From the NCBI GenBank assembly GCA_000155695.1, contig DS990592.1, forward strand, positions 1,822,556-1,886,555: a stretch of DNA of 64,000 nucleotides, read 5' to 3'. The notes under the pieces were generated by a model, which was not told the origin of the DNA, did no database searches, and worked only from the letters and a program-made list of their open reading frames with translations. Origin of the DNA: Verrucomicrobiia bacterium DG1235 (GTDB lineage: Bacteria; Verrucomicrobiota; Verrucomicrobiia; Opitutales; Opitutaceae). The translations under genes were made by a program, and so were the position numbers. Of this stretch, positions 1 through 64,000 are shown in pieces. Numbering within the stretch: the stretch's first letter is position 1; each line of letters starts with the position of its first letter.

Positions 1-885
1 ATCCAACGGCTCCGCCAATCGCCGCACCAACGCGTCCGCCCCAAGACCCTCTTCATCCAGAACCGAAACCCCTAACGCATCCAAAACCCGGATACCTAAA
101 ATCCAATCCCGCAAATCGGCTTTCTCGAAAACATGCACAAACGCCTTCTCTTTGTCCCATCGAAAAACGAAATCTTCCGTTTGCTCTAAACCCTCAAAAT
201 ACCCCCCATCAAAAGCACCCCCGAGTTCCCGCAGCCAAGCCTCCGCCAGCTCCTGCCGCTTCCCCACAGCTGCGACCGCTTGCGAGTCCGAATACGGAAC
301 ATACCGCTTCGCCAAGTAACGCAACTGCCCCATCGAGCGCGATCTCGCCTCAAAGGCCACCACATACGCATCCGCCGCTTCCAAAAAAACCTCCTCCGGC
401 GTCTCGTTCTCAACCAATCGCCCAATTCCCATTTCAATCAAAATCGCTCCCACGCTCCGCCCGCTTCGCAAACGCAACCAAGCCAACGCTTCATCGTTCA
501 ACCATTCCGCAATGCGGGCCCGAGCCGCCGGACCGTCCAATCCCGCCAACTCCTCCCTCGCTTCCGCCAAGGTCGCACGAGCCCGTTCCGACTCTTCTTC
601 GCCCACTAAATCCTTACCCGCATAATAACGAAAGCTCCCCTCGTCGCCGCCCGCCAACAAGCCGTCCACAGACTCCCTCACCTCCCTTTCCGCATCCTCC
701 AAGCTGCGCGTATCCGCCTCAGCGATTAAGCGAACCAGCAACTCGTTTTCATTATCGACCACATCCCGCACCAGCCAAAGCACGCACACCACCGGCACCA
801 CGATCCCCAACGCCAAAAGCAAATAGGTCACCCAGGCCGAAGCCTGGGCGCCTTTCATTGACCCGTTTTTCTTTAGCCAACCCAT
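1..885 (-). CDS. Membrane-anchored protein of unknown function, cut by the window edge
   Basis: The frame is open from an ATG at 883-885 to base 1 (295 codons), so the C-terminus lies outside the window. One hydrophobic segment (about residues 18-40) is followed by a long, charged, Glu/Ala/Arg-rich region that looks helical, as in the extracytoplasmic sensor part of a histidine kinase or a coiled-coil envelope protein; no catalytic motif is visible. The start is one base after the stop of the upstream DUF3108-like gene, so the two are probably translationally coupled, and an AAGGA-like ribosome site lies about 12 bases before the ATG. I do not recognise the family. A sensor kinase is a guess that the missing part would settle. 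Confidence 0.65.
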   Translation of the reverse strand, partial: MGWLKKNGSMKGAQASAWVTYLLLALGIVVPVVCVLWLVRDVVDNENELLVRLIAEADTRSLEDAEREVRESVDGLLAGGDEGSFRYYAGKDLVGEEESERARATLAEAREELAGLDGPAARARIAEWLNDEALAWLRLRSGRSVGAILIEMGIGRLVENETPEEVFLEAADAYVVAFEARSRSMGQLRYLAKRYVPYSDSQAVAAVGKRQELAEAWLRELGGAFDGGYFEGLEQTEDFVFRWDKEKAFVHVFEKADLRDWILGIRVLDALGVSVLDEEGLGADALVRRLAEPLD

Positions 886-886
886 G

Positions 887-2359
887 CTAAGGTGTTTCCT
901 TCAAGCTCTCCACGATTCCTTCCAAAACAGGAACCATGTCAGCCTCGTCGCCCTTCGCGATCATCGCTTCGAAAATATAATGCTTTTCGTCACCAAGAAG
1001 CGCATACATGTAGACGTCATCGCCATTTGGCTTGCTATCGTCCATAGCCATTCGACACGCCACGCCCTCTAGATTCCCCACGCGAATCGCTTTCGTCCAA
1101 TCCTCGTCCAAGGCACCCCCTTTGCGCTTTTCCAGAAGCCGCTCCTTCGCTTTCTCCACAAAGAGCGCCACACTCAAAGGCTCCTCTGCATTCAACTTTA
1201 TATTCGTGCGGGCATCCACCGCGTACAAGCCGCGCACCATCGGTTCGGCAAACCAAATCCGCTGACGCTCCTCCGAGTTCCCACGATCATGCGGTACCGC
1301 CGCCCAAGCCGATGGAATCTCTACAGAAAAGCCAAGCTCCTCATTCCGGTACTCCATCTTGGAATCGTAGTCGACCGTCTCGACTTTAGTAAGGATCGCC
1401 TCCAGTCCACCATTAACCAACTTGATCGGCAGCCGGCGATCATCCGCCGTGAAGTACGCCGTCTGCTTTTGCCCGGCAAACGAAATTTTCACCGAGTAAC
1501 AATCAACCATTCCCAACGCTGTATCCATTTTCTCGATTTCTCCCACTTCGAAATTTATATCCACCGGCACTCCAGAAAACGTAACGAATATTTTTTTCTC
1601 CATCGCGTATCCAACTTCCAAAGGCAACTGGCGCATCAACTCGTGGGCTTGCTCGTTGTCGTAGACCTGTTCCTGGAAATTATACGACCGCTCCGAATCT
1701 GAATTCGCGAACTCCACCTTCGCGGATAGCCCATCCTCTCCATACCAGGCCCGCACCGTTCCCATCGTATCCAAATTCATTTCACTGTAAGCAGATCGAA
1801 ACGTTTCCGGGTCGAATTCCACCGCCGTCGCCCGATTCCCGTTCAGCATAAACCGAGTCTCCTTGCGCCAAAACTCGCGCCCCTCCCACTCGTAGCGAGA
1901 GATCGTCGAAAAGCTGAATCCCAACGTATTGCCAGTCGGCAGCACCCACTTGAAGTGCGTTCGCTCCCCATCCGTCCACGGCGTTATCTCGGGCACGAAA
2001 TCCTTCGGCAAAATCGCCGTCGCCTCCGCAACCCAAGGCGCTTCGTCCGGATAATTCTCTACCAAATCTCCTAGAAGCTTGAACGCCAAAGCCTTCTTAC
2101 CTTGCTCCAGGTAAACCGACGCCAAGCGAAAGCACGTTTCCGCAGCCAAAGACTCCAGCAATTCCGTCTCCGCCAGAATCCCCTCGTACGCCAAGGCCGC
2201 CGAGTCGAGATCCCCCTCGCCTTCGTGCAAGTAGATGCCTCGCTCCAACTCGTCCGCCAGCTTCAAAGCCACCGACGCTTCCTGCCCAAAAACCAAAGCG
2301 GACGAAGCCAACATCGCCGCCGCTGCCAAAACCGAATTATATCTCAAACGTATCTTCAT
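887..2359 (-). CDS. Secreted protein with TPR-like N-terminus and DUF3108-like domain
   Basis: 490 residues with a clear signal peptide (cleavage near Ala/Gly 25, before QEA). Residues about 30-115 look like helical TPR-type repeats (YLEQGKKALAFKLLGDLVE). The middle contains a DUF3108-like stretch: a Cys-containing strand (VDCYSVKISF), then YFTADDRRLPIKL, typical of outer-membrane-associated proteins of unknown role. The last about 130 residues (EELGFSVEIPSAW onward) resemble a PsbP/DUF1795-like fold. It probably acts in the periplasm or at the outer membrane; substrate and role are unknown. It is first in an operon with the truncated membrane protein downstream. The DUF3108 assignment is by motif only. 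Confidence 0.75.
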   Translation of the reverse strand: MKIRLRYNSVLAAAAMLASSALVFGQEASVALKLADELERGIYLHEGEGDLDSAALAYEGILAETELLESLAAETCFRLASVYLEQGKKALAFKLLGDLVENYPDEAPWVAEATAILPKDFVPEITPWTDGERTHFKWVLPTGNTLGFSFSTISRYEWEGREFWRKETRFMLNGNRATAVEFDPETFRSAYSEMNLDTMGTVRAWYGEDGLSAKVEFANSDSERSYNFQEQVYDNEQAHELMRQLPLEVGYAMEKKIFVTFSGVPVDINFEVGEIEKMDTALGMVDCYSVKISFAGQKQTAYFTADDRRLPIKLVNGGLEAILTKVETVDYDSKMEYRNEELGFSVEIPSAWAAVPHDRGNSEERQRIWFAEPMVRGLYAVDARTNIKLNAEEPLSVALFVEKAKERLLEKRKGGALDEDWTKAIRVGNLEGVACRMAMDDSKPNGDDVYMYALLGDEKHYIFEAMIAKGDEADMVPVLEGIVESLKETP

Positions 2360-2395
2360 AGTTCCACCATCCTAGCGGACCCGTGTTACCCGCTT

Positions 2396-2411
2396 GTTAC
2401 CATCAAGTAAC
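2396..2411. promoter_or_regulatory. Candidate operator: inverted repeat between divergent genes
   Basis: GTTAC, six bases, GTAAC form a perfect inverted repeat, with further TTACC half-motifs on both sides at roughly 11-base spacing. It lies 37 bases upstream of the minus-strand DUF3108-like gene and about 84 bases upstream of rsmG. The placement fits a regulator site in a divergent promoter. No regulator can be named and chance is possible. Confidence 0.25.
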
Positions 2412-2494
2412 CGATCTTACCTTTTTCCATCAACCCCTTAGCCTTCTTTTGTTTCGCCACCGGCCAAATTACTCCTTTCCTTTCCCAACTTCCT

Positions 2495-3133
2495 ATGAAC
2501 TTCGACCTTTCCATCGTCTCCAAACACCTGCCCGAACTCTCCCCTGAGCAAATCGCACAGCTCGCCCAATACGCCGAGCTCATCGCAGAGTGGAACAGCA
2601 AGATAAACCTCATTTCGCGCTCCGACGTCGAAAACCTCCCCAAGCGCCACATTCTCCACTCCCTCGCCATCGCCAAGGTCATGGCCTTCCAGCCTGACTC
2701 CACCGTCATCGACGTCGGCACCGGCGGCGGTTTCCCCGGCATCCCCCTCGCCATTGCCTTCCCCGAAACCCGCTTCCTCCTCGTCGACTCTATCGGCAAG
2801 AAAATCAAAGTCGTGCAAGACTGCATCGAACGCCTCGGCCTCACCAACGCCGTCGCCTTCAACTGCCGCGTCGAAGAAGTTGACCGCCAAGTGGACTTCA
2901 TCGTCGCCCGCGCCGTCACCCAACTCCCGAAGTTCATGGACTGGATCCGCAAAAAAATAAAGCGCTCCGGCTTCAACGAGCTCCCAAACGGCGTCCTTTA
3001 CCTCAAAGGCGGCGACCTCGCCGAAGAACTCGCCTCCATCCCGGAAAAAGCCAAGCCCTATCCCATCCGCGACTTCTTCGACTACGACGAATTCGACCAA
3101 AAATACGTCATCCACGTCCCCGTAAAAAGGTAG
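2495..3133 (+). CDS. rsmG: 16S rRNA (guanine-527-N7)-methyltransferase RsmG
   Basis: A 212-residue class I SAM-dependent methyltransferase of the GidB/RsmG family, which methylates N7 of G527 in 16S rRNA; loss is known in other bacteria to give low-level streptomycin resistance. The family pattern is complete: helical N-terminus with EWNSKINLISR, RHILHSLA, the SAM-binding VIDVGTGGGFPGIPLAI (about residues 71-87), VDSIGKKIKVV, and the ARAV motif followed by a late LKGG. Length is normal (E. coli 207). The ATG follows a pyrimidine-rich leader with no good ribosome site. It is not next to mnmG or parA, where gidB is often found; its downstream neighbour is a SNF2 helicase. Confidence 0.95.
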   Translation: MNFDLSIVSKHLPELSPEQIAQLAQYAELIAEWNSKINLISRSDVENLPKRHILHSLAIAKVMAFQPDSTVIDVGTGGGFPGIPLAIAFPETRFLLVDSIGKKIKVVQDCIERLGLTNAVAFNCRVEEVDRQVDFIVARAVTQLPKFMDWIRKKIKRSGFNELPNGVLYLKGGDLAEELASIPEKAKPYPIRDFFDYDEFDQKYVIHVPVKR

Positions 3134-3143
3134 GTACCGAGCC

Positions 3144-3187
3144 CCGCGACACTCGCGGAGCAAAGCGATAAGACACGAGCTTGCTCG
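3144..3187. other. Two short hairpins after rsmG
   Basis: CCGCGA-CAC-TCGCGG (3144-3158) and CGAGC-TT-GCTCG (3176-3187) are perfect short inverted repeats 11-54 bases after the rsmG stop. Neither has a T-run, so they are weak candidates for intrinsic termination. They may be a REP-like element or mRNA 3' end structures. Confidence 0.35.
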
Positions 3188-3202
3188 CGAACCCGAAGCC
3201 AT

Positions 3203-3258
3203 CTTCATACTTCATACTTCATACTTCACCCTTCATCCCTCACCCTTCATCCTTCCAA
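3203..3258 (+). repeat. Heptanucleotide tandem repeat, 8 units
   Basis: Eight consecutive 7-base units: CTTCATA three times, then CTTCACC, CTTCATC, CCTCACC, CTTCATC and CTTCCAA. The array ends two bases before the GTG start of the SNF2 gene, so it occupies the place where a ribosome-binding site would be. The first three units are identical and later ones degenerate, as in an array that grows by slippage. A related array lies directly before mutS and another inside mutS. Confidence 0.9.
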
Positions 3259-3260
3259 GA

Positions 3261-5735
3261 GTGCGTCTCCGCATCATCCTACCGCCCAATCTCGAAACCG
3301 CCGCCCCCCGCGACGCCATTCCCACCAAACTCGAGATCGCCCTACCCAACGGACAAAACGTACGCCCGGAAACCCTCACGCCCGACAAGCTAGGCGAGCT
3401 CGACGAAGCGGGTCGCGTCGCCGCCTTCTCCCTCTTCCAATGGTGCGGCGGCAAGCTCTCCTCCTTCCTCCAACTCGACCGCGAAAAGCTCGGCACCCTC
3501 GTATCCACCCTCTCCGGACAAGAGGACTTCTTCTGGGCTAACCGCCCCAAAGAGCCCATCGCCTGGAACGGCTCCGAACTCATCGGCGTCACCGAACACA
3601 TAAAACAAGCCGAGCCCCCTCAACCCGAGCTAGGAGCGACCTTGGTCGCAAACACACAACCAGCCTCCGCCGCCCCCGAACCAGAAGCGCCCACACCCCT
3701 CGTCTTCGACGGCAAGCCCCTCACCGTAGACGGCTCCCAACACTACCTCGCCATCTCACTCCCCTCACGCGAACACCCATACTACGAGGAAATCCGAGAA
3801 CTCCTCCAAACCTACCGATTCAAGCTCGAGCCAGGAAACCGAAAATGGTGGCTGCGCGACCGCCACCAAACCCTCAACTTCCTCGGCGAACACTGGTCCG
3901 ATCTCGAACATCGCTACCAAGCGGACTTCACCCAAAACTTCGAACAACGCGTCTCCACCCTACCGGAAGCCAAAATCAAAACCGAAGTCGTCGAAGAACG
4001 AAACGGTTACAACCTCACTGTATCCATCACCGCAGGACAAGCTTCTCAACAGGACATCAGCCAAAGCCTCAACACCGGCAAGCACTACATAGAAACCGGA
4101 GAAAAGGTCTACCTCATCAAACGCTCCCGACTCGACTCCCTCAACACCGTCCAGAAGCAACTCACCGGCGACTTCAACGCCCCCCTCCTCCACAACGGCA
4201 GCTACAAGATCCCCTACTCCCGCAGCCTCGAAATCGAAGAACCCCTCTCCGAGCTCAATCCCAACTTCAAGCCACCCGCCACCTGGCGCTCCCGCAGCGA
4301 AGCCCTCAAGCACCTCGAGAAACTCGCCGCACCAAAGCTCTCCCCCTCCCTCTCAGCCACCCTCCGCCCCTACCAAAAAACCGGCGTCGCTTGGCTGTAT
4401 CATCTTTTTCAACACCAGCTCGGCGGCATCCTCGCCGACGAAATGGGCCTCGGCAAAACCCTCCAAGCCCTCGCCCTCATCAGCTCCCTCAAAAATGATT
4501 CAAGCCCGTCCTCGCTAAACCAACCCACCCTCATCGTCTGCCCCGCCTCCCTCGTCGAAAACTGGCGACGCGAAGCCGCCAAGTTCACCCCCGAGCTCAA
4601 GACCTTCTGCAACCACGGTACCAACCGCATCAAGACCCCCGCCCAAGCCGCCGCCTACGATCTCATCATCACCTCCTACGGTACCCTCATCCGCGACAAG
4701 AAACGCCTCGGCGAAATCAACCTGCGCTGCGTCATCGCCGACGAAGCCCAACACATCAAGAACCGACGGACCCAAAACGCCAAAGCCCTCACCGCCCTGC
4801 AAACCGAAGGACGTATCCTCCTCACGGGTACGCCCATCGAAAACAGTATCCAAGATCTCATGTCGCTGCTCGACTTCATCATGCCGGGCGGCTGGAAACC
4901 CATCCCCACCGGAGCCCGCGGAGACGAGAGACGCTGGCACGAGCGACGCATCCTCGATCAGGCAGCCCCTTACATTCTACGCCGCACAAAGAACAAAGTC
5001 GCCACCGAGCTGCCGGAGAAGATCGAGCAAATCCTCTTCATGGAGATGACCCCAGCTCAGAAGAAAACCTACGAGGCAGCCCGCCAAAACGCCGAGGCGG
5101 AAATCTCCCAGCTCGAAAAATCCGGAGCCAGCGAAGGAGCCCTCCGCATGAAGACGCTCACCCAACTGCTCCGCCTCCGCCAAACCTGTTGCGACCCGCG
5201 TCTACTCGACAAATCGCTCGACGCCACCGCCTCCTCAAAACTCAACTCCTTCCTCGAGCTCCTCGAAGAATCCATCGACGGCGGACACCGCATCCTCGTC
5301 TTCTCCCAATTCGTATCCCTTCTCTCGATACTCAAAGAACAGCTCGACTCCGAGAACATCCCCTACTGTTACATCGACGGCTCCACCCGCAACCGCATGG
5401 CCGAAGTCGACCGCTTCAATGATTCGGACGACATTCCCATCTTCCTCATCTCCCTCAAAGCCGGAGGCACCGGGCTCAACCTCACCGCCGCCGACACCGT
5501 CGTACACTTCGACCCCTGGTGGAACCCCGCAGCCGAAGCTCAAGCCACCGACCGCGCCCACCGCATCGGCCAGACCAAAGTCGTCACCAGCTACAAGCTC
5601 ATCGTCTCCGACTCCGTCGAGGAGAAGGTCCTTCAACTACAGCAACAAAAACGCAAGCTCCTCGAAGACGTCTTCGAAGCCAGCGAAGCCGCCAACGCCA
5701 AAATCACCCTGCAAGACCTCAAACAACTCCTCTAG
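3261..5735 (+). CDS. SNF2-family DEAD/DEAH helicase (RapA/HepA-like)
   Basis: 824 residues. The first about 360 are family-specific, with no recognised SWIM zinc finger, and a Pro/Ala linker sits near residue 125. The C-terminal half is a full SNF2 ATPase: TLRPYQKTGVAWL, Walker A DEMGLGKT at about 393, the TSYGTLIRD motif, Walker B DEAQ at about 494, LLTGTPIENS, then the helicase C domain with GGTGLNLT, HFDPWWNPA and motif VI DRAHRIGQTK near 765. These proteins are DNA-dependent translocases that remodel protein-DNA or transcription complexes. The GTG start is the first usable codon: the heptad array lies immediately upstream and no in-frame ATG, GTG or TTG precedes it there. Specific role unknown. 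Confidence 0.92.
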   Translation: MRLRIILPPNLETAAPRDAIPTKLEIALPNGQNVRPETLTPDKLGELDEAGRVAAFSLFQWCGGKLSSFLQLDREKLGTLVSTLSGQEDFFWANRPKEPIAWNGSELIGVTEHIKQAEPPQPELGATLVANTQPASAAPEPEAPTPLVFDGKPLTVDGSQHYLAISLPSREHPYYEEIRELLQTYRFKLEPGNRKWWLRDRHQTLNFLGEHWSDLEHRYQADFTQNFEQRVSTLPEAKIKTEVVEERNGYNLTVSITAGQASQQDISQSLNTGKHYIETGEKVYLIKRSRLDSLNTVQKQLTGDFNAPLLHNGSYKIPYSRSLEIEEPLSELNPNFKPPATWRSRSEALKHLEKLAAPKLSPSLSATLRPYQKTGVAWLYHLFQHQLGGILADEMGLGKTLQALALISSLKNDSSPSSLNQPTLIVCPASLVENWRREAAKFTPELKTFCNHGTNRIKTPAQAAAYDLIITSYGTLIRDKKRLGEINLRCVIADEAQHIKNRRTQNAKALTALQTEGRILLTGTPIENSIQDLMSLLDFIMPGGWKPIPTGARGDERRWHERRILDQAAPYILRRTKNKVATELPEKIEQILFMEMTPAQKKTYEAARQNAEAEISQLEKSGASEGALRMKTLTQLLRLRQTCCDPRLLDKSLDATASSKLNSFLELLEESIDGGHRILVFSQFVSLLSILKEQLDSENIPYCYIDGSTRNRMAEVDRFNDSDDIPIFLISLKAGGTGLNLTAADTVVHFDPWWNPAAEAQATDRAHRIGQTKVVTSYKLIVSDSVEEKVLQLQQQKRKLLEDVFEASEAANAKITLQDLKQLL

Positions 5736-5808
5736 CCCCCACCCCTTTCTCTCCACACGCTCCCTCCCTCACAACTTCCAAACTTCCAACCTCCCCAAGC
5801 CCCTACTC

Positions 5809-5844
5809 CGGAACACGAAACGCGCAACGTTACACGTTTCGCGC
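5809..5844 (+). repeat. 36-nt intergenic hairpin element, copy 1
   Basis: First of three near-identical 36-base copies (others at 6753-6788 and 34823-34858, same orientation). Positions 8-14 (CGAAACG) pair with 27-33 (CGTTTCG) around a 12-base loop containing AACGTTA. It lies between the convergent ends of the SNF2 and PaaX-like genes. There is no T-run after the stem, so it is not an ordinary terminator. The form resembles a REP-type palindromic element. Confidence 0.85.
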
Positions 5845-5891
5845 CCCAGCCCAACCCAACCTCAACTCTCATTTCACGCGAATCAAGTTGC

Positions 5892-6659
5892 TCAGCTTCC
5901 CTTAAACTTTCGAAAAACCGACGCCCTTAACTCGAACGCCTCTTTTCCTCTGTAATTATCAGGCAGCAATGCCTTCGGCAGAAACGGATCCAACTCAAAA
6001 GCTACCCGCCAAAGAGTGTTCTCTTCCTCCAACCAAATCCGAGCGCGCGCTTCATCCGAATCCGGCATCGGCCGACTCCTGAGAAAGGAAATGAGTTTCT
6101 CATAGGCCTCGTTAATTGCCTTAAAATCCCAGCCCTCTCTCACGATATCTCGATCCTCATTTAGACCAAACGGCTTCCCCTCGAAAAGCGCCATGCAAGA
6201 CGGCGGTATCTTGAGTCCTTCGATTTCCGCTTTCCAAGCCTCATCGAAAATGGGCGAAACCCGCACGCTACCCTGCAAACCTCCAAAGCGTCGCCTTTGC
6301 AGCCATTGATTCAGTTCCGTCCGGCGCTTCCTAGACGCGCTCGGCAAATCGAAAGTTATCAATCGCCAGACACCATCCCAATCCGCTTCCCAACGCCGAA
6401 CTGGATCAATCTCATCGGTAACATTGTTTATTCCCGCTTCGGTCAAGCGCGCCACCCACTGTCCCTCTTCACCTTCCACCTCGAGTTCCAACAAGCCATT
6501 CTTCTCCATCCTCCGAAGGTGTTTCAAAAAAGCTCGCTCATCCTCGTAGCTGCCTCCCCATCCCAAGCCACACCGCGGAGCGCTAAGCGACCGCAGGGCA
6601 TCAAGTCCAGCCGCGACCGAGAGTTCAATGATAAGGCGAGAGCGAATACCAAGACGCAT
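5892..6659 (-). CDS. PaaX-family transcriptional regulator (Cas2-like middle domain)
   Basis: About 255 residues with the three-part plan of PaaX, the repressor of phenylacetate degradation: an N-terminal winged helix (RSRLIIELSVAAGLD through the TEAGI segment), a central domain with DGVWRLITFDLP and RFGGLQGSVRVSP, known in the family to adopt a Cas2-like ferredoxin fold, and a helical C-terminus. No phenylacetate genes lie nearby, so the regulon is unknown. The frame extends upstream to a GTG (6701), but that adds only a hydrophobic leader unlike the family; the ATG at 6659 is preferred. Two copies of the 36-nt hairpin element flank it, one on each side. Confidence 0.8.
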   Translation of the reverse strand: MRLGIRSRLIIELSVAAGLDALRSLSAPRCGLGWGGSYEDERAFLKHLRRMEKNGLLELEVEGEEGQWVARLTEAGINNVTDEIDPVRRWEADWDGVWRLITFDLPSASRKRRTELNQWLQRRRFGGLQGSVRVSPIFDEAWKAEIEGLKIPPSCMALFEGKPFGLNEDRDIVREGWDFKAINEAYEKLISFLRSRPMPDSDEARARIWLEEENTLWRVAFELDPFLPKALLPDNYRGKEAFELRASVFRKFKGS

Positions 6660-6752
6660 AATAAACAAGAACAGGATTAGTAACAGAAAAGGTCCCAGCA
6701 CCCATAAACGCTACTTTAATAGAAAATAGAACCCTTTGAAATCACCATAGCT

Positions 6753-6788
6753 CGGAACGCGAAAAGCGCAACGTTACACTTTTCGCGC
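6753..6788 (+). repeat. 36-nt intergenic hairpin element, copy 2
   Basis: It differs from copy 1 at three positions. Two of them (13 C to A, 28 G to T) face each other in the stem, so the pair changes from C-G to A-T and pairing is kept. The third (7 A to G) creates an additional G-C pair at the base of the stem. It lies between the divergent PaaX-like gene and the unknown gene at 6884. Confidence 0.85.
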
Positions 6789-6883
6789 ACCACGCCTCCT
6801 ATTTCGCTTGGATCTCTTAAAAGAGCTTAACGTCTTTTGCGGAATTGATTGGCAAGATAAGCAACGTATCCGAATATTCTGAC

Positions 6884-7891
6884 ATGGCATTGAGACTTGG
6901 AGACTATATCGAAGGGGGAGAGCTTCTAAACCTTGAGACAAATACTACGCACGGCTGGCTGAAACTTAGAGGCATAGCCAAACCGCTGGGCTTCGAGCTA
7001 CTCGGAAATCCAGGCAAAGATCTTGTTGGAAGACATCTGAGATTCGAATGCTCTGCATCTCCCTTGAAATGCGAAGAGCGGCTGGACGCTCGAAATCTCC
7101 AATTGCCTGATCGTTTCATAGGGGCTACTGGAACGATGACGGCGAACCACCAAACCAGACTCTTCGACTGCTCCGTAGAAGAATTCCTAAGACTGTGCAA
7201 ACGCGGCACTCCACCACCTACCTTCTGGAAACGATGCGTTTATCTGGAATGGTTCGGCAATTGCGGACGAGTTCTACTAGAGCTTCCCGATCCGCGAGCC
7301 TATTTCGTCGAAGTGCTTGAAGGAAAAGAGATTCCCTTTCCGCTCGAGCCTCTTCCCGAGCCACCGCTTGACCAAAATGATCCTACTGGCGAATCAAGCC
7401 CCTTGGAAATTCTAGAAATATCAACTCAGGATGATGATACGCTAACGATCAACAAAACCAACATCTCACCTGATGAGGAAGAAGACCCATATGCGCTCTT
7501 TTCGGACGACTTCAAAAAGCTGATACAAACACAAGAGCCCGTAAAAACAAACACTCCTGATCAAGCCATAAACTACATTACCAGCATTCTAGACTCTTCC
7601 GAAGAAGGAGCCCCCCTGCGCTCACTCATAGGCCCAACTCCGGATTGGACGCAACTTGACGAGAAGCAGGTTGAAAATCACTTGAAACAGACCGTCGCTC
7701 TGCTTGCTCTACACAATATAGCTTTTCACATGTGCCCACATTTTACTTACGCCGATGCTGCTCGCTACCTATTCGAAGTTCTGGCCGATCAGGAATTGGC
7801 AAATTCTCAACTTAAGGGAACCTTGTGGTACGTCCACTACCATACCGCCGAGCATTGCGAGACCTGCGCAAAAACCTACCAAACGGACTAG
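6884..7891 (+). CDS. Conserved protein of unknown function
   Basis: 335 residues from the ATG at 6884; a TTG at 6845 would add 13 residues and neither has a good ribosome site. The N-terminal about 115 residues form a compact beta-rich unit (LNLETNTTHGWLKLRG, then a DLVGRHLRFE-type strand), a pattern I associate with uncharacterised Verrucomicrobiota and Planctomycetota proteins. Next comes an acidic, Pro-rich linker (about 155-230) and a helical C-terminus rich in His and Cys (MCPHF, HYHTAEHCETCAKT), which could bind a metal. No signal peptide or membrane segment is evident. No function is proposed. Confidence 0.7.
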   Translation: MALRLGDYIEGGELLNLETNTTHGWLKLRGIAKPLGFELLGNPGKDLVGRHLRFECSASPLKCEERLDARNLQLPDRFIGATGTMTANHQTRLFDCSVEEFLRLCKRGTPPPTFWKRCVYLEWFGNCGRVLLELPDPRAYFVEVLEGKEIPFPLEPLPEPPLDQNDPTGESSPLEILEISTQDDDTLTINKTNISPDEEEDPYALFSDDFKKLIQTQEPVKTNTPDQAINYITSILDSSEEGAPLRSLIGPTPDWTQLDEKQVENHLKQTVALLALHNIAFHMCPHFTYADAARYLFEVLADQELANSQLKGTLWYVHYHTAEHCETCAKTYQTD

Positions 7892-7937
7892 CAAGAGACT
7901 CGGATCATCGAGAGAAAAAGCCAGCATCAACGAAAGA

Positions 7938-8336
7938 CTAATAAAGCTCCAAGCCCTCGCTCGTTTCCTTCATCTTCAACACAGCCTTGCAGTCAATGCA
8001 ATCGGCACGCCTGGAAACCACCGGGACAGCAACCCAAAAAAACAGCAAGCTCAAGGCATTGAGCAAACTCAGCTGACGCGGTTTAACGTTCGTCGATCCA
8101 CAGCACGGACAGGTAAAAATGGTTTCCGACACTGCCGGCAACCCTAGCAGTTCCACCGCTCGCTCGTATTCAGAATCTGGAACTTCTAACTTAACACCGC
8201 CAATTGCCTGCGAATAAAACCAATCAACGCCTATCGTGTGACCGTCACGAATATTTGGAGACAACCCGCTCCCCTCCAAAACAGAGGCGGCCAAATACGC
8301 ATCATCCGCTTTCACATAGGCTCTGACAGTCTTCAT
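7938..8336 (-). CDS. DUF2007 protein with zinc ribbon and membrane segment
   Basis: 132 residues from the ATG at 8336. The N-terminal 70 residues (VRAYVKADDAYLAASVLEG, then VKLEVPDSEYERAVELL) match the DUF2007 ferredoxin-like fold, once described as a putative signal-transducing domain. A CPCC motif at about residue 78 and CIDC near 117 look like the two halves of a zinc ribbon, interrupted by a hydrophobic stretch (LSLLFFWVAVPVV) that may be a membrane segment. It starts four bases after the stop of the exonuclease gene upstream, so the two are cotranscribed. The frame continues upstream to 8432 only as overlap with that gene. Confidence 0.75.
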   Translation of the reverse strand: MKTVRAYVKADDAYLAASVLEGSGLSPNIRDGHTIGVDWFYSQAIGGVKLEVPDSEYERAVELLGLPAVSETIFTCPCCGSTNVKPRQLSLLNALSLLFFWVAVPVVSRRADCIDCKAVLKMKETSEGLELY

Positions 8337-8340
8337 CCGC

Positions 8341-9195
8341 TTACAGTCTTTTGTTCGCCAAAGCCTCGAGACGGTCCCACTCCTCGTTGTAGCGGATGAA
8401 GTGCTTCTTCCCTTTTCCAATCTCTTCGTCAAGCAAAGCCCTCACCAACGCTTGCTCCCTTTCATAGGCATCAGAGCTCAGCAAACCCGAGAAATGCGCG
8501 ATTCGCGCCCAAAGCAGATGAGTCGTGATTGCGTCATACTCATTATAGTCGAGAATGTCCTGAAGCTTCCCCTGCAACCATAGATCGGATACGAAGCCTC
8601 CTTCCGTATCCACTTTTCCGGGGATCCCCGACAATGTCGCGATCTCGTGCAAGCGCGGCGTCTGCCCCCAACGACCCACCATCGGAGCGAGATCCACATT
8701 ATGGTCTCCACTAGTCGCGAAATAATCGACACCCTCCCATGGCTTGTTCGGCCGCTCTCCCATTCCTTGCCCGAAAAGCCCATGCACGATCGCTCGCTGC
8801 ACGATTATCGGCACATCCGCGTTATGTGAATTGTAGCCGACGAGCTGAGGTTTCCGCGAGCCGATCGCTTTAAGAAGGCCTTTCAATATTGTACGCTCCT
8901 TTTCCTTTTCGGGATCGCCAGCAGTCGCTGGCAAGGTCACGAGCTTCAGCCTCACCTCTCCAGCAACGACCTCTCGCAGTACTCCAGAAACGGATACGAT
9001 GCGGCAGAGTACCGTTTTCAAGTAAGGCTGGGGCATTTCCTCCGTCGCTCCTCCCTCTTTCCAAAGCCGCTTCATCGCCTCCTCGGGTCCATGCGCTCCA
9101 CTAGGATTCACATCAAAAAGCATCTCCGCGCTCAGAGGATCGGGGATCCATTCCAGGTCGAAAGAAAACAAACAGGGCTCTACGGTCTTTAGCAC
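8341..9195 (-). CDS. Predicted 3'-5' exonuclease, PolB-like DEDD family
   Basis: 284 residues starting with GTG at 9193-9195. It has the layout of the DNA polymerase B exonuclease-like family (PF10108 type): motif I FDLEW at residues 12-16, motif II VGYNSHNADVPIIV near 121, and motif III DYNEYDAITTHLLWAR near 239. The Asp/Glu residues of the DEDD metal site are all present. Such stand-alone proteins are predicted to trim DNA or RNA from the 3' end; few have been studied. The start has to be this GTG or close to it, because motif I begins 12 residues in. It forms an operon with the DUF2007 gene. Confidence 0.85.
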   Translation of the reverse strand: MLKTVEPCLFSFDLEWIPDPLSAEMLFDVNPSGAHGPEEAMKRLWKEGGATEEMPQPYLKTVLCRIVSVSGVLREVVAGEVRLKLVTLPATAGDPEKEKERTILKGLLKAIGSRKPQLVGYNSHNADVPIIVQRAIVHGLFGQGMGERPNKPWEGVDYFATSGDHNVDLAPMVGRWGQTPRLHEIATLSGIPGKVDTEGGFVSDLWLQGKLQDILDYNEYDAITTHLLWARIAHFSGLLSSDAYEREQALVRALLDEEIGKGKKHFIRYNEEWDRLEALANKRL

Positions 9196-9274
9196 GGCAA
9201 GACTTATAGAACACTCCGCCCCCCCGTGTTAAGTCTTTCTTGCACAAGATACTCAGGTTTCCATTGTCCCTAGC

Positions 9275-10264
9275 ATGCCTTACGAATCTGAACTCTCTGT
9301 CGCAAAAGAAGCCGTCCGCAAAGCCTCTCTCCTCTGTTCCGCTGCCCAAAGCGGACTGGTGGACGCGGAAAAGCACGACAAGGCCGACAAATCGCCCGTC
9401 ACAGTCGCCGACTACGGCGCTCAAGCCCTCGTGCTCTCCACCCTTGCGCAAGCCTTTCCCGCAGATCCCGCCGTCGGCGAGGAAGACTCCAGCGACTTAC
9501 GTAAGACCGAAAACGCCGATCTCTTCTCCCGAGTCGTCGAATACGCGCAGAAAGTCGACTCTGCGCTCGACGCCGATTCCATACTCGCCGCCATCGACCG
9601 CGGCAACCACTCCGGCGGAGCCCAAGGCCGATTCTGGACCTTAGACCCAATCGACGGCACCAAAGGCTTCCTTCGCGGCGAGCAATACGCCGTCGCCCTC
9701 GCCCTCATCGAAAAAGGCGAAGTCGTCCTCGGCGTCCTCGGTTGCCCAAACCTTCCCGTAGATCCACGCAGCCCGGACAGTGAAAAAGGGTGCATTCTCT
9801 ACGCCGTGAAAGGCCAAGGCGCCTTTCAGGCTCCGCTGAGCGATATCTCCGCAGCCATCGCTATTTCAACCGATTCAGTCACCGATCCCGACAAAGCAGT
9901 TTTTTGCGAATCCGTAGAATCCGGGCACACCGCCCACGGTCGCTCGGCGGCCATCACCTCAGCCCTCGGCACTTCCGTAGAACCGTTCAGAATGGACAGC
10001 CAATGCAAATACGCCGCCGTCTCACGCGGGCAAGCCTCCGTCTACCTGCGTCTCCCAACGCGGCCCGGGTACGAGGAGAAGATATGGGACCACGCAGCCG
10101 GCTACATCGTTCTCCTCGAAGCGGGCGGGCGCATCTCCGACACTTTTGGCAAGGAATTGGATTTTTCCCTCGGCCAAACTCTCAAAAACAACAAAGGCAT
10201 CGTGGCTACATCCCCTGCCGTTTTTGAAACAGTCGTAAAAGCGGTCATCTCGTCGGCTAAATAG
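9275..10264 (+). CDS. 3'(2'),5'-bisphosphate nucleotidase (HAL2/CysQ type)
   Basis: 329 residues of the inositol monophosphatase superfamily. Metal-site motifs are intact: VGEED near residue 68, LDPIDGTKGFLRG near 126, and the late WDHAAGYIVLLEAGG near 273. The TKGFLRG wording and the long insert after VGEED point to the HAL2/SAL1 group, which dephosphorylates 3'-phosphoadenosine 5'-phosphate (PAP), a by-product of sulfate assimilation and sulfation, rather than to inositol monophosphatase itself. It stands alone, divergent from the exonuclease gene. The nearby nrnA gene product (46.3 kb) may also hydrolyse PAP. Confidence 0.88.
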   Translation: MPYESELSVAKEAVRKASLLCSAAQSGLVDAEKHDKADKSPVTVADYGAQALVLSTLAQAFPADPAVGEEDSSDLRKTENADLFSRVVEYAQKVDSALDADSILAAIDRGNHSGGAQGRFWTLDPIDGTKGFLRGEQYAVALALIEKGEVVLGVLGCPNLPVDPRSPDSEKGCILYAVKGQGAFQAPLSDISAAIAISTDSVTDPDKAVFCESVESGHTAHGRSAAITSALGTSVEPFRMDSQCKYAAVSRGQASVYLRLPTRPGYEEKIWDHAAGYIVLLEAGGRISDTFGKELDFSLGQTLKNNKGIVATSPAVFETVVKAVISSAK

Positions 10265-10500
10265 ACGAAAACTCCCCTTCGAAATACAGCGGAAGTATCT
10301 GGCCGCTGACTAGAGGGTTGTATTGCGACCCCGTTTCACGCCTTCCATCGACCAAATTCGATCGAGATACAAGGCAGAAGGGGCAATTATGGCCAGTGAA
10401 CAAGGTAGTTTCCTTATCGTTTATAGGTTTTTATCCTCTCTGGAAACACGAGCTCAAGTTTCACGAAAATAAAACGATCATAGAGTGCCGAACCTAAACA
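10265..10500. other. Gene-free region before the secretion operon
   Basis: No coding frame is convincing here. The region should contain the promoter of the type I secretion operon; AT-rich stretches at about 10418-10435 and 10468-10490 are candidates, but no clear -35/-10 pair stands out. A stop codon at 10495-10497 closes the TolC reading frame on its 5' side. Confidence 0.4.
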
Positions 10501-10599
10501 ATTAGCACTCTGAAAACTCAAAACTTAAGCCATTCTACCGACACGCGAAGGCATTCGACCCTCGCTCGTCGCCTCTCTATCTTCGCGATCGCCATCAGC

Positions 10600-11823
10600 T
10601 TGGCATGCCTCGCGACAAGCCGAGTCTCCGCGCAAACCCTCGCAGATGCGCTCGATGCAACGCTGGCGAACTACCCGAAAATCCGCGTTCTCGAGTCGCG
10701 CGTGCAGATAGAGCAAAACAAGCTCGGGGCCGAGCGCTCAAACCTTCGACCACAGCTCTCGCTCAGCATGCGAGGCGGCGAAGAACGATTCGGCAACGAC
10801 AAAGGCTTCCAAGTCTACGGCGAAACCGGAAACGCCTCGCTTTCCGGCAGGCAACTCCTCTTCGACGGCGGCAACACCAAGCACCGCATCACGGAAGCTC
10901 AGGCGAATCTTCGCACCAGCCAGGAGTCTTTGCGTCAGGTTCGGGAAGAACTCGCCCTCGAAATCTCCATCACCTACGTCAACGTTCTGAAATATACGCG
11001 CCTCACGGACCTCGCCGAGCAGAGCGTGTACCTCCACCAGGACGCTCTGGACAAAATCGAGCAGAAGTTCACTGCCGGAGCTGGACCCAAAGCTGACGTC
11101 ATTCTCGTCAAAGCCCGCCTCGCAATGGCCAAGGCCAGTCTCGAGGCAAGGAAACGCCAGCTCAAAATCGCCCACAACTCCTATCTAAAGCTCACCGGCT
11201 CCACGCCTTTCCAGCTCGTCGAACCAGACTTCCCTTACTGGGCAATGCCGGAGTCTATCGACGAAGTCACTTTCGAGAGTAATCCCAACGTGCGCACCGC
11301 GCATTCCGAACTTCAGGCCACCTACTCGCGTCGCAAAGTTGCGGAAAGCTCCTTTAGACCGAAGCTCAACTTCGTCGTCGAAGGAGACGCCGCCGAGTCC
11401 GACCGCTACGAAACCCTGCAGGAGGACGCCATGGCGCTGGTCACACTTTCATACAATATTTTCGACGGAGGTCGGCGACGCTCAGAAATTCGCAAAGCCA
11501 ACTCCCAGATCAATGAAGCAGACTGGAAGCTGAAGGACGCGCTCATAGAGACCGAAAATTCCTTCTCCAACGCATGGGATGAGCTTACCTCAACGGCCGA
11601 GCGTATAAATCTTTTGGAGACGCATCGCGATGCCATGGAATCCGTCGTCAGCGCCTACCACGAACAATTCGAGCTGGGAAAACGCCCCCTTATTAACCTG
11701 CTCGATGTGGAAAACGAACTCACCGCCGCGCGTGCCTCCGTCGAGGAGGAGCGCCTAAACCGTCTGCAAGCCGCCTACCGCCTCCTTTCCGCTATGGGCG
11801 AGCTTTCCACGTCCCTGAAATAA
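10600..11823 (+). CDS. TolC-family outer membrane channel of a type I secretion system
   Basis: 407 residues from TTG at 10600. The two outer-membrane efflux repeats are visible: LADALDATLANYPKIR with LRPQLSLSMRGG in the first, and TAHSELQATYSRRKVAESSFRPKLNF-type sequence in the second, plus a long coiled coil (AINLLE/RINLLETHRDAMES). It would form the trimeric channel for the ABC exporter and HlyD adaptor downstream. The start is odd: codons 10561-10599 read LARRLSIFAIAIS, which together with LACLATSRVSAQT makes a good signal peptide, yet no ATG, GTG or TTG exists between the stop at 10495 and 10600. Translation probably starts at a rare codon (ATT 10501 or CTG 10510). Confidence 0.85.
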   Translation: MACLATSRVSAQTLADALDATLANYPKIRVLESRVQIEQNKLGAERSNLRPQLSLSMRGGEERFGNDKGFQVYGETGNASLSGRQLLFDGGNTKHRITEAQANLRTSQESLRQVREELALEISITYVNVLKYTRLTDLAEQSVYLHQDALDKIEQKFTAGAGPKADVILVKARLAMAKASLEARKRQLKIAHNSYLKLTGSTPFQLVEPDFPYWAMPESIDEVTFESNPNVRTAHSELQATYSRRKVAESSFRPKLNFVVEGDAAESDRYETLQEDAMALVTLSYNIFDGGRRRSEIRKANSQINEADWKLKDALIETENSFSNAWDELTSTAERINLLETHRDAMESVVSAYHEQFELGKRPLINLLDVENELTAARASVEEERLNRLQAAYRLLSAMGELSTSLK

Positions 11824-11849
11824 CTGCCCCTACTAAAATCCCAATCCCG

Positions 11850-12725
11850 ATGAGTTCCATTCCAAATAGCAAAGTCTCCAAAGGAAAACTTCGTGTTCTC
11901 ATAGTCGAAGACTCGAAGATCGAGGCTAAGTTTACGGCGAACCTCCTTAAGAAAAACGGTTACGACGTCCTCAGCGAACGCGTCGAAACGGAGGAAGACA
12001 TGAAGCATCAGCTCGATGGGCAGGAGTGGGATATCATCATATCCGACTACCAGATGCCAGAGTTCGACGGCATGCGAGCGCTAGAGCTTTTTCAGAAATA
12101 CGAACTCGATATCCCCTTCATTCTCGTATCCGGAAAAATCGGAGAAGAGACTGCCGTCGACCTCATGAAAATGGGGGCACACGACTACATTATGAAGGGC
12201 AATACTGCCCGACTCCTGCCCGCAATCGAAAGCCACCTTAAGGACGCAGCCAACAGGCGGGACAAGCATCGGCTAGAAAGCAAACTACGCGAAAGCGAGG
12301 CCCAGTACCGCGGATTTTTCGAAAACGCAGCCATTGGCATCTTTCGCTGCGACAGCGAATGCAACCTCCTCGACGTAAATCATTTCCTTGCGGCAGCGCT
12401 CGGCTTCGAGACCACTGATGATTGTATAGCCGTATCTGAAAAATTGATACCAGAAGTGTACGATTCAGACACCCACAAAGCCGCGACTGTCGATCTCGCA
12501 GCCGAAGCGGAAGAAGGAGGCCGCTTCGAGGCGATTTTCCACAGACGGGACAATACCGTGATGGAGGCCATCATCAACGTATGGGCCATCCAAGACGAAT
12601 CCAGCCAAAGCATTTACCTTGAAGGCACCATCGAGGACGTAACCGAACAACGTGAAATGGAACGCAAGCTGCGCGAAATGGAACAGCTTCACGAGTCGCT
12701 GATCGACCTGACTAGCAACCTCTGA
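11850..12725 (+). CDS. REC-PAS protein inside the secretion operon
   Basis: 291 residues: a receiver domain (residues 14-130) with the acidic pair Glu20/Asp21, phospho-acceptor Asp66 (IIISDYQMP) and Lys116 (IMKGN), then a short coil and a PAS domain (about 145-275, YRGFFENAAIGIFRCD), ending in another coil (EREMERKLREMEQLHES-like). There is no DNA-binding, kinase or nucleotide-cyclase output. Sitting between tolC and the exporter ATPase, and overlapping the latter by one base, it may control export or assembly through protein contacts, or pass a signal to a kinase. It resembles the head of a larger kinase, but the stop is clean and the next gene is intact. Confidence 0.88.
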   Translation: MSSIPNSKVSKGKLRVLIVEDSKIEAKFTANLLKKNGYDVLSERVETEEDMKHQLDGQEWDIIISDYQMPEFDGMRALELFQKYELDIPFILVSGKIGEETAVDLMKMGAHDYIMKGNTARLLPAIESHLKDAANRRDKHRLESKLRESEAQYRGFFENAAIGIFRCDSECNLLDVNHFLAAALGFETTDDCIAVSEKLIPEVYDSDTHKAATVDLAAEAEEGGRFEAIFHRRDNTVMEAIINVWAIQDESSQSIYLEGTIEDVTEQREMERKLREMEQLHESLIDLTSNL

Positions 12726-14959
12726 TGATTACGAACCAAAAGAAGAACAGACTCGCGCCCTCAGCGATCAAGTCTGCCCCACGGACAAGGCTGGATCCGA
12801 AAAAATCGGATTCGAAACAGCCGTCGACAGGGGACGAACCCAGAGTATACGACGACCCCTTGCTCGACTGCCTCATCTTGATCGCCAAGATGCATGATCG
12901 TCAGCTCTCGGGAGACCTTCTCACCGCCGGCCTTCCCCTCGTCGAAAACCGTCTCACCCCTCGCCTCTTCATACGGGCCGCAGAAAACGGCAACTTTTCC
13001 GCGCGCCTCATCAAACGAAAAATAGACGCGATCCCTCAGCTAGTCTTCCCTTGCGTGCTCCTCCTCAAGGACAATCGCTCCGCCGTGCTCGTAAACCGGA
13101 AAGGCGACGACTTTTCTGTCATTCTTCCCGAAACGGGATCCGGTCAAGTCATTCTCGACAAGGCGAAGTTGGAATCTGAATACATCGGAACCGCCATCTT
13201 CGTAAAGCCCGAGTACGCCTTCGACTCCCGAGCCGACAAGTCAGACAGTTCGGTAAAGTCGAAAAACTGGTTCTGGGGAACACTCTGGAAGTATCGCCGC
13301 GTCTACCAGAGCGTATTGCTCGCAGCTGTATTCATAAATCTCTTCGCTGTCGCGGGATCAATGTTCGTGATGAACGTGTATGACCGCGTCATCCCGAACA
13401 ACGCCATCGATACCCTCTGGGTACTCGCCTCCGGAGTTACCTTAGTCTACGGGTTCGATTTCCTACTGAAAATTCTGCGCAGCTCCCTCATCGACAAAGC
13501 CGGAAAAAACGCCGACGTACTCCTCTCAAGCTTCATCTTCCAGCGCGTACTCGGCATCAAGATGGAGAACAAGCCCGCCTCTGCCGGCAGCTTTGCCAAT
13601 CAGGTCAAAGGCTACGAAAGCCTCCGTGAGTTCTTCACATCCGCAAGTCTCGCCACTCTGGTGGATCTTCCCTTCGTGTTTATGTTCATCGGCTTCATGT
13701 ACTTCATCGCCGGATGGGTCGCCTTCATTCCCGCGGTCGGCATTCTTCTCATTCTCGCGATCGGCACGATTCTCCATTTTCCGCTCAAACGAGCAGCCGA
13801 AACCGCGCAAGGAGCTTCAGCTCAAAAACACGCCCTTCTGGTCGAAGCAATCGGCGGATTCGAAGCAATCCGCGGCCTCTCCGCTGCGGGCATCTTCCAG
13901 CGAAAGATGGAAAACTTCCTCGGAAGCTCCGCCAAAAGCGAAGTCGCCTCCCGCCGCATTTCCGCCGCCGCGACCAACTTCACCGTTTTTATCACTCAAA
14001 TGGTGTCCGTCGTCATTGTTGTTGCATCCGTTTACCGGATACGCGAAGGCGACATGAGCATGGGTGCGCTGATTGGCTGTACCATATTAAGCGGGCGCGC
14101 CATGGGACCCATCGGACAAGTCGCCGCCCTGCTTTCGCGCATGCAACAATCGCTCGTCTCCCTCAAAGGACTCAATGAAATTGTAGAGCTTCCGCAAGAA
14201 CGAGAGAGCGATAGAAACTACGTCCGCAAGAGCGACTTCCGTCCGAGCATAGAGTTCAAGGAAGTTACTTTCTCTTACTCGGAAGACACGGAGCCTGCTG
14301 TGCGCAACGCAAGCTTCAGCATCGAACCGGGAGAAAAGGTCGCCATCCTAGGAAGAGTAGGATCAGGGAAAAGCACCCTGCTTCGCCTCATCCTGGGATT
14401 CTATCAGCCGACTTCCGGTATGATTCTCGTCAACGGAACGGATATTCGCCAACTCGATCCGGCTGAACTTCGGCGGCGGCTAGGCTACATCGCCCAAGAC
14501 AACAATCTTTTCTTCGGCTCGCTCAAGGAAAACATTCTCATGGGAGCTCCGTGGGCCGACGAGGAAGACCTCATCCAAGCGTCCACCCTGGCGGGCGTCG
14601 AACGCTACGCCTCTCGACACCCGATGGGCTATGATCTCCCTATTGGCGAACGAGGAGAACGTCTCTCCGGAGGACAACGACAAGCCATCAACATCGCCCG
14701 CGCCATCATCGCGAAGCCACCAGTGCTCGTCATGGACGAGCCGACCAGCGCCATGGACGCCAATGCTGAACGCGAATTCATCGCCAGCATGGAAAAGTAC
14801 GGCAACGACGGAGGCCGGACACTGGTTCTCTCCACTCATAAACCGTCTATGCTTAAGCTAGCAGACCGCATTATCGTCATGGACCAAGGTCGCATCGCCG
14901 CGAACGGACCCAAGGCCGAGGTGATGCGTCAACTCTCGGGCGGAGCCGGCAGAAACTAA
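12725..14959 (+). CDS. Type I secretion ABC exporter, LapB/LssB type
   Basis: 744 residues. The N-terminus (about 38-170; DPLLDCLILIAKMHDRQLS, TPRLFIRAA) is a C39-like domain of the kind found in RTX exporters; the catalytic His context of true peptidases is not seen, so it should bind substrate without cutting. A six-helix membrane domain follows (about 190-470, with DRVIPNNAIDTL), then an ABC ATPase with Walker A GRVGSGKST, Q-loop GYIAQDNNLFFG, signature LSGGQRQAINIARA and Walker B VLVMDEPTSAMD. It exports proteins through the HlyD and TolC partners encoded next to it. No RTX or adhesin substrate gene lies in the window, so the cargo is unknown. Confidence 0.93.
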   Translation: MITNQKKNRLAPSAIKSAPRTRLDPKKSDSKQPSTGDEPRVYDDPLLDCLILIAKMHDRQLSGDLLTAGLPLVENRLTPRLFIRAAENGNFSARLIKRKIDAIPQLVFPCVLLLKDNRSAVLVNRKGDDFSVILPETGSGQVILDKAKLESEYIGTAIFVKPEYAFDSRADKSDSSVKSKNWFWGTLWKYRRVYQSVLLAAVFINLFAVAGSMFVMNVYDRVIPNNAIDTLWVLASGVTLVYGFDFLLKILRSSLIDKAGKNADVLLSSFIFQRVLGIKMENKPASAGSFANQVKGYESLREFFTSASLATLVDLPFVFMFIGFMYFIAGWVAFIPAVGILLILAIGTILHFPLKRAAETAQGASAQKHALLVEAIGGFEAIRGLSAAGIFQRKMENFLGSSAKSEVASRRISAAATNFTVFITQMVSVVIVVASVYRIREGDMSMGALIGCTILSGRAMGPIGQVAALLSRMQQSLVSLKGLNEIVELPQERESDRNYVRKSDFRPSIEFKEVTFSYSEDTEPAVRNASFSIEPGEKVAILGRVGSGKSTLLRLILGFYQPTSGMILVNGTDIRQLDPAELRRRLGYIAQDNNLFFGSLKENILMGAPWADEEDLIQASTLAGVERYASRHPMGYDLPIGERGERLSGGQRQAINIARAIIAKPPVLVMDEPTSAMDANAEREFIASMEKYGNDGGRTLVLSTHKPSMLKLADRIIVMDQGRIAANGPKAEVMRQLSGGAGRN

Positions 14960-14970
14960 CGTCACATCCC

Positions 14971-16458
14971 ATGAATACGCCAGAACCCAACAGGTCAGGA
15001 ATTCGCAAACCCATCGCTAAAGAGCAGATGCCCTCGAACCCGGCTTCGCAAAGAGCTGAGCTGGAAGCCGAGCTCGATCGACTCGAATCTAAAGGGGAAC
15101 CAAAGCGCCAAGAAACTGATCCTTCACCCCAGCAAGTGTCGGAATCAAAGTCAGCCGAGGCGAACCCTTCGGACGCGAAATCGAACGCGCCGAAAGAAGA
15201 AGCGAAGCCTGTAAACAAAGACGAAAAACCTGCCGCGACAGCAGCCGCCCCAAAAAAAGAGGTAGTTCCGCAAAAGAGCGATCTCGACTTCGTCTCGGAC
15301 ACGAAAGCTGCATTCCTCGAAAACAAGAGTCCCTACGCTAGCCTCCTACTCTTCGTCATCGTCGGCATAATCAGCGCCTTCACATACTGGGCAAGCACTT
15401 CAAAAGTAGACGAAATCACCCGTGGACAAGGAAAGGTCGTACCCACAGATTCACTACAAATCGTTCAAAGTCTCGAAGGGGGAATCCTGTCACAACTCAA
15501 TGTGTCGGAAGGCAGCATCGTTAACAAAGGCGATACCCTTTTGCGCATCGACAATACCGCGTTCACCGCCGCAAAAAGCGAAAGCGCCGCCCAACGCGAC
15601 AATCTCATGGCAACCATCGCCCGACTCGAAGCGGAAGCTGCAGACTTGGAAACACTAGAGTTTCCCGAACACATCACCGAAACCCGGCCCGACCTCGTGA
15701 AAAGTGAAACCAGTCTTTTTCAGAGTCGTCGCTCAAATCTCGCTGGATCCATCCTGCACCTGAGCAAAAGTCTAGAGCTCAAAAAGAAGGAGCTTGAGAT
15801 TACCATCCCTCTCGCCGAGCGAGGCATCGTCTCGCAAGTCGAACTCCTTCGACTTCAATCGATTGTCAACGACACCGAAAGCGAGCTCATTCGGGTCACT
15901 TCCGACTACAACAAGGAAGTCCTGAGCAAGAGGAACGAAGCCAAGGCGAAACTGGAACAAGTTCAACAAAGCATCTATGCCTTCGACGACAAAATCCAAC
16001 GCACGAACATAGTGTCTCCGGTAAACGGCACAATCAATCGGGTTAATTTCAACACGATCGGTGGAGTCATTCGCTCCGGCGAGCCCATCGTAGAAATCGT
16101 ACCCTACGAGAGCGATCTCATCATCGAAGCGAATATCCTACCCTCTGACATCGGCTTTATCCGCCCCGGACAAGAGGCTACCGTCAAGCTCACCGCCTAC
16201 GACTTCTCTATCTACGGAGGACTCAAAGGCGTGGTAGAGCAAATAAGCGCCGATACTACAACCGACGAAAGGGGCGACAGCTTCTACACAATTCAGGTTC
16301 GAACAGGCGAGCGCTCACTCAAGACCGGCTCTCAGGATTTCAAGATAATCCCAGGAATGCAGGTCGAAGTGAACATTCTCACGGGAAACAAGACCGTCCT
16401 CGACTATATCTTCAAGCCCTTGCTTAGAGCCAAGATGAACGCGCTCACAGAGCGATAA
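14971..16458 (+). CDS. HlyD-family membrane fusion protein
   Basis: 495 residues. A cytoplasmic N-terminus of about 110 residues is unusually long and rich in Ser, Glu, Lys and Ala. A single membrane helix follows (YASLLLFVIVGIISAFTYWA), then the lipoyl/barrel-sandwich half motif GQGKVVPTDSLQIVQSLEGG, a long periplasmic coiled coil (about 205-340) and the second half with RTNIVSPVNGTINRV and the beta-barrel domain. It bridges the ABC exporter and the outer membrane channel. It is the last gene of the operon, 11 bases after the exporter gene and about 30 bases before a strong terminator. The charged N-terminal tail may contact the REC-PAS protein, which is speculation. Confidence 0.92.
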   Translation: MNTPEPNRSGIRKPIAKEQMPSNPASQRAELEAELDRLESKGEPKRQETDPSPQQVSESKSAEANPSDAKSNAPKEEAKPVNKDEKPAATAAAPKKEVVPQKSDLDFVSDTKAAFLENKSPYASLLLFVIVGIISAFTYWASTSKVDEITRGQGKVVPTDSLQIVQSLEGGILSQLNVSEGSIVNKGDTLLRIDNTAFTAAKSESAAQRDNLMATIARLEAEAADLETLEFPEHITETRPDLVKSETSLFQSRRSNLAGSILHLSKSLELKKKELEITIPLAERGIVSQVELLRLQSIVNDTESELIRVTSDYNKEVLSKRNEAKAKLEQVQQSIYAFDDKIQRTNIVSPVNGTINRVNFNTIGGVIRSGEPIVEIVPYESDLIIEANILPSDIGFIRPGQEATVKLTAYDFSIYGGLKGVVEQISADTTTDERGDSFYTIQVRTGERSLKTGSQDFKIIPGMQVEVNILTGNKTVLDYIFKPLLRAKMNALTER

Positions 16459-16489
16459 ATCTACAACTGTTTCAGTTCAGCAACGAGTA

Positions 16490-16515
16490 GGCCGCGGAGC
16501 AACCCGCGGCCTTTT
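16490..16515 (+). terminator. Intrinsic terminator of the secretion operon
   Basis: A perfect 8-bp GC-rich stem, GGCCGCGG / CCGCGGCC, with loop AGCAAC is followed by TTTT. It lies 32 bases after the hlyD-like stop and faces the convergent porin gene. Confidence 0.9.
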
Positions 16516-16548
16516 CATTTTGAACCTAACCCAAAACAGTTCGGAAAA

Positions 16549-17724
16549 CTAGAATAACAGCTGCCCGCGCGCTCGAAAACCGGATACGACTTCGCTCACT
16601 CCATCCAAAACGCCGCTTCCACTCAACGCGTCCCGGCCTTCTGCGAGTTCATAACCCACGGAGAATTTAACGCTGTTCCCCTTCATATAATAGTTACCAC
16701 CGAAATAAATCGAATCTACTTGCTCGTACTTAAACCCCGAATACGGAGCCTTTCGAATAGCGGAAGAGAGCTTTAGCTGATAGCCCCCTGTGTCAATTTG
16801 AGAGGCTCGAGCAACCCACTCCCACTTCTCCCCCCACATACGCGAAACTTGAGCATGCCAGCCAAACGCTTTCGCCGCATCACCTTCAACAAGACCGATC
16901 TCTCCCCCAGTCGCCTCCAAAGCTAGCTCGTAGCCCGAGTACGATAGATTTCCGAAAAAGGAAGCCGCAAGTACCTGCCGTCCGTCCCCATAAGGTTGAT
17001 ACCCGACATCGACTCCCGCCTGGTAAAACGAGCCATAATCGCTTTTTCCCTCTTTGGTGAAACGAGCATACAGCGATACGTCACCGTCTAAGACATCCGG
17101 CCAGTCCGACTCGCTTTTGACATTGTGGGCGAGCCCCAGTACCGAATCCATGCCCTGCCCGTAGTCGTGATAATAATACACCCCTGAATGATAAGAGCCT
17201 ATCCCCACAACCTCGTTCCAGAATCGCGTATTCGCTGATCGCTCGATGGGCTTCACCTTCGAGCTCGACATGGTATCCTCGAAGCCGAAAGGAACCTTTT
17301 GGTACCCGATGTAGATTTTGTTCGCATCGCCTGGCTTCCACTCGAGTCGAGCGATTTGATTCTTAACGATCCGATCCGACACGTCAGTAAGGTAATTGAC
17401 ACGCAAACTCCTCGAAAGGTCGACTTTCACCCCCGCAAACACGCGGCGGAAAAAATCGCGCTGCGCCGTTTCCGGGTCTGCAACGCTTGTACCCTTCAAT
17501 TCGCTCTCAAGATAATCGAACTGCGGGTGAAGGCGTCCACTGAAACGTACGTTCTCCGATACATACGAACTAAGGCGACCTTCTTTGACTTCGCCAAAAA
17601 ACTCACGCGTCTCGCCCAGCAGAGAGCTTCCCGCCAAAGGCAAAATTGCCAGCAGGATTCTTCCACTCCAGCGACAGCCTCTCTTCGAAAGAGGATTTAA
17701 GGTAGCGAAAAGGTGCGATTTCAT
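16549..17724 (-). CDS. Phosphate-selective porin O/P-like outer membrane protein
   Basis: 391 residues from the ATG at 17724. A signal peptide is present (GRILLAILPLAGSSLLG). The rest is beta-barrel-like with alternating aromatic strands, and the C-terminal residue is Phe (RGQLLF), as for BAM-assembled barrels. Motifs such as FRRVFAGVKVDLSRSLRVNY, KIYIGYQKVPFGFEDTMSS and ERSANTRFW match the OprP/OprO superfamily, whose members pass phosphate or other anions; many of them have other or unknown solutes. The frame runs 21 codons further upstream, but the later ATG gives a normal signal peptide. A 26-bp palindrome lies 10 bases before this ATG. It stands alone between the secretion and oxidase operons. 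Confidence 0.82.
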   Translation of the reverse strand: MKSHLFATLNPLSKRGCRWSGRILLAILPLAGSSLLGETREFFGEVKEGRLSSYVSENVRFSGRLHPQFDYLESELKGTSVADPETAQRDFFRRVFAGVKVDLSRSLRVNYLTDVSDRIVKNQIARLEWKPGDANKIYIGYQKVPFGFEDTMSSSKVKPIERSANTRFWNEVVGIGSYHSGVYYYHDYGQGMDSVLGLAHNVKSESDWPDVLDGDVSLYARFTKEGKSDYGSFYQAGVDVGYQPYGDGRQVLAASFFGNLSYSGYELALEATGGEIGLVEGDAAKAFGWHAQVSRMWGEKWEWVARASQIDTGGYQLKLSSAIRKAPYSGFKYEQVDSIYFGGNYYMKGNSVKFSVGYELAEGRDALSGSGVLDGVSEVVSGFRARGQLLF

Positions 17725-17733
17725 ATAATTATG

Positions 17734-17759
17734 AATTAAAGAACATCTATTCTTTAATT
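17734..17759. promoter_or_regulatory. 26-bp AT-rich palindrome upstream of the porin
   Basis: AATTAAAGAA, six bases, then TTCTTTAATT: ten perfectly paired positions. It is placed 10 bases upstream of the porin ATG on the minus strand, where a regulator could block transcription or translation. Symmetry of this length is rare by chance. It could also form a hairpin in the 5' leader. Confidence 0.55.
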
Positions 17760-17920
17760 GGACAACATCAGAATTGCGAATCTTCATAAAAATCCTCCGC
17801 AGACTCCTCTAGCCCGGCAGAAGCCACTCATGACTTCGAACCGCAATTTGCTGGGTCGTTTGTTGAAGGACGGCTTGAGCTGGGTGACTCCGTCGAAGTG
17901 TCCCCTCCCGCCAAATCGAG

Positions 17921-18133
17921 CTACTTCTTTCGCTTGAACAGAAAGAGCACGACCCCGCCGATCATGATCAAAGGCAAAAAACTGAGAATCGCTGTCGTCG
18001 CCCAATAGGCCACCCGAGCCTCCTCTTTTCCCGTTCCGCAAACCGAACACGCATGAGCCGAGGCCACCAGCGCAGAGGCTGAGACTGCAAAAGCGAAAAT
18101 CCGAATTCCGAAGCGTTTGAGTAAACTCATCAT
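17921..18133 (-). CDS. Small secreted/membrane protein with CSVCGTG motif, end of cox operon
   Basis: 70 residues (double ATG at 18133/18130). A signal-peptide-like N-terminus (IRIFAFAVSASALVASAHA) is followed directly by CSVCGTG, an acidic spacer, one membrane helix (TAILSFLPLIMIGGVVLFLF) and a basic end. The CxxC immediately after the cleavage site could bind copper or take part in thiol chemistry, which would suit a cytochrome oxidase assembly factor; this is inference. It starts five bases after the stop of the second subunit III-like gene and is the last gene of the operon. A longer upstream frame is only overlap with that gene. Confidence 0.72.
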   Translation of the reverse strand: MMSLLKRFGIRIFAFAVSASALVASAHACSVCGTGKEEARVAYWATTAILSFLPLIMIGGVVLFLFKRKK

Positions 18134-18138
18134 TTTAG

Positions 18139-18735
18139 CTAGTCGAGATACACGAGAAAATAGAGCACCGGCCAGACACCTACCACGAAGTACCAAAAGG
18201 CCTGTCCCGCCCGAAAACTGTCCATACGAAGCGTTCCACGACGAAATTTGAGAAAGAGACGAATCTGGGCGATGATCGAGCCGATTGCGTGGACAGCATG
18301 CGTTCCGATGATCAGATAGAAAAAGGCTCCGTAAGAGCTCGATTGCATAGTGACGCCGTAGCTCAACAAGCGAGCCCATTCAAAGCCTTGAAACACCACG
18401 AAAAACGCGCCTAAGCCCAGTGTGACCACAAAGAGCTGCTTGCTTTTATCGCCAAAGCCTTCCCTATCGAAAACACGTCCAGTGAAATACATCGTCACTC
18501 CACTGAGAAGCAGCACAATCGTATTAAACGCTGTCGCGCCCATCGGCAGACGCGGCTGATCAAGAGGCGGCCACTCAATCGCGTTCGCCTTGGAAATCAT
18601 GAAGGCGCTGATCAGACCGAGAAAGAACATCATCTCCGTCAGAATGAAGACGATGACGCCGAAAACGCTGTTCGATATTAGCGGTCCCCTAACCGAACCG
18701 CCTTCGCTTGATATTCCTGCTTCTGCGTAACGCAT
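18139..18735 (-). CDS. Second cytochrome c oxidase subunit III-like protein
   Basis: 198 residues with five predicted membrane helices. SNSVFGVIVFILTEMMFFLGL carries the FxxxE-type motif of subunit III, and YGAFFYLIIGTHAVHAIGSII matches the HxxHV-type region; the C-terminus AGQAFWYFVVGVWPVLYFLVY is also typical. It differs clearly from the other subunit III encoded at 19215, so this operon has two. The role may be structural, replacing part of the seven-helix mitochondrial-type subunit III. It is cotranscribed with subunit IV upstream (55-base gap) and the 70-residue protein downstream. Confidence 0.88.
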   Translation of the reverse strand: MRYAEAGISSEGGSVRGPLISNSVFGVIVFILTEMMFFLGLISAFMISKANAIEWPPLDQPRLPMGATAFNTIVLLLSGVTMYFTGRVFDREGFGDKSKQLFVVTLGLGAFFVVFQGFEWARLLSYGVTMQSSSYGAFFYLIIGTHAVHAIGSIIAQIRLFLKFRRGTLRMDSFRAGQAFWYFVVGVWPVLYFLVYLD

Positions 18736-18790
18736 AACCTATTCTCCAACTGACGAATGAAACGCGTCAGAAATCGCTTTAATATTCAAT

Positions 18791-19186
18791 CTAATGGTCG
18801 CCATGATCCTCGCCGTGCGAATCTCCGTGGGATTCGAATCCCTCGTCTTCCGGAAGCACGACTTCGATTTTCTTCCAGTTATGACCTTCGGACTTCATGG
18901 CGTCTGTTGCCGTTCCGAAGAAGAACACGAAGAGAAGAGCCACCATTGAAATCAAGATGTAGGGGGCATAAATCTTCTCGAACTTGAGATGCATGAAATA
19001 TGCGAGCACGTAGTACGCCTTCACCAGAGCGATACCAAAAGCGGTAACAAGAATGATGATGAGGCGAACAGGTCCCTTCTCTAATCCAGCGAGATCAGCG
19101 AATTCAGGTCCTAACACACTCACGACGAAAAGTCCGAGTAACAGGAGGTAGATCTTGAAGTAGCTTGGATGACTATTTGATGCCAT
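18791..19186 (-). CDS. Cytochrome c oxidase subunit IV, prokaryotic type
   Basis: 131 residues from the ATG at 19186. Three membrane helices (FKIYLLLLGLFVVSVLG, LIIILVTAFGIALVKAYYVL, YAPYILISMVALLFVFFF) and the motif KAYYVLAYFMHLKFE are diagnostic of the COX4_pro family, a small subunit that stabilises the subunit I-II interaction. The C-terminus is His/Asp/Glu-rich (SHGDSHGEDHGDH) and could bind metal. A longer frame upstream to 19336 overlaps the preceding gene and is not needed. It lies between the two subunit III genes. Confidence 0.9.
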   Translation of the reverse strand: MASNSHPSYFKIYLLLLGLFVVSVLGPEFADLAGLEKGPVRLIIILVTAFGIALVKAYYVLAYFMHLKFEKIYAPYILISMVALLFVFFFGTATDAMKSEGHNWKKIEVVLPEDEGFESHGDSHGEDHGDH

Positions 19187-19214
19187 ATCTAAAAATTCCG
19201 TATTTGAGATTAAA

Positions 19215-19793
19215 CTACTTCGCGATGTAGAGGAGAGGGAAAAGGAAAATCCAAACGATATCCACAAAGTGCCAATAGATACCGATGTTCTCCACTCGAT
19301 GCCAGTTCTGCTCGTTCTTGATATCCTTCTCAGCAATGATGGCCATGATCACCATTCCGCAAAGAACGTGGAATCCATGCAGACCCGTTGCCGTATAATA
19401 GAAGCTCCAAAAGTTACTGGTGAACAGAGTGAAACCGTGAGAAATTTCGGTCGCGTACTCGTAGGACTTGAAGCCCATGAAACAGGCGCCCAATCCGATC
19501 GTATACCAGAGGTACTTGCGGGCTGTCTTGGCGTCACGCTTCTCAGCCGCTGCATGAGCAAGCACGACGAAGTAGCTCGAGGTTAGGAGCCAAAACGTGT
19601 TCGCCGCGCCTATGAAGGTATTCGTGTAGGCAGCTGAGACTTCCCAGGATCCGTGTAGAAAACGATTGAGAAGGTAGGTGGCGATAAGACCGCCGAAGAT
19701 AACGATTTCAGATGCTACGACCCACCAAACCGCTAGACGGCCAGTCGGTATGCCTGTAGCGCTTCTGCCAGTTGCAATGATTTTATGCCCCAT
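19215..19793 (-). CDS. coxC: Cytochrome c oxidase subunit III
   Basis: 192 residues with five membrane helices: LAVWWVVASEIVIFGGLIATYLL carries the conserved Glu of subunit III, ATGLHGFHVLCGMVIM the HGxHV-type motif, and the C-terminus YWHFVDIVWIFLFPLLYI is the classic ending. The five-helix form lacks the first two helices of the mitochondrial protein, as in many bacteria. It follows coxA by 26 bases and precedes the subunit IV gene by 28, all on the same strand. Confidence 0.93.
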   Translation of the reverse strand: MGHKIIATGRSATGIPTGRLAVWWVVASEIVIFGGLIATYLLNRFLHGSWEVSAAYTNTFIGAANTFWLLTSSYFVVLAHAAAEKRDAKTARKYLWYTIGLGACFMGFKSYEYATEISHGFTLFTSNFWSFYYTATGLHGFHVLCGMVIMAIIAEKDIKNEQNWHRVENIGIYWHFVDIVWIFLFPLLYIAK

Positions 19794-19819
19794 TGTATCT
19801 AAGAAATAATTACTTGGTT

Positions 19820-21544
19820 TTACTTGGATGGCTCAGGTTCGTTGGGAACATTTTGCGGCCAATAGTCTTCATCACGCCCCTCGACGGAGAACTCATATGG
19901 TCCCCGATAAACCTCAGGTAGGTCATCCCCGAAGTTGCCATGAGGCGGAGGCGACGGAGCTACCCATTCCAAGGTGTTGGCCTTCCAAGGATTCGGACCT
20001 GACTTCTGCCCTCTCTTCAAGCTAACGATAAAGTTAACGAAAAACGGGATCTGGAAGAGGATCAGCACAATCAAGGATCCAGTGGCAAAAACGCGGAGAT
20101 CCTGGAAATTTTCCGTATAGAGATCTGGATACGCTGTGAAACCAGCGATACGACGATGCTGTCCGGCCGCACCCAATATAAACAGCGGCAAGAAAATCCC
20201 GTTGAAAGGAATGATAGTGCCCCAGAAGTGGATCTTGCCCCAGAATTCGTTAAGCTTGCGGCCAAACATCTTGGGGAACCAATAGTATAGGGCAGAGAAA
20301 GTGCCTATGATCGCGATCGGAACAAATGTGTAATGGAAGTGAGCTAACACGAAATAGGTATCATGCAGATAGATGTCCGTTCCACTTGAGCCGAGCCAGA
20401 TCCCAGTTACCCCGCCGATTAGAAATTCAGCGATGAAAGACAGGGCGAATAGCATAGCTGTCGTAAACCGGATCGAGCCGCCCCACAGCGTTCCGATAAA
20501 GGCGAATAGCATGATCGCCACTGGAATCGATATCAACAGCGTCGTCGTCGTGAACAGATAAGTGGCACGCGGGTCCACGCCAGAGATAAACTGGTGGTGC
20601 GCCCAAACGAAAAAGCTCAGAATTCCAAGACCTATGGAGCTGTAGAGGATAAGCTTGTATCCAAAGAGTTTCTTGCGAGAGAAAGTACAAATGATTTCCG
20701 CTACCACGCCCATAGCAGGGAGCAGGACAACGTACACTTCCGGATGACCGAAGAACCAGAACAAGTGCTGCCACAAGACCGGATCTCCACCCATCGCCGG
20801 ATCGAAAAATCCGGTGCCGAGCGTTTGGTCGAAAAGCAGCATCACCGCGCCAGCCACGAGAGGTCCGACCGAAGCCATGAAGAGAATAGACGCGATCACG
20901 ATCATCCAAACGACCATCGGTATGTCGTATAGCTTCATGCCCTTCGCCCGAGCATTCATGGTTGTAGTGATGAAGTTAATACCTCCGAGCAGGAAGGCTA
21001 CGATTTCCAAGGTGACCGCAATCAGCCACATCGGAGCGCCAAACGGAGTGCCATTGAACTCCGATTTTGCCGATAGCGGGGGATAGGCCGTCCAAGCCCC
21101 GCCGAATCCGCCTTGCGGCACGAAGAACGAAGCGATGAGGACAATGGCGCTGATGAGAAAGATCTGATAAGAAAGACGGTTGATCTTGGGAAAGACCATA
21201 TCGTCGCAGCCAATCATCAGCGGTATGAGAAAGTTGCCCAGAGCAGCGATAAGCACCGGCATCGCCACCCAGAAAATCATGATCGTACCATGATTGGTCA
21301 CGAGGGAGTTGTACGCGGCAGGCGATACGATTCCGAAAAACGGTACCGACGAGCCTGGAAAGGCGAGCTGCATACGAAAAACGTAAGAGAAGAAGCCCCC
21401 GATGAGACCCATAGCCATCCCTGTGAAAAGATATTGGAAACCAATAATCTTATGATCTGTGGAGAAGATATACTTGCTCCAGAATGATTCGGCGTGCTCG
21501 TGGTGTTCGTCGTGGGCCACGGCGGCGGTTGCGGTATCAGCCAT
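19820..21544 (-). CDS. coxA: Cytochrome c oxidase subunit I (aa3/caa3 type)
   Basis: 574 residues with twelve membrane helices. Haem and copper ligands are in their usual context: NHGTIMIFWVAMP (helix II), FWFFGHPEVYVVLLPAMG (CuB His with the Tyr cross-link), VWAHHQFISG, and HDTYFVLAHFHYTF (high-spin haem and CuB). The protein forms the catalytic core that reduces O2 to water and pumps protons. The GHPEVY motif places it in the A family. The N-terminus is His-rich (HDEHHEH). Its start overlaps the coxB stop by eight bases, which suggests translational coupling. Confidence 0.97.
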   Translation of the reverse strand: MADTATAAVAHDEHHEHAESFWSKYIFSTDHKIIGFQYLFTGMAMGLIGGFFSYVFRMQLAFPGSSVPFFGIVSPAAYNSLVTNHGTIMIFWVAMPVLIAALGNFLIPLMIGCDDMVFPKINRLSYQIFLISAIVLIASFFVPQGGFGGAWTAYPPLSAKSEFNGTPFGAPMWLIAVTLEIVAFLLGGINFITTTMNARAKGMKLYDIPMVVWMIVIASILFMASVGPLVAGAVMLLFDQTLGTGFFDPAMGGDPVLWQHLFWFFGHPEVYVVLLPAMGVVAEIICTFSRKKLFGYKLILYSSIGLGILSFFVWAHHQFISGVDPRATYLFTTTTLLISIPVAIMLFAFIGTLWGGSIRFTTAMLFALSFIAEFLIGGVTGIWLGSSGTDIYLHDTYFVLAHFHYTFVPIAIIGTFSALYYWFPKMFGRKLNEFWGKIHFWGTIIPFNGIFLPLFILGAAGQHRRIAGFTAYPDLYTENFQDLRVFATGSLIVLILFQIPFFVNFIVSLKRGQKSGPNPWKANTLEWVAPSPPPHGNFGDDLPEVYRGPYEFSVEGRDEDYWPQNVPNEPEPSK

Positions 21545-22271
21545 TGTTGGGAGCCTCCTTCGTTTCAGAATCGGTTAAAGCGTAGGCAGTGTCTTTCTTG
21601 AGGTGATCAGGAGTGTTTTCAGCTACCCAAGCGTCATGCTCCTCGGCGGACTTGATGAACACCCGCGCTGGCATAAACCCATGGCCGTAGCCGCACATTT
21701 CCGCGCACTGAACATCCCACTCACCTGACATAATAGGCTTGAAATGCCCGCTGATCACACGACCGGGAACCGCGTCTTGCTTGAGGCGAAAGACGGGGAT
21801 CGAGAAGCTGTGCATCACGTCCAAAGAGCTTAAGTGATAGGTGTACTGAGCGTCTTTCTTAAGATGCAGTTCGTTGATCGTTACAATGTCGTCTTCCGTA
21901 TCCAAAATGCCGTCAGCTCCAGCATGTTCGAACGTCCATGCCCACTGCTGCGCAATCACCCTCACCTCTTCGTCATGTGGCGGAATATCAATCTTTACCT
22001 CATGCCACACTACAAAGGTGTAGCCGAGAATCACCAGGTCGCAGACCAGAATCAAGTAATGAGGAATCTCGATCGCCATCTTCTGCTTGTGCGTCTCACC
22101 GGTGATATACTCGGCTTTTTGGCCGGGCTTATGGCGAAAACGGAACACGACGTAGAAAAAGAAGCCGAGGACCAGGACGAACCAGAACATGACCAAATAC
22201 GTGATGATATCAAACAAGTGATCGATGCTTCCGGCAAACGAGGATGCTCTAGGGAGGAAGTACTCTAGCAT
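21537..22271 (-). CDS. coxB: Cytochrome c oxidase subunit II
   Basis: 244 residues. Two N-terminal membrane helices (about 10-45 and 70-92; IITYLVMFWFVLVLGFFFYVV) precede a periplasmic cupredoxin domain. The binuclear CuA site is intact: DVMHSFSIPVF supplies one His, and CAEMCGYGHGFMPARV supplies two Cys, His and Met. There is no fused cytochrome c domain, so electrons should come from the separate di-haem cytochrome encoded upstream. The aromatic QWAWTF motif for electron entry is present. No lipobox is seen. Confidence 0.96.
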   Translation of the reverse strand: MLEYFLPRASSFAGSIDHLFDIITYLVMFWFVLVLGFFFYVVFRFRHKPGQKAEYITGETHKQKMAIEIPHYLILVCDLVILGYTFVVWHEVKIDIPPHDEEVRVIAQQWAWTFEHAGADGILDTEDDIVTINELHLKKDAQYTYHLSSLDVMHSFSIPVFRLKQDAVPGRVISGHFKPIMSGEWDVQCAEMCGYGHGFMPARVFIKSAEEHDAWVAENTPDHLKKDTAYALTDSETKEAPNNG

Positions 22272-22314
22272 GGGAGACGGATTAGGTTAAACAGTAGGCT
22301 TTGCTGTCAGGCGC

Positions 22315-22455
22315 CTACACAAAGAAATACCAAAACGAAATAATTGTGGCGGAGAACAATAGCGTTCCCACCAAGGTGTATTTAAAGAGCCGTCGCGTCA
22401 AAGCGTACGCGTACTGCTCTTGCTGAGGGTCGGGAGATTCGGGAATTTCACTCAT
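22315..22455 (-). CDS. 46-residue membrane protein in the cox operon
   Basis: A short frame from ATG at 22453-22455 to TAG at 22315-22317 encodes a polar N-terminus (SEIPESPDPQQEQYAYALT), an RRLFKY turn and one membrane helix (TLVGTLLFSATIISFWYFFV). It sits between the cytochrome c gene (35 bases away) and coxB (43 bases away) on the same strand, exactly where small accessory subunits of oxidases are often encoded. Codon use and composition fit a real gene. It may be a one-helix subunit comparable in position to CcoQ or CtaF-type proteins; no sequence family is recognised. Confidence 0.7.
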   Translation of the reverse strand: MSEIPESPDPQQEQYAYALTRRLFKYTLVGTLLFSATIISFWYFFV

Positions 22456-22490
22456 TCTTGATTTCTGTCAGAACAATGGACGATCGCGGA

Positions 22491-23144
22491 CTACTGCGAG
22501 AGAGACTGGACGTAGGCGACGACATCCTTAACGGCCTGCTCGTCAGCGAGAATCATCGCCATCGGACGCATTTGAGAGCCTGTGATGTCTTCCGGATTGG
22601 CTCCGCGGATACCGTCCTTAAACTTGTGAAGCTGGGAGACGAGGTACCAATCATGCTGGTTGAGCAGCGAAGGAGAGTTGAGCATGTCGTTCCCTTTTCC
22701 GTCCGCTCCGTGACAGGCCTGACAGGTCATGTACAGCGCCTTGCCCTTCTCTGGATCGCCATCGGTGATCGTCGCCGCTATCGGCTTGCTCTCGAGTGAA
22801 GCGACGTACTTGGAAACCGCGGCCACATCAGCATCCGAAGTGAGCAATGCCATCATCGGGCGCATTTGCATACCTGCAGCATCGCGAGGATCTCCGCCAC
22901 GATGCCCCGCCTTGAACTTCATGATCTGGGCGGAAACGTACTTTTCAGAAAGGCCAGCAATCGCTGGAGCGTTGAGCAGCTTGTTGCCCGATCCATCCGC
23001 GCCGTGACACGCGAGACAGTTAACATAAAGCTGCTTCCCGCGCTCATCCTCCGCGCTTGAGAGAGCCGCTACCATTGACGCCAAGAAACCGAGCAACAAA
23101 ACTCGGAGACTAGTCAGAGAGAGAGACGATAGATTTGATTTCAT
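22491..23144 (-). CDS. Di-haem cytochrome c (c4-like), electron donor to the oxidase
   Basis: 217 residues: a signal peptide (LLLGFLASMVAALSSA), then two homologous cytochrome c domains. The haem-binding motifs are CLACH at about residue 43 and CQACH near 141, each followed by GADG-G, and distal Met ligands lie in the MQMRPM and SQMRPM segments. This is the layout of cytochrome c4, which passes electrons to terminal oxidases in the periplasm. It is the first gene of the cox operon and the likely donor to the CuA site of CoxB. No senC/sco or haem A synthase gene is in the window. Confidence 0.93.
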   Translation of the reverse strand: MKSNLSSLSLTSLRVLLLGFLASMVAALSSAEDERGKQLYVNCLACHGADGSGNKLLNAPAIAGLSEKYVSAQIMKFKAGHRGGDPRDAAGMQMRPMMALLTSDADVAAVSKYVASLESKPIAATITDGDPEKGKALYMTCQACHGADGKGNDMLNSPSLLNQHDWYLVSQLHKFKDGIRGANPEDITGSQMRPMAMILADEQAVKDVVAYVQSLSQ

Positions 23145-23632
23145 TTTTTGAAGTCGACAAACGCGACGGCGGAATTGCCAGGGCGCTGTCTGGTCAGTGC
23201 TTTATTGTTAATAGTCTGTGTTCGTCTTGGCGCAAGTTTCCCGGGTGAGAAAGTGTCTGCATTAGGGGTCGGAAACCTCCTTCAAAGCGGGGCTAATACC
23301 CTTTTTGACAAGTTCGATGTCAAGGGCAAAAGGCGCTGTGATCGAAAGACATAGTCCGGATTCGCCTCGCCACGAGTGGACACCCCTGAAGCGCTCCGAG
23401 AATTCGACTCGAGAACCTGTGAACGGAATGGCAAAAGGCTCCGGCGGTTGGTGACGGGTAAAACATGTTTCAAAATGCTCCTGAGAGCTCGGAATAGCTC
23501 AGAAAGCTCGTTACTCAGACGAAAGTTTACCCTAATTGACCTAGCTACGCCACACCACGCGCAACCACTCGACCACAGCTGACAACGACAGTATCTAATG
23601 CTACGATACGCAGCATGCACCACCCCTAATAA
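23145..23632. other. 488-base divergent regulatory region
   Basis: This stretch separates the minus-strand cox operon from the plus-strand hybrid kinase. Short frames exist but none looks coding. An inverted repeat TTGACA, seven bases, TGTCAA at 23305-23323 supplies TTGACA on both strands and could be a -35 box or an operator; GTATTA lies about 18 bases further along on the minus strand. The CTCGGAATAGCTCAGAAAGCTCG stretch near 23490 holds short repeated CTC/GAG words. No RNA gene is recognised. Confidence 0.4.
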
Positions 23633-25471
23633 ATGACCGAACGGCCCCCAGATTCGCTGCCTCGGCGTATCCTCGTAATCGACGATACCGAGTCGATACA
23701 CTCGGATTTCGAGAAAGTCCTTTCACCCAGCTCGGCCAGCGAAAGCGAACGAGCCCTCGAGGAGCTGGATCGACTGATGTTCGACGAACAGGAAAGCGGG
23801 CAACAAGTAGGAAACCTTCAGATCCAGTTCGATATCGCGCACGCCTATCAAGGCAAGGAGGGTCTGGAGAAAGTTAAAGAAGCCATAGACGCGGAAGCCC
23901 CCTATTCCGTCGCCTTCGTAGACATGCGAATGCCGCCCGGGTGGGATGGGTTGAAAACCGTGGAGGAGATATCGAAAAGAGACCCCCATATCCAACTCGT
24001 CATTTGCAGCGCCTACAGCGACTACTCATGGAGGCAGATCATCGAAAGAGTGGGCCATACCGATCGTCTCCTCATTCTCAAAAAGCCCTTCGATCAAGCC
24101 GAAGTCTACCAACTCGCCGTAGCCCTTAGCGAAAAATGGCAGACAGAGCAGCGAACGCGAGAGTTGCTCAATGAGCTCGAAAACAAAGTCGCCAGACGAA
24201 CCAGCCAGCTCACAAAAGCCAACAAATCGCTCAACTCGCTAAATGCCGAGCTGCAGGTGGCAGTCGACGAAGCCAGAGCGGCAGAAAGAGCCAAAGGCAG
24301 GTTTCTGGCCACCATGAGTCACGAGATTCGCACCACTCTCAACGGCATCATCGGAGCTTCCCACATGCTCAACCATAGCTCCTCCCTGCCTGAATCAGAC
24401 AAGGAGTTCGCAGGCATTATTCAGAAAAGCGGCGACGCCTTGATGATAATCATCAACGATATTCTCGACTACTCGAAATACGAAAGCGGTCAACTAGAGC
24501 TAGAGCAGACTCCTTTCTCCCTGAAAGACCTTGCTAAGGAATGTACCAACCTAATGGATACATCGCTGGCGAATCACAACATCACCCTCGAAGTCGAATT
24601 CGATCCTAAGCTGCCGCAACTTGTCGTCGGCGATCCAGCCCGCATTCGCCAAGTCGTGCTCAATCTCCTCAACAACGCTTTCAAGTTCGGAAGAGACGGC
24701 ACCGTTACGCTAGCTATCAAAGCCGAATCCGTTAAGAACGACAGCGTCGTTCTCCGCATTGAGATACGCGACCAGGGAATCGGAATGACGCCCGACACCC
24801 TAGAGCGCCTCTTCTCCGCCTTCATGCAAGCAGACTCCTCGACCACCCGCGAATACGGCGGCACAGGACTGGGACTCGCTATCTGCAAACTCCTCGCAGA
24901 CGCCATGGCCGCTCGGATCGATGTCAGCAGCGAACTGGGTGAAGGCTCCGTTTTCGCCTTCATTCTCGAGCTAGCTCTTCCCGAAGAAGACGCGAAGCCA
25001 GCGGACATCGTAAAGACAGAAAACATGATGGAGGAGGCCGCAAGCGTCCGAAAGGCAGTCGACCAGGATTTTGGTAACAGACGCATCCTTCTCGCTGATG
25101 ACAACGCCATCAACCGAAAGCTCGGAAAGCGCTTTCTCCAGCAAATGAAGCTAGACGTCACCCTCGCCTGCAATGGCAAGCAAGCCGTCGAACTCGCTAG
25201 CGAGCAGTGTTTCGACCTTATCCTCATGGATCTTCAAATGCCTGAGCTGGACGGCATCACAGCCACTCAAAGAATTCGCGAGATCAACACAGCCGGAAAA
25301 ACAATTCCAATCGTCGCTCTCACCGCCAACGCCTTCGCCGAAGTAAGAGAGCAATGCAAAGAGGCAGGCATGAACGACTTTCTCACCAAGCCCCTTCGAG
25401 TAAACGAGCTAGCGTCCACCTTGGAACGCTGGTTCGCCACTTCCGAAAGCCCCCCGAAATCGACTTCCTAG
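23633..25471 (+). CDS. Hybrid histidine kinase REC-HisKA-HATPase-REC
   Basis: 612 residues, soluble. An N-terminal receiver (10-165) has Asp17/Asp18 and phospho-acceptor Asp97 (VAFVDMRMPPGWDG) but carries about 40 extra residues, polar and Glu-rich, before the acceptor strand. Coil, then the dimerisation box with His230 (ATMSHEIRTTLNGI; the usual Pro after Arg-Thr is Thr), the ATPase with NLLNNAFKF, DQGIGM and GGTGLGLAI, and a C-terminal receiver with Asp533 (LILMDLQMP). A phosphorelay is expected. No DNA-binding output is present. The gene lies 18 bases before a second kinase gene, so they probably act together; the REC-PAS protein at 11.9 kb is a possible partner. Confidence 0.93.
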   Translation: MTERPPDSLPRRILVIDDTESIHSDFEKVLSPSSASESERALEELDRLMFDEQESGQQVGNLQIQFDIAHAYQGKEGLEKVKEAIDAEAPYSVAFVDMRMPPGWDGLKTVEEISKRDPHIQLVICSAYSDYSWRQIIERVGHTDRLLILKKPFDQAEVYQLAVALSEKWQTEQRTRELLNELENKVARRTSQLTKANKSLNSLNAELQVAVDEARAAERAKGRFLATMSHEIRTTLNGIIGASHMLNHSSSLPESDKEFAGIIQKSGDALMIIINDILDYSKYESGQLELEQTPFSLKDLAKECTNLMDTSLANHNITLEVEFDPKLPQLVVGDPARIRQVVLNLLNNAFKFGRDGTVTLAIKAESVKNDSVVLRIEIRDQGIGMTPDTLERLFSAFMQADSSTTREYGGTGLGLAICKLLADAMAARIDVSSELGEGSVFAFILELALPEEDAKPADIVKTENMMEEAASVRKAVDQDFGNRRILLADDNAINRKLGKRFLQQMKLDVTLACNGKQAVELASEQCFDLILMDLQMPELDGITATQRIREINTAGKTIPIVALTANAFAEVREQCKEAGMNDFLTKPLRVNELASTLERWFATSESPPKSTS

Positions 25472-25489
25472 CCAGCCCCCTTCGTCCCG

Positions 25490-28400
25490 ATGAAGCCGAC
25501 CCTCCTTTATTCGTTTCTTGCTCTCGCTGCCTCCTCCCTATTCTCACAGTCACGCCAGCCAGACAGCTCGTCCGCTGCATCGCCCCAAATAGACGGCATT
25601 CCCTTCTACCAAATCTACGAGGAGAAGGACATCGAAGACGCTTCCCGAGGCAACTTCATCACTTCCTCGCCAGACGGGAGACTCTTTCTTGGAAACGAAA
25701 CGGGAATTTACACATTCGACGGATCTAACTGGAACCTGATACTCAAAACTGTCGCCACTCGCGACAAAGTAAGATCCATATTTTGGGATGACGACATCGT
25801 CTACGCCTCGGGCTATGGAACCATTGGCCGCCTGAACTTCGAGCAAATGAACGGAGTTCAGTACGAGCCAATCAACAAAGCGCCGATCTCAAAAAACGCT
25901 AGCGAAGTTTACTATCGAATCCACAAGGCCGAAAACACCATATACTTCATTGGCGAACGGAGCGTCATTTCTTACCAGCCAGATACTGAACAAATCAAAA
26001 CGCGCCAACTAGACTCTTGGATAAAGGGCTCAATTGTATTTAAGAACCAACTACTCGTCGCCACATCGAATGACGGAGTCATCGTCTTTAGCGAAAACGA
26101 ATCAGAAATCCACCCAGCATTCGGCGAATTCACGCAAAACCAAGTCATCACGAATTTTGCCGTAAACAGCTCTCAAGACCTCTATTTCGTCACGCAGAGC
26201 AATGAAGTCTACCGTGTTTCCAGTGGAGACGAAATCGATTCGTACCAACGGTTCAATTACGAATCTAAAAGCCAAATCGTCGATTTGGCGTTTATCTCCG
26301 ACGATCTCCTCGCCCTGTCCGTATCGGGCGAAGGGATCATTCTAGTAGACGACACGGGCTCATACGTCACATCCCTCGAAAAATCCGTAGACTACCGCTG
26401 GGCAGCTACAGGCATGCTTCACGTCGACAAATTCGGAACCCTTTGGACCCTTTTCAATTCCACAGTCGGCAAGGTCCTCTTCGACTGTCCACTCACCACC
26501 ATTGACGAACGGCTCCGCCCAAGCCTCATCTACCCAATCGCTCACGAATACAACGGCCGCGTATACATACGAAACGAAGGAAAACTCTACACAACTCAGC
26601 ACGACCAGAACGGAAAACTAACAAACCTAATCGACGCAGCGCCAGATCTTCCAAGCTCAGTATCCGTCGGGCTCGCCGCTCCAGATGGAATCTACATCCA
26701 CGCCGAAACAGACACCTACCTACTTAACGAAAACGGATTAAACCTTCTCGGCCACATTGGGCGTATCGATAGGCTAACTACATTTCCAAGCGATCCTAAC
26801 CTCCTCCTCGCCATGTCAACCTCCGACATTAAAATCCTTCGACGCGAAGGCATGGAGCTCAAGAAAACCGAATCCAGACCCCATACAATCGGCTTCGTCA
26901 ACAAAATCGCAAAACAATCAAACGACGTTTTCTGGCTTGAAATCGGCCTCGGGCGAGTTGGCCGCGTTTGGATCGAGGACGGAAAACCGCAATACAGAAT
27001 CTTCGACGCCAAGGACGGACTACCGCCGGACTGGGTAGCGATATGGGAGCACGAAGGAAAAGTCTTGTTTACCGAAAACAAAGGCATCTACGAATACAAA
27101 GAATCCTCGCAAAGATTTTCTAGAGTCCACGATTTCGAAGAATATTTCCCTTCCGGAAAAGGTTCGTTTCATCGAGTCGCTACTGACCGGGACGGCAACA
27201 TTTGGGCGTCGTATGATTACTACAACTACATACTCTGGAAACAAAAAGACGGCAGCTACCTCAAAGATGGTACAACCCTTAGCCAACTCGGTCAGCTCTA
27301 CGCGAATGAGTTCAAGTTTCTGGACAATGGAGATACGCTCATTCTCACGGCGACTGAGCTTTTTCACGTAGACAAATCCCGGATCGATGTTTCTGAAGAG
27401 CCGTCGGCGAACTCTCTCAAGCTCCTAGAAGTTTCGAACGTGCGCGGTCATGAAACCTACTTCATGAGCCCTGGACACAAATCCGAGACTCCCAAGCTGG
27501 AATTCGGAAAAACACAACGCAGCCTCGCTTTTCGTTTTGGCAATTCATATTCAGCTACGCTCAAGCAACCTAGCTTTCAGTACTACCTGAAAGGCATTTC
27601 GAAAGACTGGTCGAAATGGAGTACGTCTAACGAAATGCTGTTCACCAAGCTCGATGCCGGCGACTACTCCCTTCAAGTCCGATCTCGACTAGACGATGAC
27701 GAATCCACAAACGAACTTGCAATCGCCTTCTCCGTACCTTCATTTTTCTGGGAGACTCCGCTTGCCTACTTCCTCTATACGATCGCTACAATTGTTTTAC
27801 TGAATTTTGGATACCGCTACTTTACTCGAAGCCTCAAGAGCGCGAACGAGAAGCTGGAGCTAATGGTTGCCGAACGTACGCGCGAAATCGAATCCAAGAA
27901 CTCCGAGCTGCAGAAAAACACCCTGGAACTGGAATTGGCGCTCGACGAGCTCCGGAACGCGCAGGACATGCTCATAAACACCTCACGCAAAGCGGGCATG
28001 GCAGAGGTCGCCACCAACGTGCTACACAACGTCGGCAACGTACTAAACAGCATCAACGTAGGAATCGTTTCGCTCTCAGACCGCCTCGAACTCGAGCGCG
28101 TATCCAAACTAGCCAAAGTCTCAGAGCTCATCAACGCCCACGAACACGACCTGGGTCGCTTTCTCACTCAAGACACGAAGGGCAAGACAATCCCCTCCTA
28201 CCTTACTCAGCTGTCCAAAGTTCTCCAAGACGACTTCGCCCACTACAAGGTCGAGATCGACTGCATGTCCGAAAACATCGAACATGTGAAGAAGATCATC
28301 GCCACCCAGCAGGCGCATGCCAAAACCATCGACGTCTTCCAAACCGTGAACCTTCAAGAACTCATAGATTCCGCGATCGCTATGATAATGGAAGACCTGG

Positions 28401-28861
28401 ACCACACCTTCTTCGAAGTCTCTCGAGACTATGAGCCTGGCCTCGAGATCGTCTCCGACAAGCATCGCATTCTTCAGATGACGACGAACTTCATCAAGAA
28501 CGCCAAAGAGTCGATCAAAGACGCGGAAGTCCCCTTCGGCCTCATCAACATTTCCGCAAGAACCATGGAAGACAAAAACTTCGTCCGTATCCAAGTTTCG
28601 GATAACGGTGGCGGCATCTCAGACGAGCATACTCAAAAGATCTTCACCCACGGTTTCACAACCAAGCAAGAAGGCCATGGCTTCGGAATGCATAGCAGCG
28701 CCAATTCAGCCAAAGTTCTCGGCGGAGACCTTCAAATCGAAAGCAAGGGAACAAACAAAGGAGCAACCGTTACACTCGTGCTTCCAGTAACTCCCCCAAA
28801 TCAGCAGAAAAACAGCCCTCGCCCGAAAAACGAAAGGGGCATTTGCTTCTCTGAAAACTAG
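25490..28861 (+). CDS. Sensor histidine kinase with periplasmic beta-propeller (two-component regulator propeller type)
   Basis: 1123 residues. A signal peptide (LLYSFLALAASSLFSQS) leads to a large propeller (about 30-670) with repeats of the NIWASYDYYN / TLWTLFNS kind, and a Y_Y_Y domain (FQYYLKGISKDWSKW, about 690-750). One membrane helix (about 757-780) and a coiled coil (LELMVAERTREIESKNSEL) lead to a kinase core with His846 in the variant box VLHNVGNVLNSINVGI and an ATPase with FIKNAKESI, DNGGGI and HGFGMHSSA. Such sensors in Bacteroidetes often detect polysaccharide fragments. There is no AraC domain or receiver; the preceding hybrid kinase may receive the phosphate. Confidence 0.92.
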   Translation: MKPTLLYSFLALAASSLFSQSRQPDSSSAASPQIDGIPFYQIYEEKDIEDASRGNFITSSPDGRLFLGNETGIYTFDGSNWNLILKTVATRDKVRSIFWDDDIVYASGYGTIGRLNFEQMNGVQYEPINKAPISKNASEVYYRIHKAENTIYFIGERSVISYQPDTEQIKTRQLDSWIKGSIVFKNQLLVATSNDGVIVFSENESEIHPAFGEFTQNQVITNFAVNSSQDLYFVTQSNEVYRVSSGDEIDSYQRFNYESKSQIVDLAFISDDLLALSVSGEGIILVDDTGSYVTSLEKSVDYRWAATGMLHVDKFGTLWTLFNSTVGKVLFDCPLTTIDERLRPSLIYPIAHEYNGRVYIRNEGKLYTTQHDQNGKLTNLIDAAPDLPSSVSVGLAAPDGIYIHAETDTYLLNENGLNLLGHIGRIDRLTTFPSDPNLLLAMSTSDIKILRREGMELKKTESRPHTIGFVNKIAKQSNDVFWLEIGLGRVGRVWIEDGKPQYRIFDAKDGLPPDWVAIWEHEGKVLFTENKGIYEYKESSQRFSRVHDFEEYFPSGKGSFHRVATDRDGNIWASYDYYNYILWKQKDGSYLKDGTTLSQLGQLYANEFKFLDNGDTLILTATELFHVDKSRIDVSEEPSANSLKLLEVSNVRGHETYFMSPGHKSETPKLEFGKTQRSLAFRFGNSYSATLKQPSFQYYLKGISKDWSKWSTSNEMLFTKLDAGDYSLQVRSRLDDDESTNELAIAFSVPSFFWETPLAYFLYTIATIVLLNFGYRYFTRSLKSANEKLELMVAERTREIESKNSELQKNTLELELALDELRNAQDMLINTSRKAGMAEVATNVLHNVGNVLNSINVGIVSLSDRLELERVSKLAKVSELINAHEHDLGRFLTQDTKGKTIPSYLTQLSKVLQDDFAHYKVEIDCMSENIEHVKKIIATQQAHAKTIDVFQTVNLQELIDSAIAMIMEDLDHTFFEVSRDYEPGLEIVSDKHRILQMTTNFIKNAKESIKDAEVPFGLINISARTMEDKNFVRIQVSDNGGGISDEHTQKIFTHGFTTKQEGHGFGMHSSANSAKVLGGDLQIESKGTNKGATVTLVLPVTPPNQQKNSPRPKNERGICFSEN

Positions 28862-28867
28862 CCGCTT

Positions 28868-30196
28868 CTACTTCGCTAGTCCAAAACGACTAGTGAACGG
28901 GTAGTAGATCATTATCGGACGACCGACAACCGCTTCAGCCGGCACGTATCCCCATACCCGACCATCCGAGCTGTTGTGGCTATTGTCCCCGATCGCGAGA
29001 AAATGCCCTTCGGGCACTGTCTGATCCTGCGATAGGTCCACTGTCAATCGTCCTGACTTGCCCTTCATGGTGGTATAGCCTCCGTAGCCATCCTCCATTT
29101 TCGAATTCTTCTCGAATGCGACTGATCCAGTGGCTGGCTCGCCGTTCACCATCAAAGACGTGCCGTCGATGCGAACCTTGTCTCCCCCAGTACCCACCAG
29201 TCGTTTAATATAGAATTTATCCTCAGCAACGGTCGGAATGGAATCCGTCTTGAAAACGAAACCGTCTCCAACTTTTGGCGACACGAAATGGTAGGACATG
29301 CGATCCACGAAAAGCTGGTCGCCCGTCATTAGGTCAAAGCTCAGCAGGTTCTCCCCTTCCTCCACTGTTCTACCTGTCTTCAGCAGATGAAGCGTCACAT
29401 TCACATTCCGTTTCGATCGCGGATCATAGACGACCTCGGTCGTCGTGCCGGCAAACGAACTTGGATTTATTCTCACACGAAACGGTATGTTATCATACGG
29501 CGTTTGCTTTCCCGCTTCCTGAAGCGGCGCGATTACCTCGCGATCCAACACGAAATCGGCAGGATACTTGAACGCTACACGCTCATCACCCACATAAAAG
29601 GCACGCTCTATTCCCGGAGAGTTAATCAAAAAATAGCGCTTCACCGTCGCAGGACTTTGGAAAATCTCGTACACGCCCCGCGAGACTTCCCTCATGGGAA
29701 TCAGCAACTCTCCATTCGCCGGAGCTTCGACACTGTAGTGCTTTGCTCCATACGTGACGAACCGGAATGCGCGCTCAATTCCACCCGGCGCTTCGCTCTC
29801 ATCATGGTAGACCTCGCCCGTCATGCCGTAGTAAGTCGGCCACATCGAATTGGTAGGGATCTTGAACGGCTTTATGAAAAAGGTCGTGAAACCGACGTAG
29901 ATAATCAAAGCCGCAAAGAAAAACTCCACGTTCTCCGCCATCGAGCTGCGCGGATAATAGTTACCGCCTACCTGTTCCATGTGCTTTTTCAGACCCTCTA
30001 TCGCGGAACGGAGCCGACTGTCCGCCGACTTGTCCTTCATCCCCGCTTTCACCTCTTCGCTGAGTTGCACAAGCGTCGAAAGCTCCGCGGCGCTTAGCCT
30101 GTCCTTGCGGAAATGATACACCTTGCCCGCGTGATAGAGCCAATTCTTAGCGGATTCGCGCAACTTCGAGGATTCAGATTTAAACACGGAAAACAT
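28868..30196 (-). CDS. lepB: Signal peptidase I with a long insertion
   Basis: 442 residues, against 324 in E. coli. A basic/helical N-terminus of about 85 residues precedes one clear membrane helix (FFFAALIIYVGFTTFFI), then box B IPTNSMWPT with nucleophile Ser117, box D FYIKRLVGTGGDK with general base Lys331, and box E GDNSHNSSDGR at 403-413. It removes signal peptides from exported proteins at the periplasmic face. The Ser-Lys distance is 214 residues compared with 55 in E. coli (Ser90, Lys145), so about 160 residues are inserted; this stretch is beta-rich. It follows lepA, the classic lepA-lepB order. Its stop lies seven bases from that of the opposing sensor kinase. Confidence 0.93.
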   Translation of the reverse strand: MFSVFKSESSKLRESAKNWLYHAGKVYHFRKDRLSAAELSTLVQLSEEVKAGMKDKSADSRLRSAIEGLKKHMEQVGGNYYPRSSMAENVEFFFAALIIYVGFTTFFIKPFKIPTNSMWPTYYGMTGEVYHDESEAPGGIERAFRFVTYGAKHYSVEAPANGELLIPMREVSRGVYEIFQSPATVKRYFLINSPGIERAFYVGDERVAFKYPADFVLDREVIAPLQEAGKQTPYDNIPFRVRINPSSFAGTTTEVVYDPRSKRNVNVTLHLLKTGRTVEEGENLLSFDLMTGDQLFVDRMSYHFVSPKVGDGFVFKTDSIPTVAEDKFYIKRLVGTGGDKVRIDGTSLMVNGEPATGSVAFEKNSKMEDGYGGYTTMKGKSGRLTVDLSQDQTVPEGHFLAIGDNSHNSSDGRVWGYVPAEAVVGRPIMIYYPFTSRFGLAK

Positions 30197-30288
30197 AGGG
30201 CTTCACTTGGAGAAAGCCAGACACTGGCCAGCCAACTACGATCCCGCGAGCGAAAAATTGACCGAAAACAGGCGTAGCCTCCGGCCGA

Positions 30289-32085
30289 CTAGTCGTTCTT
30301 CAAGACCTTGATAAAGGCGTCCGGCGGTATCGACACGTTGCCGATATTCTTCATCTTCCGCTTACCTTCCTTCTGCTTGTCGAGCAGCTTGCGCTTGCGG
30401 GAAATGTCACCGCCGTAACACTTGGCAGTCACGTCCTTACGCATAGTGCGAACATTGTCTCGAGCTACGATTTTTCCGCCGATCGCCGCCTGAACCGCAA
30501 TCTTGAAAAGGTGCGGCGGGATAATATCCGCCAGCTTCGTACAGAGCTCACCACCCTTGTTGTGCGCCTTATCCGTATGCACAATCGAGGAAAACGCGTC
30601 TACCGGCTCCCCGTTTACGAGGATGTCCATCTTCACTAGCTTGGCCGGACGATACTCTCCGAGCTCGTACTCCATCGAGCCATAGCCGCGAGTGATGCTC
30701 TTCAAGCGATCGTTGAAATCGACCAGGATTTCATTCAGGGGCAAAATACACTCCAAAATCAAACGGCTGCCATCGAGCGTATCGGTTCGCTCGCAGGACC
30801 CGCGCTTCTCCATCACCAGAGCAAGAATATCCCCCACGCAATCGTTTGGCACGTGGATGTGAGCGACAATCGTCGGCTCGAAAATCGTCTCGATGAACGA
30901 GGGATCGGGAAGATTGATCGGATTATCGACCTCGATCTCCTCCCCATTCTGCTTCTGCACCTTGTAAACAACACTTGGATACGTCGAAATGATATCCACT
31001 CCGTACTCGCGACGAATACGCTCCTGGATAATTTCCATGTGCAACAAACCAAGAAAACCGCAGCGAAACCCGAAGCCAAGCGCCACCGAGCTTTCCGCCT
31101 GAAAGCTGAAAGCGGCATCGTTGAGCTGAAGCTTCGCCATGCTCGCCTTGAGCTTTTCGAAATCTTGCGTCTCCACAGGATAGATACCGCTGAAGACCAT
31201 AGGGCGAACTTCCTTGTAGCCGGGCAACATCTCCTTGGCCGGGTTCGCGTACTGAGTAATCGTGTCGCCAACTTTGATATCCGCGGGATTCTTGATGTTG
31301 CACACCATGTAGCCGACGTCGCCCGCTTCCAAAGCGTCTACCTTTTTCTGGGCGGGCGTGAATACGCCGACTTCCTTTACTTCCGCCCGAGTGTGGTCGC
31401 TCATCATGAGAACCTGATCCTTCGGCTTGATAGATCCCGAAAAGACGCGCACGAAAGCGATCGCCCCGCGGTAGGCATCGTAAAGAGAATCGAACACCAA
31501 GCACCGAGTCGCTTCGTATTCAGTCCAACGAGGGGGCGGGATTCGGTTAACCACCGCTTCCAAAATGTCCTCGATCCCGATTCCGGTTTTACCGCTAGCG
31601 AGAATAGCGTCCTCCGCAGGAATCGCCAAAAGATCCTCAAGCTGCTGCAGGCAAAGATCGAGGTTCGCGCTCGGCAAATCGATTTTGTTGATAACAGGAA
31701 TGATGGTCAGCCCCTGCTCCTCGGCGAGATGGGCGTTGGCCACCGTCTGCGCTTCAACACCTTGAGCAGCGTCGATCAGCAACAAGGCGCCCTCGCAAGC
31801 TGCCAAACTGCGGGAAACTTCGTATGAGAAGTCCACGTGCCCCGGCGTATCCGCTAAATTGAGCTGATAGGTCGTACCATCCTTGGCCGGATAGACGAGC
31901 GTCACCGGGTGGCTCTTGATCGTGATGCCGCGCTCGCGCTCCAGATCCATCGAATCCAGATGCTGAGCCTCAAGGACGCGCTGCGCCACCGTGTTCGTGT
32001 GTTCGAGCAGACGGTCGGACAGAGTCGTCTTCCCATGATCGACATGGGCTATGATACTGAAATTGCGCTTGTTTACCGTCTCCAT
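30289..32085 (-). CDS. lepA: Elongation factor 4 (LepA), ribosomal GTPase
   Basis: 598 residues, the usual length. G-domain motifs are intact: G1 AHVDHGKTT at 13-21, RGITIKS, G3 DTPGHVDF and G4 NKIDLP. Domain II follows, then EF-G-like domains III and V, and the LepA-specific C-terminal domain ending with the basic segment SRKRKLLDKQKEGKRKMK. It binds stalled or mistranslocated ribosomes and can promote back-translocation or help 30S biogenesis. It is encoded between fabD and lepB on the same strand, with gaps of about 110 and 92 bases. Confidence 0.98.
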   Translation of the reverse strand: METVNKRNFSIIAHVDHGKTTLSDRLLEHTNTVAQRVLEAQHLDSMDLERERGITIKSHPVTLVYPAKDGTTYQLNLADTPGHVDFSYEVSRSLAACEGALLLIDAAQGVEAQTVANAHLAEEQGLTIIPVINKIDLPSANLDLCLQQLEDLLAIPAEDAILASGKTGIGIEDILEAVVNRIPPPRWTEYEATRCLVFDSLYDAYRGAIAFVRVFSGSIKPKDQVLMMSDHTRAEVKEVGVFTPAQKKVDALEAGDVGYMVCNIKNPADIKVGDTITQYANPAKEMLPGYKEVRPMVFSGIYPVETQDFEKLKASMAKLQLNDAAFSFQAESSVALGFGFRCGFLGLLHMEIIQERIRREYGVDIISTYPSVVYKVQKQNGEEIEVDNPINLPDPSFIETIFEPTIVAHIHVPNDCVGDILALVMEKRGSCERTDTLDGSRLILECILPLNEILVDFNDRLKSITRGYGSMEYELGEYRPAKLVKMDILVNGEPVDAFSSIVHTDKAHNKGGELCTKLADIIPPHLFKIAVQAAIGGKIVARDNVRTMRKDVTAKCYGGDISRKRKLLDKQKEGKRKMKNIGNVSIPPDAFIKVLKND

Positions 32086-32194
32086 ACGAAAAGCGGAAGA
32101 AGTTGATCACTACACTCCCGTCTTACAAGTATCAATGTATAGGTAGCGTTCGCCACCCGTTTCACCGCTTCGAGATTGCCAAAGCGTTTGACAA

Positions 32195-33100
32195 TTAGGC
32201 CTGCAAATCCGCCCAAGTCTCAAAAGCGGCGTTCGCCCACTCCCGATTCGTGCGCTTGACCTGCCCCTTAAGCACTCCGCCCACGCCGAGCTCCCAGAAG
32301 AGATCCACGCCTGCCGCAGCCGCGCTAACCATGCAATCCTCCCAAAGCACCGAGGACACGACCTGCTTCACCAAAGCCTCGCGAATCGCATTCGGCTCGG
32401 AAACTCGCTCGCCCGTCGTATTCGTGAAAACCATCAACTGCGGGGCCTTGAACTCCACTCCAGCCAAAAATTCTGCAAACGCGGAGCACGCCGGCTGCAT
32501 CAAGCGACTGTGATAAGCGCCAGCCACGTCGAGCTGCATGATTCGGCGAAAACCACGCTCCTTGCCCGCTTCAACCGCTGCGGCGATCTTCGCAGTCTCT
32601 CCGGAAATCACGATCTGACCCGGACAATTAAGATTCGCCATCTCCACGTCCATCTCCTCGCAAAACGCCGCTACCACATCGCGCTCGACGCCGATCACCG
32701 CCGCCATCGAGCCATTCGTCGCCTCGCAGGCCTCCTGCATCAGACGACCGCGCTCGGCCACAACCTTCAGACCGGTCTCAAAATCAAAAACGCCCGCCAC
32801 GGTCATCGCCGTCACCTCGCCGAGACTCAAGCCCATCGCCACCTTCACATCGTCCAGTTTGCCCTGAGCTTTCATGATCTCGTAGACCGCCATGCCGTGC
32901 ACGAAAAGCGCCACCTGACAGACTTTCGTCTCCGTCAAAGCCTCCTGCGGACCCTCGAAAGAAAACTCCGTCAGCTTCCAGCCGAGAACCTCGTCAGCCT
33001 TGTCATAGAGAGCGCGAGCGATTTCGCTATTCTCGTAGAGATCCTTGCCCATGCCCACCTTCTGGGCGCCTTGTCCGGAAAACATCAAAGCGGTCGTCAT
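32195..33100 (-). CDS. fabD: Malonyl-CoA:ACP transacylase
   Basis: 302 codons from the ATG at 33100, which begins MTTALMFSGQGAQKVGMG, the canonical N-terminus; 13 codons further upstream are not needed. FabD loads malonyl groups on acyl carrier protein for fatty-acid synthesis. The nucleophile motif reads GLSLGE instead of the usual GHSLGE, so the residue before the catalytic Ser is Leu. The second catalytic His is present (VAGAYHSRLM), as is the Gln of the oxyanion loop in SGQGAQ. No other fab gene is adjacent; lepA follows. The assignment is firm despite the changed residue. Confidence 0.94.
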   Translation of the reverse strand: MTTALMFSGQGAQKVGMGKDLYENSEIARALYDKADEVLGWKLTEFSFEGPQEALTETKVCQVALFVHGMAVYEIMKAQGKLDDVKVAMGLSLGEVTAMTVAGVFDFETGLKVVAERGRLMQEACEATNGSMAAVIGVERDVVAAFCEEMDVEMANLNCPGQIVISGETAKIAAAVEAGKERGFRRIMQLDVAGAYHSRLMQPACSAFAEFLAGVEFKAPQLMVFTNTTGERVSEPNAIREALVKQVVSSVLWEDCMVSAAAAGVDLFWELGVGGVLKGQVKRTNREWANAAFETWADLQA

Positions 33101-33175
33101 ATGAGCAATCTTGCCAAAGCATTTCCGCAGCCCTGACAACCAAAAAACACGTAATCCAATGCCCGCAGGCCTAGC

Positions 33176-34705
33176 CTACTCCGCCGAATATTCGTCCAGA
33201 CGCTTCTTCAATGTGTTTCGCGTGATCCCGAGAATTTCCGCCGCGCGAGCCTGGTTTCCTCCCGTTTCGCCAATCGCGCGCTCGATCATCTGACGCTCGA
33301 TCAAAGTGAGAATTCGCATCTCCTGTCGCTCGCGCAGCTCGTGATAAAGCTTATCGTAAATTGCAGGCAGCGAAATCGGCATCGGCTCCGGTATCGACGT
33401 CGCTAGCGGAGCCTCCACCGGCTCCTCTTTGGAATCCGTCTCTGCTGCAGATGCCTGCGGTTCAACCGGAGCCGCAACACTCGTCTGCGACGACGCGGCG
33501 GACACCACCGGAGCTGCCGGAGCTTCACCCCGCCCTCCCCGAATCGTATCGGGCAAATCCTTCATCAGGATCGCGTCGCCCTGAGCGACCACCGCGCTTC
33601 GGTAAACCACATTTCCCAGCTCCCGCACATTGCCGGGCCAGCCATAGGCGACCAAAGCGTTCAAGGCATCCGGCGACACCCGCGTCACCCGCGCCTTCTT
33701 CTCCTTCACCAAATTTTGCAGCATGAAGTCCACGATATCCGGAACGTCCTCCTTGCGCTCCTTGAGCGACGGCACACGAATCCGAAACACGTTCAAGCGA
33801 TAGTACAGATCCTCGCGAAACTCCTTATCCTCGACCATCTTCTCGAGATCCTTGTTGGTCGCCGCAATCACCCGCACGTCGACCTTGATCGTCTCCGTTC
33901 CGCCCACGCGCTGGATCTCCCCCTCCTGCAACACGCGCAAAATCTTCGTCTGCGTCGCCAAAGCCATATCCCCGATCTCATCGAGAAAAATCGTCCCGCG
34001 ATCGCACTGCTCGAAGCGTCCAATACGCTGAGTCGTCGCCCCAGTAAACGATCCCTTCTCATGACCAAAAAGCTCGCTCTCGATCAGATTGTCCGGAATC
34101 GCCGCGCAATTCACCGCCACAAACGGACCGCCGGACCGCAAGCTGTGCTGATAAATACACTTCGCGATCAGCTCCTTGCCCGTGCCACTCTCGCCGGTCA
34201 CCAGCACCGTCGCGTCGCTGGCAGCCACCTGGCCGATTACTTTGAAAACTTCCTGCATCGCAGGCGAATTCCCCACGATCCCTTCCTTGTAGTCGTCGTA
34301 GTTAACCTTCTTCTCGTAGCGATTCGCCGACTTCAAATCCTGCGATGAGCTAATCGCCTTCTCCGCGATCTCGATCACCTTATCGACGTCGAAAGGCTTC
34401 ATAATATAGTCGTAGGCCCCGAACTTCATCGCCTCGATCGCCGTCTGAGCCGTGCCAAACGCCGTCATCAGCACGATCTGCAAACTCGAGCTCGCCGAAC
34501 GCATATGCTGCAAGGTCTCGATCCCCGAGATCCCGCCCATGCGCACGTCGCACATGATCAAGTCCGGCTTCAACCCGCCCTTGATCTTCTCAATCCCCTC
34601 CTCGCCGCTCGCCGCAGTCTCGATTTGGTAGCCGCGACTTCCAAGTACGCGGCCTAGGGAATAACGGATCTCCTCGTCGTCATCGACGATCAATATGGTG
34701 CTCAT
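33176..34705 (-). CDS. NtrC-family sigma-54-dependent response regulator
   Basis: 509 residues from ATG at 34705. Receiver domain with phospho-acceptor Asp53 ([10 protein letters not shown]; Gly replaces the usual Pro), AAA+ domain with Walker A GESGTGKE, the sigma-54 contact loop as GSFTGA (Ser for Ala in GAFTGA), Walker [10 protein letters not shown], then an Ala/Pro/Glu-rich linker of about 70 residues and a Fis-type helix-turn-helix ([20 protein letters not shown]). It activates sigma-54 promoters after phosphorylation. No partner kinase is adjacent, so the signal is unknown. The long flexible linker before the DNA-binding helix is unusual for the family. Confidence 0.94.
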
Positions 34706-34822
34706 GTTAGTTTCGGGAAGCATTCAGCTTGGCTTTTTGGGAATCCACTAGAACAGCGCAACCCCATAAGCCCGCAACAGCAATTTCCATACCCCAAAAA
34801 TCCATACTCTCAACCCACGCTC

Positions 34823-34858
34823 AGGAACACGAAACGCGCAACCTTACACGTTTCGCGC
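34823..34858 (+). repeat. 36-nt intergenic hairpin element, copy 3
   Basis: It differs from copy 1 only at position 1 and at position 21 in the loop (G to C); the stem CGAAACG/CGTTTCG is identical. It lies between the NtrC-type gene and the M50-like gene, about 29 kb from the other two copies and in the same orientation. Confidence 0.85.
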
Positions 34859-34910
34859 TCCAACAACCATTTCCCAAATCCCTTCAAACCCACAAACTCC
34901 CCGCAAAGAA

Positions 34911-35417
34911 TCACTTCCCGCGCCACATCCGCCAAACATCCAGCCCATCGCTCAGCCAAACCTCCCCATCCGGCCCGTTCGGGCGGTACTCCATCGGCCA
35001 AACCGCCACGATCAAAATCCGAAAATTCGCCACCGTCAGCCCGAGAAAAACAATCCAAGCCCAGCTCCCGACCACTTCCTGAGTCGTCAGCCAGCCAAAC
35101 CCCAGACACGCCGCCAAACTCGCCAAGGGACCGCCTAAAGCCACCAAGGTCTGCCGCATCCGCGAAACGCTCCCCCGATCATAGCGAGTCACTCCATAAA
35201 AAAGCCCTCGCGAACGAGCCGAAATCCACAACCTACCCAGCGAAAAACTCCAACGCCCACCAGCCGATCCCACCTCCAGCTCCAATCGCTGCCGCGTCGC
35301 CACTAAAGCCGCCAAGGCATGACCCAGCTCGTGCAAAAACACCCCGCCCACGATGCCGCCCAAATAGCAGCCCAGCAAACAAGCGAACTTTCCAATCAAC
35401 AGCATCGACGCATCCAA
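34911..35417 (-). CDS. Small M50-like membrane metalloprotease-related protein
   Basis: 168 residues from a TTG (35417); an ATG four codons later (35405) is possible. A GGGGGAA stretch before the TTG could serve as ribosome site. The first helix carries HELGH (VGGVFLHELGHALAAL), the zinc motif of site-2 proteases (M50). A later membrane segment (LVALGGPLASLAACLG) resembles the region before the third ligand, but the family NPDG-type Asp motif is not clear; PNGPDGEVWLSDGLD near the end may replace it. It may be a membrane protease or a non-proteolytic relative. It lies three bases after the alpha/beta hydrolase stop, in one operon. Confidence 0.75.
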   Translation of the reverse strand: MDASMLLIGKFACLLGCYLGGIVGGVFLHELGHALAALVATRQRLELEVGSAGGRWSFSLGRLWISARSRGLFYGVTRYDRGSVSRMRQTLVALGGPLASLAACLGFGWLTTQEVVGSWAWIVFLGLTVANFRILIVAVWPMEYRPNGPDGEVWLSDGLDVWRMWRGK

Positions 35418-35420
35418 AGC

Positions 35421-36197
35421 CTATTCCCCCACAAACTCAGCCAAAATCTCCACAAAGCGCTCCCGACACTCGAAGTGCGGATTATGCCCGCTCTCCGGAA
35501 TCACCTCCAAGCCGCTCGCCGGAAAATGCTCCCGCAGCAGCGGCACCTCCTCTCGCACGAAGTAGCGACTCCTCCCGCCCATAATAAAGAGAGCGTCCCC
35601 CTCATAGCGATCGCCCGCCGCCAGCGGACTCCCCTCGATGTCATGCCTATCCGCGATGATCGCGTCCAAATTCACCTGCCAGCGAAAACGCCCGGACTCC
35701 TCGTCCTTGATCAAGTTCGTCAGCAAAAACTTCCGCATCGACCAGCTCGCCACATGAGGCTCCAGCTGAGTCTCCGCGTCCGTACGCGACTCTAGAGAAT
35801 CCAGATCCACCGCCTTCATCCCCGCAAAATCATTGTCGTGATTCTTCGGATACAAATGCGGCTGGATATCCACCACCACCAGCTTCCGAATCGCCTTCGG
35901 GTACTCGCAAGCAATCTTCATCGCCAGCTTACCGCCCATCGAATGCCCCACCAAAACCGGCCTCCCGTCGACATATTCATCCATCCAGGCCAAAACGTCC
36001 TCCATCATCGCCTCGTAAGTATGCGGCGCCTCCCAAGGCGAAGAACCATGATTTCGCAAATCGAGGCAAAACACATGATAACGCTCCGCCATCACGCGAG
36101 CCACCGCCTGCCAATTCCGCGACGAACCCAGCAAGCCATGCATCACCACCATCTGCGGCTTCCCCACTTCGCCATATTCTCTAAAAAACAAATCCAT
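35421..36197 (-). CDS. Alpha/beta-hydrolase (YbfF/abhydrolase_1 type)
   Basis: 258 residues from the ATG at 36197 (MDLFFREYGE); two earlier ATGs in frame add a few residues. Oxyanion-loop HGLLGSSRNW, LRNHGSS, nucleophile elbow GHSMGG (Ser near 94), acid in the region after FIMGG, and catalytic His in ESGHNPHFE near the C-terminus. The closest described relatives are YbfF-type esterases with short-chain acyl ester activity in vitro. The physiological substrate is unknown. It heads an operon with the M50-like gene. Confidence 0.88.
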   Translation of the reverse strand: MDLFFREYGEVGKPQMVVMHGLLGSSRNWQAVARVMAERYHVFCLDLRNHGSSPWEAPHTYEAMMEDVLAWMDEYVDGRPVLVGHSMGGKLAMKIACEYPKAIRKLVVVDIQPHLYPKNHDNDFAGMKAVDLDSLESRTDAETQLEPHVASWSMRKFLLTNLIKDEESGRFRWQVNLDAIIADRHDIEGSPLAAGDRYEGDALFIMGGRSRYFVREEVPLLREHFPASGLEVIPESGHNPHFECRERFVEILAEFVGE

Positions 36198-36668
36198 AAG
36201 CCGCCCCATACACTTCACCTCCCAAAAAAATCACAACGCAAAAACAACCCATCTAAAAGCACCAAGCTTCGATACCCGTCGCCCAAGCCCGCAACCCAAT
36301 ACAACATGACTCCTCAAGCTCCCAAAACCTCCGCTCCTGCCTTGTAAGGCAGGCTTCCCACAACCCAATTCTTCGTGCCTCCGCAAGTCCGCCAAAGCCC
36401 AACGGACGACGGCTGGATTCGTGGCTAAAGAAAACACAACAGCATCCCGCAACTCCCCGACAAAACCTAACGGCCACAGGCCACCTAATCGGCGAAGCCG
36501 ACCTGACCCCCAAAGAAAAACAAAGCCCAAATCCTCGAAATCCCCCTCCCCAACCCCCCGCCAATTCACCCCTCCCCCCACTTCTCCCTTTACCTCGCCC
36601 CCCCTCATCCCAAATTTCCCTCCTTCCCAATCACCACTCACCACTCACTACTCACTACTTCCCCCCCC
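36198..36668. other. 470-base gene-free region upstream of mutS
   Basis: Open frames here are low in complexity and I do not accept any as a gene. The region contains several short palindromes: GCCTTGTAAGGC near 36340, GGCCACAGGCC near 36474 and CGGCGAAGCCG near 36492, followed by a long C-rich tract and the heptad array before mutS. The cluster of palindromes resembles remnants of REP-type elements. Confidence 0.4.
36632..36659 (+). repeat. Heptanucleotide tandem repeat before mutS, 4 units
   Basis: CACCACT twice, then CACTACT twice, followed by a T and eight C residues directly before the mutS ATG. The array takes the place of a ribosome-binding site, as does the one before the SNF2 gene. 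Its units match those of the array inside mutS. Confidence 0.85.
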
Positions 36669-39278
36669 ATGGCTCGCGAAAAGAAGATCACTCCCATGAT
36701 GCAGCAGTACTACGAGGTCAAAAAAGGCCTCCCTGCCAACACCCTGCTGCTCTTCCGACTGGGAGACTTCTACGAGATGTTCCACGAGGACGCCGTAACC
36801 GGCGCCCAAGTCCTCGGCATCACCCTCACCAAACGAAGCGACTACCAAATGGCCGGCATCCCCTTCCACGCCGCCGAGCAGTACATCTCCAAAGTCCTCA
36901 AGATCGGCATGAAAGTCGCCATCTGCGACCAAGTCGAAACGCCTCAAGCGGGCAAGCTCGTCAAACGCGCCCTCACCCGCATCCTCACTCCAGGCACCAC
37001 CATCGAGGACAATCAGCTCGACTCCCAGCGAAACCACTACCTCGCCGCCATCGAGTACGACAAGTCCGGCTTCTCCCTCGCCTGGATCGACCTCTCCACC
37101 GGCGAGTTCCGCATCGCCCACGACTCCAAGCCGGACGACCTCCTCCCCGTTCTCGTCTCCATCGACCCCGCCGAACTCCTCCTCATCGAAGGCACCCAAG
37201 AATCCTGGCGCAAACAATCCCACAACAATCCCGTATTCGAAGAGCTCATACACTTCGCCAACTCACGGTCCACCTCAGAGCAACCGGGCTTTCAATTCGA
37301 TTCCGACTCCGGAGCCCAGTCCGTCATGGACATCCTCGGCGTCATCAACCTCGAAGGCTTCGGCATCGAGAAAACGCACGACGCCCTCGGCTGCGCCGGA
37401 GCCCTCCTCCACTACGCCAACGAAACCCTCTGCTCCAAGCCGGAAAACCTGTCCTCGATCCGCGAATACAGCGCCAAGGCATCCCTCCTCATCGATCCCG
37501 CCACCCTGCGCAACCTTGAGATCTTCAAGTCCACTCGCGGCCTGCGCGAAGGCTCCCTCATCGAAGCCATCAACGGCTGCAAGACCGCCGCCGGAGCGCG
37601 CCTCCTCGAGCAATGGCTGATCGCCCCCGAACGCGACATCCCCGAGCTCAACCGTCGCCTCGACTCCGTCGAGCAATTCTTCCGCAACCCCATGGCGGCC
37701 ACCGAACTGCAGACCACCCTCAAGTCCGTCCGCGACGTCAAGCGCATCCTTTCCCGCATGCTAAACCGCCTCCGCAACCCGCGCGAGCTCGGTGGCATCC
37801 GCGACACCCTCCAGCAAATCCCCGAAATCCGCTCGCTAGTAGAAGAGGCTTCTCCCGACGTCCCGCCGGACGCTAACAGTGCAGGATCCCAATTCACCAC
37901 TCACTCCTCACTACTCACCATTCTTCACCGTCTCCACCCGCTCCCCGCTCTCGCCGAGCTCCTCGACCGCGCCCTAAAAGAAGAGCTCCCCTCCAAGCTC
38001 GACGACGGCGGCTACATAGCCAAAGGCTACGACCCCGAGCTGGACCGCATGCTCTCCCTGACCACTGACAACAAAGTCTGGCTAGCCGACCTCGAATCCA
38101 CTGAACGCGAACGCACCGGCATCAAGAACCTCAAGGTTAAATACAACGGCGCCTTCGGCTACTTCATCGAAGTCACCAAATCCAATCTCGCGAACGTACC
38201 CGAAAACTACATACGCAAGCAGACCACCGTCAACGCCGAGCGCTTCATCACCGAAGACCTAAAGGCCAAGGAAAAGGAAATCTTCCACGCCGAAGAGAAT
38301 TCCAAACGACGCGAAGAGGAACTCTTCCTCGGCCTCATTGAAGCCATCCTCGAAGAGTCCTCCGCTCTTACCGAAACCGCCGAAGCCCTCGCCGAGCTTG
38401 ACGTCTTCTGCGGCTGGTCCGAAATCGCCCGCCGCTGGGACTTCTGCAAGCCGGAGCTCGACGAATCCGACCGCCTCGAAATCTCCCAAGGCCGCCACCC
38501 CGTCGTCGAGCAAATGCTCCGCAAAGACACCCAAGGCCTCGCCGGCTCCCACGCCTTCGTGCCAAACGACATTGGCATCTCCGCATCCGAAAACCAAATA
38601 CACCTCATCACCGGCCCCAACATGGCGGGTAAGTCCACCTTCATCCGCCAAGTCGCCCTCATCACCCTCATGGCCCAAGTCGGTTGCTGGGTGCCCGCAT
38701 CCGCCGCCAAGATCGGCGTCGTCGACCGCATCTTCTCCCGCGTCGGCGCCAGCGACGACCTCGCCCGCGGAAACTCCACCTTCATGGTCGAGATGAACGA
38801 GACCGCCAACATCCTCAACAACGCCACCGAACGCTCCCTCATCATCCTCGACGAGATCGGCCGCGGCACCTCCACCTACGACGGCCTCTCCATCGCCTGG
38901 TCCGTCATCGAGCACCTCCACCGAGATCCGGAGACCGGCCCCAAAACCCTCTTCGCCACTCACTACCAAGAGCTCACCCAGCTCGACAAGCACCTCGGTC
39001 GCCTCGAAAACTACAGCGTCGCCGTCAAGGAATGGAACGACGACATCGTCTTCGTCCGCCAAGTCGTCAAAGGAGCCGCCGACCGCTCCTACGGCATCCA
39101 AGTCGCCCGCCTCGCCGGACTCCCCACTCCCGTCATCGACCGAGCCAAAGAGATCCTCCAGCGCCTCGAGTCCGACGACGCCAGCGTCACCGTCTCCAGC
39201 CCAACGCCCATTCCCATCGCCAAGCCCCGCAAGAAGATCAAAGTCGAGACCAACGAAAACCAGCTTGGCCTCTTCTAG
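36669..39278 (+). CDS. mutS: DNA mismatch repair protein MutS
   Basis: 869 residues (E. coli 853). The mismatch-binding N-terminus has the Phe-x-Glu motif in RLGDFYEMF (about 31-39). Connector, lever and clamp domains follow, then the ATPase with Walker A GPNMAGKST near 648, the ABC-type signature region LARGNSTFMVEMNETA, Walker B LIILDEIGRGTSTYDGLS and the His switch ATHYQEL. MutS finds mismatches and recruits MutL; mutL is not in the window. Residues about 398-420 are an insertion in the lever region coded by a heptad repeat (FTTHSSLLTIL), absent from ordinary MutS. There is no Shine-Dalgarno sequence before the ATG. Confidence 0.97.
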   Translation: MAREKKITPMMQQYYEVKKGLPANTLLLFRLGDFYEMFHEDAVTGAQVLGITLTKRSDYQMAGIPFHAAEQYISKVLKIGMKVAICDQVETPQAGKLVKRALTRILTPGTTIEDNQLDSQRNHYLAAIEYDKSGFSLAWIDLSTGEFRIAHDSKPDDLLPVLVSIDPAELLLIEGTQESWRKQSHNNPVFEELIHFANSRSTSEQPGFQFDSDSGAQSVMDILGVINLEGFGIEKTHDALGCAGALLHYANETLCSKPENLSSIREYSAKASLLIDPATLRNLEIFKSTRGLREGSLIEAINGCKTAAGARLLEQWLIAPERDIPELNRRLDSVEQFFRNPMAATELQTTLKSVRDVKRILSRMLNRLRNPRELGGIRDTLQQIPEIRSLVEEASPDVPPDANSAGSQFTTHSSLLTILHRLHPLPALAELLDRALKEELPSKLDDGGYIAKGYDPELDRMLSLTTDNKVWLADLESTERERTGIKNLKVKYNGAFGYFIEVTKSNLANVPENYIRKQTTVNAERFITEDLKAKEKEIFHAEENSKRREEELFLGLIEAILEESSALTETAEALAELDVFCGWSEIARRWDFCKPELDESDRLEISQGRHPVVEQMLRKDTQGLAGSHAFVPNDIGISASENQIHLITGPNMAGKSTFIRQVALITLMAQVGCWVPASAAKIGVVDRIFSRVGASDDLARGNSTFMVEMNETANILNNATERSLIILDEIGRGTSTYDGLSIAWSVIEHLHRDPETGPKTLFATHYQELTQLDKHLGRLENYSVAVKEWNDDIVFVRQVVKGAADRSYGIQVARLAGLPTPVIDRAKEILQRLESDDASVTVSSPTPIPIAKPRKKIKVETNENQLGLF
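37895..37922 (+). repeat. Heptad repeat array inside the mutS coding sequence
   Basis: CACCACT, CACTCCT, CACTACT and CACCATT, in the same register and sequence class as the array just before the mutS start. It keeps the reading frame and codes for residues around 409-418. It lies in a stretch (about residues 398-420) that is not part of the conserved family alignment as I know it. Confidence 0.8.
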
Positions 39279-39365
39279 CCCCAACCCGATCCTCTCCACC
39301 CATTCCCAACCACCCACTCCCAAAGCTCATATAACGTACGTAAACTCTAATTCAATGGGGTGCTA

Positions 39366-39381
39366 AGATAGCCAGCTATCT
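39366..39381. promoter_or_regulatory. Palindrome upstream of the mannanase genes
   Basis: AGATAGC-CA-GCTATCT: seven-base arms with a two-base centre, ending 31 bases before the ATG of the first mannanase. Position and symmetry fit an operator or activator site for a sugar-responsive regulator. No regulator gene is adjacent. Confidence 0.5.
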
Positions 39382-39411
39382 ACCGCACACAAAACCCCCA
39401 GAGAACATTGC

Positions 39412-40836
39412 ATGTACGTCGTCCGCACTCTCACCGTCGCGCTCGCGCTCCTTTCCCAGCTCGCGCTCGCCCAATCCCTCCGATTAAAACCGACCATCCA
39501 AGTCGCGGACAATACCAACCGCTTCACCGCCCAGTTCGTCATCGACCTATTTCCAGTTCTGGTCCCCACGACCTACTACAAGGTCGAAACCTCCACCGAT
39601 CTGGAAAACTGGCAAAACCACTACTTTCGCTACAACGCCGACTCGCAGCAAATCGCCCAGTCCGACTACTCCATCATCTCCGTCGCAGAAGGCGTATCCA
39701 TTCCTGAAGTACTCGCCATCGACATCTCACTAGCTCCCGAAGAAAAAACCTTCCTCCGACTCACCCAGCTCGAAGAAGCCCCCGCCACCCAGCGCTTCCT
39801 CACCCGCGAAACCGTCAACCTCCTCGCCAACCTCCACCGCATTGGCTGGGACCCCGACAGCTTCGCCTTCGGCCAGGAATTCCCGCTTAGCTACCGCGAA
39901 GGCATCGGCTCCGGTGACGGCCAAATTGAAAAGTCCGACTCAAAAGACGTCGTAGGCGACCACCCGGGCGTGCACGGTTCCGATTTCGACTACATGCTCG
40001 ATCGCTCGTGGGAGGAAGACTTCCACATTGCCGCCGCCAGACGCGCCTACGAGGACGGAGCCATCGTCACCTTCGACTGGCATTGGGGAGGCAAATACGG
40101 GGGCACTTACAGCGCTCAAGTCGACGACAACAAAATCCTCGACCACGTCGTGCGCGACGACGATTCGCGCGGTGACGTCACCTGGTTTTACGAAAGCATT
40201 GACCGCGTCCTCGACCGCATCAACAACGACCTCCAATTCCCAATCGTGTTCCGCCCCTTTCACGAGATGGATGGCAACTGGTTCTGGTGGGGCCGCCAAA
40301 TCGACGGCGGGGCCGAAACCTACCAACGTGCCTACCAGCTCCTCGTCGAGTACATGTCCGCAAGAACTGAATACGTCCTCTTCTGTTGGTCGCCCGACGT
40401 AGCCACAACCGACTTCGAGCAATTCTATCCCGGCGACGCCTACGTCGACGTTTGCGGCCGTGACATCTACTCCGTCGGCAACTCCGGGCGTCCCCTCTCC
40501 AAACTCACCGAAATGATCGCCTTCGCCGAAGAGCATGGCAAAGTAGCCGTCTTCTCCGAAACCGGCTACACCGCAGGTGGAGCCTCCTTCGAAACCGGCG
40601 ATCCAGACTGGTGGACCACCCGAATTCTCGACCCGATTAAGGCAGATCCAGAAGCCGGAAAAATAGCATGGGTCCTCACCTGGATCAACGCCACCTGGTC
40701 CGGCCCCTACATTCCCCACTCCAGCTCCCCGCAGGCCGCCAAAGACGATTTCCAAACATTCCACGACGAGCCCGCAACCCTCTTCCAAGAGGATGTCGCC
40801 GCTCTCAACGTATACGACTCCCCACCAACAGAGTAA
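39412..40836 (+). CDS. GH26 endo-beta-1,4-mannanase with N-terminal accessory domain
   Basis: 474 residues. Signal peptide (RTLTVALALLSQLALA), then an accessory domain of about 110 residues (TYYKVETSTDLENWQNHYFRY), a motif I associate with surface or secreted Verrucomicrobiota proteins, then a GH26 catalytic (beta/alpha)8 domain. The acid/base Glu285 is in FRPFHEMDGNWFWWG and the nucleophile Glu383 in VFSETGY. GH26 enzymes mostly cut beta-mannans; some members have other specificities, so mannan is likely but not certain. It is followed 36 bases later by a related enzyme, with which it shares an operon. Confidence 0.9.
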   Translation: MYVVRTLTVALALLSQLALAQSLRLKPTIQVADNTNRFTAQFVIDLFPVLVPTTYYKVETSTDLENWQNHYFRYNADSQQIAQSDYSIISVAEGVSIPEVLAIDISLAPEEKTFLRLTQLEEAPATQRFLTRETVNLLANLHRIGWDPDSFAFGQEFPLSYREGIGSGDGQIEKSDSKDVVGDHPGVHGSDFDYMLDRSWEEDFHIAAARRAYEDGAIVTFDWHWGGKYGGTYSAQVDDNKILDHVVRDDDSRGDVTWFYESIDRVLDRINNDLQFPIVFRPFHEMDGNWFWWGRQIDGGAETYQRAYQLLVEYMSARTEYVLFCWSPDVATTDFEQFYPGDAYVDVCGRDIYSVGNSGRPLSKLTEMIAFAEEHGKVAVFSETGYTAGGASFETGDPDWWTTRILDPIKADPEAGKIAWVLTWINATWSGPYIPHSSSPQAAKDDFQTFHDEPATLFQEDVAALNVYDSPPTE

Positions 40837-40872
40837 GGTCGCGATGCGTCAACCCAAACCATCAATTTCCAC

Positions 40873-41994
40873 ATGATTCGCTATTCTCTCATCTTCGCCA
40901 TCCTCTCCACTACCCTCCTCGCGGAGGAGCCCGCACCCGTCGACCCGACCGTTTCAGAGGAGACCCACAACCTCCTCCTCAACCTCCACCGCATCGGCTG
41001 GGAAACCGACAAGATCATGTTCGGCCAGGAGTTTCCGCTTAGCTACAGCAAAGATATGATCGGTATCAACGATCCCACTACATCCGACGTCAAAGACGTA
41101 GTCGGCGACCACCCTGGCGTACATGGCTCCGACTTTCACTTCCTTATCGACAAAGATCCGCACGAACGCGTCGCCCACAAACTCGCCGCCAAAGCCGCCT
41201 ACGAAGCGGGCGCCATGGTTACCTTCGACTACCACTGGCTCGGCAAGTACGGCGGCACCCACAACTGGCATGAGGAAGACGCAAAAATCCTCCACCGCGT
41301 CGTCACCAACGATGACTCCCAAGGCGACGTCACCTGGTTCTACCAATCTCTCGATAATGTCCTGCACGTTATGAACGAAGACCTCCAATTCCCCATCGTC
41401 TTCCGCCCCTTCCACGAGATGAACGGAAACTGGTTCTGGTGGGGCAGCCGACTCGAAGGTGGCCCCGAAACCTACCGTCGAGCCTACCAGCTCCTCGTTG
41501 AATACATGTCCGAAAAATCTGAATACATCCTTTTCGCATGGTCTCCCGACAAATCCCTCGCCCTCGAATACTATCCCGGCGACGAATACGTAGACATCAT
41601 CGGCGTAGACGGCTACGGAGCAGGCAACCCTGAAATCACTTGGTTTACTGTCGAACATATGGTCACCCTACTCGAGGAAGCCGTCGACTTCGCAGCCGCC
41701 CACGGAAAAGTCGCCGCCTTCACCGAAACCGGCTATCACACCTGGGGTGAGATCGCCTACCATACCGACCAGCCCGACTGGTGGACACGTAGCGTACTCG
41801 AGCCCATCCTCGCCAGCGAAAAAGCCAGCCGCATCGCATGGGTCCTGACTTGGATCAACTCCGACTGGTCCGGTCCCTACGCCCCGACCGCTGATTCTCC
41901 CGAAGCCTCGCAAGAGGCCTTCCGCGCTTTCCACGATCACGAATCCACACTCTTCGAAAAAGACGTCGCCGCCGAAAAGTTGTATTCGAAATAG
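40873..41994 (+). CDS. GH26 endo-beta-1,4-mannanase, second copy
   Basis: 373 residues: a short signal peptide (YSLIFAILSTTLLA) leads directly to a GH26 domain. Acid/base Glu182 lies in FRPFHEMNGNWFWWG and nucleophile Glu285 in AFTETGY. The catalytic domain is closely similar to that of the upstream gene over its whole length (for instance DVVGDHPGVHGSDF in both), which shows tandem duplication, but it lacks the N-terminal accessory domain. The pair may divide labour between polymer-bound and free or periplasmic forms. The stop lies one base from that of the opposing T2SF gene. Confidence 0.9.
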   Translation: MIRYSLIFAILSTTLLAEEPAPVDPTVSEETHNLLLNLHRIGWETDKIMFGQEFPLSYSKDMIGINDPTTSDVKDVVGDHPGVHGSDFHFLIDKDPHERVAHKLAAKAAYEAGAMVTFDYHWLGKYGGTHNWHEEDAKILHRVVTNDDSQGDVTWFYQSLDNVLHVMNEDLQFPIVFRPFHEMNGNWFWWGSRLEGGPETYRRAYQLLVEYMSEKSEYILFAWSPDKSLALEYYPGDEYVDIIGVDGYGAGNPEITWFTVEHMVTLLEEAVDFAAAHGKVAAFTETGYHTWGEIAYHTDQPDWWTRSVLEPILASEKASRIAWVLTWINSDWSGPYAPTADSPEASQEAFRAFHDHESTLFEKDVAAEKLYSK

Positions 41995-41995
41995 C

Positions 41996-42952
41996 TTATG
42001 CGTTGATGTCCATCAACTGCTGGTAGTAGTCACTCACCATGGTGACGATCTTATAGCCAATGTATCCAAAAATCCCGACAAGGATTAGCTTTGGGTAAAG
42101 CATGCTGGCAAGAAACAGCTTATTCTTTGCATCCGTGAAATAGCGTTTGGCCGCCGCCTCCAAATTCTGCTCAAGACTACCCGTCTCCTCTCCACTTCGA
42201 TAGAGTTGCAATAGTCCCGACGGCACTGCCTTTCCCATCTCAGCGATTCCCTCGCTCGCCTTGCGCCCATTCTTCACGGCAGCCAACACTCTGTCACCAA
42301 GCTCATAAAACTTCGGATGGTCCGCAGCGTGGACCGCTACTTCCCAAGAGCGGTCAACATCCATCCCCGCAGCGAAGCAGCTCGCCAACACTTCGCACAA
42401 AGTGCCCGCATCCCAATTTCTTCGATACCCGGAGAATACGGGCACGCTTCGCGCAATCGCTCTCTTCGAAGAGGGCCAGACTCGCGTGATCGAATAGAAA
42501 AACGCAGCAAGCAACCAAACAGGAACAACAACCATACCCGCAGAAACAAAAAACGACCATGTGTCGCCATTTACCAAATACGTGATCGAAAACACGAAAG
42601 CCGCGAAATGCAGCAAAAACGCCGGATAGGCCAAGGCCAATCTCACCCGTCGCTTTACTTTCGCTTGCTCACGCCTTCCCTCCGCGATGCGACGCATCAT
42701 AGCTGGCAAACGGCCCGATACTTCCGCCGCTTTCAGCATCGACTGCTCTGCAAAAGACAGCGGCAACCCCGTTTCCTCAAACGCTTCGCCCCAGGACTTG
42801 CCGGCTCTAAATCCCGACTCCAGCCCTTCGCTCATGCCACTCGGAAGTGTCTTAGCGAGCGAAACCGCATTGCTAGCAGCCATGCCAGCGTCTAGACCGT
42901 CAGACACTTGCTCCAGCCACTCGGCCAAACGGATGTCAGACAGCTTCGCCAT
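41996..42952 (-). CDS. Type II secretion/pilus F-like inner membrane protein (T2SF)
   Basis: 318 residues from ATG at 42952 (MAKLSDIRLAEWLEQ). Two T2SF repeats, each a four-helix bundle before a membrane helix: LGAM-type MAASNAVSLAKTLPSG and FAEQSMLKAAEVSGRLPAMM in the first, and LCEVLASCFAAGMDVDRSWE, VPSGLLQLYRSGEETGSLEQNL in the second. Three hydrophobic spans fit GspF/PilC topology. Such proteins anchor pilus or pseudopilus machines and contact the ATPase. No GspE, PilT or pilin gene is nearby, so it stands apart from its partners. It follows nadK by 14 bases. Confidence 0.85.
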   Translation of the reverse strand: MAKLSDIRLAEWLEQVSDGLDAGMAASNAVSLAKTLPSGMSEGLESGFRAGKSWGEAFEETGLPLSFAEQSMLKAAEVSGRLPAMMRRIAEGRREQAKVKRRVRLALAYPAFLLHFAAFVFSITYLVNGDTWSFFVSAGMVVVPVWLLAAFFYSITRVWPSSKRAIARSVPVFSGYRRNWDAGTLCEVLASCFAAGMDVDRSWEVAVHAADHPKFYELGDRVLAAVKNGRKASEGIAEMGKAVPSGLLQLYRSGEETGSLEQNLEAAAKRYFTDAKNKLFLASMLYPKLILVGIFGYIGYKIVTMVSDYYQQLMDINA

Positions 42953-42966
42953 ACCAAAACGCCTAC

Positions 42967-43806
42967 TCAGGCTTCGCCAGCGTATCCGCCGCTCCACTTC
43001 AACTTGTGGCGAACCACATTGAAGTGAGAATAGTCAAGCTTCTGCGCTATCTGTAGCTGTTGACTGGATACGGACACTCCAAGCGAACTTCCTTCCAAAA
43101 TGTTCAAGTTTCTTTGACCATCCAGAGCGACCAGAAGCCGTTGCCCCAATTTCGCGTTTTCCACTCTCAGTTTCACGTTACTCGGAAATATGATCGAACG
43201 ATTGCTCAAGGTATGAGGACAAATCGGCGTCAGTGAAATGGCTTCCGTGTCCGGATGCATCAAAGGGCCGCCAGCCGAAAGCGTGTATGCCGTCGAACCA
43301 GTAGGCGTACTGAAAATGAGACCGTCGCAAACGTAGGTTGTCACGAACTCGTCATCCGCGAAAACATTGATATGGATAATTTGGCTCGAATCAGCCGCCT
43401 TTATCACCACGTCATTCAACGCTCGATCAATGTGACCTTCCTGCGCGGTACACTCGAGCAAGGTGCGGCTCTGCACCTTAAACTCACCAGCTAGAATCGA
43501 CGGAAACAAGCCCTCGACTTCCTCAGCAGTATAAGTCGTCAGAAATCCGAGCGTCCCTTGATTCACCCCTATCACCGGAACCTGACAGCGGGTAGCCTCT
43601 GCTGCTGCGCTCAGAAAAGTACCATCTCCACCAATCACGCAACACGCATCCGCATCGCTAAGACTGCCCTCCGGAACCGGAAATCCAGATACCGAACTGG
43701 TTTGGATCCCTAAACTGCCAGCGATCTTCTCCAGCTTTTCCACCAATTCGCGCGACCCCGATTTGGTGCCGTTGATTACAAACGCCAGATGCTTGATTGC
43801 CTTCAT
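42967..43806 (-). CDS. nadK: NAD kinase
   Basis: 279 residues from the ATG at 43806; a GTG four codons earlier is possible. It phosphorylates NAD to NADP with ATP or polyphosphate. The family signatures are present: GGDGTFLSAA near residue 60 with the catalytic Asp, the IGVNQGTLGFLT strand, NDVVIKA, and the Gly-rich TPTGSTAYTLSAGGP near 168, which closes on NAD. Length is normal. It lies between tlyA and the T2SF gene on the same strand, 60 bases after tlyA. Confidence 0.96.
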   Translation of the reverse strand: MKAIKHLAFVINGTKSGSRELVEKLEKIAGSLGIQTSSVSGFPVPEGSLSDADACCVIGGDGTFLSAAAEATRCQVPVIGVNQGTLGFLTTYTAEEVEGLFPSILAGEFKVQSRTLLECTAQEGHIDRALNDVVIKAADSSQIIHINVFADDEFVTTYVCDGLIFSTPTGSTAYTLSAGGPLMHPDTEAISLTPICPHTLSNRSIIFPSNVKLRVENAKLGQRLLVALDGQRNLNILEGSSLGVSVSSQQLQIAQKLDYSHFNVVRHKLKWSGGYAGEA

Positions 43807-43866
43807 TGGATTACTCACTCAGATCAAATCGATAACTCGCTCGCATTCAAACGCTAAAAAGTCCCC

Positions 43867-44625
43867 CTAGTCGGCGCTGAGCTTTCTCAATCCCAACAAG
43901 AACTCCACGTTTCCGTCTCCACCTTTAATCGGCGACACCATCTCGCCGATATATTTCGCCCCAGCGAGTTCACTTAAAGCGAAGTTCTTCACATCATCCA
44001 TCGCCTTGGCCCGCGCCTTTTCATCGCGAATCACTCCCTTGAATTTGTCCGCGATTGCCTTCCCCACTTCAAATTGCGGCTTCACCAACGCGACCAAAAC
44101 TCCCCCTTCTTTCAAAAACGGCCAGACACAGGGCAATACTGTCTTGAGCGAGATGAAGGACAAATCCATCACCATGCGTTCATACGCCGCATGCGGAAGC
44201 ATTTCAGCAGTGATGTAGCGAGCGTTCGTCTTCTCAAGATTCGTAACCCGCTCGTCATTTCGCAGCTTCATGTGTAGTTGCCCGTACCCTACATCCACGC
44301 AGGTAGCCCCCGACGCTCCATGCTGCAAGGCGCAGTCCGTAAACCCTCCCGTGCACGCCCCAACGTCAAGCACCTGGCAATCCCTAAACTCCAGGCCGAA
44401 CGTCTCAATCCAGCCGAGCAGCTTCTCGCCGCCGCGACCAACGAATCGCTGACCTGCTTCTACTTCTATTTCAATGTCGTCTTCGTACTTCGTTCCCGCC
44501 TTATCCAGACGCTCGCTACCGCGACGCACCTTGCCCGTCATTATCAAAGCCTTCGCCTCGCTGCGAGAGCCGGCAAAGCCTCGCTCCAGCACGATCTCAT
44601 CCAGTCTCTTCTTCTTAGCGGCCAT
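43867..44625 (-). CDS. tlyA: TlyA-family rRNA 2'-O-methyltransferase
   Basis: 252 residues from ATG at 44625 (MAAKKKRLDEIV); one codon earlier lies a TTG. An S4 RNA-binding domain (RLDEIVLERGFAGSRSEAKALIM) is followed by an FtsJ-like SAM methyltransferase with VLDVGACTGGFTDCAL and VMDLSFISL, then VKPQFE. In mycobacteria TlyA methylates 2'-O of cytidines in 16S and 23S rRNA and its loss gives capreomycin resistance; the older name haemolysin is misleading. The start overlaps the ribF stop by 11 bases, so the pair is coupled. Confidence 0.94.
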   Translation of the reverse strand: MAAKKKRLDEIVLERGFAGSRSEAKALIMTGKVRRGSERLDKAGTKYEDDIEIEVEAGQRFVGRGGEKLLGWIETFGLEFRDCQVLDVGACTGGFTDCALQHGASGATCVDVGYGQLHMKLRNDERVTNLEKTNARYITAEMLPHAAYERMVMDLSFISLKTVLPCVWPFLKEGGVLVALVKPQFEVGKAIADKFKGVIRDEKARAKAMDDVKNFALSELAGAKYIGEMVSPIKGGDGNVEFLLGLRKLSAD

Positions 44626-45562
44626 CAAAATATGCCTTTGCCTGAATCACATCCTTCGCGATCTGGCTCTTTAACGCGTCAATTCCATTAAACTTCTGCT
44701 CCTGACGGAGAAAGCTATGCCAGATAACCTTTAACCGGTGACCGTAATCAAACGGACAGCTATCGAGCAAAAACGCCTCAAGTAAAGGCTTCTGTGTTAC
44801 TTCCACCGTAGGCCGAATACCGAAGTTGGCTACCGCCCTGTATTGCTTAGTCAATGACACGTCAGAAACACTAACTGCGTAAACTCCATAAGCTGGCTTC
44901 AAATCCCCCTCAAAAGGGAGATTCAAGGTTGGAGCGTCGATCGTCCGGCCCATACGCTTGCCCTGAGTTACCGTCCCAATACTGTAATAGTCATAGCCGA
45001 GCAAAGCGTTCGCCTCTTCAATTTCACCCGTCGTAAGCAAACTACGAATACGCGTGCTGCTCACCCGTGAATCCTTAGACTCCAGACAGTCGATCGCATT
45101 CACTAGTATCCCGGTCTCCTCTCCCTGACGAGCAAGCTCTGTCATATCGCCCGCACGACCTCGGCCAAAGCGCCAATTTTCCCCGGCGTGCACAGAAGCG
45201 AGTTCTGGTAAAACAGACTTTAGGTGAGAAAGAAATAGCTCAGCCTCTATACCAGCAAATTCCCGCGTAAAAGGCTCCTCAACGATAAAATCGAGCCCGA
45301 GCTTACCGAGCTCCAATCGCTTCAGTTCAGGACTCAGTATCATACGAGCCGGATCATCCGGACGAAAGAGGCGACTCGGATGCGGCCAAAAGGTAAGCGC
45401 TCCGCAAACGCCGCCACTCGCTTTCGCTGCCGCCTTCGCTGACTCTACTACGAGTCTGTGTCCGCGATGCAGACCGTCGAACATCCCAATAGCCAAATGC
45501 ACCGGACAATCGGCGCCAAAGTTCACCGACTCTAATCGCTCAAACTGGAGAGTCCCGGCCAT
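44615..45562 (-). CDS. ribF: Bifunctional riboflavin kinase / FAD synthetase
   Basis: 315 residues. The N-terminal adenylyltransferase domain has GMFDGLHRGHRLV (HxGH-type nucleotide motif) and ISSTRIR-type SSTRIRSLL; the C-terminal kinase domain has GRTIDAPTLNLPFEGDLKPAYGVYA and NFGIRPTVE. It makes FMN and FAD from riboflavin. The order truB-ribF is standard in bacteria and holds here (15-base gap). Length and domains are complete. Confidence 0.96.
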   Translation of the reverse strand: MAGTLQFERLESVNFGADCPVHLAIGMFDGLHRGHRLVVESAKAAAKASGGVCGALTFWPHPSRLFRPDDPARMILSPELKRLELGKLGLDFIVEEPFTREFAGIEAELFLSHLKSVLPELASVHAGENWRFGRGRAGDMTELARQGEETGILVNAIDCLESKDSRVSSTRIRSLLTTGEIEEANALLGYDYYSIGTVTQGKRMGRTIDAPTLNLPFEGDLKPAYGVYAVSVSDVSLTKQYRAVANFGIRPTVEVTQKPLLEAFLLDSCPFDYGHRLKVIWHSFLRQEQKFNGIDALKSQIAKDVIQAKAYFDGR

Positions 45563-45577
45563 ATTCGTATCAGATTA

Positions 45578-46300
45578 TCAAAGACGACTATCAGGCATCG
45601 CCTCGTGAGCTGGAATCAGCTTCTTCTCTATATCCGAGATTTCCATCTCCTTGAATGAGTCAAGTTCGATGGAGCGAGACGTGTCAAACTGGTCGGACGC
45701 ATCCCGGCGAAGCGCCGTCAAATGAGCTCCGCATTCCAGCTTCTCGCCGAAGTCGCTTGCGAGTGTCCGCACATAAGTGCCCTTCGAACAATCGAGCGTG
45801 AAATCGATTTCCGGCAAGGCGAAGCGTGTGATCTCAAATTTGGATACACGAATAAAACGTGGTTCGCGCTCCACTTCCTGCCCCTTGCGAGCGAGCTTAT
45901 AAAGGCGCTGCCCGTTGATTTTCACCGCCGAAAACATTGGCGGCGTTTGGTACTGATCCCCCACAAACGCGTTCAGGGCTTCCTGAGCCTGCTCCTGCGT
46001 TAATTCAGGGACAGGTTTCGTCGTGGTGATTTCGCCATCCGCATCCTGCGTATTGGTCGATTCACCGAGCTTGATCGTTCCGGAGTAAGTCTTGTCCAAA
46101 CTGGTCAGAAACTGGGATAGCTTCGTCGCCTTGCCCACAAGAATTATCAGCAAGCCAGTTGCCATCGGATCAAGCGTACCCGCATGTCCAATACGTTTCA
46201 TGCGCAGTTTCCGACGTACCTGGTCTACCACATCGTGCGATGTCATTCCACTTGGCTTGTCGATTAGCAATACGCCTTCAAGATCTCTTTTCTGTTCCAT
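45578..46300 (-). CDS. truB: tRNA pseudouridine-55 synthase
   Basis: 240 residues. The N-terminus [17 protein letters not shown] and the catalytic [13 protein letters not shown] (Asp near 43) are exact family signatures; a later [20 protein letters not shown] and [18 protein letters not shown] bind the T-arm. TruB isomerises U55 in the T-loop of all elongator tRNAs and also acts as an RNA chaperone. The protein is shorter at the C-terminus than E. coli TruB (314), without the PUA domain, as in many non-proteobacteria. It lies between nrnA and ribF. Confidence 0.96.
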
Positions 46301-46324
46301 GTTCTAAAAAACCGGCTTTCCTGC

Positions 46325-47320
46325 TTAGCTTTCGCAGCTCGAAAGCAACTCGCCAATCGCAGCTATCACCTTGGGCTCAACGTCCTCAAGCGCCTCCTCG
46401 GTGCTAAACGCCGCCGCGCAAGCATGCCCTCCTCCTCCAAACTTCCGCGCGAGCTGGTCGACTCGGTAGCTGGCGCTCTCTGCTCGAAAACTCCCCTTCA
46501 CCGTTGTTTCGCGCTGCTCGAGATATAGCCCAATCTTTGCTCCCCGAATAGCTCTGGTATAGTCAACAAAACCTTCCGTATGTTCGTACTCAGCGCCTGT
46601 ATCCACAAAATCCTTATGGTACAGTTTTCCGATACCTAACCTTCCGTCAAACTCTGTTCGCAAAGTACCAAGAAAACGATGCAGCAGGTTCAGCCGAGGG
46701 AGCGGCTCGTTCTCGTAGAGAGCCTGAGCCGTGACAGTAGTCTTCGCCCCACATTCAAGAAGCCGAGCGCTTAGCTCAAACACGCGACTCGATGTTGCCG
46801 CGAATGAATAGCGCCCCGTATCGGTCATTATACCCGTCAATAGAGCCTGAGCAGTTATCGCATCCACTTCCCAGCCAAAGTCGAATGCAAGGCCCGCGAG
46901 TATTTCGCAGGTCGCCGCGCTTCCGGATTCAACGAGATTGAAATGAGCGAAATTCGTATTCGAAATATGGTGATCAATATTGCCCAGAAAATTGCAGCCT
47001 TCGATTAGCTTGCTCGACTTCGGTCCCACTCGAAATTGATCCGAACAGTCCACAAACAGCAAGGAGCTGCCATCGAGAGATTCGGAACTGAGCTTCTCTA
47101 CCTTCGTATCTTCCAGCAGAAACGAAAGCGCTTCCGGCACGGGATCAGCGTTGAACGCTACCGCATCTACGCCTTCCGCCCTTAGCAGGCGAGCAAGGGC
47201 GACCTGAGACCCAATACAATCCCCATCCGGACGCGCATGCCCCAAAACGAGTACCCGATCATTCGCTATGCTGGCGAAGAGTTCGCTAAAGCGCTCGGCC
47301 AACTGCGGGTAGTAGCTCAT
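46325..47320 (-). CDS. nrnA: DHH/DHHA1 phosphoesterase, NrnA type
   Basis: 331 residues. DHH domain with GHARPDGDCIGSQ near 28, the NIDHHISNTNF motif near 115, and the DHHA1 C-terminal domain with GGGGHACAAAF near 303. NrnA proteins degrade nano-RNAs (2-5 nt) and dephosphorylate PAP; cyclic di-nucleotide phosphodiesterases of the same family carry further domains that are absent here. The gene overlaps rbfA by four bases (ATGA), in the rbfA-nrnA-truB order also known in Firmicutes and Actinobacteria. The PAP activity may duplicate that of the enzyme at 9.3 kb. Confidence 0.93.
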   Translation of the reverse strand: MSYYPQLAERFSELFASIANDRVLVLGHARPDGDCIGSQVALARLLRAEGVDAVAFNADPVPEALSFLLEDTKVEKLSSESLDGSSLLFVDCSDQFRVGPKSSKLIEGCNFLGNIDHHISNTNFAHFNLVESGSAATCEILAGLAFDFGWEVDAITAQALLTGIMTDTGRYSFAATSSRVFELSARLLECGAKTTVTAQALYENEPLPRLNLLHRFLGTLRTEFDGRLGIGKLYHKDFVDTGAEYEHTEGFVDYTRAIRGAKIGLYLEQRETTVKGSFRAESASYRVDQLARKFGGGGHACAAAFSTEEALEDVEPKVIAAIGELLSSCES

Positions 47321-47709
47321 GGGTTCTCGTCTCGATTTTCTGTATCCTCCGAAGTGGATACATCCCCTTCCGGGATATCGAGCTCGTCGATCAGCTCATT
47401 GACGCGAGTGGCCGCCTCGTTCTTCTCGTCGAAAGCGAAAGTCAGAGCCGGCAGGTACTTGAGTATGATTCGCTTGCCCAGCTCTCGACGGAACATCGAC
47501 TTGTTCTTCTCGAAGAAACGCTGAGCATCGCGACGCTTGTATTCCTTCGTCTCGATGACCGAGTAGAAGATAAGCGCGTTCTGGTTGTCAGGCGAGACGT
47601 CAACACCCGTGATCGTGATCAAAACCGCAGCACTCTTGAATCGAGTGTGCAGAATATCACTAATCTCGCGTCTGACCAGCTCGCCTACTCTAATTTTTCG
47701 GTTGCTCAT
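47317..47709 (-). CDS. rbfA: Ribosome-binding factor A
   Basis: 130 residues. The KH-like core is recognisable: RKIRVGELVRREISDIL at the start, VLITITGVDVSPDNQNALIFYSV, and RRELGKRIILKYLPALTFAFDE. An acidic C-terminal tail (DIPEGDVSTSEDTENRDE) follows. RbfA matures the 5' end of 16S rRNA and aids growth in the cold. It lies 60 bases after infB and overlaps nrnA. Confidence 0.94.
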   Translation of the reverse strand: MSNRKIRVGELVRREISDILHTRFKSAAVLITITGVDVSPDNQNALIFYSVIETKEYKRRDAQRFFEKNKSMFRRELGKRIILKYLPALTFAFDEKNEAATRVNELIDELDIPEGDVSTSEDTENRDENP

Positions 47710-47769
47710 CTGTATCGCGTTTCTCGATACGGCGATTTCGCCTAGGTTAGCAAGAACTACACTCCTCCT

Positions 47770-50253
47770 TTATAGAGCAGCGCGTACCTCGTGAATTTCG
47801 TATATCTCGATGACGTCGCCCGGCTTGTAGTCATTGAACCGGTCAATCTGGATACCACATTCAGTACCAGCGCGAACTTCCTTCACGTCGTCCTTTACGC
47901 GGCGTAAAGTGAGGATCTTGCTGTCATGCTTAACCGCGTTGCGGCGCAGCACGCGAGCGTTAGCCCCCATGGACACGCGACCTTCGGTAACCAAACAACC
48001 AGCGACGAAGCCCTTGGCGATCGGGAATACAGCGCGAACTTCGGCAGCGCCGATCTTGTTCTCGCGATACTCGGGATCGAGCATTTCAATCATGTCGTCA
48101 CGAACGCGATCGATGAGCTCGTAGATGACCTGGAACGCGGAAATCTTTACCGCAGCATGCTTTGCAGCCGCGACGACGCCGTTGTCCATTCGTACATTGA
48201 ATCCAATGATCTCAGCCTCGCCAGCGTCAGCCTTGGCAACATCGCTCTTGTTGATGACGCCTACTCCCTTGCCGATCACCTCAAGCGCGACTTTCTCGCT
48301 CGTGATGCCGCTAAGGGCCTGGCAAATCGCTTCCAATGAGCCGAAAGTATCCGCTTTCACGATGAGGCGTAGCGTCTTCTTCTGGACCTTGGCGATCGCT
48401 GCAAAGAGCTTTTCCTGACCGGTCATGCCGCTGGTCGCCTCCTCTTCCATGGCGGCGATCTCGGCTTTGATCTCAATCTCGTTTTCAGCGGCCTTGGACT
48501 TGGCAACCTTCTCGTTCTTAACCGTCTCGTACGTCGCTCCGCAATCCGGAGTGTTGGACCAACCAATTACGCGAACTGGCGTCGATGGAGGCGCGACCTT
48601 CACTTGCTTGCCATCTTCATTGAGCATGGCCTTGACCTTCGTCGAGCAAGCTCCGCAAACCAGAGCGTCACCCACTTTAAGCGTACCCGCCTGCACAATA
48701 ATTGTAGCAGTCGGACCGCGGCCGACTTCAACAGAAGCTTCGATGACGATGCCAGTAGATTGTTTCTTCGGATTAGCTCGAAGCTCCAAAACTTCCGCCT
48801 GAAGGAGCACCATGTCGAGCAGATCAGAAACGCCCGTGCCATTGATGGCAGAAACTTCCACACAAATGGTTTGGCCGCCCCAGTCCTCCGAGGCGATGCC
48901 GCGTTCCTGCATCTGCTGCTTCACGCGTTCCACATTCGCTCCCTTAGTATCGATCTTGTTGATCGCTACAATTGGCTGAACGCCGGACTTTTGAATGAAC
49001 TTGAGCGCCTCATCCGTCTGCGGCTTGAAGCCGTCATCCGCCGCGACAACGAGAATCGCGATATCCGTGACGTCCGCTCCACGAGCACGCATCGCGTTAA
49101 ACGCTTCGTGACCTGGAGTATCGAGAAAAGTAACCTTGTGATCGTTGTGCTCGATCTGATACGCGCCGATGTGCTGCGTGATGCCGCCAGCTTCGCCCTT
49201 GGTGACGTTCGCCTTGCGGATGTAGTCGAGCAAAGAGGTTTTGCCGTGATCGACGTGCCCCATGATGCAGACCACTGGAGGTCTGTGCTCCATGAGCGCC
49301 TCCTCGTCCACCACTGTCTCGACTTTCTTCTTCTTGGCTTTGCCTTCGCCACGATGACGAATTTCGAGCAAAAAGCCGTGCTTCGCCGCGAGCGTACTGG
49401 CAACTTCCTCTTCGAGACTCTGATTAATCGAAGCGAAAATCCCCATCTCCATAAGCTCGGAGATGAGCTTGAATGGCTTGACGCCGAGTTCACCGGCGAA
49501 GTCACGAACCACGATAGGCGGCTTTAAAGTAATCTGCTTGATTTCATCCGAATCGGCGTCGCTAGCTGGCTTCGCAGCAGACGGCGGAGCCATGTTAGCT
49601 GGACTCGCGTTGCCCGGTGCAGCAGGTGCTGGCGGCTTGGGAGCCGACATGCTTGGCGGCGCGGGGGGAGCTGCCGGAGGCGGAGTCGCCCGAGTCGCAG
49701 GTGGCGCCGCAGGCGGAGGTGTCGCAGGCGAAGGCGTAGCAGAGGGAGCAGCGCGAACGCCGGGATTCACCTGAGGGGGAGAAGCTGGCTTAGGCGAAAC
49801 CGCAGGAGGCGCAGCCTTCACCGGCGGTGGAGCTACACGAGCGGGACCCGATGGCGGAGCCATTGGAGGCGGAGCAGCTGGCGGAGGCGGTCCGACACGG
49901 ACGGGAGCGGCTGGAGCGACCGGCTTAGGGGCCGGCGGTGGAGCAGCTGCCTCAGTAGCTGCCTTTTTCGCTTCTTCCTTCTCTTTTGCGATCTGGTCGA
50001 CGCTTCTCACGAAAGAAGCTACGTTCGGAGCGACTGGAGGCGCAGGAGCAGCTTTTTCGGGCTCGGACGCCTTTTCCTTTTCGTCGGTTTCGGAAGCTTT
50101 GTTTGCGAACTCCTCTTTGAGGGATTCGGCGGATATGTTGTCGACCGTGCTGGACGCGCTTTTCACCGAAAAGCCACGCTCACGAAGAAGCTCGAGGAGC
50201 TCTCCGTTATCCATGCCGATTTCTTTAGACAACTGGTAAATTCTAACGCTCAT
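47770..50253 (-). CDS. infB: Translation initiation factor IF-2
   Basis: 827 residues. The N-terminal IF2_N helix ([21 protein letters not shown]) is followed by a low-complexity Pro/Ala-rich linker of about 160 residues (about 65-225), a second IF2_N module, and the GTPase domain with G1 GHVDHGKTS near 333, DTPGHEAF and NKID. Domains II, III and the C-terminal fMet-tRNA-binding domain IV are complete. IF-2 places initiator tRNA on the 30S subunit. It lies between nusA and rbfA as usual. The linker composition is far more Pro-rich than in proteobacteria. Confidence 0.98.
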
Positions 50254-50321
50254 TCAGGAAAGTTGGTGTCGCTTTTTGCTATGTGGAAGTAAGAGAAAAT
50301 TGAGGGATAAGTCTATGCCCT

Positions 50322-51581
50322 TTAAGATGAGATGTTCTGCGACTGAATAAACGTCGTCACCTTAGCTATGATGTCTGCCGCCTCTTCAGCGGAGAAACCC
50401 ATTTCGACCAGATCGTCTTCTTCTACGTCGAGGAAGAGTTCCGGGCTTATCAAACCGTTGTTCACCAGACGCTCGGCAGTAGCCGAATCAATACCTTCGA
50501 TCTGGTTGAGACCCTGGGCAGCTTCAGCTTGTTTCGTCTCCATGCTGACCACCTTGACCTCTTCCTTCATGATATCGATCTTCCAGCCAACAAGCTTGGA
50601 AGTGAGGCGGGCGTTTTGACCCTTGCGACCGATCGCGATCGCCAGATCGTCTTCCGACACTTCGATCGAAATGCGGCGACTGCGTTCGTCCATGATCACA
50701 TTGCGAGGGATCGCTGGCTTGAGAGCCTCGAGCGCCATCTCCTTGGGATCTTCGAAATAGCGAATAATGTCTATCTTCTCGCCGCCAAGTTCGCGAACAA
50801 TGCTTTTGACGCGAGCCCCTCGAGCTCCGACGCACGCGCCAACTGGATCGACCTTTGGATCGCTGGAAGTGACCGCAATCTTAGTACGGTAGCCCGGCTC
50901 ACGCGAGAAAGCTTCGATTTTCACCGTGCCATCCGCTATTTCAGTCACCTCTAGATCGAAGAGACGAAGCACGAACTTGGGATTGGATCGAGTGAGAATA
51001 AGCTCTGGACCGCGATTGGTCGCTTCGATCTTCAGAAGCAGACAGCGAATACGCTCGCCAGGCGAATAGTCTTCGCCGGGCACCTGGTCGCGCGATGGCA
51101 TCATGGCCTCCGCCTTGCCCAGATCGACGATGAGATCGCCCCGCTCGCGACGACGCACAATGCCGCTAACGATGTCGCCGACCTGATCCTTAAAGTCATC
51201 GTAGATACGCTCCTTCTCGAACTGACGAAGCCGCTGCATAATCGCTTGGCGAGCAGTCTGAGCCGCGATTCTTCCGAGATAAGCCGGATCGATCTCCTTT
51301 TCGAAAACATCGCCAATATTCAGCTCGTCGTCGATCTGACGCGCCTTTTCGAGAGAAATTTCAGTTTTCGGATCGCTTACGGAATCGACTACATCGAGCA
51401 GCGCCCAGGCGTTCATCTTCCCGTGGCGGGGGTCGATCGTGATTTTGAGTTCCTGACCAGCGTTCACGCCCTTGGCTGCGGCGTTTTTGATAGCCGTAAC
51501 AATAGCGGAGATCATGTCTTCCCGACCGATCCCCTTTTCCTTTTCCATGTACTCAAGGACTGAAAGAATTTCGCTGCTCAT
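50322..51581 (-). CDS. nusA: Transcription termination/antitermination protein NusA
   Basis: 419 residues. NusA N-terminal domain, S1 domain ([27 protein letters not shown]-type region with the [11 protein letters not shown] turn), two KH domains ([18 protein letters not shown] and [17 protein letters not shown]) and one C-terminal helix-hairpin-helix repeat ([17 protein letters not shown]). It binds RNA polymerase and nascent RNA and controls pausing. E. coli NusA has 495 residues with two C-terminal repeats; here there is one. The gene that normally precedes it, rimP, is missing: only about 105 bases and a DUF2851 gene lie upstream. Confidence 0.97.
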
Positions 51582-51686
51582 CTTAGAAGTTGGTGCGTAT
51601 TTGAAAAAAAAAGCGGGTCAATGACCCACTTTCAAAAAATAATTGAAATTGTGAAGCGGGCACTAAATTTCCCGAGATTGATAAAG

Positions 51687-52934
51687 TCAAGCGTCTGCTT
51701 GGGAGCCTGCCAGCCCCGCGCGATCTGAACTGGATCCAATTCTAGCCCCCAAAATCCCCTGAAGCCAACCGTTGCTCATGGGCACTGTTCGCGGCTCTAA
51801 TACCTGCAAGATCCGCAAAGCCTCGACGCAAGACTCTGGGCCGTTCCCCGCATTCCAGTGAAACCAAAGAGCGAAGGCATCCCGGCCGCTCTGAGCAGAC
51901 AGCAGAGGCAGCAAGGCGTCGCAAACCAGAGTGTCCGCCTTCGCCCCGCCAATTCGCTTCGCCAAAACCTGAGCGAGAAGCTCCTTCCGCATCACCGCAA
52001 TGCCAAGATCCTGCCGAATCGACGCCGTTCCCCAATCCGAATCCACCGGATCCAAGGTCAACCCATCCGAATCGCGAATGAAGCCGAGCAGACGCTCGGG
52101 CCAAAGCGGACTATGTTCCCCCACTTCCAAATACTGCTGCAAACGCAGTCTCGGATGATTCGCCGGACGACAGCCATTGAAACGCCACCTATCCCCACCG
52201 GCCTCCAACAACTCCTCAACAGTCACCCGACCCGCCGCGAAATCATCCAATCCATAACGCTCCGCGATCATCAACATCGGCACGCGATTCCGCGCAAATC
52301 CCATCACCTCCAAAGCGCCTTGGTGACAGGCCCCCTCCCAGCCGAGTCGCTCGATGCGTTGCCGAGCATAATGCACCTTCATTCGCCATCTCCGAAGAGC
52401 GAGCTCAACCAGCCGTTTCTTGCGGGCAGACAAATCCAAGCCCAAAAGCGTCTCCGTCTCCGGGCGCAGATCGACTCCGGTCGATTCCACAAGGGAATCC
52501 TCCCCAGCATACTCCTCCAGAGAATACCAGAGCAGCGGAAGCAGGGAAACACTCGGCAAATCCACTCCACTCGCCGTTCGAGCGTCACTCCCACTCGCCT
52601 TGTGATACAAAACATGAAGCACAACACTATTATAAGCGGGATCAAAATCATGGCCATGGGCCCGCCAATCAGATCGAGAAAAATGAACCTCCACATCCCC
52701 GCGAACCTCGACACCGTCGATCCGCAAAACTGCGTCCTTGAAATCCGGTCCTTCCAGACGATTCCAGGAACCCGGATGAACGACCTCCACCACCCGACCA
52801 GCGGAGTCTCGAAGCCGACTCTGGTCGAACACGCCCGCGAGCCAGATCTTCTGCAAGACGAGCTCGCTCACTTGGTACGGGCCATAAGGGCCGTAAAACT
52901 CCTCAACAGATTGCGGACGGGGGGACGGGGGCAT
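51687..52934 (-). CDS. DUF2851 family protein
   Basis: 415 residues from the ATG at 52934 (MPPSPRPQSVEEF). Family motifs include YQVSELVLQKIW, VVHPGSWNRLEGPDFKDAVL, the GDVEVHFSRSDWRAHGHD segment with His/Asp that could be catalytic, SVVLHVLYH and RPANHPRLRLQQ. The family is widespread in Bacteroidetes and Verrucomicrobia and has no known function; the conserved acidic and His residues recall nuclease folds, which is only an impression. It lies 105 bases upstream of nusA on the same strand, in the place where rimP is usually found. A longer frame to 52994 is less likely. Confidence 0.85.
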   Translation of the reverse strand: MPPSPRPQSVEEFYGPYGPYQVSELVLQKIWLAGVFDQSRLRDSAGRVVEVVHPGSWNRLEGPDFKDAVLRIDGVEVRGDVEVHFSRSDWRAHGHDFDPAYNSVVLHVLYHKASGSDARTASGVDLPSVSLLPLLWYSLEEYAGEDSLVESTGVDLRPETETLLGLDLSARKKRLVELALRRWRMKVHYARQRIERLGWEGACHQGALEVMGFARNRVPMLMIAERYGLDDFAAGRVTVEELLEAGGDRWRFNGCRPANHPRLRLQQYLEVGEHSPLWPERLLGFIRDSDGLTLDPVDSDWGTASIRQDLGIAVMRKELLAQVLAKRIGGAKADTLVCDALLPLLSAQSGRDAFALWFHWNAGNGPESCVEALRILQVLEPRTVPMSNGWLQGILGARIGSSSDRAGLAGSQADA

Positions 52935-53184
52935 AGAAAAGTGGGATTTGGAGAGTTGAGAAAGCCATTCTAAACGGAAAACGAATTTCCCCAAGCGTTT
53001 TTTGACACGCCCGTATCTTACCCCATCTCCTTAACCCGCTCAAATTGTCTTCAAAACACATTTCCTAACACGCTCCTCTCAAGCCAACAAGCGAAGCATG
53101 GCAGGCAGTCGGCAGACCGATCCCGCAAATCGACTCGCCGCAAAACGTTGACGCCGCCTTCGCTTTCATCGGAAATCAACGCCG

Positions 53185-53445
53185 ATGTCCAAGCAGCAAG
53201 ACCCAAAGTGGGAAGTCGTCGACGAGCTCCCCGGAGAAAAACAGCCGCAAGCTAAAGGCGGCTGGCTTCAGTCCCTATTCAAAAACAAGACCCTCTGGAT
53301 CGGCCTTCTAGTCGGAGCCGCCGCTGTCATTGTTTTCCCAATACTTAGAGTCATGCTGCAAAACGCGCTTCGAGCCTGGTGGATCTGGCTCGGCCTCGCT
53401 CTCTACTGGGTTTGGCGACGCGCGCAACGCTCCGCAAAAAAGTAG
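53185..53445 (+). CDS. Small two-helix membrane protein
   Basis: 86 residues. A polar N-terminus (KQQDPKWEVVDELPGEKQP) leads to two hydrophobic segments (TLWIGLLVGAAAVIVFPILRVML and AWWIWLGLALYWVWRR) and a basic C-terminus. It is the only plus-strand gene between two long minus-strand runs and its stop faces the serine hydrolase gene 27 bases away. No family is recognised and no function is proposed. Frame, composition and topology make it a plausible gene. Confidence 0.65.
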   Translation: MSKQQDPKWEVVDELPGEKQPQAKGGWLQSLFKNKTLWIGLLVGAAAVIVFPILRVMLQNALRAWWIWLGLALYWVWRRAQRSAKK

Positions 53446-53472
53446 CGCCGCGCCTAACGCTGCTCGCCCTCC

Positions 53473-54759
53473 CTATTCCAGCGCCTGATAGATCAAAGCC
53501 CTCAGCTTTCCATGATCATCCAAACCGTCCGCCGGAATGACCTGAGTGAAGTACACCACTACTAGCTCCTCTTCAGGGTCGACCCAGTAAGTCGAGTGGT
53601 ACGCTCCGCCCCAGCCGTATTCGCCCACCGAAGACAAATGCCCGCGCTTGCCCAAATCGTACAACACCCGAAATCCCAACCCGAAACCCGTGCCAGGTTC
53701 CCAAGGAAACATCGACTCCGCCGCCAAATGATTCACCCGCATCAACGCGACCGACTTGCGCGAAAGCACCCGCTCCCCATCCAATTCGCCCTCGTTCAGG
53801 AGCATCTGCAAAAACCGGCCATAATCCCGAGCGGTTGATACACAACCCGCGCCGCCCGACAAACACCGTTGCGGCCCAGAAGCGTATCCACCTTGTCCTG
53901 ACATACTGCTCTCCTCCGGAGCCCGATCAAGAGCCCCGCCCTCGTTTCGAGCATATACTGTCGCCAGGCGAGATACCTTTTCCTCAGGCACGAAAAAATG
54001 CGTATCCTCCATTGCGAGCGGCTCGAAAATCCGGTCCCTCAAAAAGACATCCAACGATTGTCCCGAAACCACCTCGATCAAAGCCCCCAAAATATCCGTC
54101 GAGTAGCCATAGACAAACTTCTCCCCGGGCTGGGCCTCAAAGGGCAAGTCCGCCATTCGACGCACCACCTCGCGAATCGGCTCGTCCCTATCCGCAAAAT
54201 ACCAGCCAACGATCCCCGCTTCTTCCCATTCCTTGCCCACGTGCCCCCAGCCATAGCCAACTCCCGCCGTATGCGTCAGCAGATCGCGAATCGTGATCTT
54301 TCGCTTCGCTGGCACCACCGTGTATCCACCATCCGGATTCACCTCGCCAACTGTCGTTTCATTAAACTCCGGCATATGCTTCCCCACCGCGTCGCCAATC
54401 AGTAGCTTGCCCTCCTCTTGCAGAATCATCACCCCCACGCTCACCAGAGCCTTCGTCTGCGAAGCGATGCGAAACAGCGTGTCCTCCGCCATCGGCACTC
54501 TCCCTTCAATATCCTGCCAGCCATAAACGCCCAACTGAGCCACCTCTCCCCTGCGCAACACCAGAGACACCGCCCCCGGCAGAGCTCCGCTGTCAACATA
54601 TTCCTCAAACACCGCATCCAGCCGAGCAATACGCTCCCCAGAGACTCCAACAGACTCCGGAGCCACCGGCTCGAGCGACTTCGCCAAGCCACCCGAGACA
54701 AAGCCGAAAGACGCAATTAAAAGAAAAACGAAAACTGTTTTTTGCAGTGGGGTCCTCAT
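53473..54759 (-). CDS. Class C beta-lactamase-like serine hydrolase
   Basis: 428 residues from ATG at 54759 (MRTPLQKTVFVFLLIAS), which gives a good signal peptide. Motif 1 is SQTK (S-x-x-K, near residue 77 of the mature count) in FRIASQTKALVS, motif 2 is YGYS (Y-x-S in place of Y-x-N), and a late HSTYWVD region replaces the KTG triad. These features mark the esterase/DD-peptidase branch of the family (EstB type) rather than a true antibiotic-hydrolysing enzyme. It is periplasmic. It follows the DUF3299 gene on the same strand but need not share its role. Confidence 0.87.
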   Translation of the reverse strand: MRTPLQKTVFVFLLIASFGFVSGGLAKSLEPVAPESVGVSGERIARLDAVFEEYVDSGALPGAVSLVLRRGEVAQLGVYGWQDIEGRVPMAEDTLFRIASQTKALVSVGVMILQEEGKLLIGDAVGKHMPEFNETTVGEVNPDGGYTVVPAKRKITIRDLLTHTAGVGYGWGHVGKEWEEAGIVGWYFADRDEPIREVVRRMADLPFEAQPGEKFVYGYSTDILGALIEVVSGQSLDVFLRDRIFEPLAMEDTHFFVPEEKVSRLATVYARNEGGALDRAPEESSMSGQGGYASGPQRCLSGGAGCVSTARDYGRFLQMLLNEGELDGERVLSRKSVALMRVNHLAAESMFPWEPGTGFGLGFRVLYDLGKRGHLSSVGEYGWGGAYHSTYWVDPEEELVVVYFTQVIPADGLDDHGKLRALIYQALE

Positions 54760-54801
54760 AGAATTTAACAAACCAAACAACATCGCGTTCAAATCTCAAT
54801 C

Positions 54802-55140
54802 CTAGTGCGATCTATTTTGCTCACTTTCTATCCCGTAGCAACAGCCCCCCATATCCGGCATCAACAAAAATCCGCCCACCTTTTCCCCTTTCACCGAAAT
54901 CGGCAGCATGTACCCAGCTATCTCTACAGTCTTGCCGTCCAAGAGGCAAGGCTCCAAGTACTCCTCGTCCTTGCGCACGACGACCTTCTCTTCCCCGTCC
55001 GACATTTCCGGATCGTACTCCTTCGCCGCCAACAATTCAAAGCCAAGCCGCCGATAGTCCTTTCCATCCGCCACGGGCGCATCAACAAGCAACAAACCCG
55101 CCACAGCCAATAAAACGTATCCTTTTTCTGGACACAGCAA
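54802..55140 (-). CDS. DUF3299-family small secreted protein, apparently C-terminally shortened
   Basis: 112 residues from a TTG at 55140. A hydrophobic leader (YVLLAVAGLLLVDAPVADG) is followed by RRLGFELLAAKEY and the DUF3299 core LLDGKTVEIAGYMLPISVKG...GGFLLMPDMGGCCYG. In related proteins the Cys-containing strand continues into a further sheet (an N-x-x-V/I strand) that is missing; here the chain ends ten residues after CCYG. It may be truncated or frame-shifted. The family is often found beside metal uptake or export genes, which fits this neighbourhood; its function is unknown. The TTG start is the only one giving a leader. Confidence 0.6.
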   Translation of the reverse strand: MLCPEKGYVLLAVAGLLLVDAPVADGKDYRRLGFELLAAKEYDPEMSDGEEKVVVRKDEEYLEPCLLDGKTVEIAGYMLPISVKGEKVGGFLLMPDMGGCCYGIESEQNRSH

Positions 55141-55220
55141 GACTTCCCCTCGCTTTCGCCTCTAGCAACATTAAAAACGAGCCCAGACCTACGAGCATAC
55201 AATAGATAAACTTCCGACGC

Positions 55221-55868
55221 TCAATGACTATGGCCGAGGGTCACCGTCGCTATGCCCAACAGGCAAAACAGCGCTCCAATGATTCTCTGGTCCAAGGACT
55301 CCAGCCAAGCCCAACCCGCCTTCCGTACGCCCCTCGCAGTGAACCAGGTAAACGCCATCATGGCTCCCAAAGTGGCTACAGCGAGCACCGCGCTAAGAAA
55401 GGCTATCCCGAGCAAACCATACGGTGAAGCCGAAAGGTAGACCGGCAACATCACTTCGCAAGGCGTCAGGGTCAGGACAAGAAACAGGCTCCAAAGCGCG
55501 ATATGGTCACTCCCCTTGCCGCGCCCATCGCGAAAACCGCGAGTCCGCGAAGCGCATCGATGCGATTTCCCTCGCCGAATCAGCCAAACGCCCAATCCGA
55601 TCAAAAGCCCTGCTACCACCCAATGAAAAGTGTGCTCGAAGCGTTCGCTCAACTCGAAGCCGAACCATGCCAAGCCGACGCCAAGCGCTGTTGTCACGAG
55701 CACGTGCCCGCCGCCCGCCAAGGCGACTGCCCCAACCGTTTTGCCCGGCGTCCAGCCTCTCGCCTGACCGATCGCCACGAAGGGCAACCAGTGCGTCGGG
55801 ATCGCCGCATGCAAAAAGGCAGCTACAAAGCCCGTCGCCCCTAAAGTAAGTAAAAAAGCCCAATTCAT
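55221..55868 (-). CDS. Polytopic membrane protein, possible NicO/UreH-like metal transporter
   Basis: 215 residues from the ATG at 55868 (MNWAFLLTLGATGFVAAF). Six hydrophobic segments are visible. The first carries HAAIPTHWLPF and the fourth TLTPCEVMLPVYL, with His, Cys and Pro inside the membrane span as in nickel/cobalt or UreH/TauE-like permeases. A loop with RRGKSHRCASRTRGFRDGRG sits between helices three and four, and the protein ends GHSH. Transport of a divalent metal is inferred from these residues and from the neighbours (TonB receptor, DUF3299), not shown. A longer frame to 55964 overlaps the methyltransferase gene. Confidence 0.7.
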   Translation of the reverse strand: MNWAFLLTLGATGFVAAFLHAAIPTHWLPFVAIGQARGWTPGKTVGAVALAGGGHVLVTTALGVGLAWFGFELSERFEHTFHWVVAGLLIGLGVWLIRRGKSHRCASRTRGFRDGRGKGSDHIALWSLFLVLTLTPCEVMLPVYLSASPYGLLGIAFLSAVLAVATLGAMMAFTWFTARGVRKAGWAWLESLDQRIIGALFCLLGIATVTLGHSH

Positions 55869-55899
55869 CTCCGTATTCAAATTTTTAATATTTCCTATT

Positions 55900-56598
55900 T
55901 CAGCTCGCACGAGCGAACCACGAGCGAATGAGAAGTGACTGAGCAAACAGCGTGGGTCGCTCAAAACCTGCCTCGACCAACAGGCTTTCCATGGCTTCCT
56001 CCGGGAGCATCGATACGCTTCGCTCGTAAGCGTCCAACATACCCTGAACTTGCTCGAAAGTTGCTCCCGCGTGCTGAATCATTCTCAGCCAAACCGGCAT
56101 CAGAGCCACTTGCTGACCTCGCGGCGCTTCGCTCAAGTCGCCAGTTGCCAGCAACCCACCCAGACGCAACCGCTTGCGAATTTCCCGAAAATAAAGCAGC
56201 CGCTCCCCACTCTCCACAAGAAAGTGCGACACGAGAATGGAAGTCGCCGCGTCGAACTGACACTCCGTATCCGGAATTTCTGACACAAACCCAGCATGAA
56301 AAGCGCAACGATCTGAGAAACCGCTTTCCTCAACTTTTCGTTGGCACACCTCAAGCATCGACTGAGAAGGATCCACCGCCAGAAAGCGCCACTTCGGATA
56401 GCGTTTCGCCAAGGCCAGTAGCTCCGCTCCAGTGCCTGCCCCCACGCAAAGGATCCGAGCATGCTCTGGCAATTCCGACAGGACCAGCGCGAGCTGCAAG
56501 TGCAGGCTTTCGTTGAACGGGGCGAGCGTCTTCCAACGCGAATCGTAGGAATCGGCCTGCTGCTTGTCGAAAGAATTGCTTGTCTGATTATTCCTCAT
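55900..56598 (-). CDS. Class I SAM-dependent methyltransferase
   Basis: 232 residues. The SAM-binding core is clear: ILCVGAGTGAELLALAKRYP, then FLAVDPSQSMLEVCQRKV, CQFDAATSILVSHFL, and the LRLGGLLATGDLS strand. The N-terminal SFDKQQADSYDSRW segment is typical of methyltransferases acting on small molecules or on tRNA (CmoA-like). It lies between the TonB receptor gene (62 bases) and the polytopic membrane protein (31 bases) on the same strand. A role in making a metal-binding small molecule is possible but not supported by anything in the sequence. Confidence 0.85.
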   Translation of the reverse strand: MRNNQTSNSFDKQQADSYDSRWKTLAPFNESLHLQLALVLSELPEHARILCVGAGTGAELLALAKRYPKWRFLAVDPSQSMLEVCQRKVEESGFSDRCAFHAGFVSEIPDTECQFDAATSILVSHFLVESGERLLYFREIRKRLRLGGLLATGDLSEAPRGQQVALMPVWLRMIQHAGATFEQVQGMLDAYERSVSMLPEEAMESLLVEAGFERPTLFAQSLLIRSWFARAS

Positions 56599-56660
56599 AC
56601 TTATTCGCGAAACGTATCAACATACGGTTCCACAAACCGGCGGACGCTTTTTTCAAGTGA

Positions 56661-58835
56661 CTAGAAACGCGTCCGCACTCCCAGCTTCACGCTTCTACCC
56701 GGCATAGGAGCCAAATCCTTGAGGTAAGAGGTGTGAGGACGGGCTTCATCGTCCCCGAGATTACTGCCAATCGCAAATAGATCGATTGTCATCGTGTCCG
56801 TAGTTTGGATACGATACTGAAGATCCGCTCCCCAGAGAAAGTAGCTGTCGGTGGGCAGTTCGTTGGGGGCCAGATGCGAGGCCGCCTCGGTATATCGACC
56901 TTCGAATCCCATTAGCCAAGGTCCAATGGTGTACTCGTAGCGTCCACCGATCCGGCGAGTTGGAATACGTGGCATGTTCGTATCAAAACGCTCATTCGTC
57001 GCTCGCGTCTGGTCGACTAGCAGATCGACGTGCATGGCACGATCCACTCCGTCGATAATGTGGTAGCGCAAATCGATTTCGAATCCGTAGAATTGGGCAT
57101 CAGCGGGCGTCGCCTTGAACACATTCAGGTCGTCCGTATCCAATTCTCCATACAATTCTCCAACACTCTCATGGTCCAAGAATCGCATGTAGATATAGTC
57201 GCTAAAGTCCGAGTAGAATACCGTAAACTCTCCGGTCAGCCTTCCAGCCGTCAGACGGTAGGACAGATCTAGGTTGACCGAGCTTTCCACCCCAAGGCTA
57301 GAGTCCCCAATCTCGAAACTCTGCGTCCCAATGTGCGGTCCAAATGCGAACAGCTCACTCGCGTTCGGAGCTCGCTCAGCATACGTCAGGTTAGACGCGA
57401 ACACCGCTCCTTCTCCCATTTTTCGCACTAGGCCAGCAGAGGCATTTCCCGTAGTGAAGCTCTTACCGGAGATGGAGGAACCGACCGGGTCGACATCCAC
57501 ATTCTCGATACGTCCACCGAACTCCCAAGCTCCCCAGTCGCGATTCAAGCGCTCGACCGCAAACAAGCCATATTGCGATGTGTCATTACTCGGAATGAAG
57601 GCCTCCTCTCCCACGGCTGAAAACGACTCGTCCTTCACCTTTAAACCGAATGCTCCGTTGAAGTCGCGGATCGGACTATGAACCGCCGTCAAGCGAAGCT
57701 CGTAGCCGTCACGATCAAAAACCGTGCCCACCACGTCGCCTTCAATTTCGGCATGACGGTAGTCGCCGTAGCTGAAATCCAGCTCCACGCTTTCAAAAAG
57801 ATCAATCGGACTGATAAGCTCACCGCGCAGGGCGAAACGCGTTTGGTCGAGGTCGACAGCAACCCCCTCTTCGCCATGGTCCTCATCATCATGCTCATCT
57901 TCCTCGTGATGCTCGTCATCATGTTCTTCGTGCTCATGAGCGTGAGAGTGCCCAGGAACACCGTAATCTGTCTCATACTTTGAATACGAAAAACCGAGCG
58001 AGCCTGCATCGCCGAACCAGGTCATTCCTAAATACCCGGAACGCGTGTCCACAAAACTGTTCTCGAGCACGCCCAAGGCAGCATCCTCCTCTTCATGCTC
58101 CTCGTGATCTTCATCGTGTTCCTCTTCTTCATCTTCGTGCTCATGCTCCTTGGCCTCCATCTGGTAGATAGACTCCGCGAAGCCGGGGATTTCAATGTCC
58201 CCGGAGCTGCGCTCTAGATAGCCGAAGCTCCATGCGAAGTCTCCCCGCCCGCCTTGCAAAGCGATGCCTCCAACTTTCTCATCGGCTACCGACCCATAGC
58301 TCGCCTCGAACTCGCCGCTAAAAGAACGAAGCGCCCTTTCTCGCGGCATTTCTTTGCTGATGACGTTTACCACGCCGCCGATCGCCGCGTTTCCATAGAG
58401 CAGCGAAGCAGGCCCGCGCACCACTTCGATATCGTCAGCGAACAACGGTTCGATGCTCACCGCATGGTCAGGACTTGTCTGCGAAACGTCATGGCTATCC
58501 GTACCCTGATTTAGGATACGAACCCGATCTCCATCGAATCCACGTATCACCGGTCGGCCCGCTCCAGGACCGAAATAGGTCGAGTGCACACCCGGCTCGC
58601 CATCGAGCGTCGCGCCCAAATTCGACACCGCCCTACGATCTAATTCGCCCCCCGCAAGCTCGCTTGCCGGCACCACTAGCTCATCGACATCCGTAACGAA
58701 AGGACTCGCCGTCACCACATGCGGCTTCAGCTCCACCGTATTCATAACGTCGCCCGCACCATCCTGAGCGAATAGTCTGACGCCGACGGATAGACCCAAA
58801 AACAAAGCAGGAGATAGCCTCTTGAACTTAAACAT
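56661..58835 (-). CDS. TonB-dependent receptor with His-rich loops (ZnuD-like)
   Basis: 724 residues from ATG at 58835 (MFKFKRLSPALFLGLS), with a signal peptide ending at FAQ. A plug domain (GEPGVHSTYFGPGAGRPVIRGFDGDRVRIL, VRGPASLLYGNAAIGGVVNVI) precedes a 22-strand barrel ending in Phe (VRTRF). Two extracellular-loop stretches are extremely rich in His, Glu and Asp (about 232-254 and 297-323). The pattern is that of ZnuD and other zinc receptors, so zinc, nickel, cobalt or manganese uptake is likely; the metal is not decided. No TonB/ExbBD genes are in the window. The frame runs upstream to 59099 without a better start. Confidence 0.9.
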   Translation of the reverse strand: MFKFKRLSPALFLGLSVGVRLFAQDGAGDVMNTVELKPHVVTASPFVTDVDELVVPASELAGGELDRRAVSNLGATLDGEPGVHSTYFGPGAGRPVIRGFDGDRVRILNQGTDSHDVSQTSPDHAVSIEPLFADDIEVVRGPASLLYGNAAIGGVVNVISKEMPRERALRSFSGEFEASYGSVADEKVGGIALQGGRGDFAWSFGYLERSSGDIEIPGFAESIYQMEAKEHEHEDEEEEHDEDHEEHEEEDAALGVLENSFVDTRSGYLGMTWFGDAGSLGFSYSKYETDYGVPGHSHAHEHEEHDDEHHEEDEHDDEDHGEEGVAVDLDQTRFALRGELISPIDLFESVELDFSYGDYRHAEIEGDVVGTVFDRDGYELRLTAVHSPIRDFNGAFGLKVKDESFSAVGEEAFIPSNDTSQYGLFAVERLNRDWGAWEFGGRIENVDVDPVGSSISGKSFTTGNASAGLVRKMGEGAVFASNLTYAERAPNASELFAFGPHIGTQSFEIGDSSLGVESSVNLDLSYRLTAGRLTGEFTVFYSDFSDYIYMRFLDHESVGELYGELDTDDLNVFKATPADAQFYGFEIDLRYHIIDGVDRAMHVDLLVDQTRATNERFDTNMPRIPTRRIGGRYEYTIGPWLMGFEGRYTEAASHLAPNELPTDSYFLWGADLQYRIQTTDTMTIDLFAIGSNLGDDEARPHTSYLKDLAPMPGRSVKLGVRTRF

Positions 58836-59322
<487 letters not shown>

Positions 59323-59387
59323 GACATAGAAAGATCGGCATCAAAGTAGTCTCACCGCCATTTGCAAGGACTGACTGCAGTCCCTAC

Positions 59388-59417
59388 AAAAAAGCGACTC
59401 CCAAATAAATGGGAGCC
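59388..59417 (-). terminator. Terminator after tsf
   Basis: Read on the minus strand: GGCTCCCA, loop TTTATT, TGGGAGTC, then GC and a run of six T. The eight-pair stem contains one G-T. It lies 36 bases after the tsf stop and closes the rpsB-tsf unit. Confidence 0.85.
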
Positions 59418-59452
59418 GCCTGAAATTCTAAATAACCTCACTCAAGCGAGTG

Positions 59453-60046
59453 CTATTCGCCGATCTGGTAACGAACGAATCGACGGATCTTCATGTTTTC
59501 ACCGAGCTTGGAAATTTGCTCGGTCAATACGTCCTGAACCGACTTGTCACCGTCCTTCACGAATGGCTGGTCAAGCAAGCAAACCGTGGAGTAGTACTTG
59601 TTGAGCTTACCTTCGATGATCTTTTGGACCGCTGCAGGCGGCTTGCCTTCAGCCTGGGAAGCAGCCACTTCGCGCTCCTTCTCGAGCAGGTCAGCCGGAA
59701 CCTCCTCGCGGCTAACGCAAACAGGATTCAAAGCCGCAATGTGCAGACAGATGTCTTTCACGAATGCCTTGAAATCGTCGTTCTTAGCGACGAAGTCCGT
59801 CTCGCAATTTACCTCGATCAATACGCCTACTTTGCCACCGAGGTGGATGTAAGACTCGACCAATCCTTCGGATGTCGTGCGACCAGCCTTCTTGTCGGCG
59901 GAAGCGATGCCCTTCTTGCGAAGAATTGTCGCCGCTGCCTCGAGATCGCCGTTTGCTTCGACCAAAGCCTTCTTACAGTCCATGAGACCAGCGCCGGTCT
60001 GGCCACGGAGTTCGCCTACTTGTTTAGCGGATATTTGTGCGCTCAT
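59453..60046 (-). CDS. tsf: Elongation factor Ts
   Basis: 197 residues, the short form (E. coli has 283). UBA-like N-terminus ([31 protein letters not shown]), the conserved [16 protein letters not shown] segment, then the [16 protein letters not shown] core that contacts EF-Tu and releases GDP. Only one dimerisation-type core subdomain is present, as in Thermus and many other bacteria. It follows rpsB with an intrinsic terminator-like hairpin between them and is followed by its own terminator. Confidence 0.96.
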
Positions 60047-60092
60047 TTGCTTTATAGAAATATATTAAATGGAGAATGATTCTGTAGAAACG

Positions 60093-60117
60093 AAAAAGGC
60101 GTTGCCGAAACAACGCC
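60093..60117 (-). terminator. Hairpin with T-run between rpsB and tsf (attenuator or terminator)
   Basis: On the minus strand: GGCGTTG, loop TTTCGG, CAACGCC, then TTTTTC. It is a strong intrinsic-type signal 17 bases after the rpsB stop and 46 bases before the tsf start. It must be leaky, or tsf must have its own promoter in the AT-rich interval 60050-60080. Confidence 0.85.
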
Positions 60118-60133
60118 CCATGGTGAGTCGTTC

Positions 60134-61084
60134 TTAGCCTTCTGACTTTTCTTCCTCAGCGGCAGGAGCAACTGGAGCTTCAGCAGCTGGTTTCGGAGCG
60201 GCGACCTTGACCGGAGCTTCGGCAGCAGGCTTTGGAGCGGCGACCTTAGCAGGCGCCTCGGCAGCAGGAGCCTCCTCGGCGACTGGTTCCGCTGGAGCAG
60301 CTTCAGCGGCCGGAGCGGCCTCCTCTGCAGCAGGCGCGGCAGCGGCAACCATTTCAGCAGCTGCGGCAGACGCCTCGCCCTTACCCTGGTTCATGCGAGC
60401 AGAGCGCTTCGCGCGTCCGGATTCGACCGCTTCCGCGATCGCTTCAAGAATGATGCGGATCGACTTAACAGCGTCGTCATTGCCTGGGATCGCGTAGTCC
60501 ACTGTGGACGGATCAGAGTTCGTGTCCACGATAGCAGCTACCGGAACCTTCACGCGACGCGCTTCAGCGACTGCGATGTCTTCGTAGTTTACGTCCACTA
60601 CAAACATAGCGGCTGGAAGCTTATCCATCTTTACGATGCCTTCAAAATTGCGATGCATGCGGGACATCTCGCGGCGAATCGCAGAGCCTTCCTTCTTGGG
60701 GAGCTTAGCGAGCGAACCGTCCGATTCCATAGCCATGTACTTCTTGTACTTGGTGATGGAGGAAGTGATTGTAGTCCAGTTAGTGAGCGTACCGCCCATC
60801 CAACGATTCACGCAGAAAGGCATGCCAGTGTTGGCAGCCGTTTCGCGGATAATTTCCTGAGCCTGACGCTTAGTGCCGACCAGCAGAACTTCGCCGCCCT
60901 TGGCAACAACGTCCTCAACGAAATCGTAGGCCTTCTTCAAGCCTTCGTAAGTCTTCGCAAGGTCAATTACGGAGATTCCTTGCCGGTGGTCGAAAACGAA
61001 GCCCTTAGACTTCGGATTCCAGCGTTTAACTTGGTGGCCAAAGTGTACGCCAGCGTCGAGTAGATCAGTCAGTTCGATATTCAT
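60134..61084 (-). CDS. rpsB: 30S ribosomal protein S2 with Ala/Pro-rich tail
   Basis: 316 residues against 241 in E. coli. The first about 230 are ordinary S2: LLDAGVHFGHQVKRWNPKSKGFVF, GTKRQAQEII, NRWMGGTLTN, AMFVVDVNYEDIAVAEARR and PVAAIVDTNSDP. The last about 80 residues are Ala/Pro/Glu/Lys-rich with the near repeat AEAPVKVAAPKPA occurring three times, and end with an acidic EEEKSEG. S2 joins the 30S subunit late and binds bS1. The tail may contact S1 or be disordered. It is cotranscribed with tsf across a hairpin. Confidence 0.97.
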   Translation of the reverse strand: MNIELTDLLDAGVHFGHQVKRWNPKSKGFVFDHRQGISVIDLAKTYEGLKKAYDFVEDVVAKGGEVLLVGTKRQAQEIIRETAANTGMPFCVNRWMGGTLTNWTTITSSITKYKKYMAMESDGSLAKLPKKEGSAIRREMSRMHRNFEGIVKMDKLPAAMFVVDVNYEDIAVAEARRVKVPVAAIVDTNSDPSTVDYAIPGNDDAVKSIRIILEAIAEAVESGRAKRSARMNQGKGEASAAAAEMVAAAAPAAEEAAPAAEAAPAEPVAEEAPAAEAPAKVAAPKPAAEAPVKVAAPKPAAEAPVAPAAEEEKSEG

Positions 61085-61343
61085 ATGCTATTTTTCACAC
61101 CCCTAATAATCGGGGGCGCAGGCCGCTCGGAAGCTGCCTTACGATCATGGTTTTTGGTTGTTAGTTGAAGGTTCCCGAATGGGAAAAGCGAGAAAGGTAG
61201 CCCTCCCCCCCGCCTTGGCAAGGAGTAATTTCCCACAAAACCACGGAAACATTCTAAAAGCCATTGACAGATGAAAAAACTTCCGACTTTGTTCGCCTCT
61301 TCCGATTCACCAAAGCGGAAATTTACAGTTTAACTACTGCAAT
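61085..61343. other. rpsB leader and divergent region with the tRNA
   Basis: No gene is seen. On the minus strand the leader can form TTCCC-ATTC-GGGAA (61172-61185) and a C4/G4 stem around 61100-61116, only 20 bases before the rpsB ATG. Autoregulation of rpsB by S2 binding to its leader is known in other bacteria; whether this leader belongs to that class cannot be judged. Promoters for rpsB and for the tRNA should both lie here. Confidence 0.35.
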
Positions 61344-61420
<77 letters not shown>

Positions 61421-61421
61421 T

Positions 61422-61459
61422 GAAGGCCGATCTCGAAAGAGGTCGGCCTTCTCCTTTTT
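61422..61459 (+). terminator. Terminator of the initiator tRNA
   Basis: GAAGGCCGA / TCGGCCTTC (61422-61430 and 61443-61451), extended inward by CTC-GAAA-GAG, is followed after CTCC by TTTTT. It begins one base after the tRNA CCA. Confidence 0.88.
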
Positions 61460-61565
61460 CCCGTTAACTACCAGAAACTTACGCGAAAAAAGCGGGAGAA
61501 AAACGGAAAAGAAATTATAATACGGGAGAATGCTTTAAATAAGAGTAACTTTCTATTTTTGGAGC

Positions 61566-61590
61566 AAATCCCCCTAAAATCCCCCTAAAA
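61566..61590 (+). repeat. Tandem 11-bp repeats near the tRNA (possible integrase arm sites)
   Basis: AAATCCCCCTA occurs twice in direct tandem (61566-61576, 61577-61587), followed by AAA, the start of a third unit. It lies between the tRNA terminator and the integrase gene. Tandem short repeats next to an attachment site are typical arm-type binding sites for tyrosine recombinases; this role is inferred from position. Confidence 0.6.
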
Positions 61591-61742
61591 CGATCGTTTG
61601 AATCGGGCCCGAGTGGGTTCTTTTCAAGAATTCGATTAGCCACCATGAGCATCGATGAAGCTCCATTCCGCCAAGCGGAAATCTATTTCCAAGCTCACGC
61701 GCCGAGTCCCAAGGGACCCTTGATTTCGATAGAAATCGGCAG

Positions 61743-63182
61743 CTACGCGCTTTTCGAGTCGCAGGAGCCCCCTGAATTCGTCGGCCCTAAACCATTGATG
61801 CCCATTGCCAGCATTCTGAGCAGAAGCCGCTTCATGGTTGGGAAATTCTCTGCTGTAGTTGATGCCACCACCTCCTGAACTTCGATCAACATTCCCTGCG
61901 TGTCCTTCAACTTCGCTCGCAACTGAACATCTTCCTCCTTGAGACCAGAGTCCCACCAGCTTCGATACAAACGCAGTTTTTCTCCTCGGTTGCGGCGATC
62001 GTAGAACTTACGAATCATCGAGTCGTCCACGTGCCCTACGGCCAAACGAATCGCTTCGATCGGCTTCCCCTCCCTCAAGGCTTTAGTGATGAAGGTAGAC
62101 CGGAAGGATCCAAATCCATATTGAGCAACGGCCCTCACGCCTTTTTTGCGCTTCTTGTTAATTTCAAAAGAGTGTTCTGTTCCTTGAAGCGATTTGGACA
62201 CCTTCCTGAGGAAACGCCTGAAAGCGTCGCTCAATGACGTATCCAATTCTGAACTCAGGTAGCGGGTAGCTTGATCAGGCAGAACGTACTGCCCTTTCCT
62301 CTTTTGGGTCCTTAGGAATCCACCCAACCGAGGAGAGATGGGACATGCCGCATTCTCTTCGGAAGAATCTGCAGTCTTCCTGCATTCATGATCAATCATG
62401 CCGATTTCCAAGTCGATAGAGGTCCAAGCCAAAGTTGCGGCATCTCCTAATCGCAATCCAGTTTCCATTCCGACTATGACGACGGGTCCAATCCATTTAT
62501 CCGCTTCTGCCGCAACACGGATCGCGTCCAATTGCTCTTCCGTGAAGTCCCAATGGTGTTCCGTTTCCGCAGCAACAGCTTTGTAGGCTGGAATCGGTAT
62601 TTTCGATGTTCCAATACGGTCCTCCATTCTTCGAAAGACCGTCCTCATAGCGGATGCGTGCTTGCTAACGGTACTTGAAGCCAACCCTGACCCTAAAAGC
62701 CATTTCAAGTACTCCTTGCCGTGAGCATCACTCACATCGTCGCAGTAAACAAGTTTTGGATACATCTTTTTCATGGCGGAAATGAACGTATCGATATACC
62801 CCAAGTAATTTGCTACGTGACCTGCACCGATCCCGTCGGCCTTAGCTAAGGCCTTGAATTCGGCCTTCAGTTGCTGCAATCGAAGTGGTTTTAGTTCTTT
62901 CTCTTCCTTCCCTTTTTTGCGTCCCCGCCAAACGCGCACACGATTTTCGACTATTCGCCAAGCCTCGGCAAAATCCTCCGTACTTTCGAGCTCTCTCTCG
63001 AGATCCTTCAGCCTAGTTTTGGCTTCGGTTTTCGAAGCGGTAAACTCAGCTACCAACCCCTCCGGCACACAGCTCGGATCGCAGGGTATCTTAACGTAAA
63101 GACAAATTCGTTTCCTCCGCTTGTGGGTTACAAACGCCCCCCGCCAATAAGGCGTATTCTTGTAGTCTGGTTCGACAGGCAT
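61743..63182 (-). CDS. Tyrosine recombinase / phage-type integrase
   Basis: 479 residues. Residues 1-95 form a basic N-terminal arm-binding-like part, 105-200 a core-binding SAM-like domain (HVANYLGYIDTFI, ASSTVSKHASAMRTVF), and 210-400 the catalytic domain with Arg244 (ETGLRLGDAATLAW), Lys269 (CRKTAD), Arg361 (GFGSFRSTF), His384 (VGHVDDSMI) and nucleophile Tyr394 (RKFYDR). The usual first His of the H-x-x-R box is Gly358. A C-terminal tail of about 80 residues follows. Integrases of this kind insert elements at tRNA genes; the gene points to the tRNA end as expected. Confidence 0.9.
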   Translation of the reverse strand: MPVEPDYKNTPYWRGAFVTHKRRKRICLYVKIPCDPSCVPEGLVAEFTASKTEAKTRLKDLERELESTEDFAEAWRIVENRVRVWRGRKKGKEEKELKPLRLQQLKAEFKALAKADGIGAGHVANYLGYIDTFISAMKKMYPKLVYCDDVSDAHGKEYLKWLLGSGLASSTVSKHASAMRTVFRRMEDRIGTSKIPIPAYKAVAAETEHHWDFTEEQLDAIRVAAEADKWIGPVVIVGMETGLRLGDAATLAWTSIDLEIGMIDHECRKTADSSEENAACPISPRLGGFLRTQKRKGQYVLPDQATRYLSSELDTSLSDAFRRFLRKVSKSLQGTEHSFEINKKRKKGVRAVAQYGFGSFRSTFITKALREGKPIEAIRLAVGHVDDSMIRKFYDRRNRGEKLRLYRSWWDSGLKEEDVQLRAKLKDTQGMLIEVQEVVASTTAENFPTMKRLLLRMLAMGINGLGPTNSGGSCDSKSA

Positions 63183-63217
63183 CGTTTTTTAGTTCCCAGC
63201 ACTTTCCGAAAACAGCC

Positions 63218-63556
63218 TTAGTCTTCTGATTCCAAAAAACGGACGATGTCGCCCTCATGGTAGTGAAGTCTCTCGCCGATCATTTTTGTGCGAACAGGCC
63301 AATTTTTGACGTGATTCCCAAAGGTCGTTTCGGATCGCCCCGCTACTTTTGCGCCTTTCTTTCGAGTAACCCAAACGGTGCCCCCATCGCCTTGCACGCC
63401 CTCCAAGACTTTCTGTACGGATTTAATAACAATGTCGCTAGCCCCGCAGTCAGCCATGAGACTGAGCACCTTGTATTTGTCCCGAACGCTCAACTCCGCA
63501 CCTTCTCTCTCAGAAACACTTGATTTCCCCAAACCACCTTCCTTTTCTTCGTTCAT
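63218..63556 (-). CDS. Excisionase/helix-turn-helix-like small protein
   Basis: 112 residues. The N-terminal half (residues 1-58) is charged and helical. The C-terminal half (VTRKKGAKVAGRSETTFGNHVKNWPV, then MIGERLHYHEGDIVRFLES) reads as a winged-helix DNA-binding module of the MerR/Xis type, with the HYHEGDI segment as the wing. It lies 35 bases before the integrase gene on the same strand, the usual place for a recombination directionality factor. The assignment rests on position and pattern. Confidence 0.65.
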   Translation of the reverse strand: MNEEKEGGLGKSSVSEREGAELSVRDKYKVLSLMADCGASDIVIKSVQKVLEGVQGDGGTVWVTRKKGAKVAGRSETTFGNHVKNWPVRTKMIGERLHYHEGDIVRFLESED

Positions 63557-63663
63557 AAGGAGATCTTAGCGAAATCCGCGTAGAACGAACGGAAGCGAAA
63601 GAACTTTTATGAAAAAACTTTCCAGCACCAGATGCCCCCCCCCTAAAGCCGGGGAAGTTGAAT

Positions 63664-64000
63664 TCAGCCAAGAGCCTTCATCCGCGCAACCCAAGACTCA
63701 GCAGCCGAAACCTCTGACATCTCCAGAATCGAGTTCTCGCTGGAGCCCTCACAAGAAGCTGCATTTAGACACAACGCGACTCGCCAAACTTGCTCCGCTC
63801 GTCTACGCAGCACTTCACCCATTATAGTGGAATCCGATTCCGCCTTCCCCCTATATAATTTCTCTAGCCCTCTCATATATCGCAACACTTCTTCAGATGG
63901 CTCTACTACAGTTGCAGGTGTCTCGAATCGGTAGGATTGAACAAGACCATATATAACGCCTATATAGGAATTCCTGATCCGTACAGCAGAACGCATATCT
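63664..64000 (-). CDS. C-terminal end of a DUF3987-like protein, cut by window edge
   Basis: The frame is open to the end of the window, so this is the last 112 codons or so of a longer gene. The sequence VLRYMRGLEKLYRGK...MGEVLRRRAEQVWRVALCLNAA, then SEVSAAESWVARMKALG, matches the C-terminal helical part of DUF3987 (YfjI-like) proteins, which are primase/helicase-like proteins found in integrative elements and prophages. An ATG at 63996 is therefore probably internal. It lies about 107 bases upstream of the excisionase-like gene. The identification is by pattern and only moderate. Confidence 0.6.
   Translation of the reverse strand, partial: DMRSAVRIRNSYIGVIYGLVQSYRFETPATVVEPSEEVLRYMRGLEKLYRGKAESDSTIMGEVLRRRAEQVWRVALCLNAASCEGSSENSILEMSEVSAAESWVARMKALG

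Follow-up and report, generated by a model that had tools for sequence, protein, structure and literature searches.

The window analysed here is a 64,000-nt stretch of the 5.78-Mb genome of a marine Pelagicoccus, in which two copies of a palindrome enclose a gene for a PaaX-family protein, with a helicase gene as context:

3261..5735, plus strand, SNF2-related helicase gene
5809..5848, minus strand, 40-nt copy 1 of palindrome family 1, 3' of the PaaX-like gene
5892..6701, minus strand, gene for a 269-aa PaaX-family protein (GTG start) that contains a Cas2-like domain (PF20803, 1.3e-15; PF08223, 1.2e-6)
6753..6792, minus strand, 40-nt copy 2 of palindrome family 1, 5' of the PaaX-like gene
34823..34862, minus strand, 40-nt copy 3 of palindrome family 1, dispersed, flanked by two minus-strand ORFs

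Copy 1 lies between the convergent ends of the PaaX-like and helicase genes. The sequence-only reading had placed three 36-nt copies in one orientation at 5809-5844, 6753-6788 and 34823-34858, and they are there, with identities of 33/36 (copies 1 and 2), 34/36 (1 and 3) and 31/36 (2 and 3). Their similarity is far above chance. A pattern search of the genome at up to 3 mismatches gave 18 matches versus none for the reversed-pattern control, and a covariance model recovered the same 18 copies at 61-72 bits; apart from one row at E = 7.4, everything else in its output repeats these places on the opposite strand. These 18 copies, few and unevenly spaced along the genome, establish the dispersed hairpin family that had been suspected and rule out a local duplication.

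That each copy forms a hairpin holds, but the strand as first read does not. The plus strand folds weakly (-11.5, -15.0 and -13.6 kcal/mol for copies 1-3), whereas the minus strand folds strongly (-30.0, -24.8 and -27.7 kcal/mol) into a hairpin of 18-20 bp that includes G.U pairs. The reported C-G to A-T change at stem pair 13:28, for which copy 2 is the single compensated case, and the extra pair gained through position 7 are both present in the letters. The two-sided change had been taken to indicate selection on structure, a conclusion it does not carry: it is a single event, five of six family 1 stem changes at 13:28 are uncompensated (in five other copies), and covariation among the family 1 copies of this genome alone is not above shuffles (183 of 500 reach its score). 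The case for structure comes instead from other species and from a second palindrome family of the same genome (family 2). Compensated stems are found in diverged copies of two other Pelagicoccus species, bearing out the covariation expected in relatives, with scores of 0.367 versus 0.201 for 27 copies of three species (0/500) and 0.174 versus 0.107 for the copies of one of them, G005, alone (0/500); for family 2 the values are 0.102 and 0.061 (2/500). As the flanks of the copies lack the T-run that follows the hairpin of an intrinsic terminator, plain terminators are excluded, as was proposed from the letters. A known RNA family is also ruled out, since Rfam 15 at gathering score gives no match at the hairpins and just two tRNAs in the window.

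The bracketed protein (an alternative ATG at 6659 agrees with the start in relatives) and two homologues pass the Pfam cut-offs for PaaX_M and PaaX_C, here with 57.7 against 24 and 29.3 against 22 bits. Its best structural and sequence match is E. coli PaaX, a repressor (best fold match, 8a39). Unlike PaaX repressors, with which they share this architecture, the bracketed proteins score far under the NCBIfam equivalog cut-off (TIGR02277; 56.2, 50.3 and 45.5 versus 264.55 bits), and their genes are palindrome-flanked. All four bracketed proteins keep an FDLP motif that is absent from 4/4 PaaX controls. The middle domain is Cas2-like, with an Asp at the strand end, as in the Pfam description and in Cas2; a direct match to the CRISPR-Cas Cas2 model PF09827 is weak (E 0.12, in one of three proteins).

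Across three species, four PaaX-like genes are each surrounded by a pair of same-type palindromes, and one genome has two of the types: the P. mobilis and G005 homologues are bracketed by the palindromes of their own species, and family 2 brackets a second PaaX paralogue in the genome that carries family 1. The two PaaX proteins of this genome are 36% identical, and palindrome type tracks PaaX type. In all four cases the closest palindrome pair, 884-944 bp apart, encloses the PaaX-like gene; about 0.05 such pairs per family of this size are expected by chance. As all four genes were found through their palindromes, in the three species sampled, these counts give no unbiased rate, and a palindrome-free PaaX gene could be overlooked; none was found in unselected DNA, 1.2 Mb from this genome and 396 kb from P. 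mobilis. Copies in P. mobilis are imperfect, and on the 5' side of its gene the top score went to a different hairpin; there, too, the helicase orthologue and the bracketed paaX gene lie tail-to-tail. In five of eight Pelagicoccus genomes the palindrome was not found by the pattern or the first model.

Away from the paaX locus, the palindromes turn over in position. At all four sites comparable on both sides, the palindrome is present in one species only, and the genes neighbouring palindromes are not common to the species. No clean empty site with a target duplication is seen among these four; at three of them the gap lengths are some 85, 109 and 210 bp apart, and at the fourth the other genome carries ~730 bp of unrelated DNA, so that deletion is possible. 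One operon (F2 L272, G005 L183) adjoins palindromes of both kinds, at opposite ends.

As to orientation, in 18/18 family 1 copies the strand that folds strongly is also the one richer in G locally, presumed to be the leading strand (p 7.6e-6). This fixed orientation is seen only in family 1; families of perfect palindromes cannot show one. In the other sets T.G outnumbers A.C by 22 to 7 on the G-rich strand, which may reflect strand-biased mutation, and polarity may there have arisen through mutation of symmetric palindromes. For family 1 that origin is ruled out, as T15 and T17 occur in 18/18 copies and no C-to-T change is found at C13, C25 or C27. Most codirectional family 1 gaps have flanking genes opposite to the strong hairpin strand, although no association with gene strand is claimed because the gene caller places 67/96 codirectional sample gaps that way anyway. 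The assembly yielded no SSU rRNA, so rRNA orientation gives no confirmation of the leading strand; dnaA, at 1.997 Mb, is away from any skew switch. We also note mnmE and mnmG at 3.83 Mb, read from translations rather than from a family search.

REP-like repeats are common, and their combination with a partner gene offers the closest comparison. According to PMC8266576 and PMC3733652, REPs with RAYT/TnpA-REP genes are short, intergenic, multi-copy palindromes, species-specific and of several types per genome, and the partner gene of a REPtron is flanked by cognate palindromes with which it co-evolves. The palindromes described here are likewise short and intergenic, of species-specific types with more than one per genome, and flank a cognate gene. 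They differ in that the partner is PaaX/Cas2-like, not Y1/HUH, in being nearly perfect and long (40 bp) with 6-18 copies where REPs number hundreds, and in lacking the REP tag: beside the 18 copies GTAG, CGTC and TGTC each occur 0 times and GGAG three times. The initial guess of a REP-type element thus survives for the short, intergenic, dispersed palindrome and fails for the tag and for the Y1 transposase. As PMC3733652 describes it, the partners of REP-like repeats are transposases of the Y1/HUH type, and CGTC repeats have no dedicated partner gene.

We think it rather probable that the palindromes are a repeat family of REP/REPtron-like character, partnered by a PaaX/Cas2-fold protein instead of a Y1 transposase; palindrome and gene seem to form a novel kind of pairing between a repeat and a partner protein. 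The ~40-bp palindromes would belong to the gene between two of their copies as REPs do to RAYT genes, and we infer that the PaaX-like protein mobilises them. It would bind the hairpin or cruciform and cause its copying or insertion. This would probably take place on hairpins exposed as single strands in the lagging-strand template and would account for the polarity, and the FDLP Asp may belong to a putative Cas2-like nuclease site. Against mobilisation, we know of no activity for a PaaX/Cas2-like protein of this kind, and to our knowledge Cas2 itself is no integrase. More tentatively, bacterial palindrome elements might include a class of their own in which PaaX/Cas2-fold proteins are the enzymes, recognising a single-stranded 40-nt lagging-template hairpin and copying or inserting it in fixed orientation. 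Such a class would parallel REPtrons without an HUH enzyme and might be a relic of the way in which Cas2 acquired its handling of DNA ends. If true, such a partner would provide a new route for the spread and upkeep of palindromes, imply a DNA-processing role for proteins related to annotated repressors, and bear on the origin of Cas2 in CRISPR adaptation.

The main rival is a fast-evolving PaaX regulon, in which the palindromes are operators and the PaaX-like protein regulates itself and some 17 other genes, operator and regulator co-changing in each species. The similarity to the E. coli repressor speaks for it, as do the palindromic form of the sites and the position of many of them 18-250 nt before a gene start. 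We nevertheless hold it unlikely, as the gene caller puts 13 of 57 copies between convergent genes (2 more, at contig edges, are unclassed) and every bracketed PaaX-like gene is accompanied by a further site at the 3' end. Moreover, arm changes in G005 are matched, which two independent half-sites do not need, and the differing neighbours between species and the fixed orientation in 18/18 copies also speak against it.

Less probable still is that a Y1 (HUH) or other transposase, encoded elsewhere in the genome, moves a REP-like family in which the bracketed PaaX gene is a passenger. IS200/IS605 elements have hairpin ends and act on single strands with lagging-template polarity, and the palindromes resemble them in hairpin and polarity; unlike them, the unit has no Y1 transposase inside or beside it, the bracketed gene being PaaX-like. 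A preference of Y1 elements for the lagging-strand template is described in PMC6006769, and this genome has two Y1_Tnp genes of about 330 aa, with at least one in each of eight Pelagicoccus genomes. However, these genes also occur in the five species in which the palindrome was not found, the GTAG/CGTC tag is absent from all 18 copies, and no palindrome of either kind lies at any of 30 Y1 loci in the eight genomes (1.8-3.4 kb examined at each), on which ground a Y1 transposase was rejected as the partner. One of these loci, L207, contains one core 10-mer without the hairpin.

An RNA-level element, be it a factor-dependent terminator, an mRNA 3' stabiliser or a processing hairpin, would suit the intergenic copies and a strong fold that relies on G.U pairs, yet we regard it as very improbable given the missing Rfam match and T-run, the strong strand lying antisense to the flanking genes in most codirectional family 1 gaps, and positions between divergent genes (copy 2 of the window, by hand; 1/18, 4/18 and 4/15 in three sets). 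Selected polar chromosome sites, for instance for priming, fork passage or segregation, would account for the family 1 polarity and the T.G excess elsewhere but are hardly credible for copies so few, unevenly spaced and not found in five of eight genomes, the excess itself perhaps being mutational.

A relation to parS was rejected, the sole parS-like match (at most 2 mismatches) lying elsewhere, at C6:3.83 Mb, in a search in which the reversed control also gave one match per strand. A LacI-type operator was considered as well, given a likeness that TGCAACGTTGCA may have to one. Beyond Pelagicoccus, no unit of palindrome and PaaX-like gene was found: eight pattern matches, taken as chance, are at loci without PaaX, and viral contigs gave no PaaX relatives. 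Plasmids gave three weak PaaX matches, all actinobacterial. The model built from three species hit once in each of six genomes from other genera, with no PaaX-like gene in the 3.8-20 kb around these places. Judged by eye, four of these places look like chance, L156 (G141) is a different perfect hairpin, and L159 (G124) looks like a cousin of the palindrome family.

Inspection of the sequence bears out the three hairpin copies that the sequence-only reading had placed at 5809-5844, 6753-6788, and 34823-34858, which match its description. Each lies in a conserved palindromic 40-mer, here called family 1, and two of them flank a PaaX-like gene:

5809-5848, minus strand: family 1, copy 1 (conserved 40-mer)
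5892-6701, minus strand: PaaX-family gene with a Cas2-like domain, flanked by copies 1 and 2
6753-6792, minus strand: family 1, copy 2 (conserved 40-mer)
34823-34862, minus strand: family 1, copy 3 (conserved 40-mer)

The same number of copies, 18, was found by pattern and by covariance model in the DG1235 genome (5,775,745 bases, 6 contigs; the window is C6:1822556-1886555). Across these, the 5' edge of the unit is sharp, with column 1 invariant and 9/18 minority letters in the preceding column, whereas the 3' edge (~columns 39 to 41) is less so. The minus strand of the window copies folds into an 18- to 20-bp hairpin with a tetraloop (-30.0, -24.8, and -27.7 kcal/mol), equaled by 0/200 shuffles for each copy, while the plus strand folds only weakly. 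DNA folding parameters again favor the minus strand in 3/3 copies, though more narrowly.

Allowing two mismatches, the family 1 core occurs in 0/56 relatives. A looser palindromic core is found at 6 places in Pelagicoccus mobilis and 4 in Pelagicoccus sp. IP29b_bin.57 (IP29b), both of the same genus, and at none in the other 54. A covariance model built from the palindromes of all three species matches 9/150 family genomes, with 18 places in DG1235, 6 in P. mobilis, 17 in IP29b, and one each in six genomes of other genera; one further IP29b copy lies in L187. The palindrome is absent by pattern and by the first, family 1 model from 5/5 remaining Pelagicoccus genomes; the rows listed for the three-species model show no match in G001, G002, G003, and G006 and do not include G007. 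In G141, of another genus, locus L156 (L277) holds a perfect long hairpin whose arms, GAAAAGTGTAACC/GGTTACACTTTTC, resemble the family 1 half-site and whose loop differs. A perfect 48-nt palindrome adjoining a Y1_Tnp gene in G007 (contig C33, L208/L282, 1210-1257) possibly represents a family of that genome's own.

Palindromes also bracket other PaaX-like genes:

P. mobilis, L144, 6179-6218 and 7067-7106: palindromes around the PaaX homologue, the second overlapping the gene end
IP29b, L179, 5093-5132 and 6033-6072: palindromes around the PaaX homologue
DG1235, L275, 8997-9036 and 9878-9923: family 2 palindromes bracketing a second PaaX-like gene
DG1235, L275, 9070-9852, minus strand: second PaaX-like gene

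The P. mobilis homologue is 48% identical to the window protein over 245 to 249 amino acids and adjoins an orthologous SNF2-type helicase, with tail-to-tail order kept; that of IP29b is 44% identical, with the same bracketing at a different locus. Surveying 1.47 Mb of DG1235 for palindromes brought out family 2, a second 40-bp palindrome likewise centered on AACGTT; it occupies 16 places by pattern, plus one by inspection, and its pattern is found in none of the 7 other Pelagicoccus genomes. The protein that it brackets shares 36% identity with the first, 38% with that of IP29b, and 33% with that of P. mobilis. All four genes were met via palindromes, and no further PaaX-like gene was seen in 1.2 Mb of unselected DG1235 DNA and 396 kb of P. 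mobilis. That palindrome type goes with PaaX type is well supported within Pelagicoccus.

Scored at both gene ends as pairs minus twice the mismatches, the best palindromes reach 14 to 21 at these four genes versus 7 to 12 at four control PaaX genes, a small set from three plasmids and E. coli K-12 rather than a whole-family sample. Upstream of the P. mobilis gene, the top score belongs to a different hairpin, the palindrome there being decayed and known from pattern and model searches. FDLP after the Cas2-like strand is kept in 4/4 Pelagicoccus proteins versus 0/4 controls. The predicted structure of the PaaX-like protein (3 sequences; pLDDT 72, pTM 0.72; other four models, 58 to 60) best matches PaaX 8a39 (E = 4.8e-9), then 3kfw and 3l09, with Cas2 structures ranking below (E at least 0.14).

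Between species, the palindromes turn over. Only at the paaX locus do the flanks of a family 1 copy and a P. mobilis copy match over more than 55 bp; at the other sites orthologous on both sides, the palindrome is present in one species only (4/4):

L147 and L143: P. mobilis palindromes absent from DG1235
L130 and L265: DG1235 palindromes absent from P. mobilis

L127, comparable on one side only, is outside this count. As the gaps differ by ~85, 109, and 210 bp and DG1235 has ~730 bp of other DNA at L143, there are no clean empty sites, and loss at individual sites is possible. At the protein level, one operon adjoins palindromes in both DG1235 (family 2, L272) and IP29b (L183), the palindrome lying at one end of the two genes in DG1235 and at the other end in IP29b.

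The C-G to A-T stem change, earlier taken as a sign of selection on structure, is present, but it is the sole two-sided change among the family 1 copies of the genome. Another 5 copies have this pair broken, and covariation within the genome does not exceed shuffles, so the change does not by itself show selection on structure. Among 27 copies from three species, 8/18 pairs show two-sided changes, with a covariation score of 0.367 versus 0.201 (0/500 shuffles; slid controls, at most 0.170). IP29b alone (17 copies, 11 distinct) has 4 such pairs (0.174 versus 0.107, 0/500), with 12/17 copies fully Watson-Crick across 18 pairs, and family 2 (16 copies, 9 distinct) has 3 (0.102 versus 0.061, 2/500); kinship among copies persists in all these shuffles. 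Some IP29b palindromes (L148, L150, L151, L182, L186, L187, L189, and L190) lie within longer shared flanks (matches of 57 to 148 bp, 73 to 98% identical), and several flanks lengthen the palindrome by 4 to 6 copy-specific base pairs.

GC skew is strong in DG1235 (absolute value at least 0.1 in 17/20 samples of 20 kb), switching sign at 0.55 to 1.10 Mb and 3.58 to 3.85 Mb. Because a parS-like palindrome lies at 3.83 Mb, adjoining genes read as mnmE and mnmG, we place oriC at ~3.83 Mb and treat the G-rich strand as the leading one. The strand that folds strongly is the locally G-rich one in 18/18 family 1 copies (P = 7.6e-6, or 3.1e-5 for 16), which would make it the leading strand, also the lagging-strand template. 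Family 1 variation is lopsided: the 5' arm has 5 minority letters, the 3' arm 34. Among mismatches, T.G is also favored on the G-rich strand in P. mobilis (14:5), IP29b (5:1), where GC skew is weak, and family 2 (3:1); outside family 1, strand-biased mutation could explain this lean. The skew samples (L105 to L124 of C6) show a G+T-rich leading strand, and dnaA, at C6:1.997 Mb, is distant from the origin inferred here.

The REPtron-like anatomy, together with the turnover and the polarity, suggests that the PaaX-like protein may move or copy the palindromes. The chief rival, a PaaX regulon, is disfavored by compensation between the palindrome arms, by palindromes at convergent locations, and by the presence of a second palindrome where the gene ends (3' side). 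The literature covered, without preprints and most subscription papers, includes no paper pairing PaaX with Cas2 or a Cas2-like protein and none joining PaaX, inverted repeat, and transposase; judged by title, PaaX-palindrome papers include none on repeats. Within that coverage, the PaaX-palindrome pairing may be new.

Near the inferred terminus, L108 (C6:825001-845000) carries five similar palindromes among short genes at ~3456-9480; to us they look like an integron cassette array with its attC sites.
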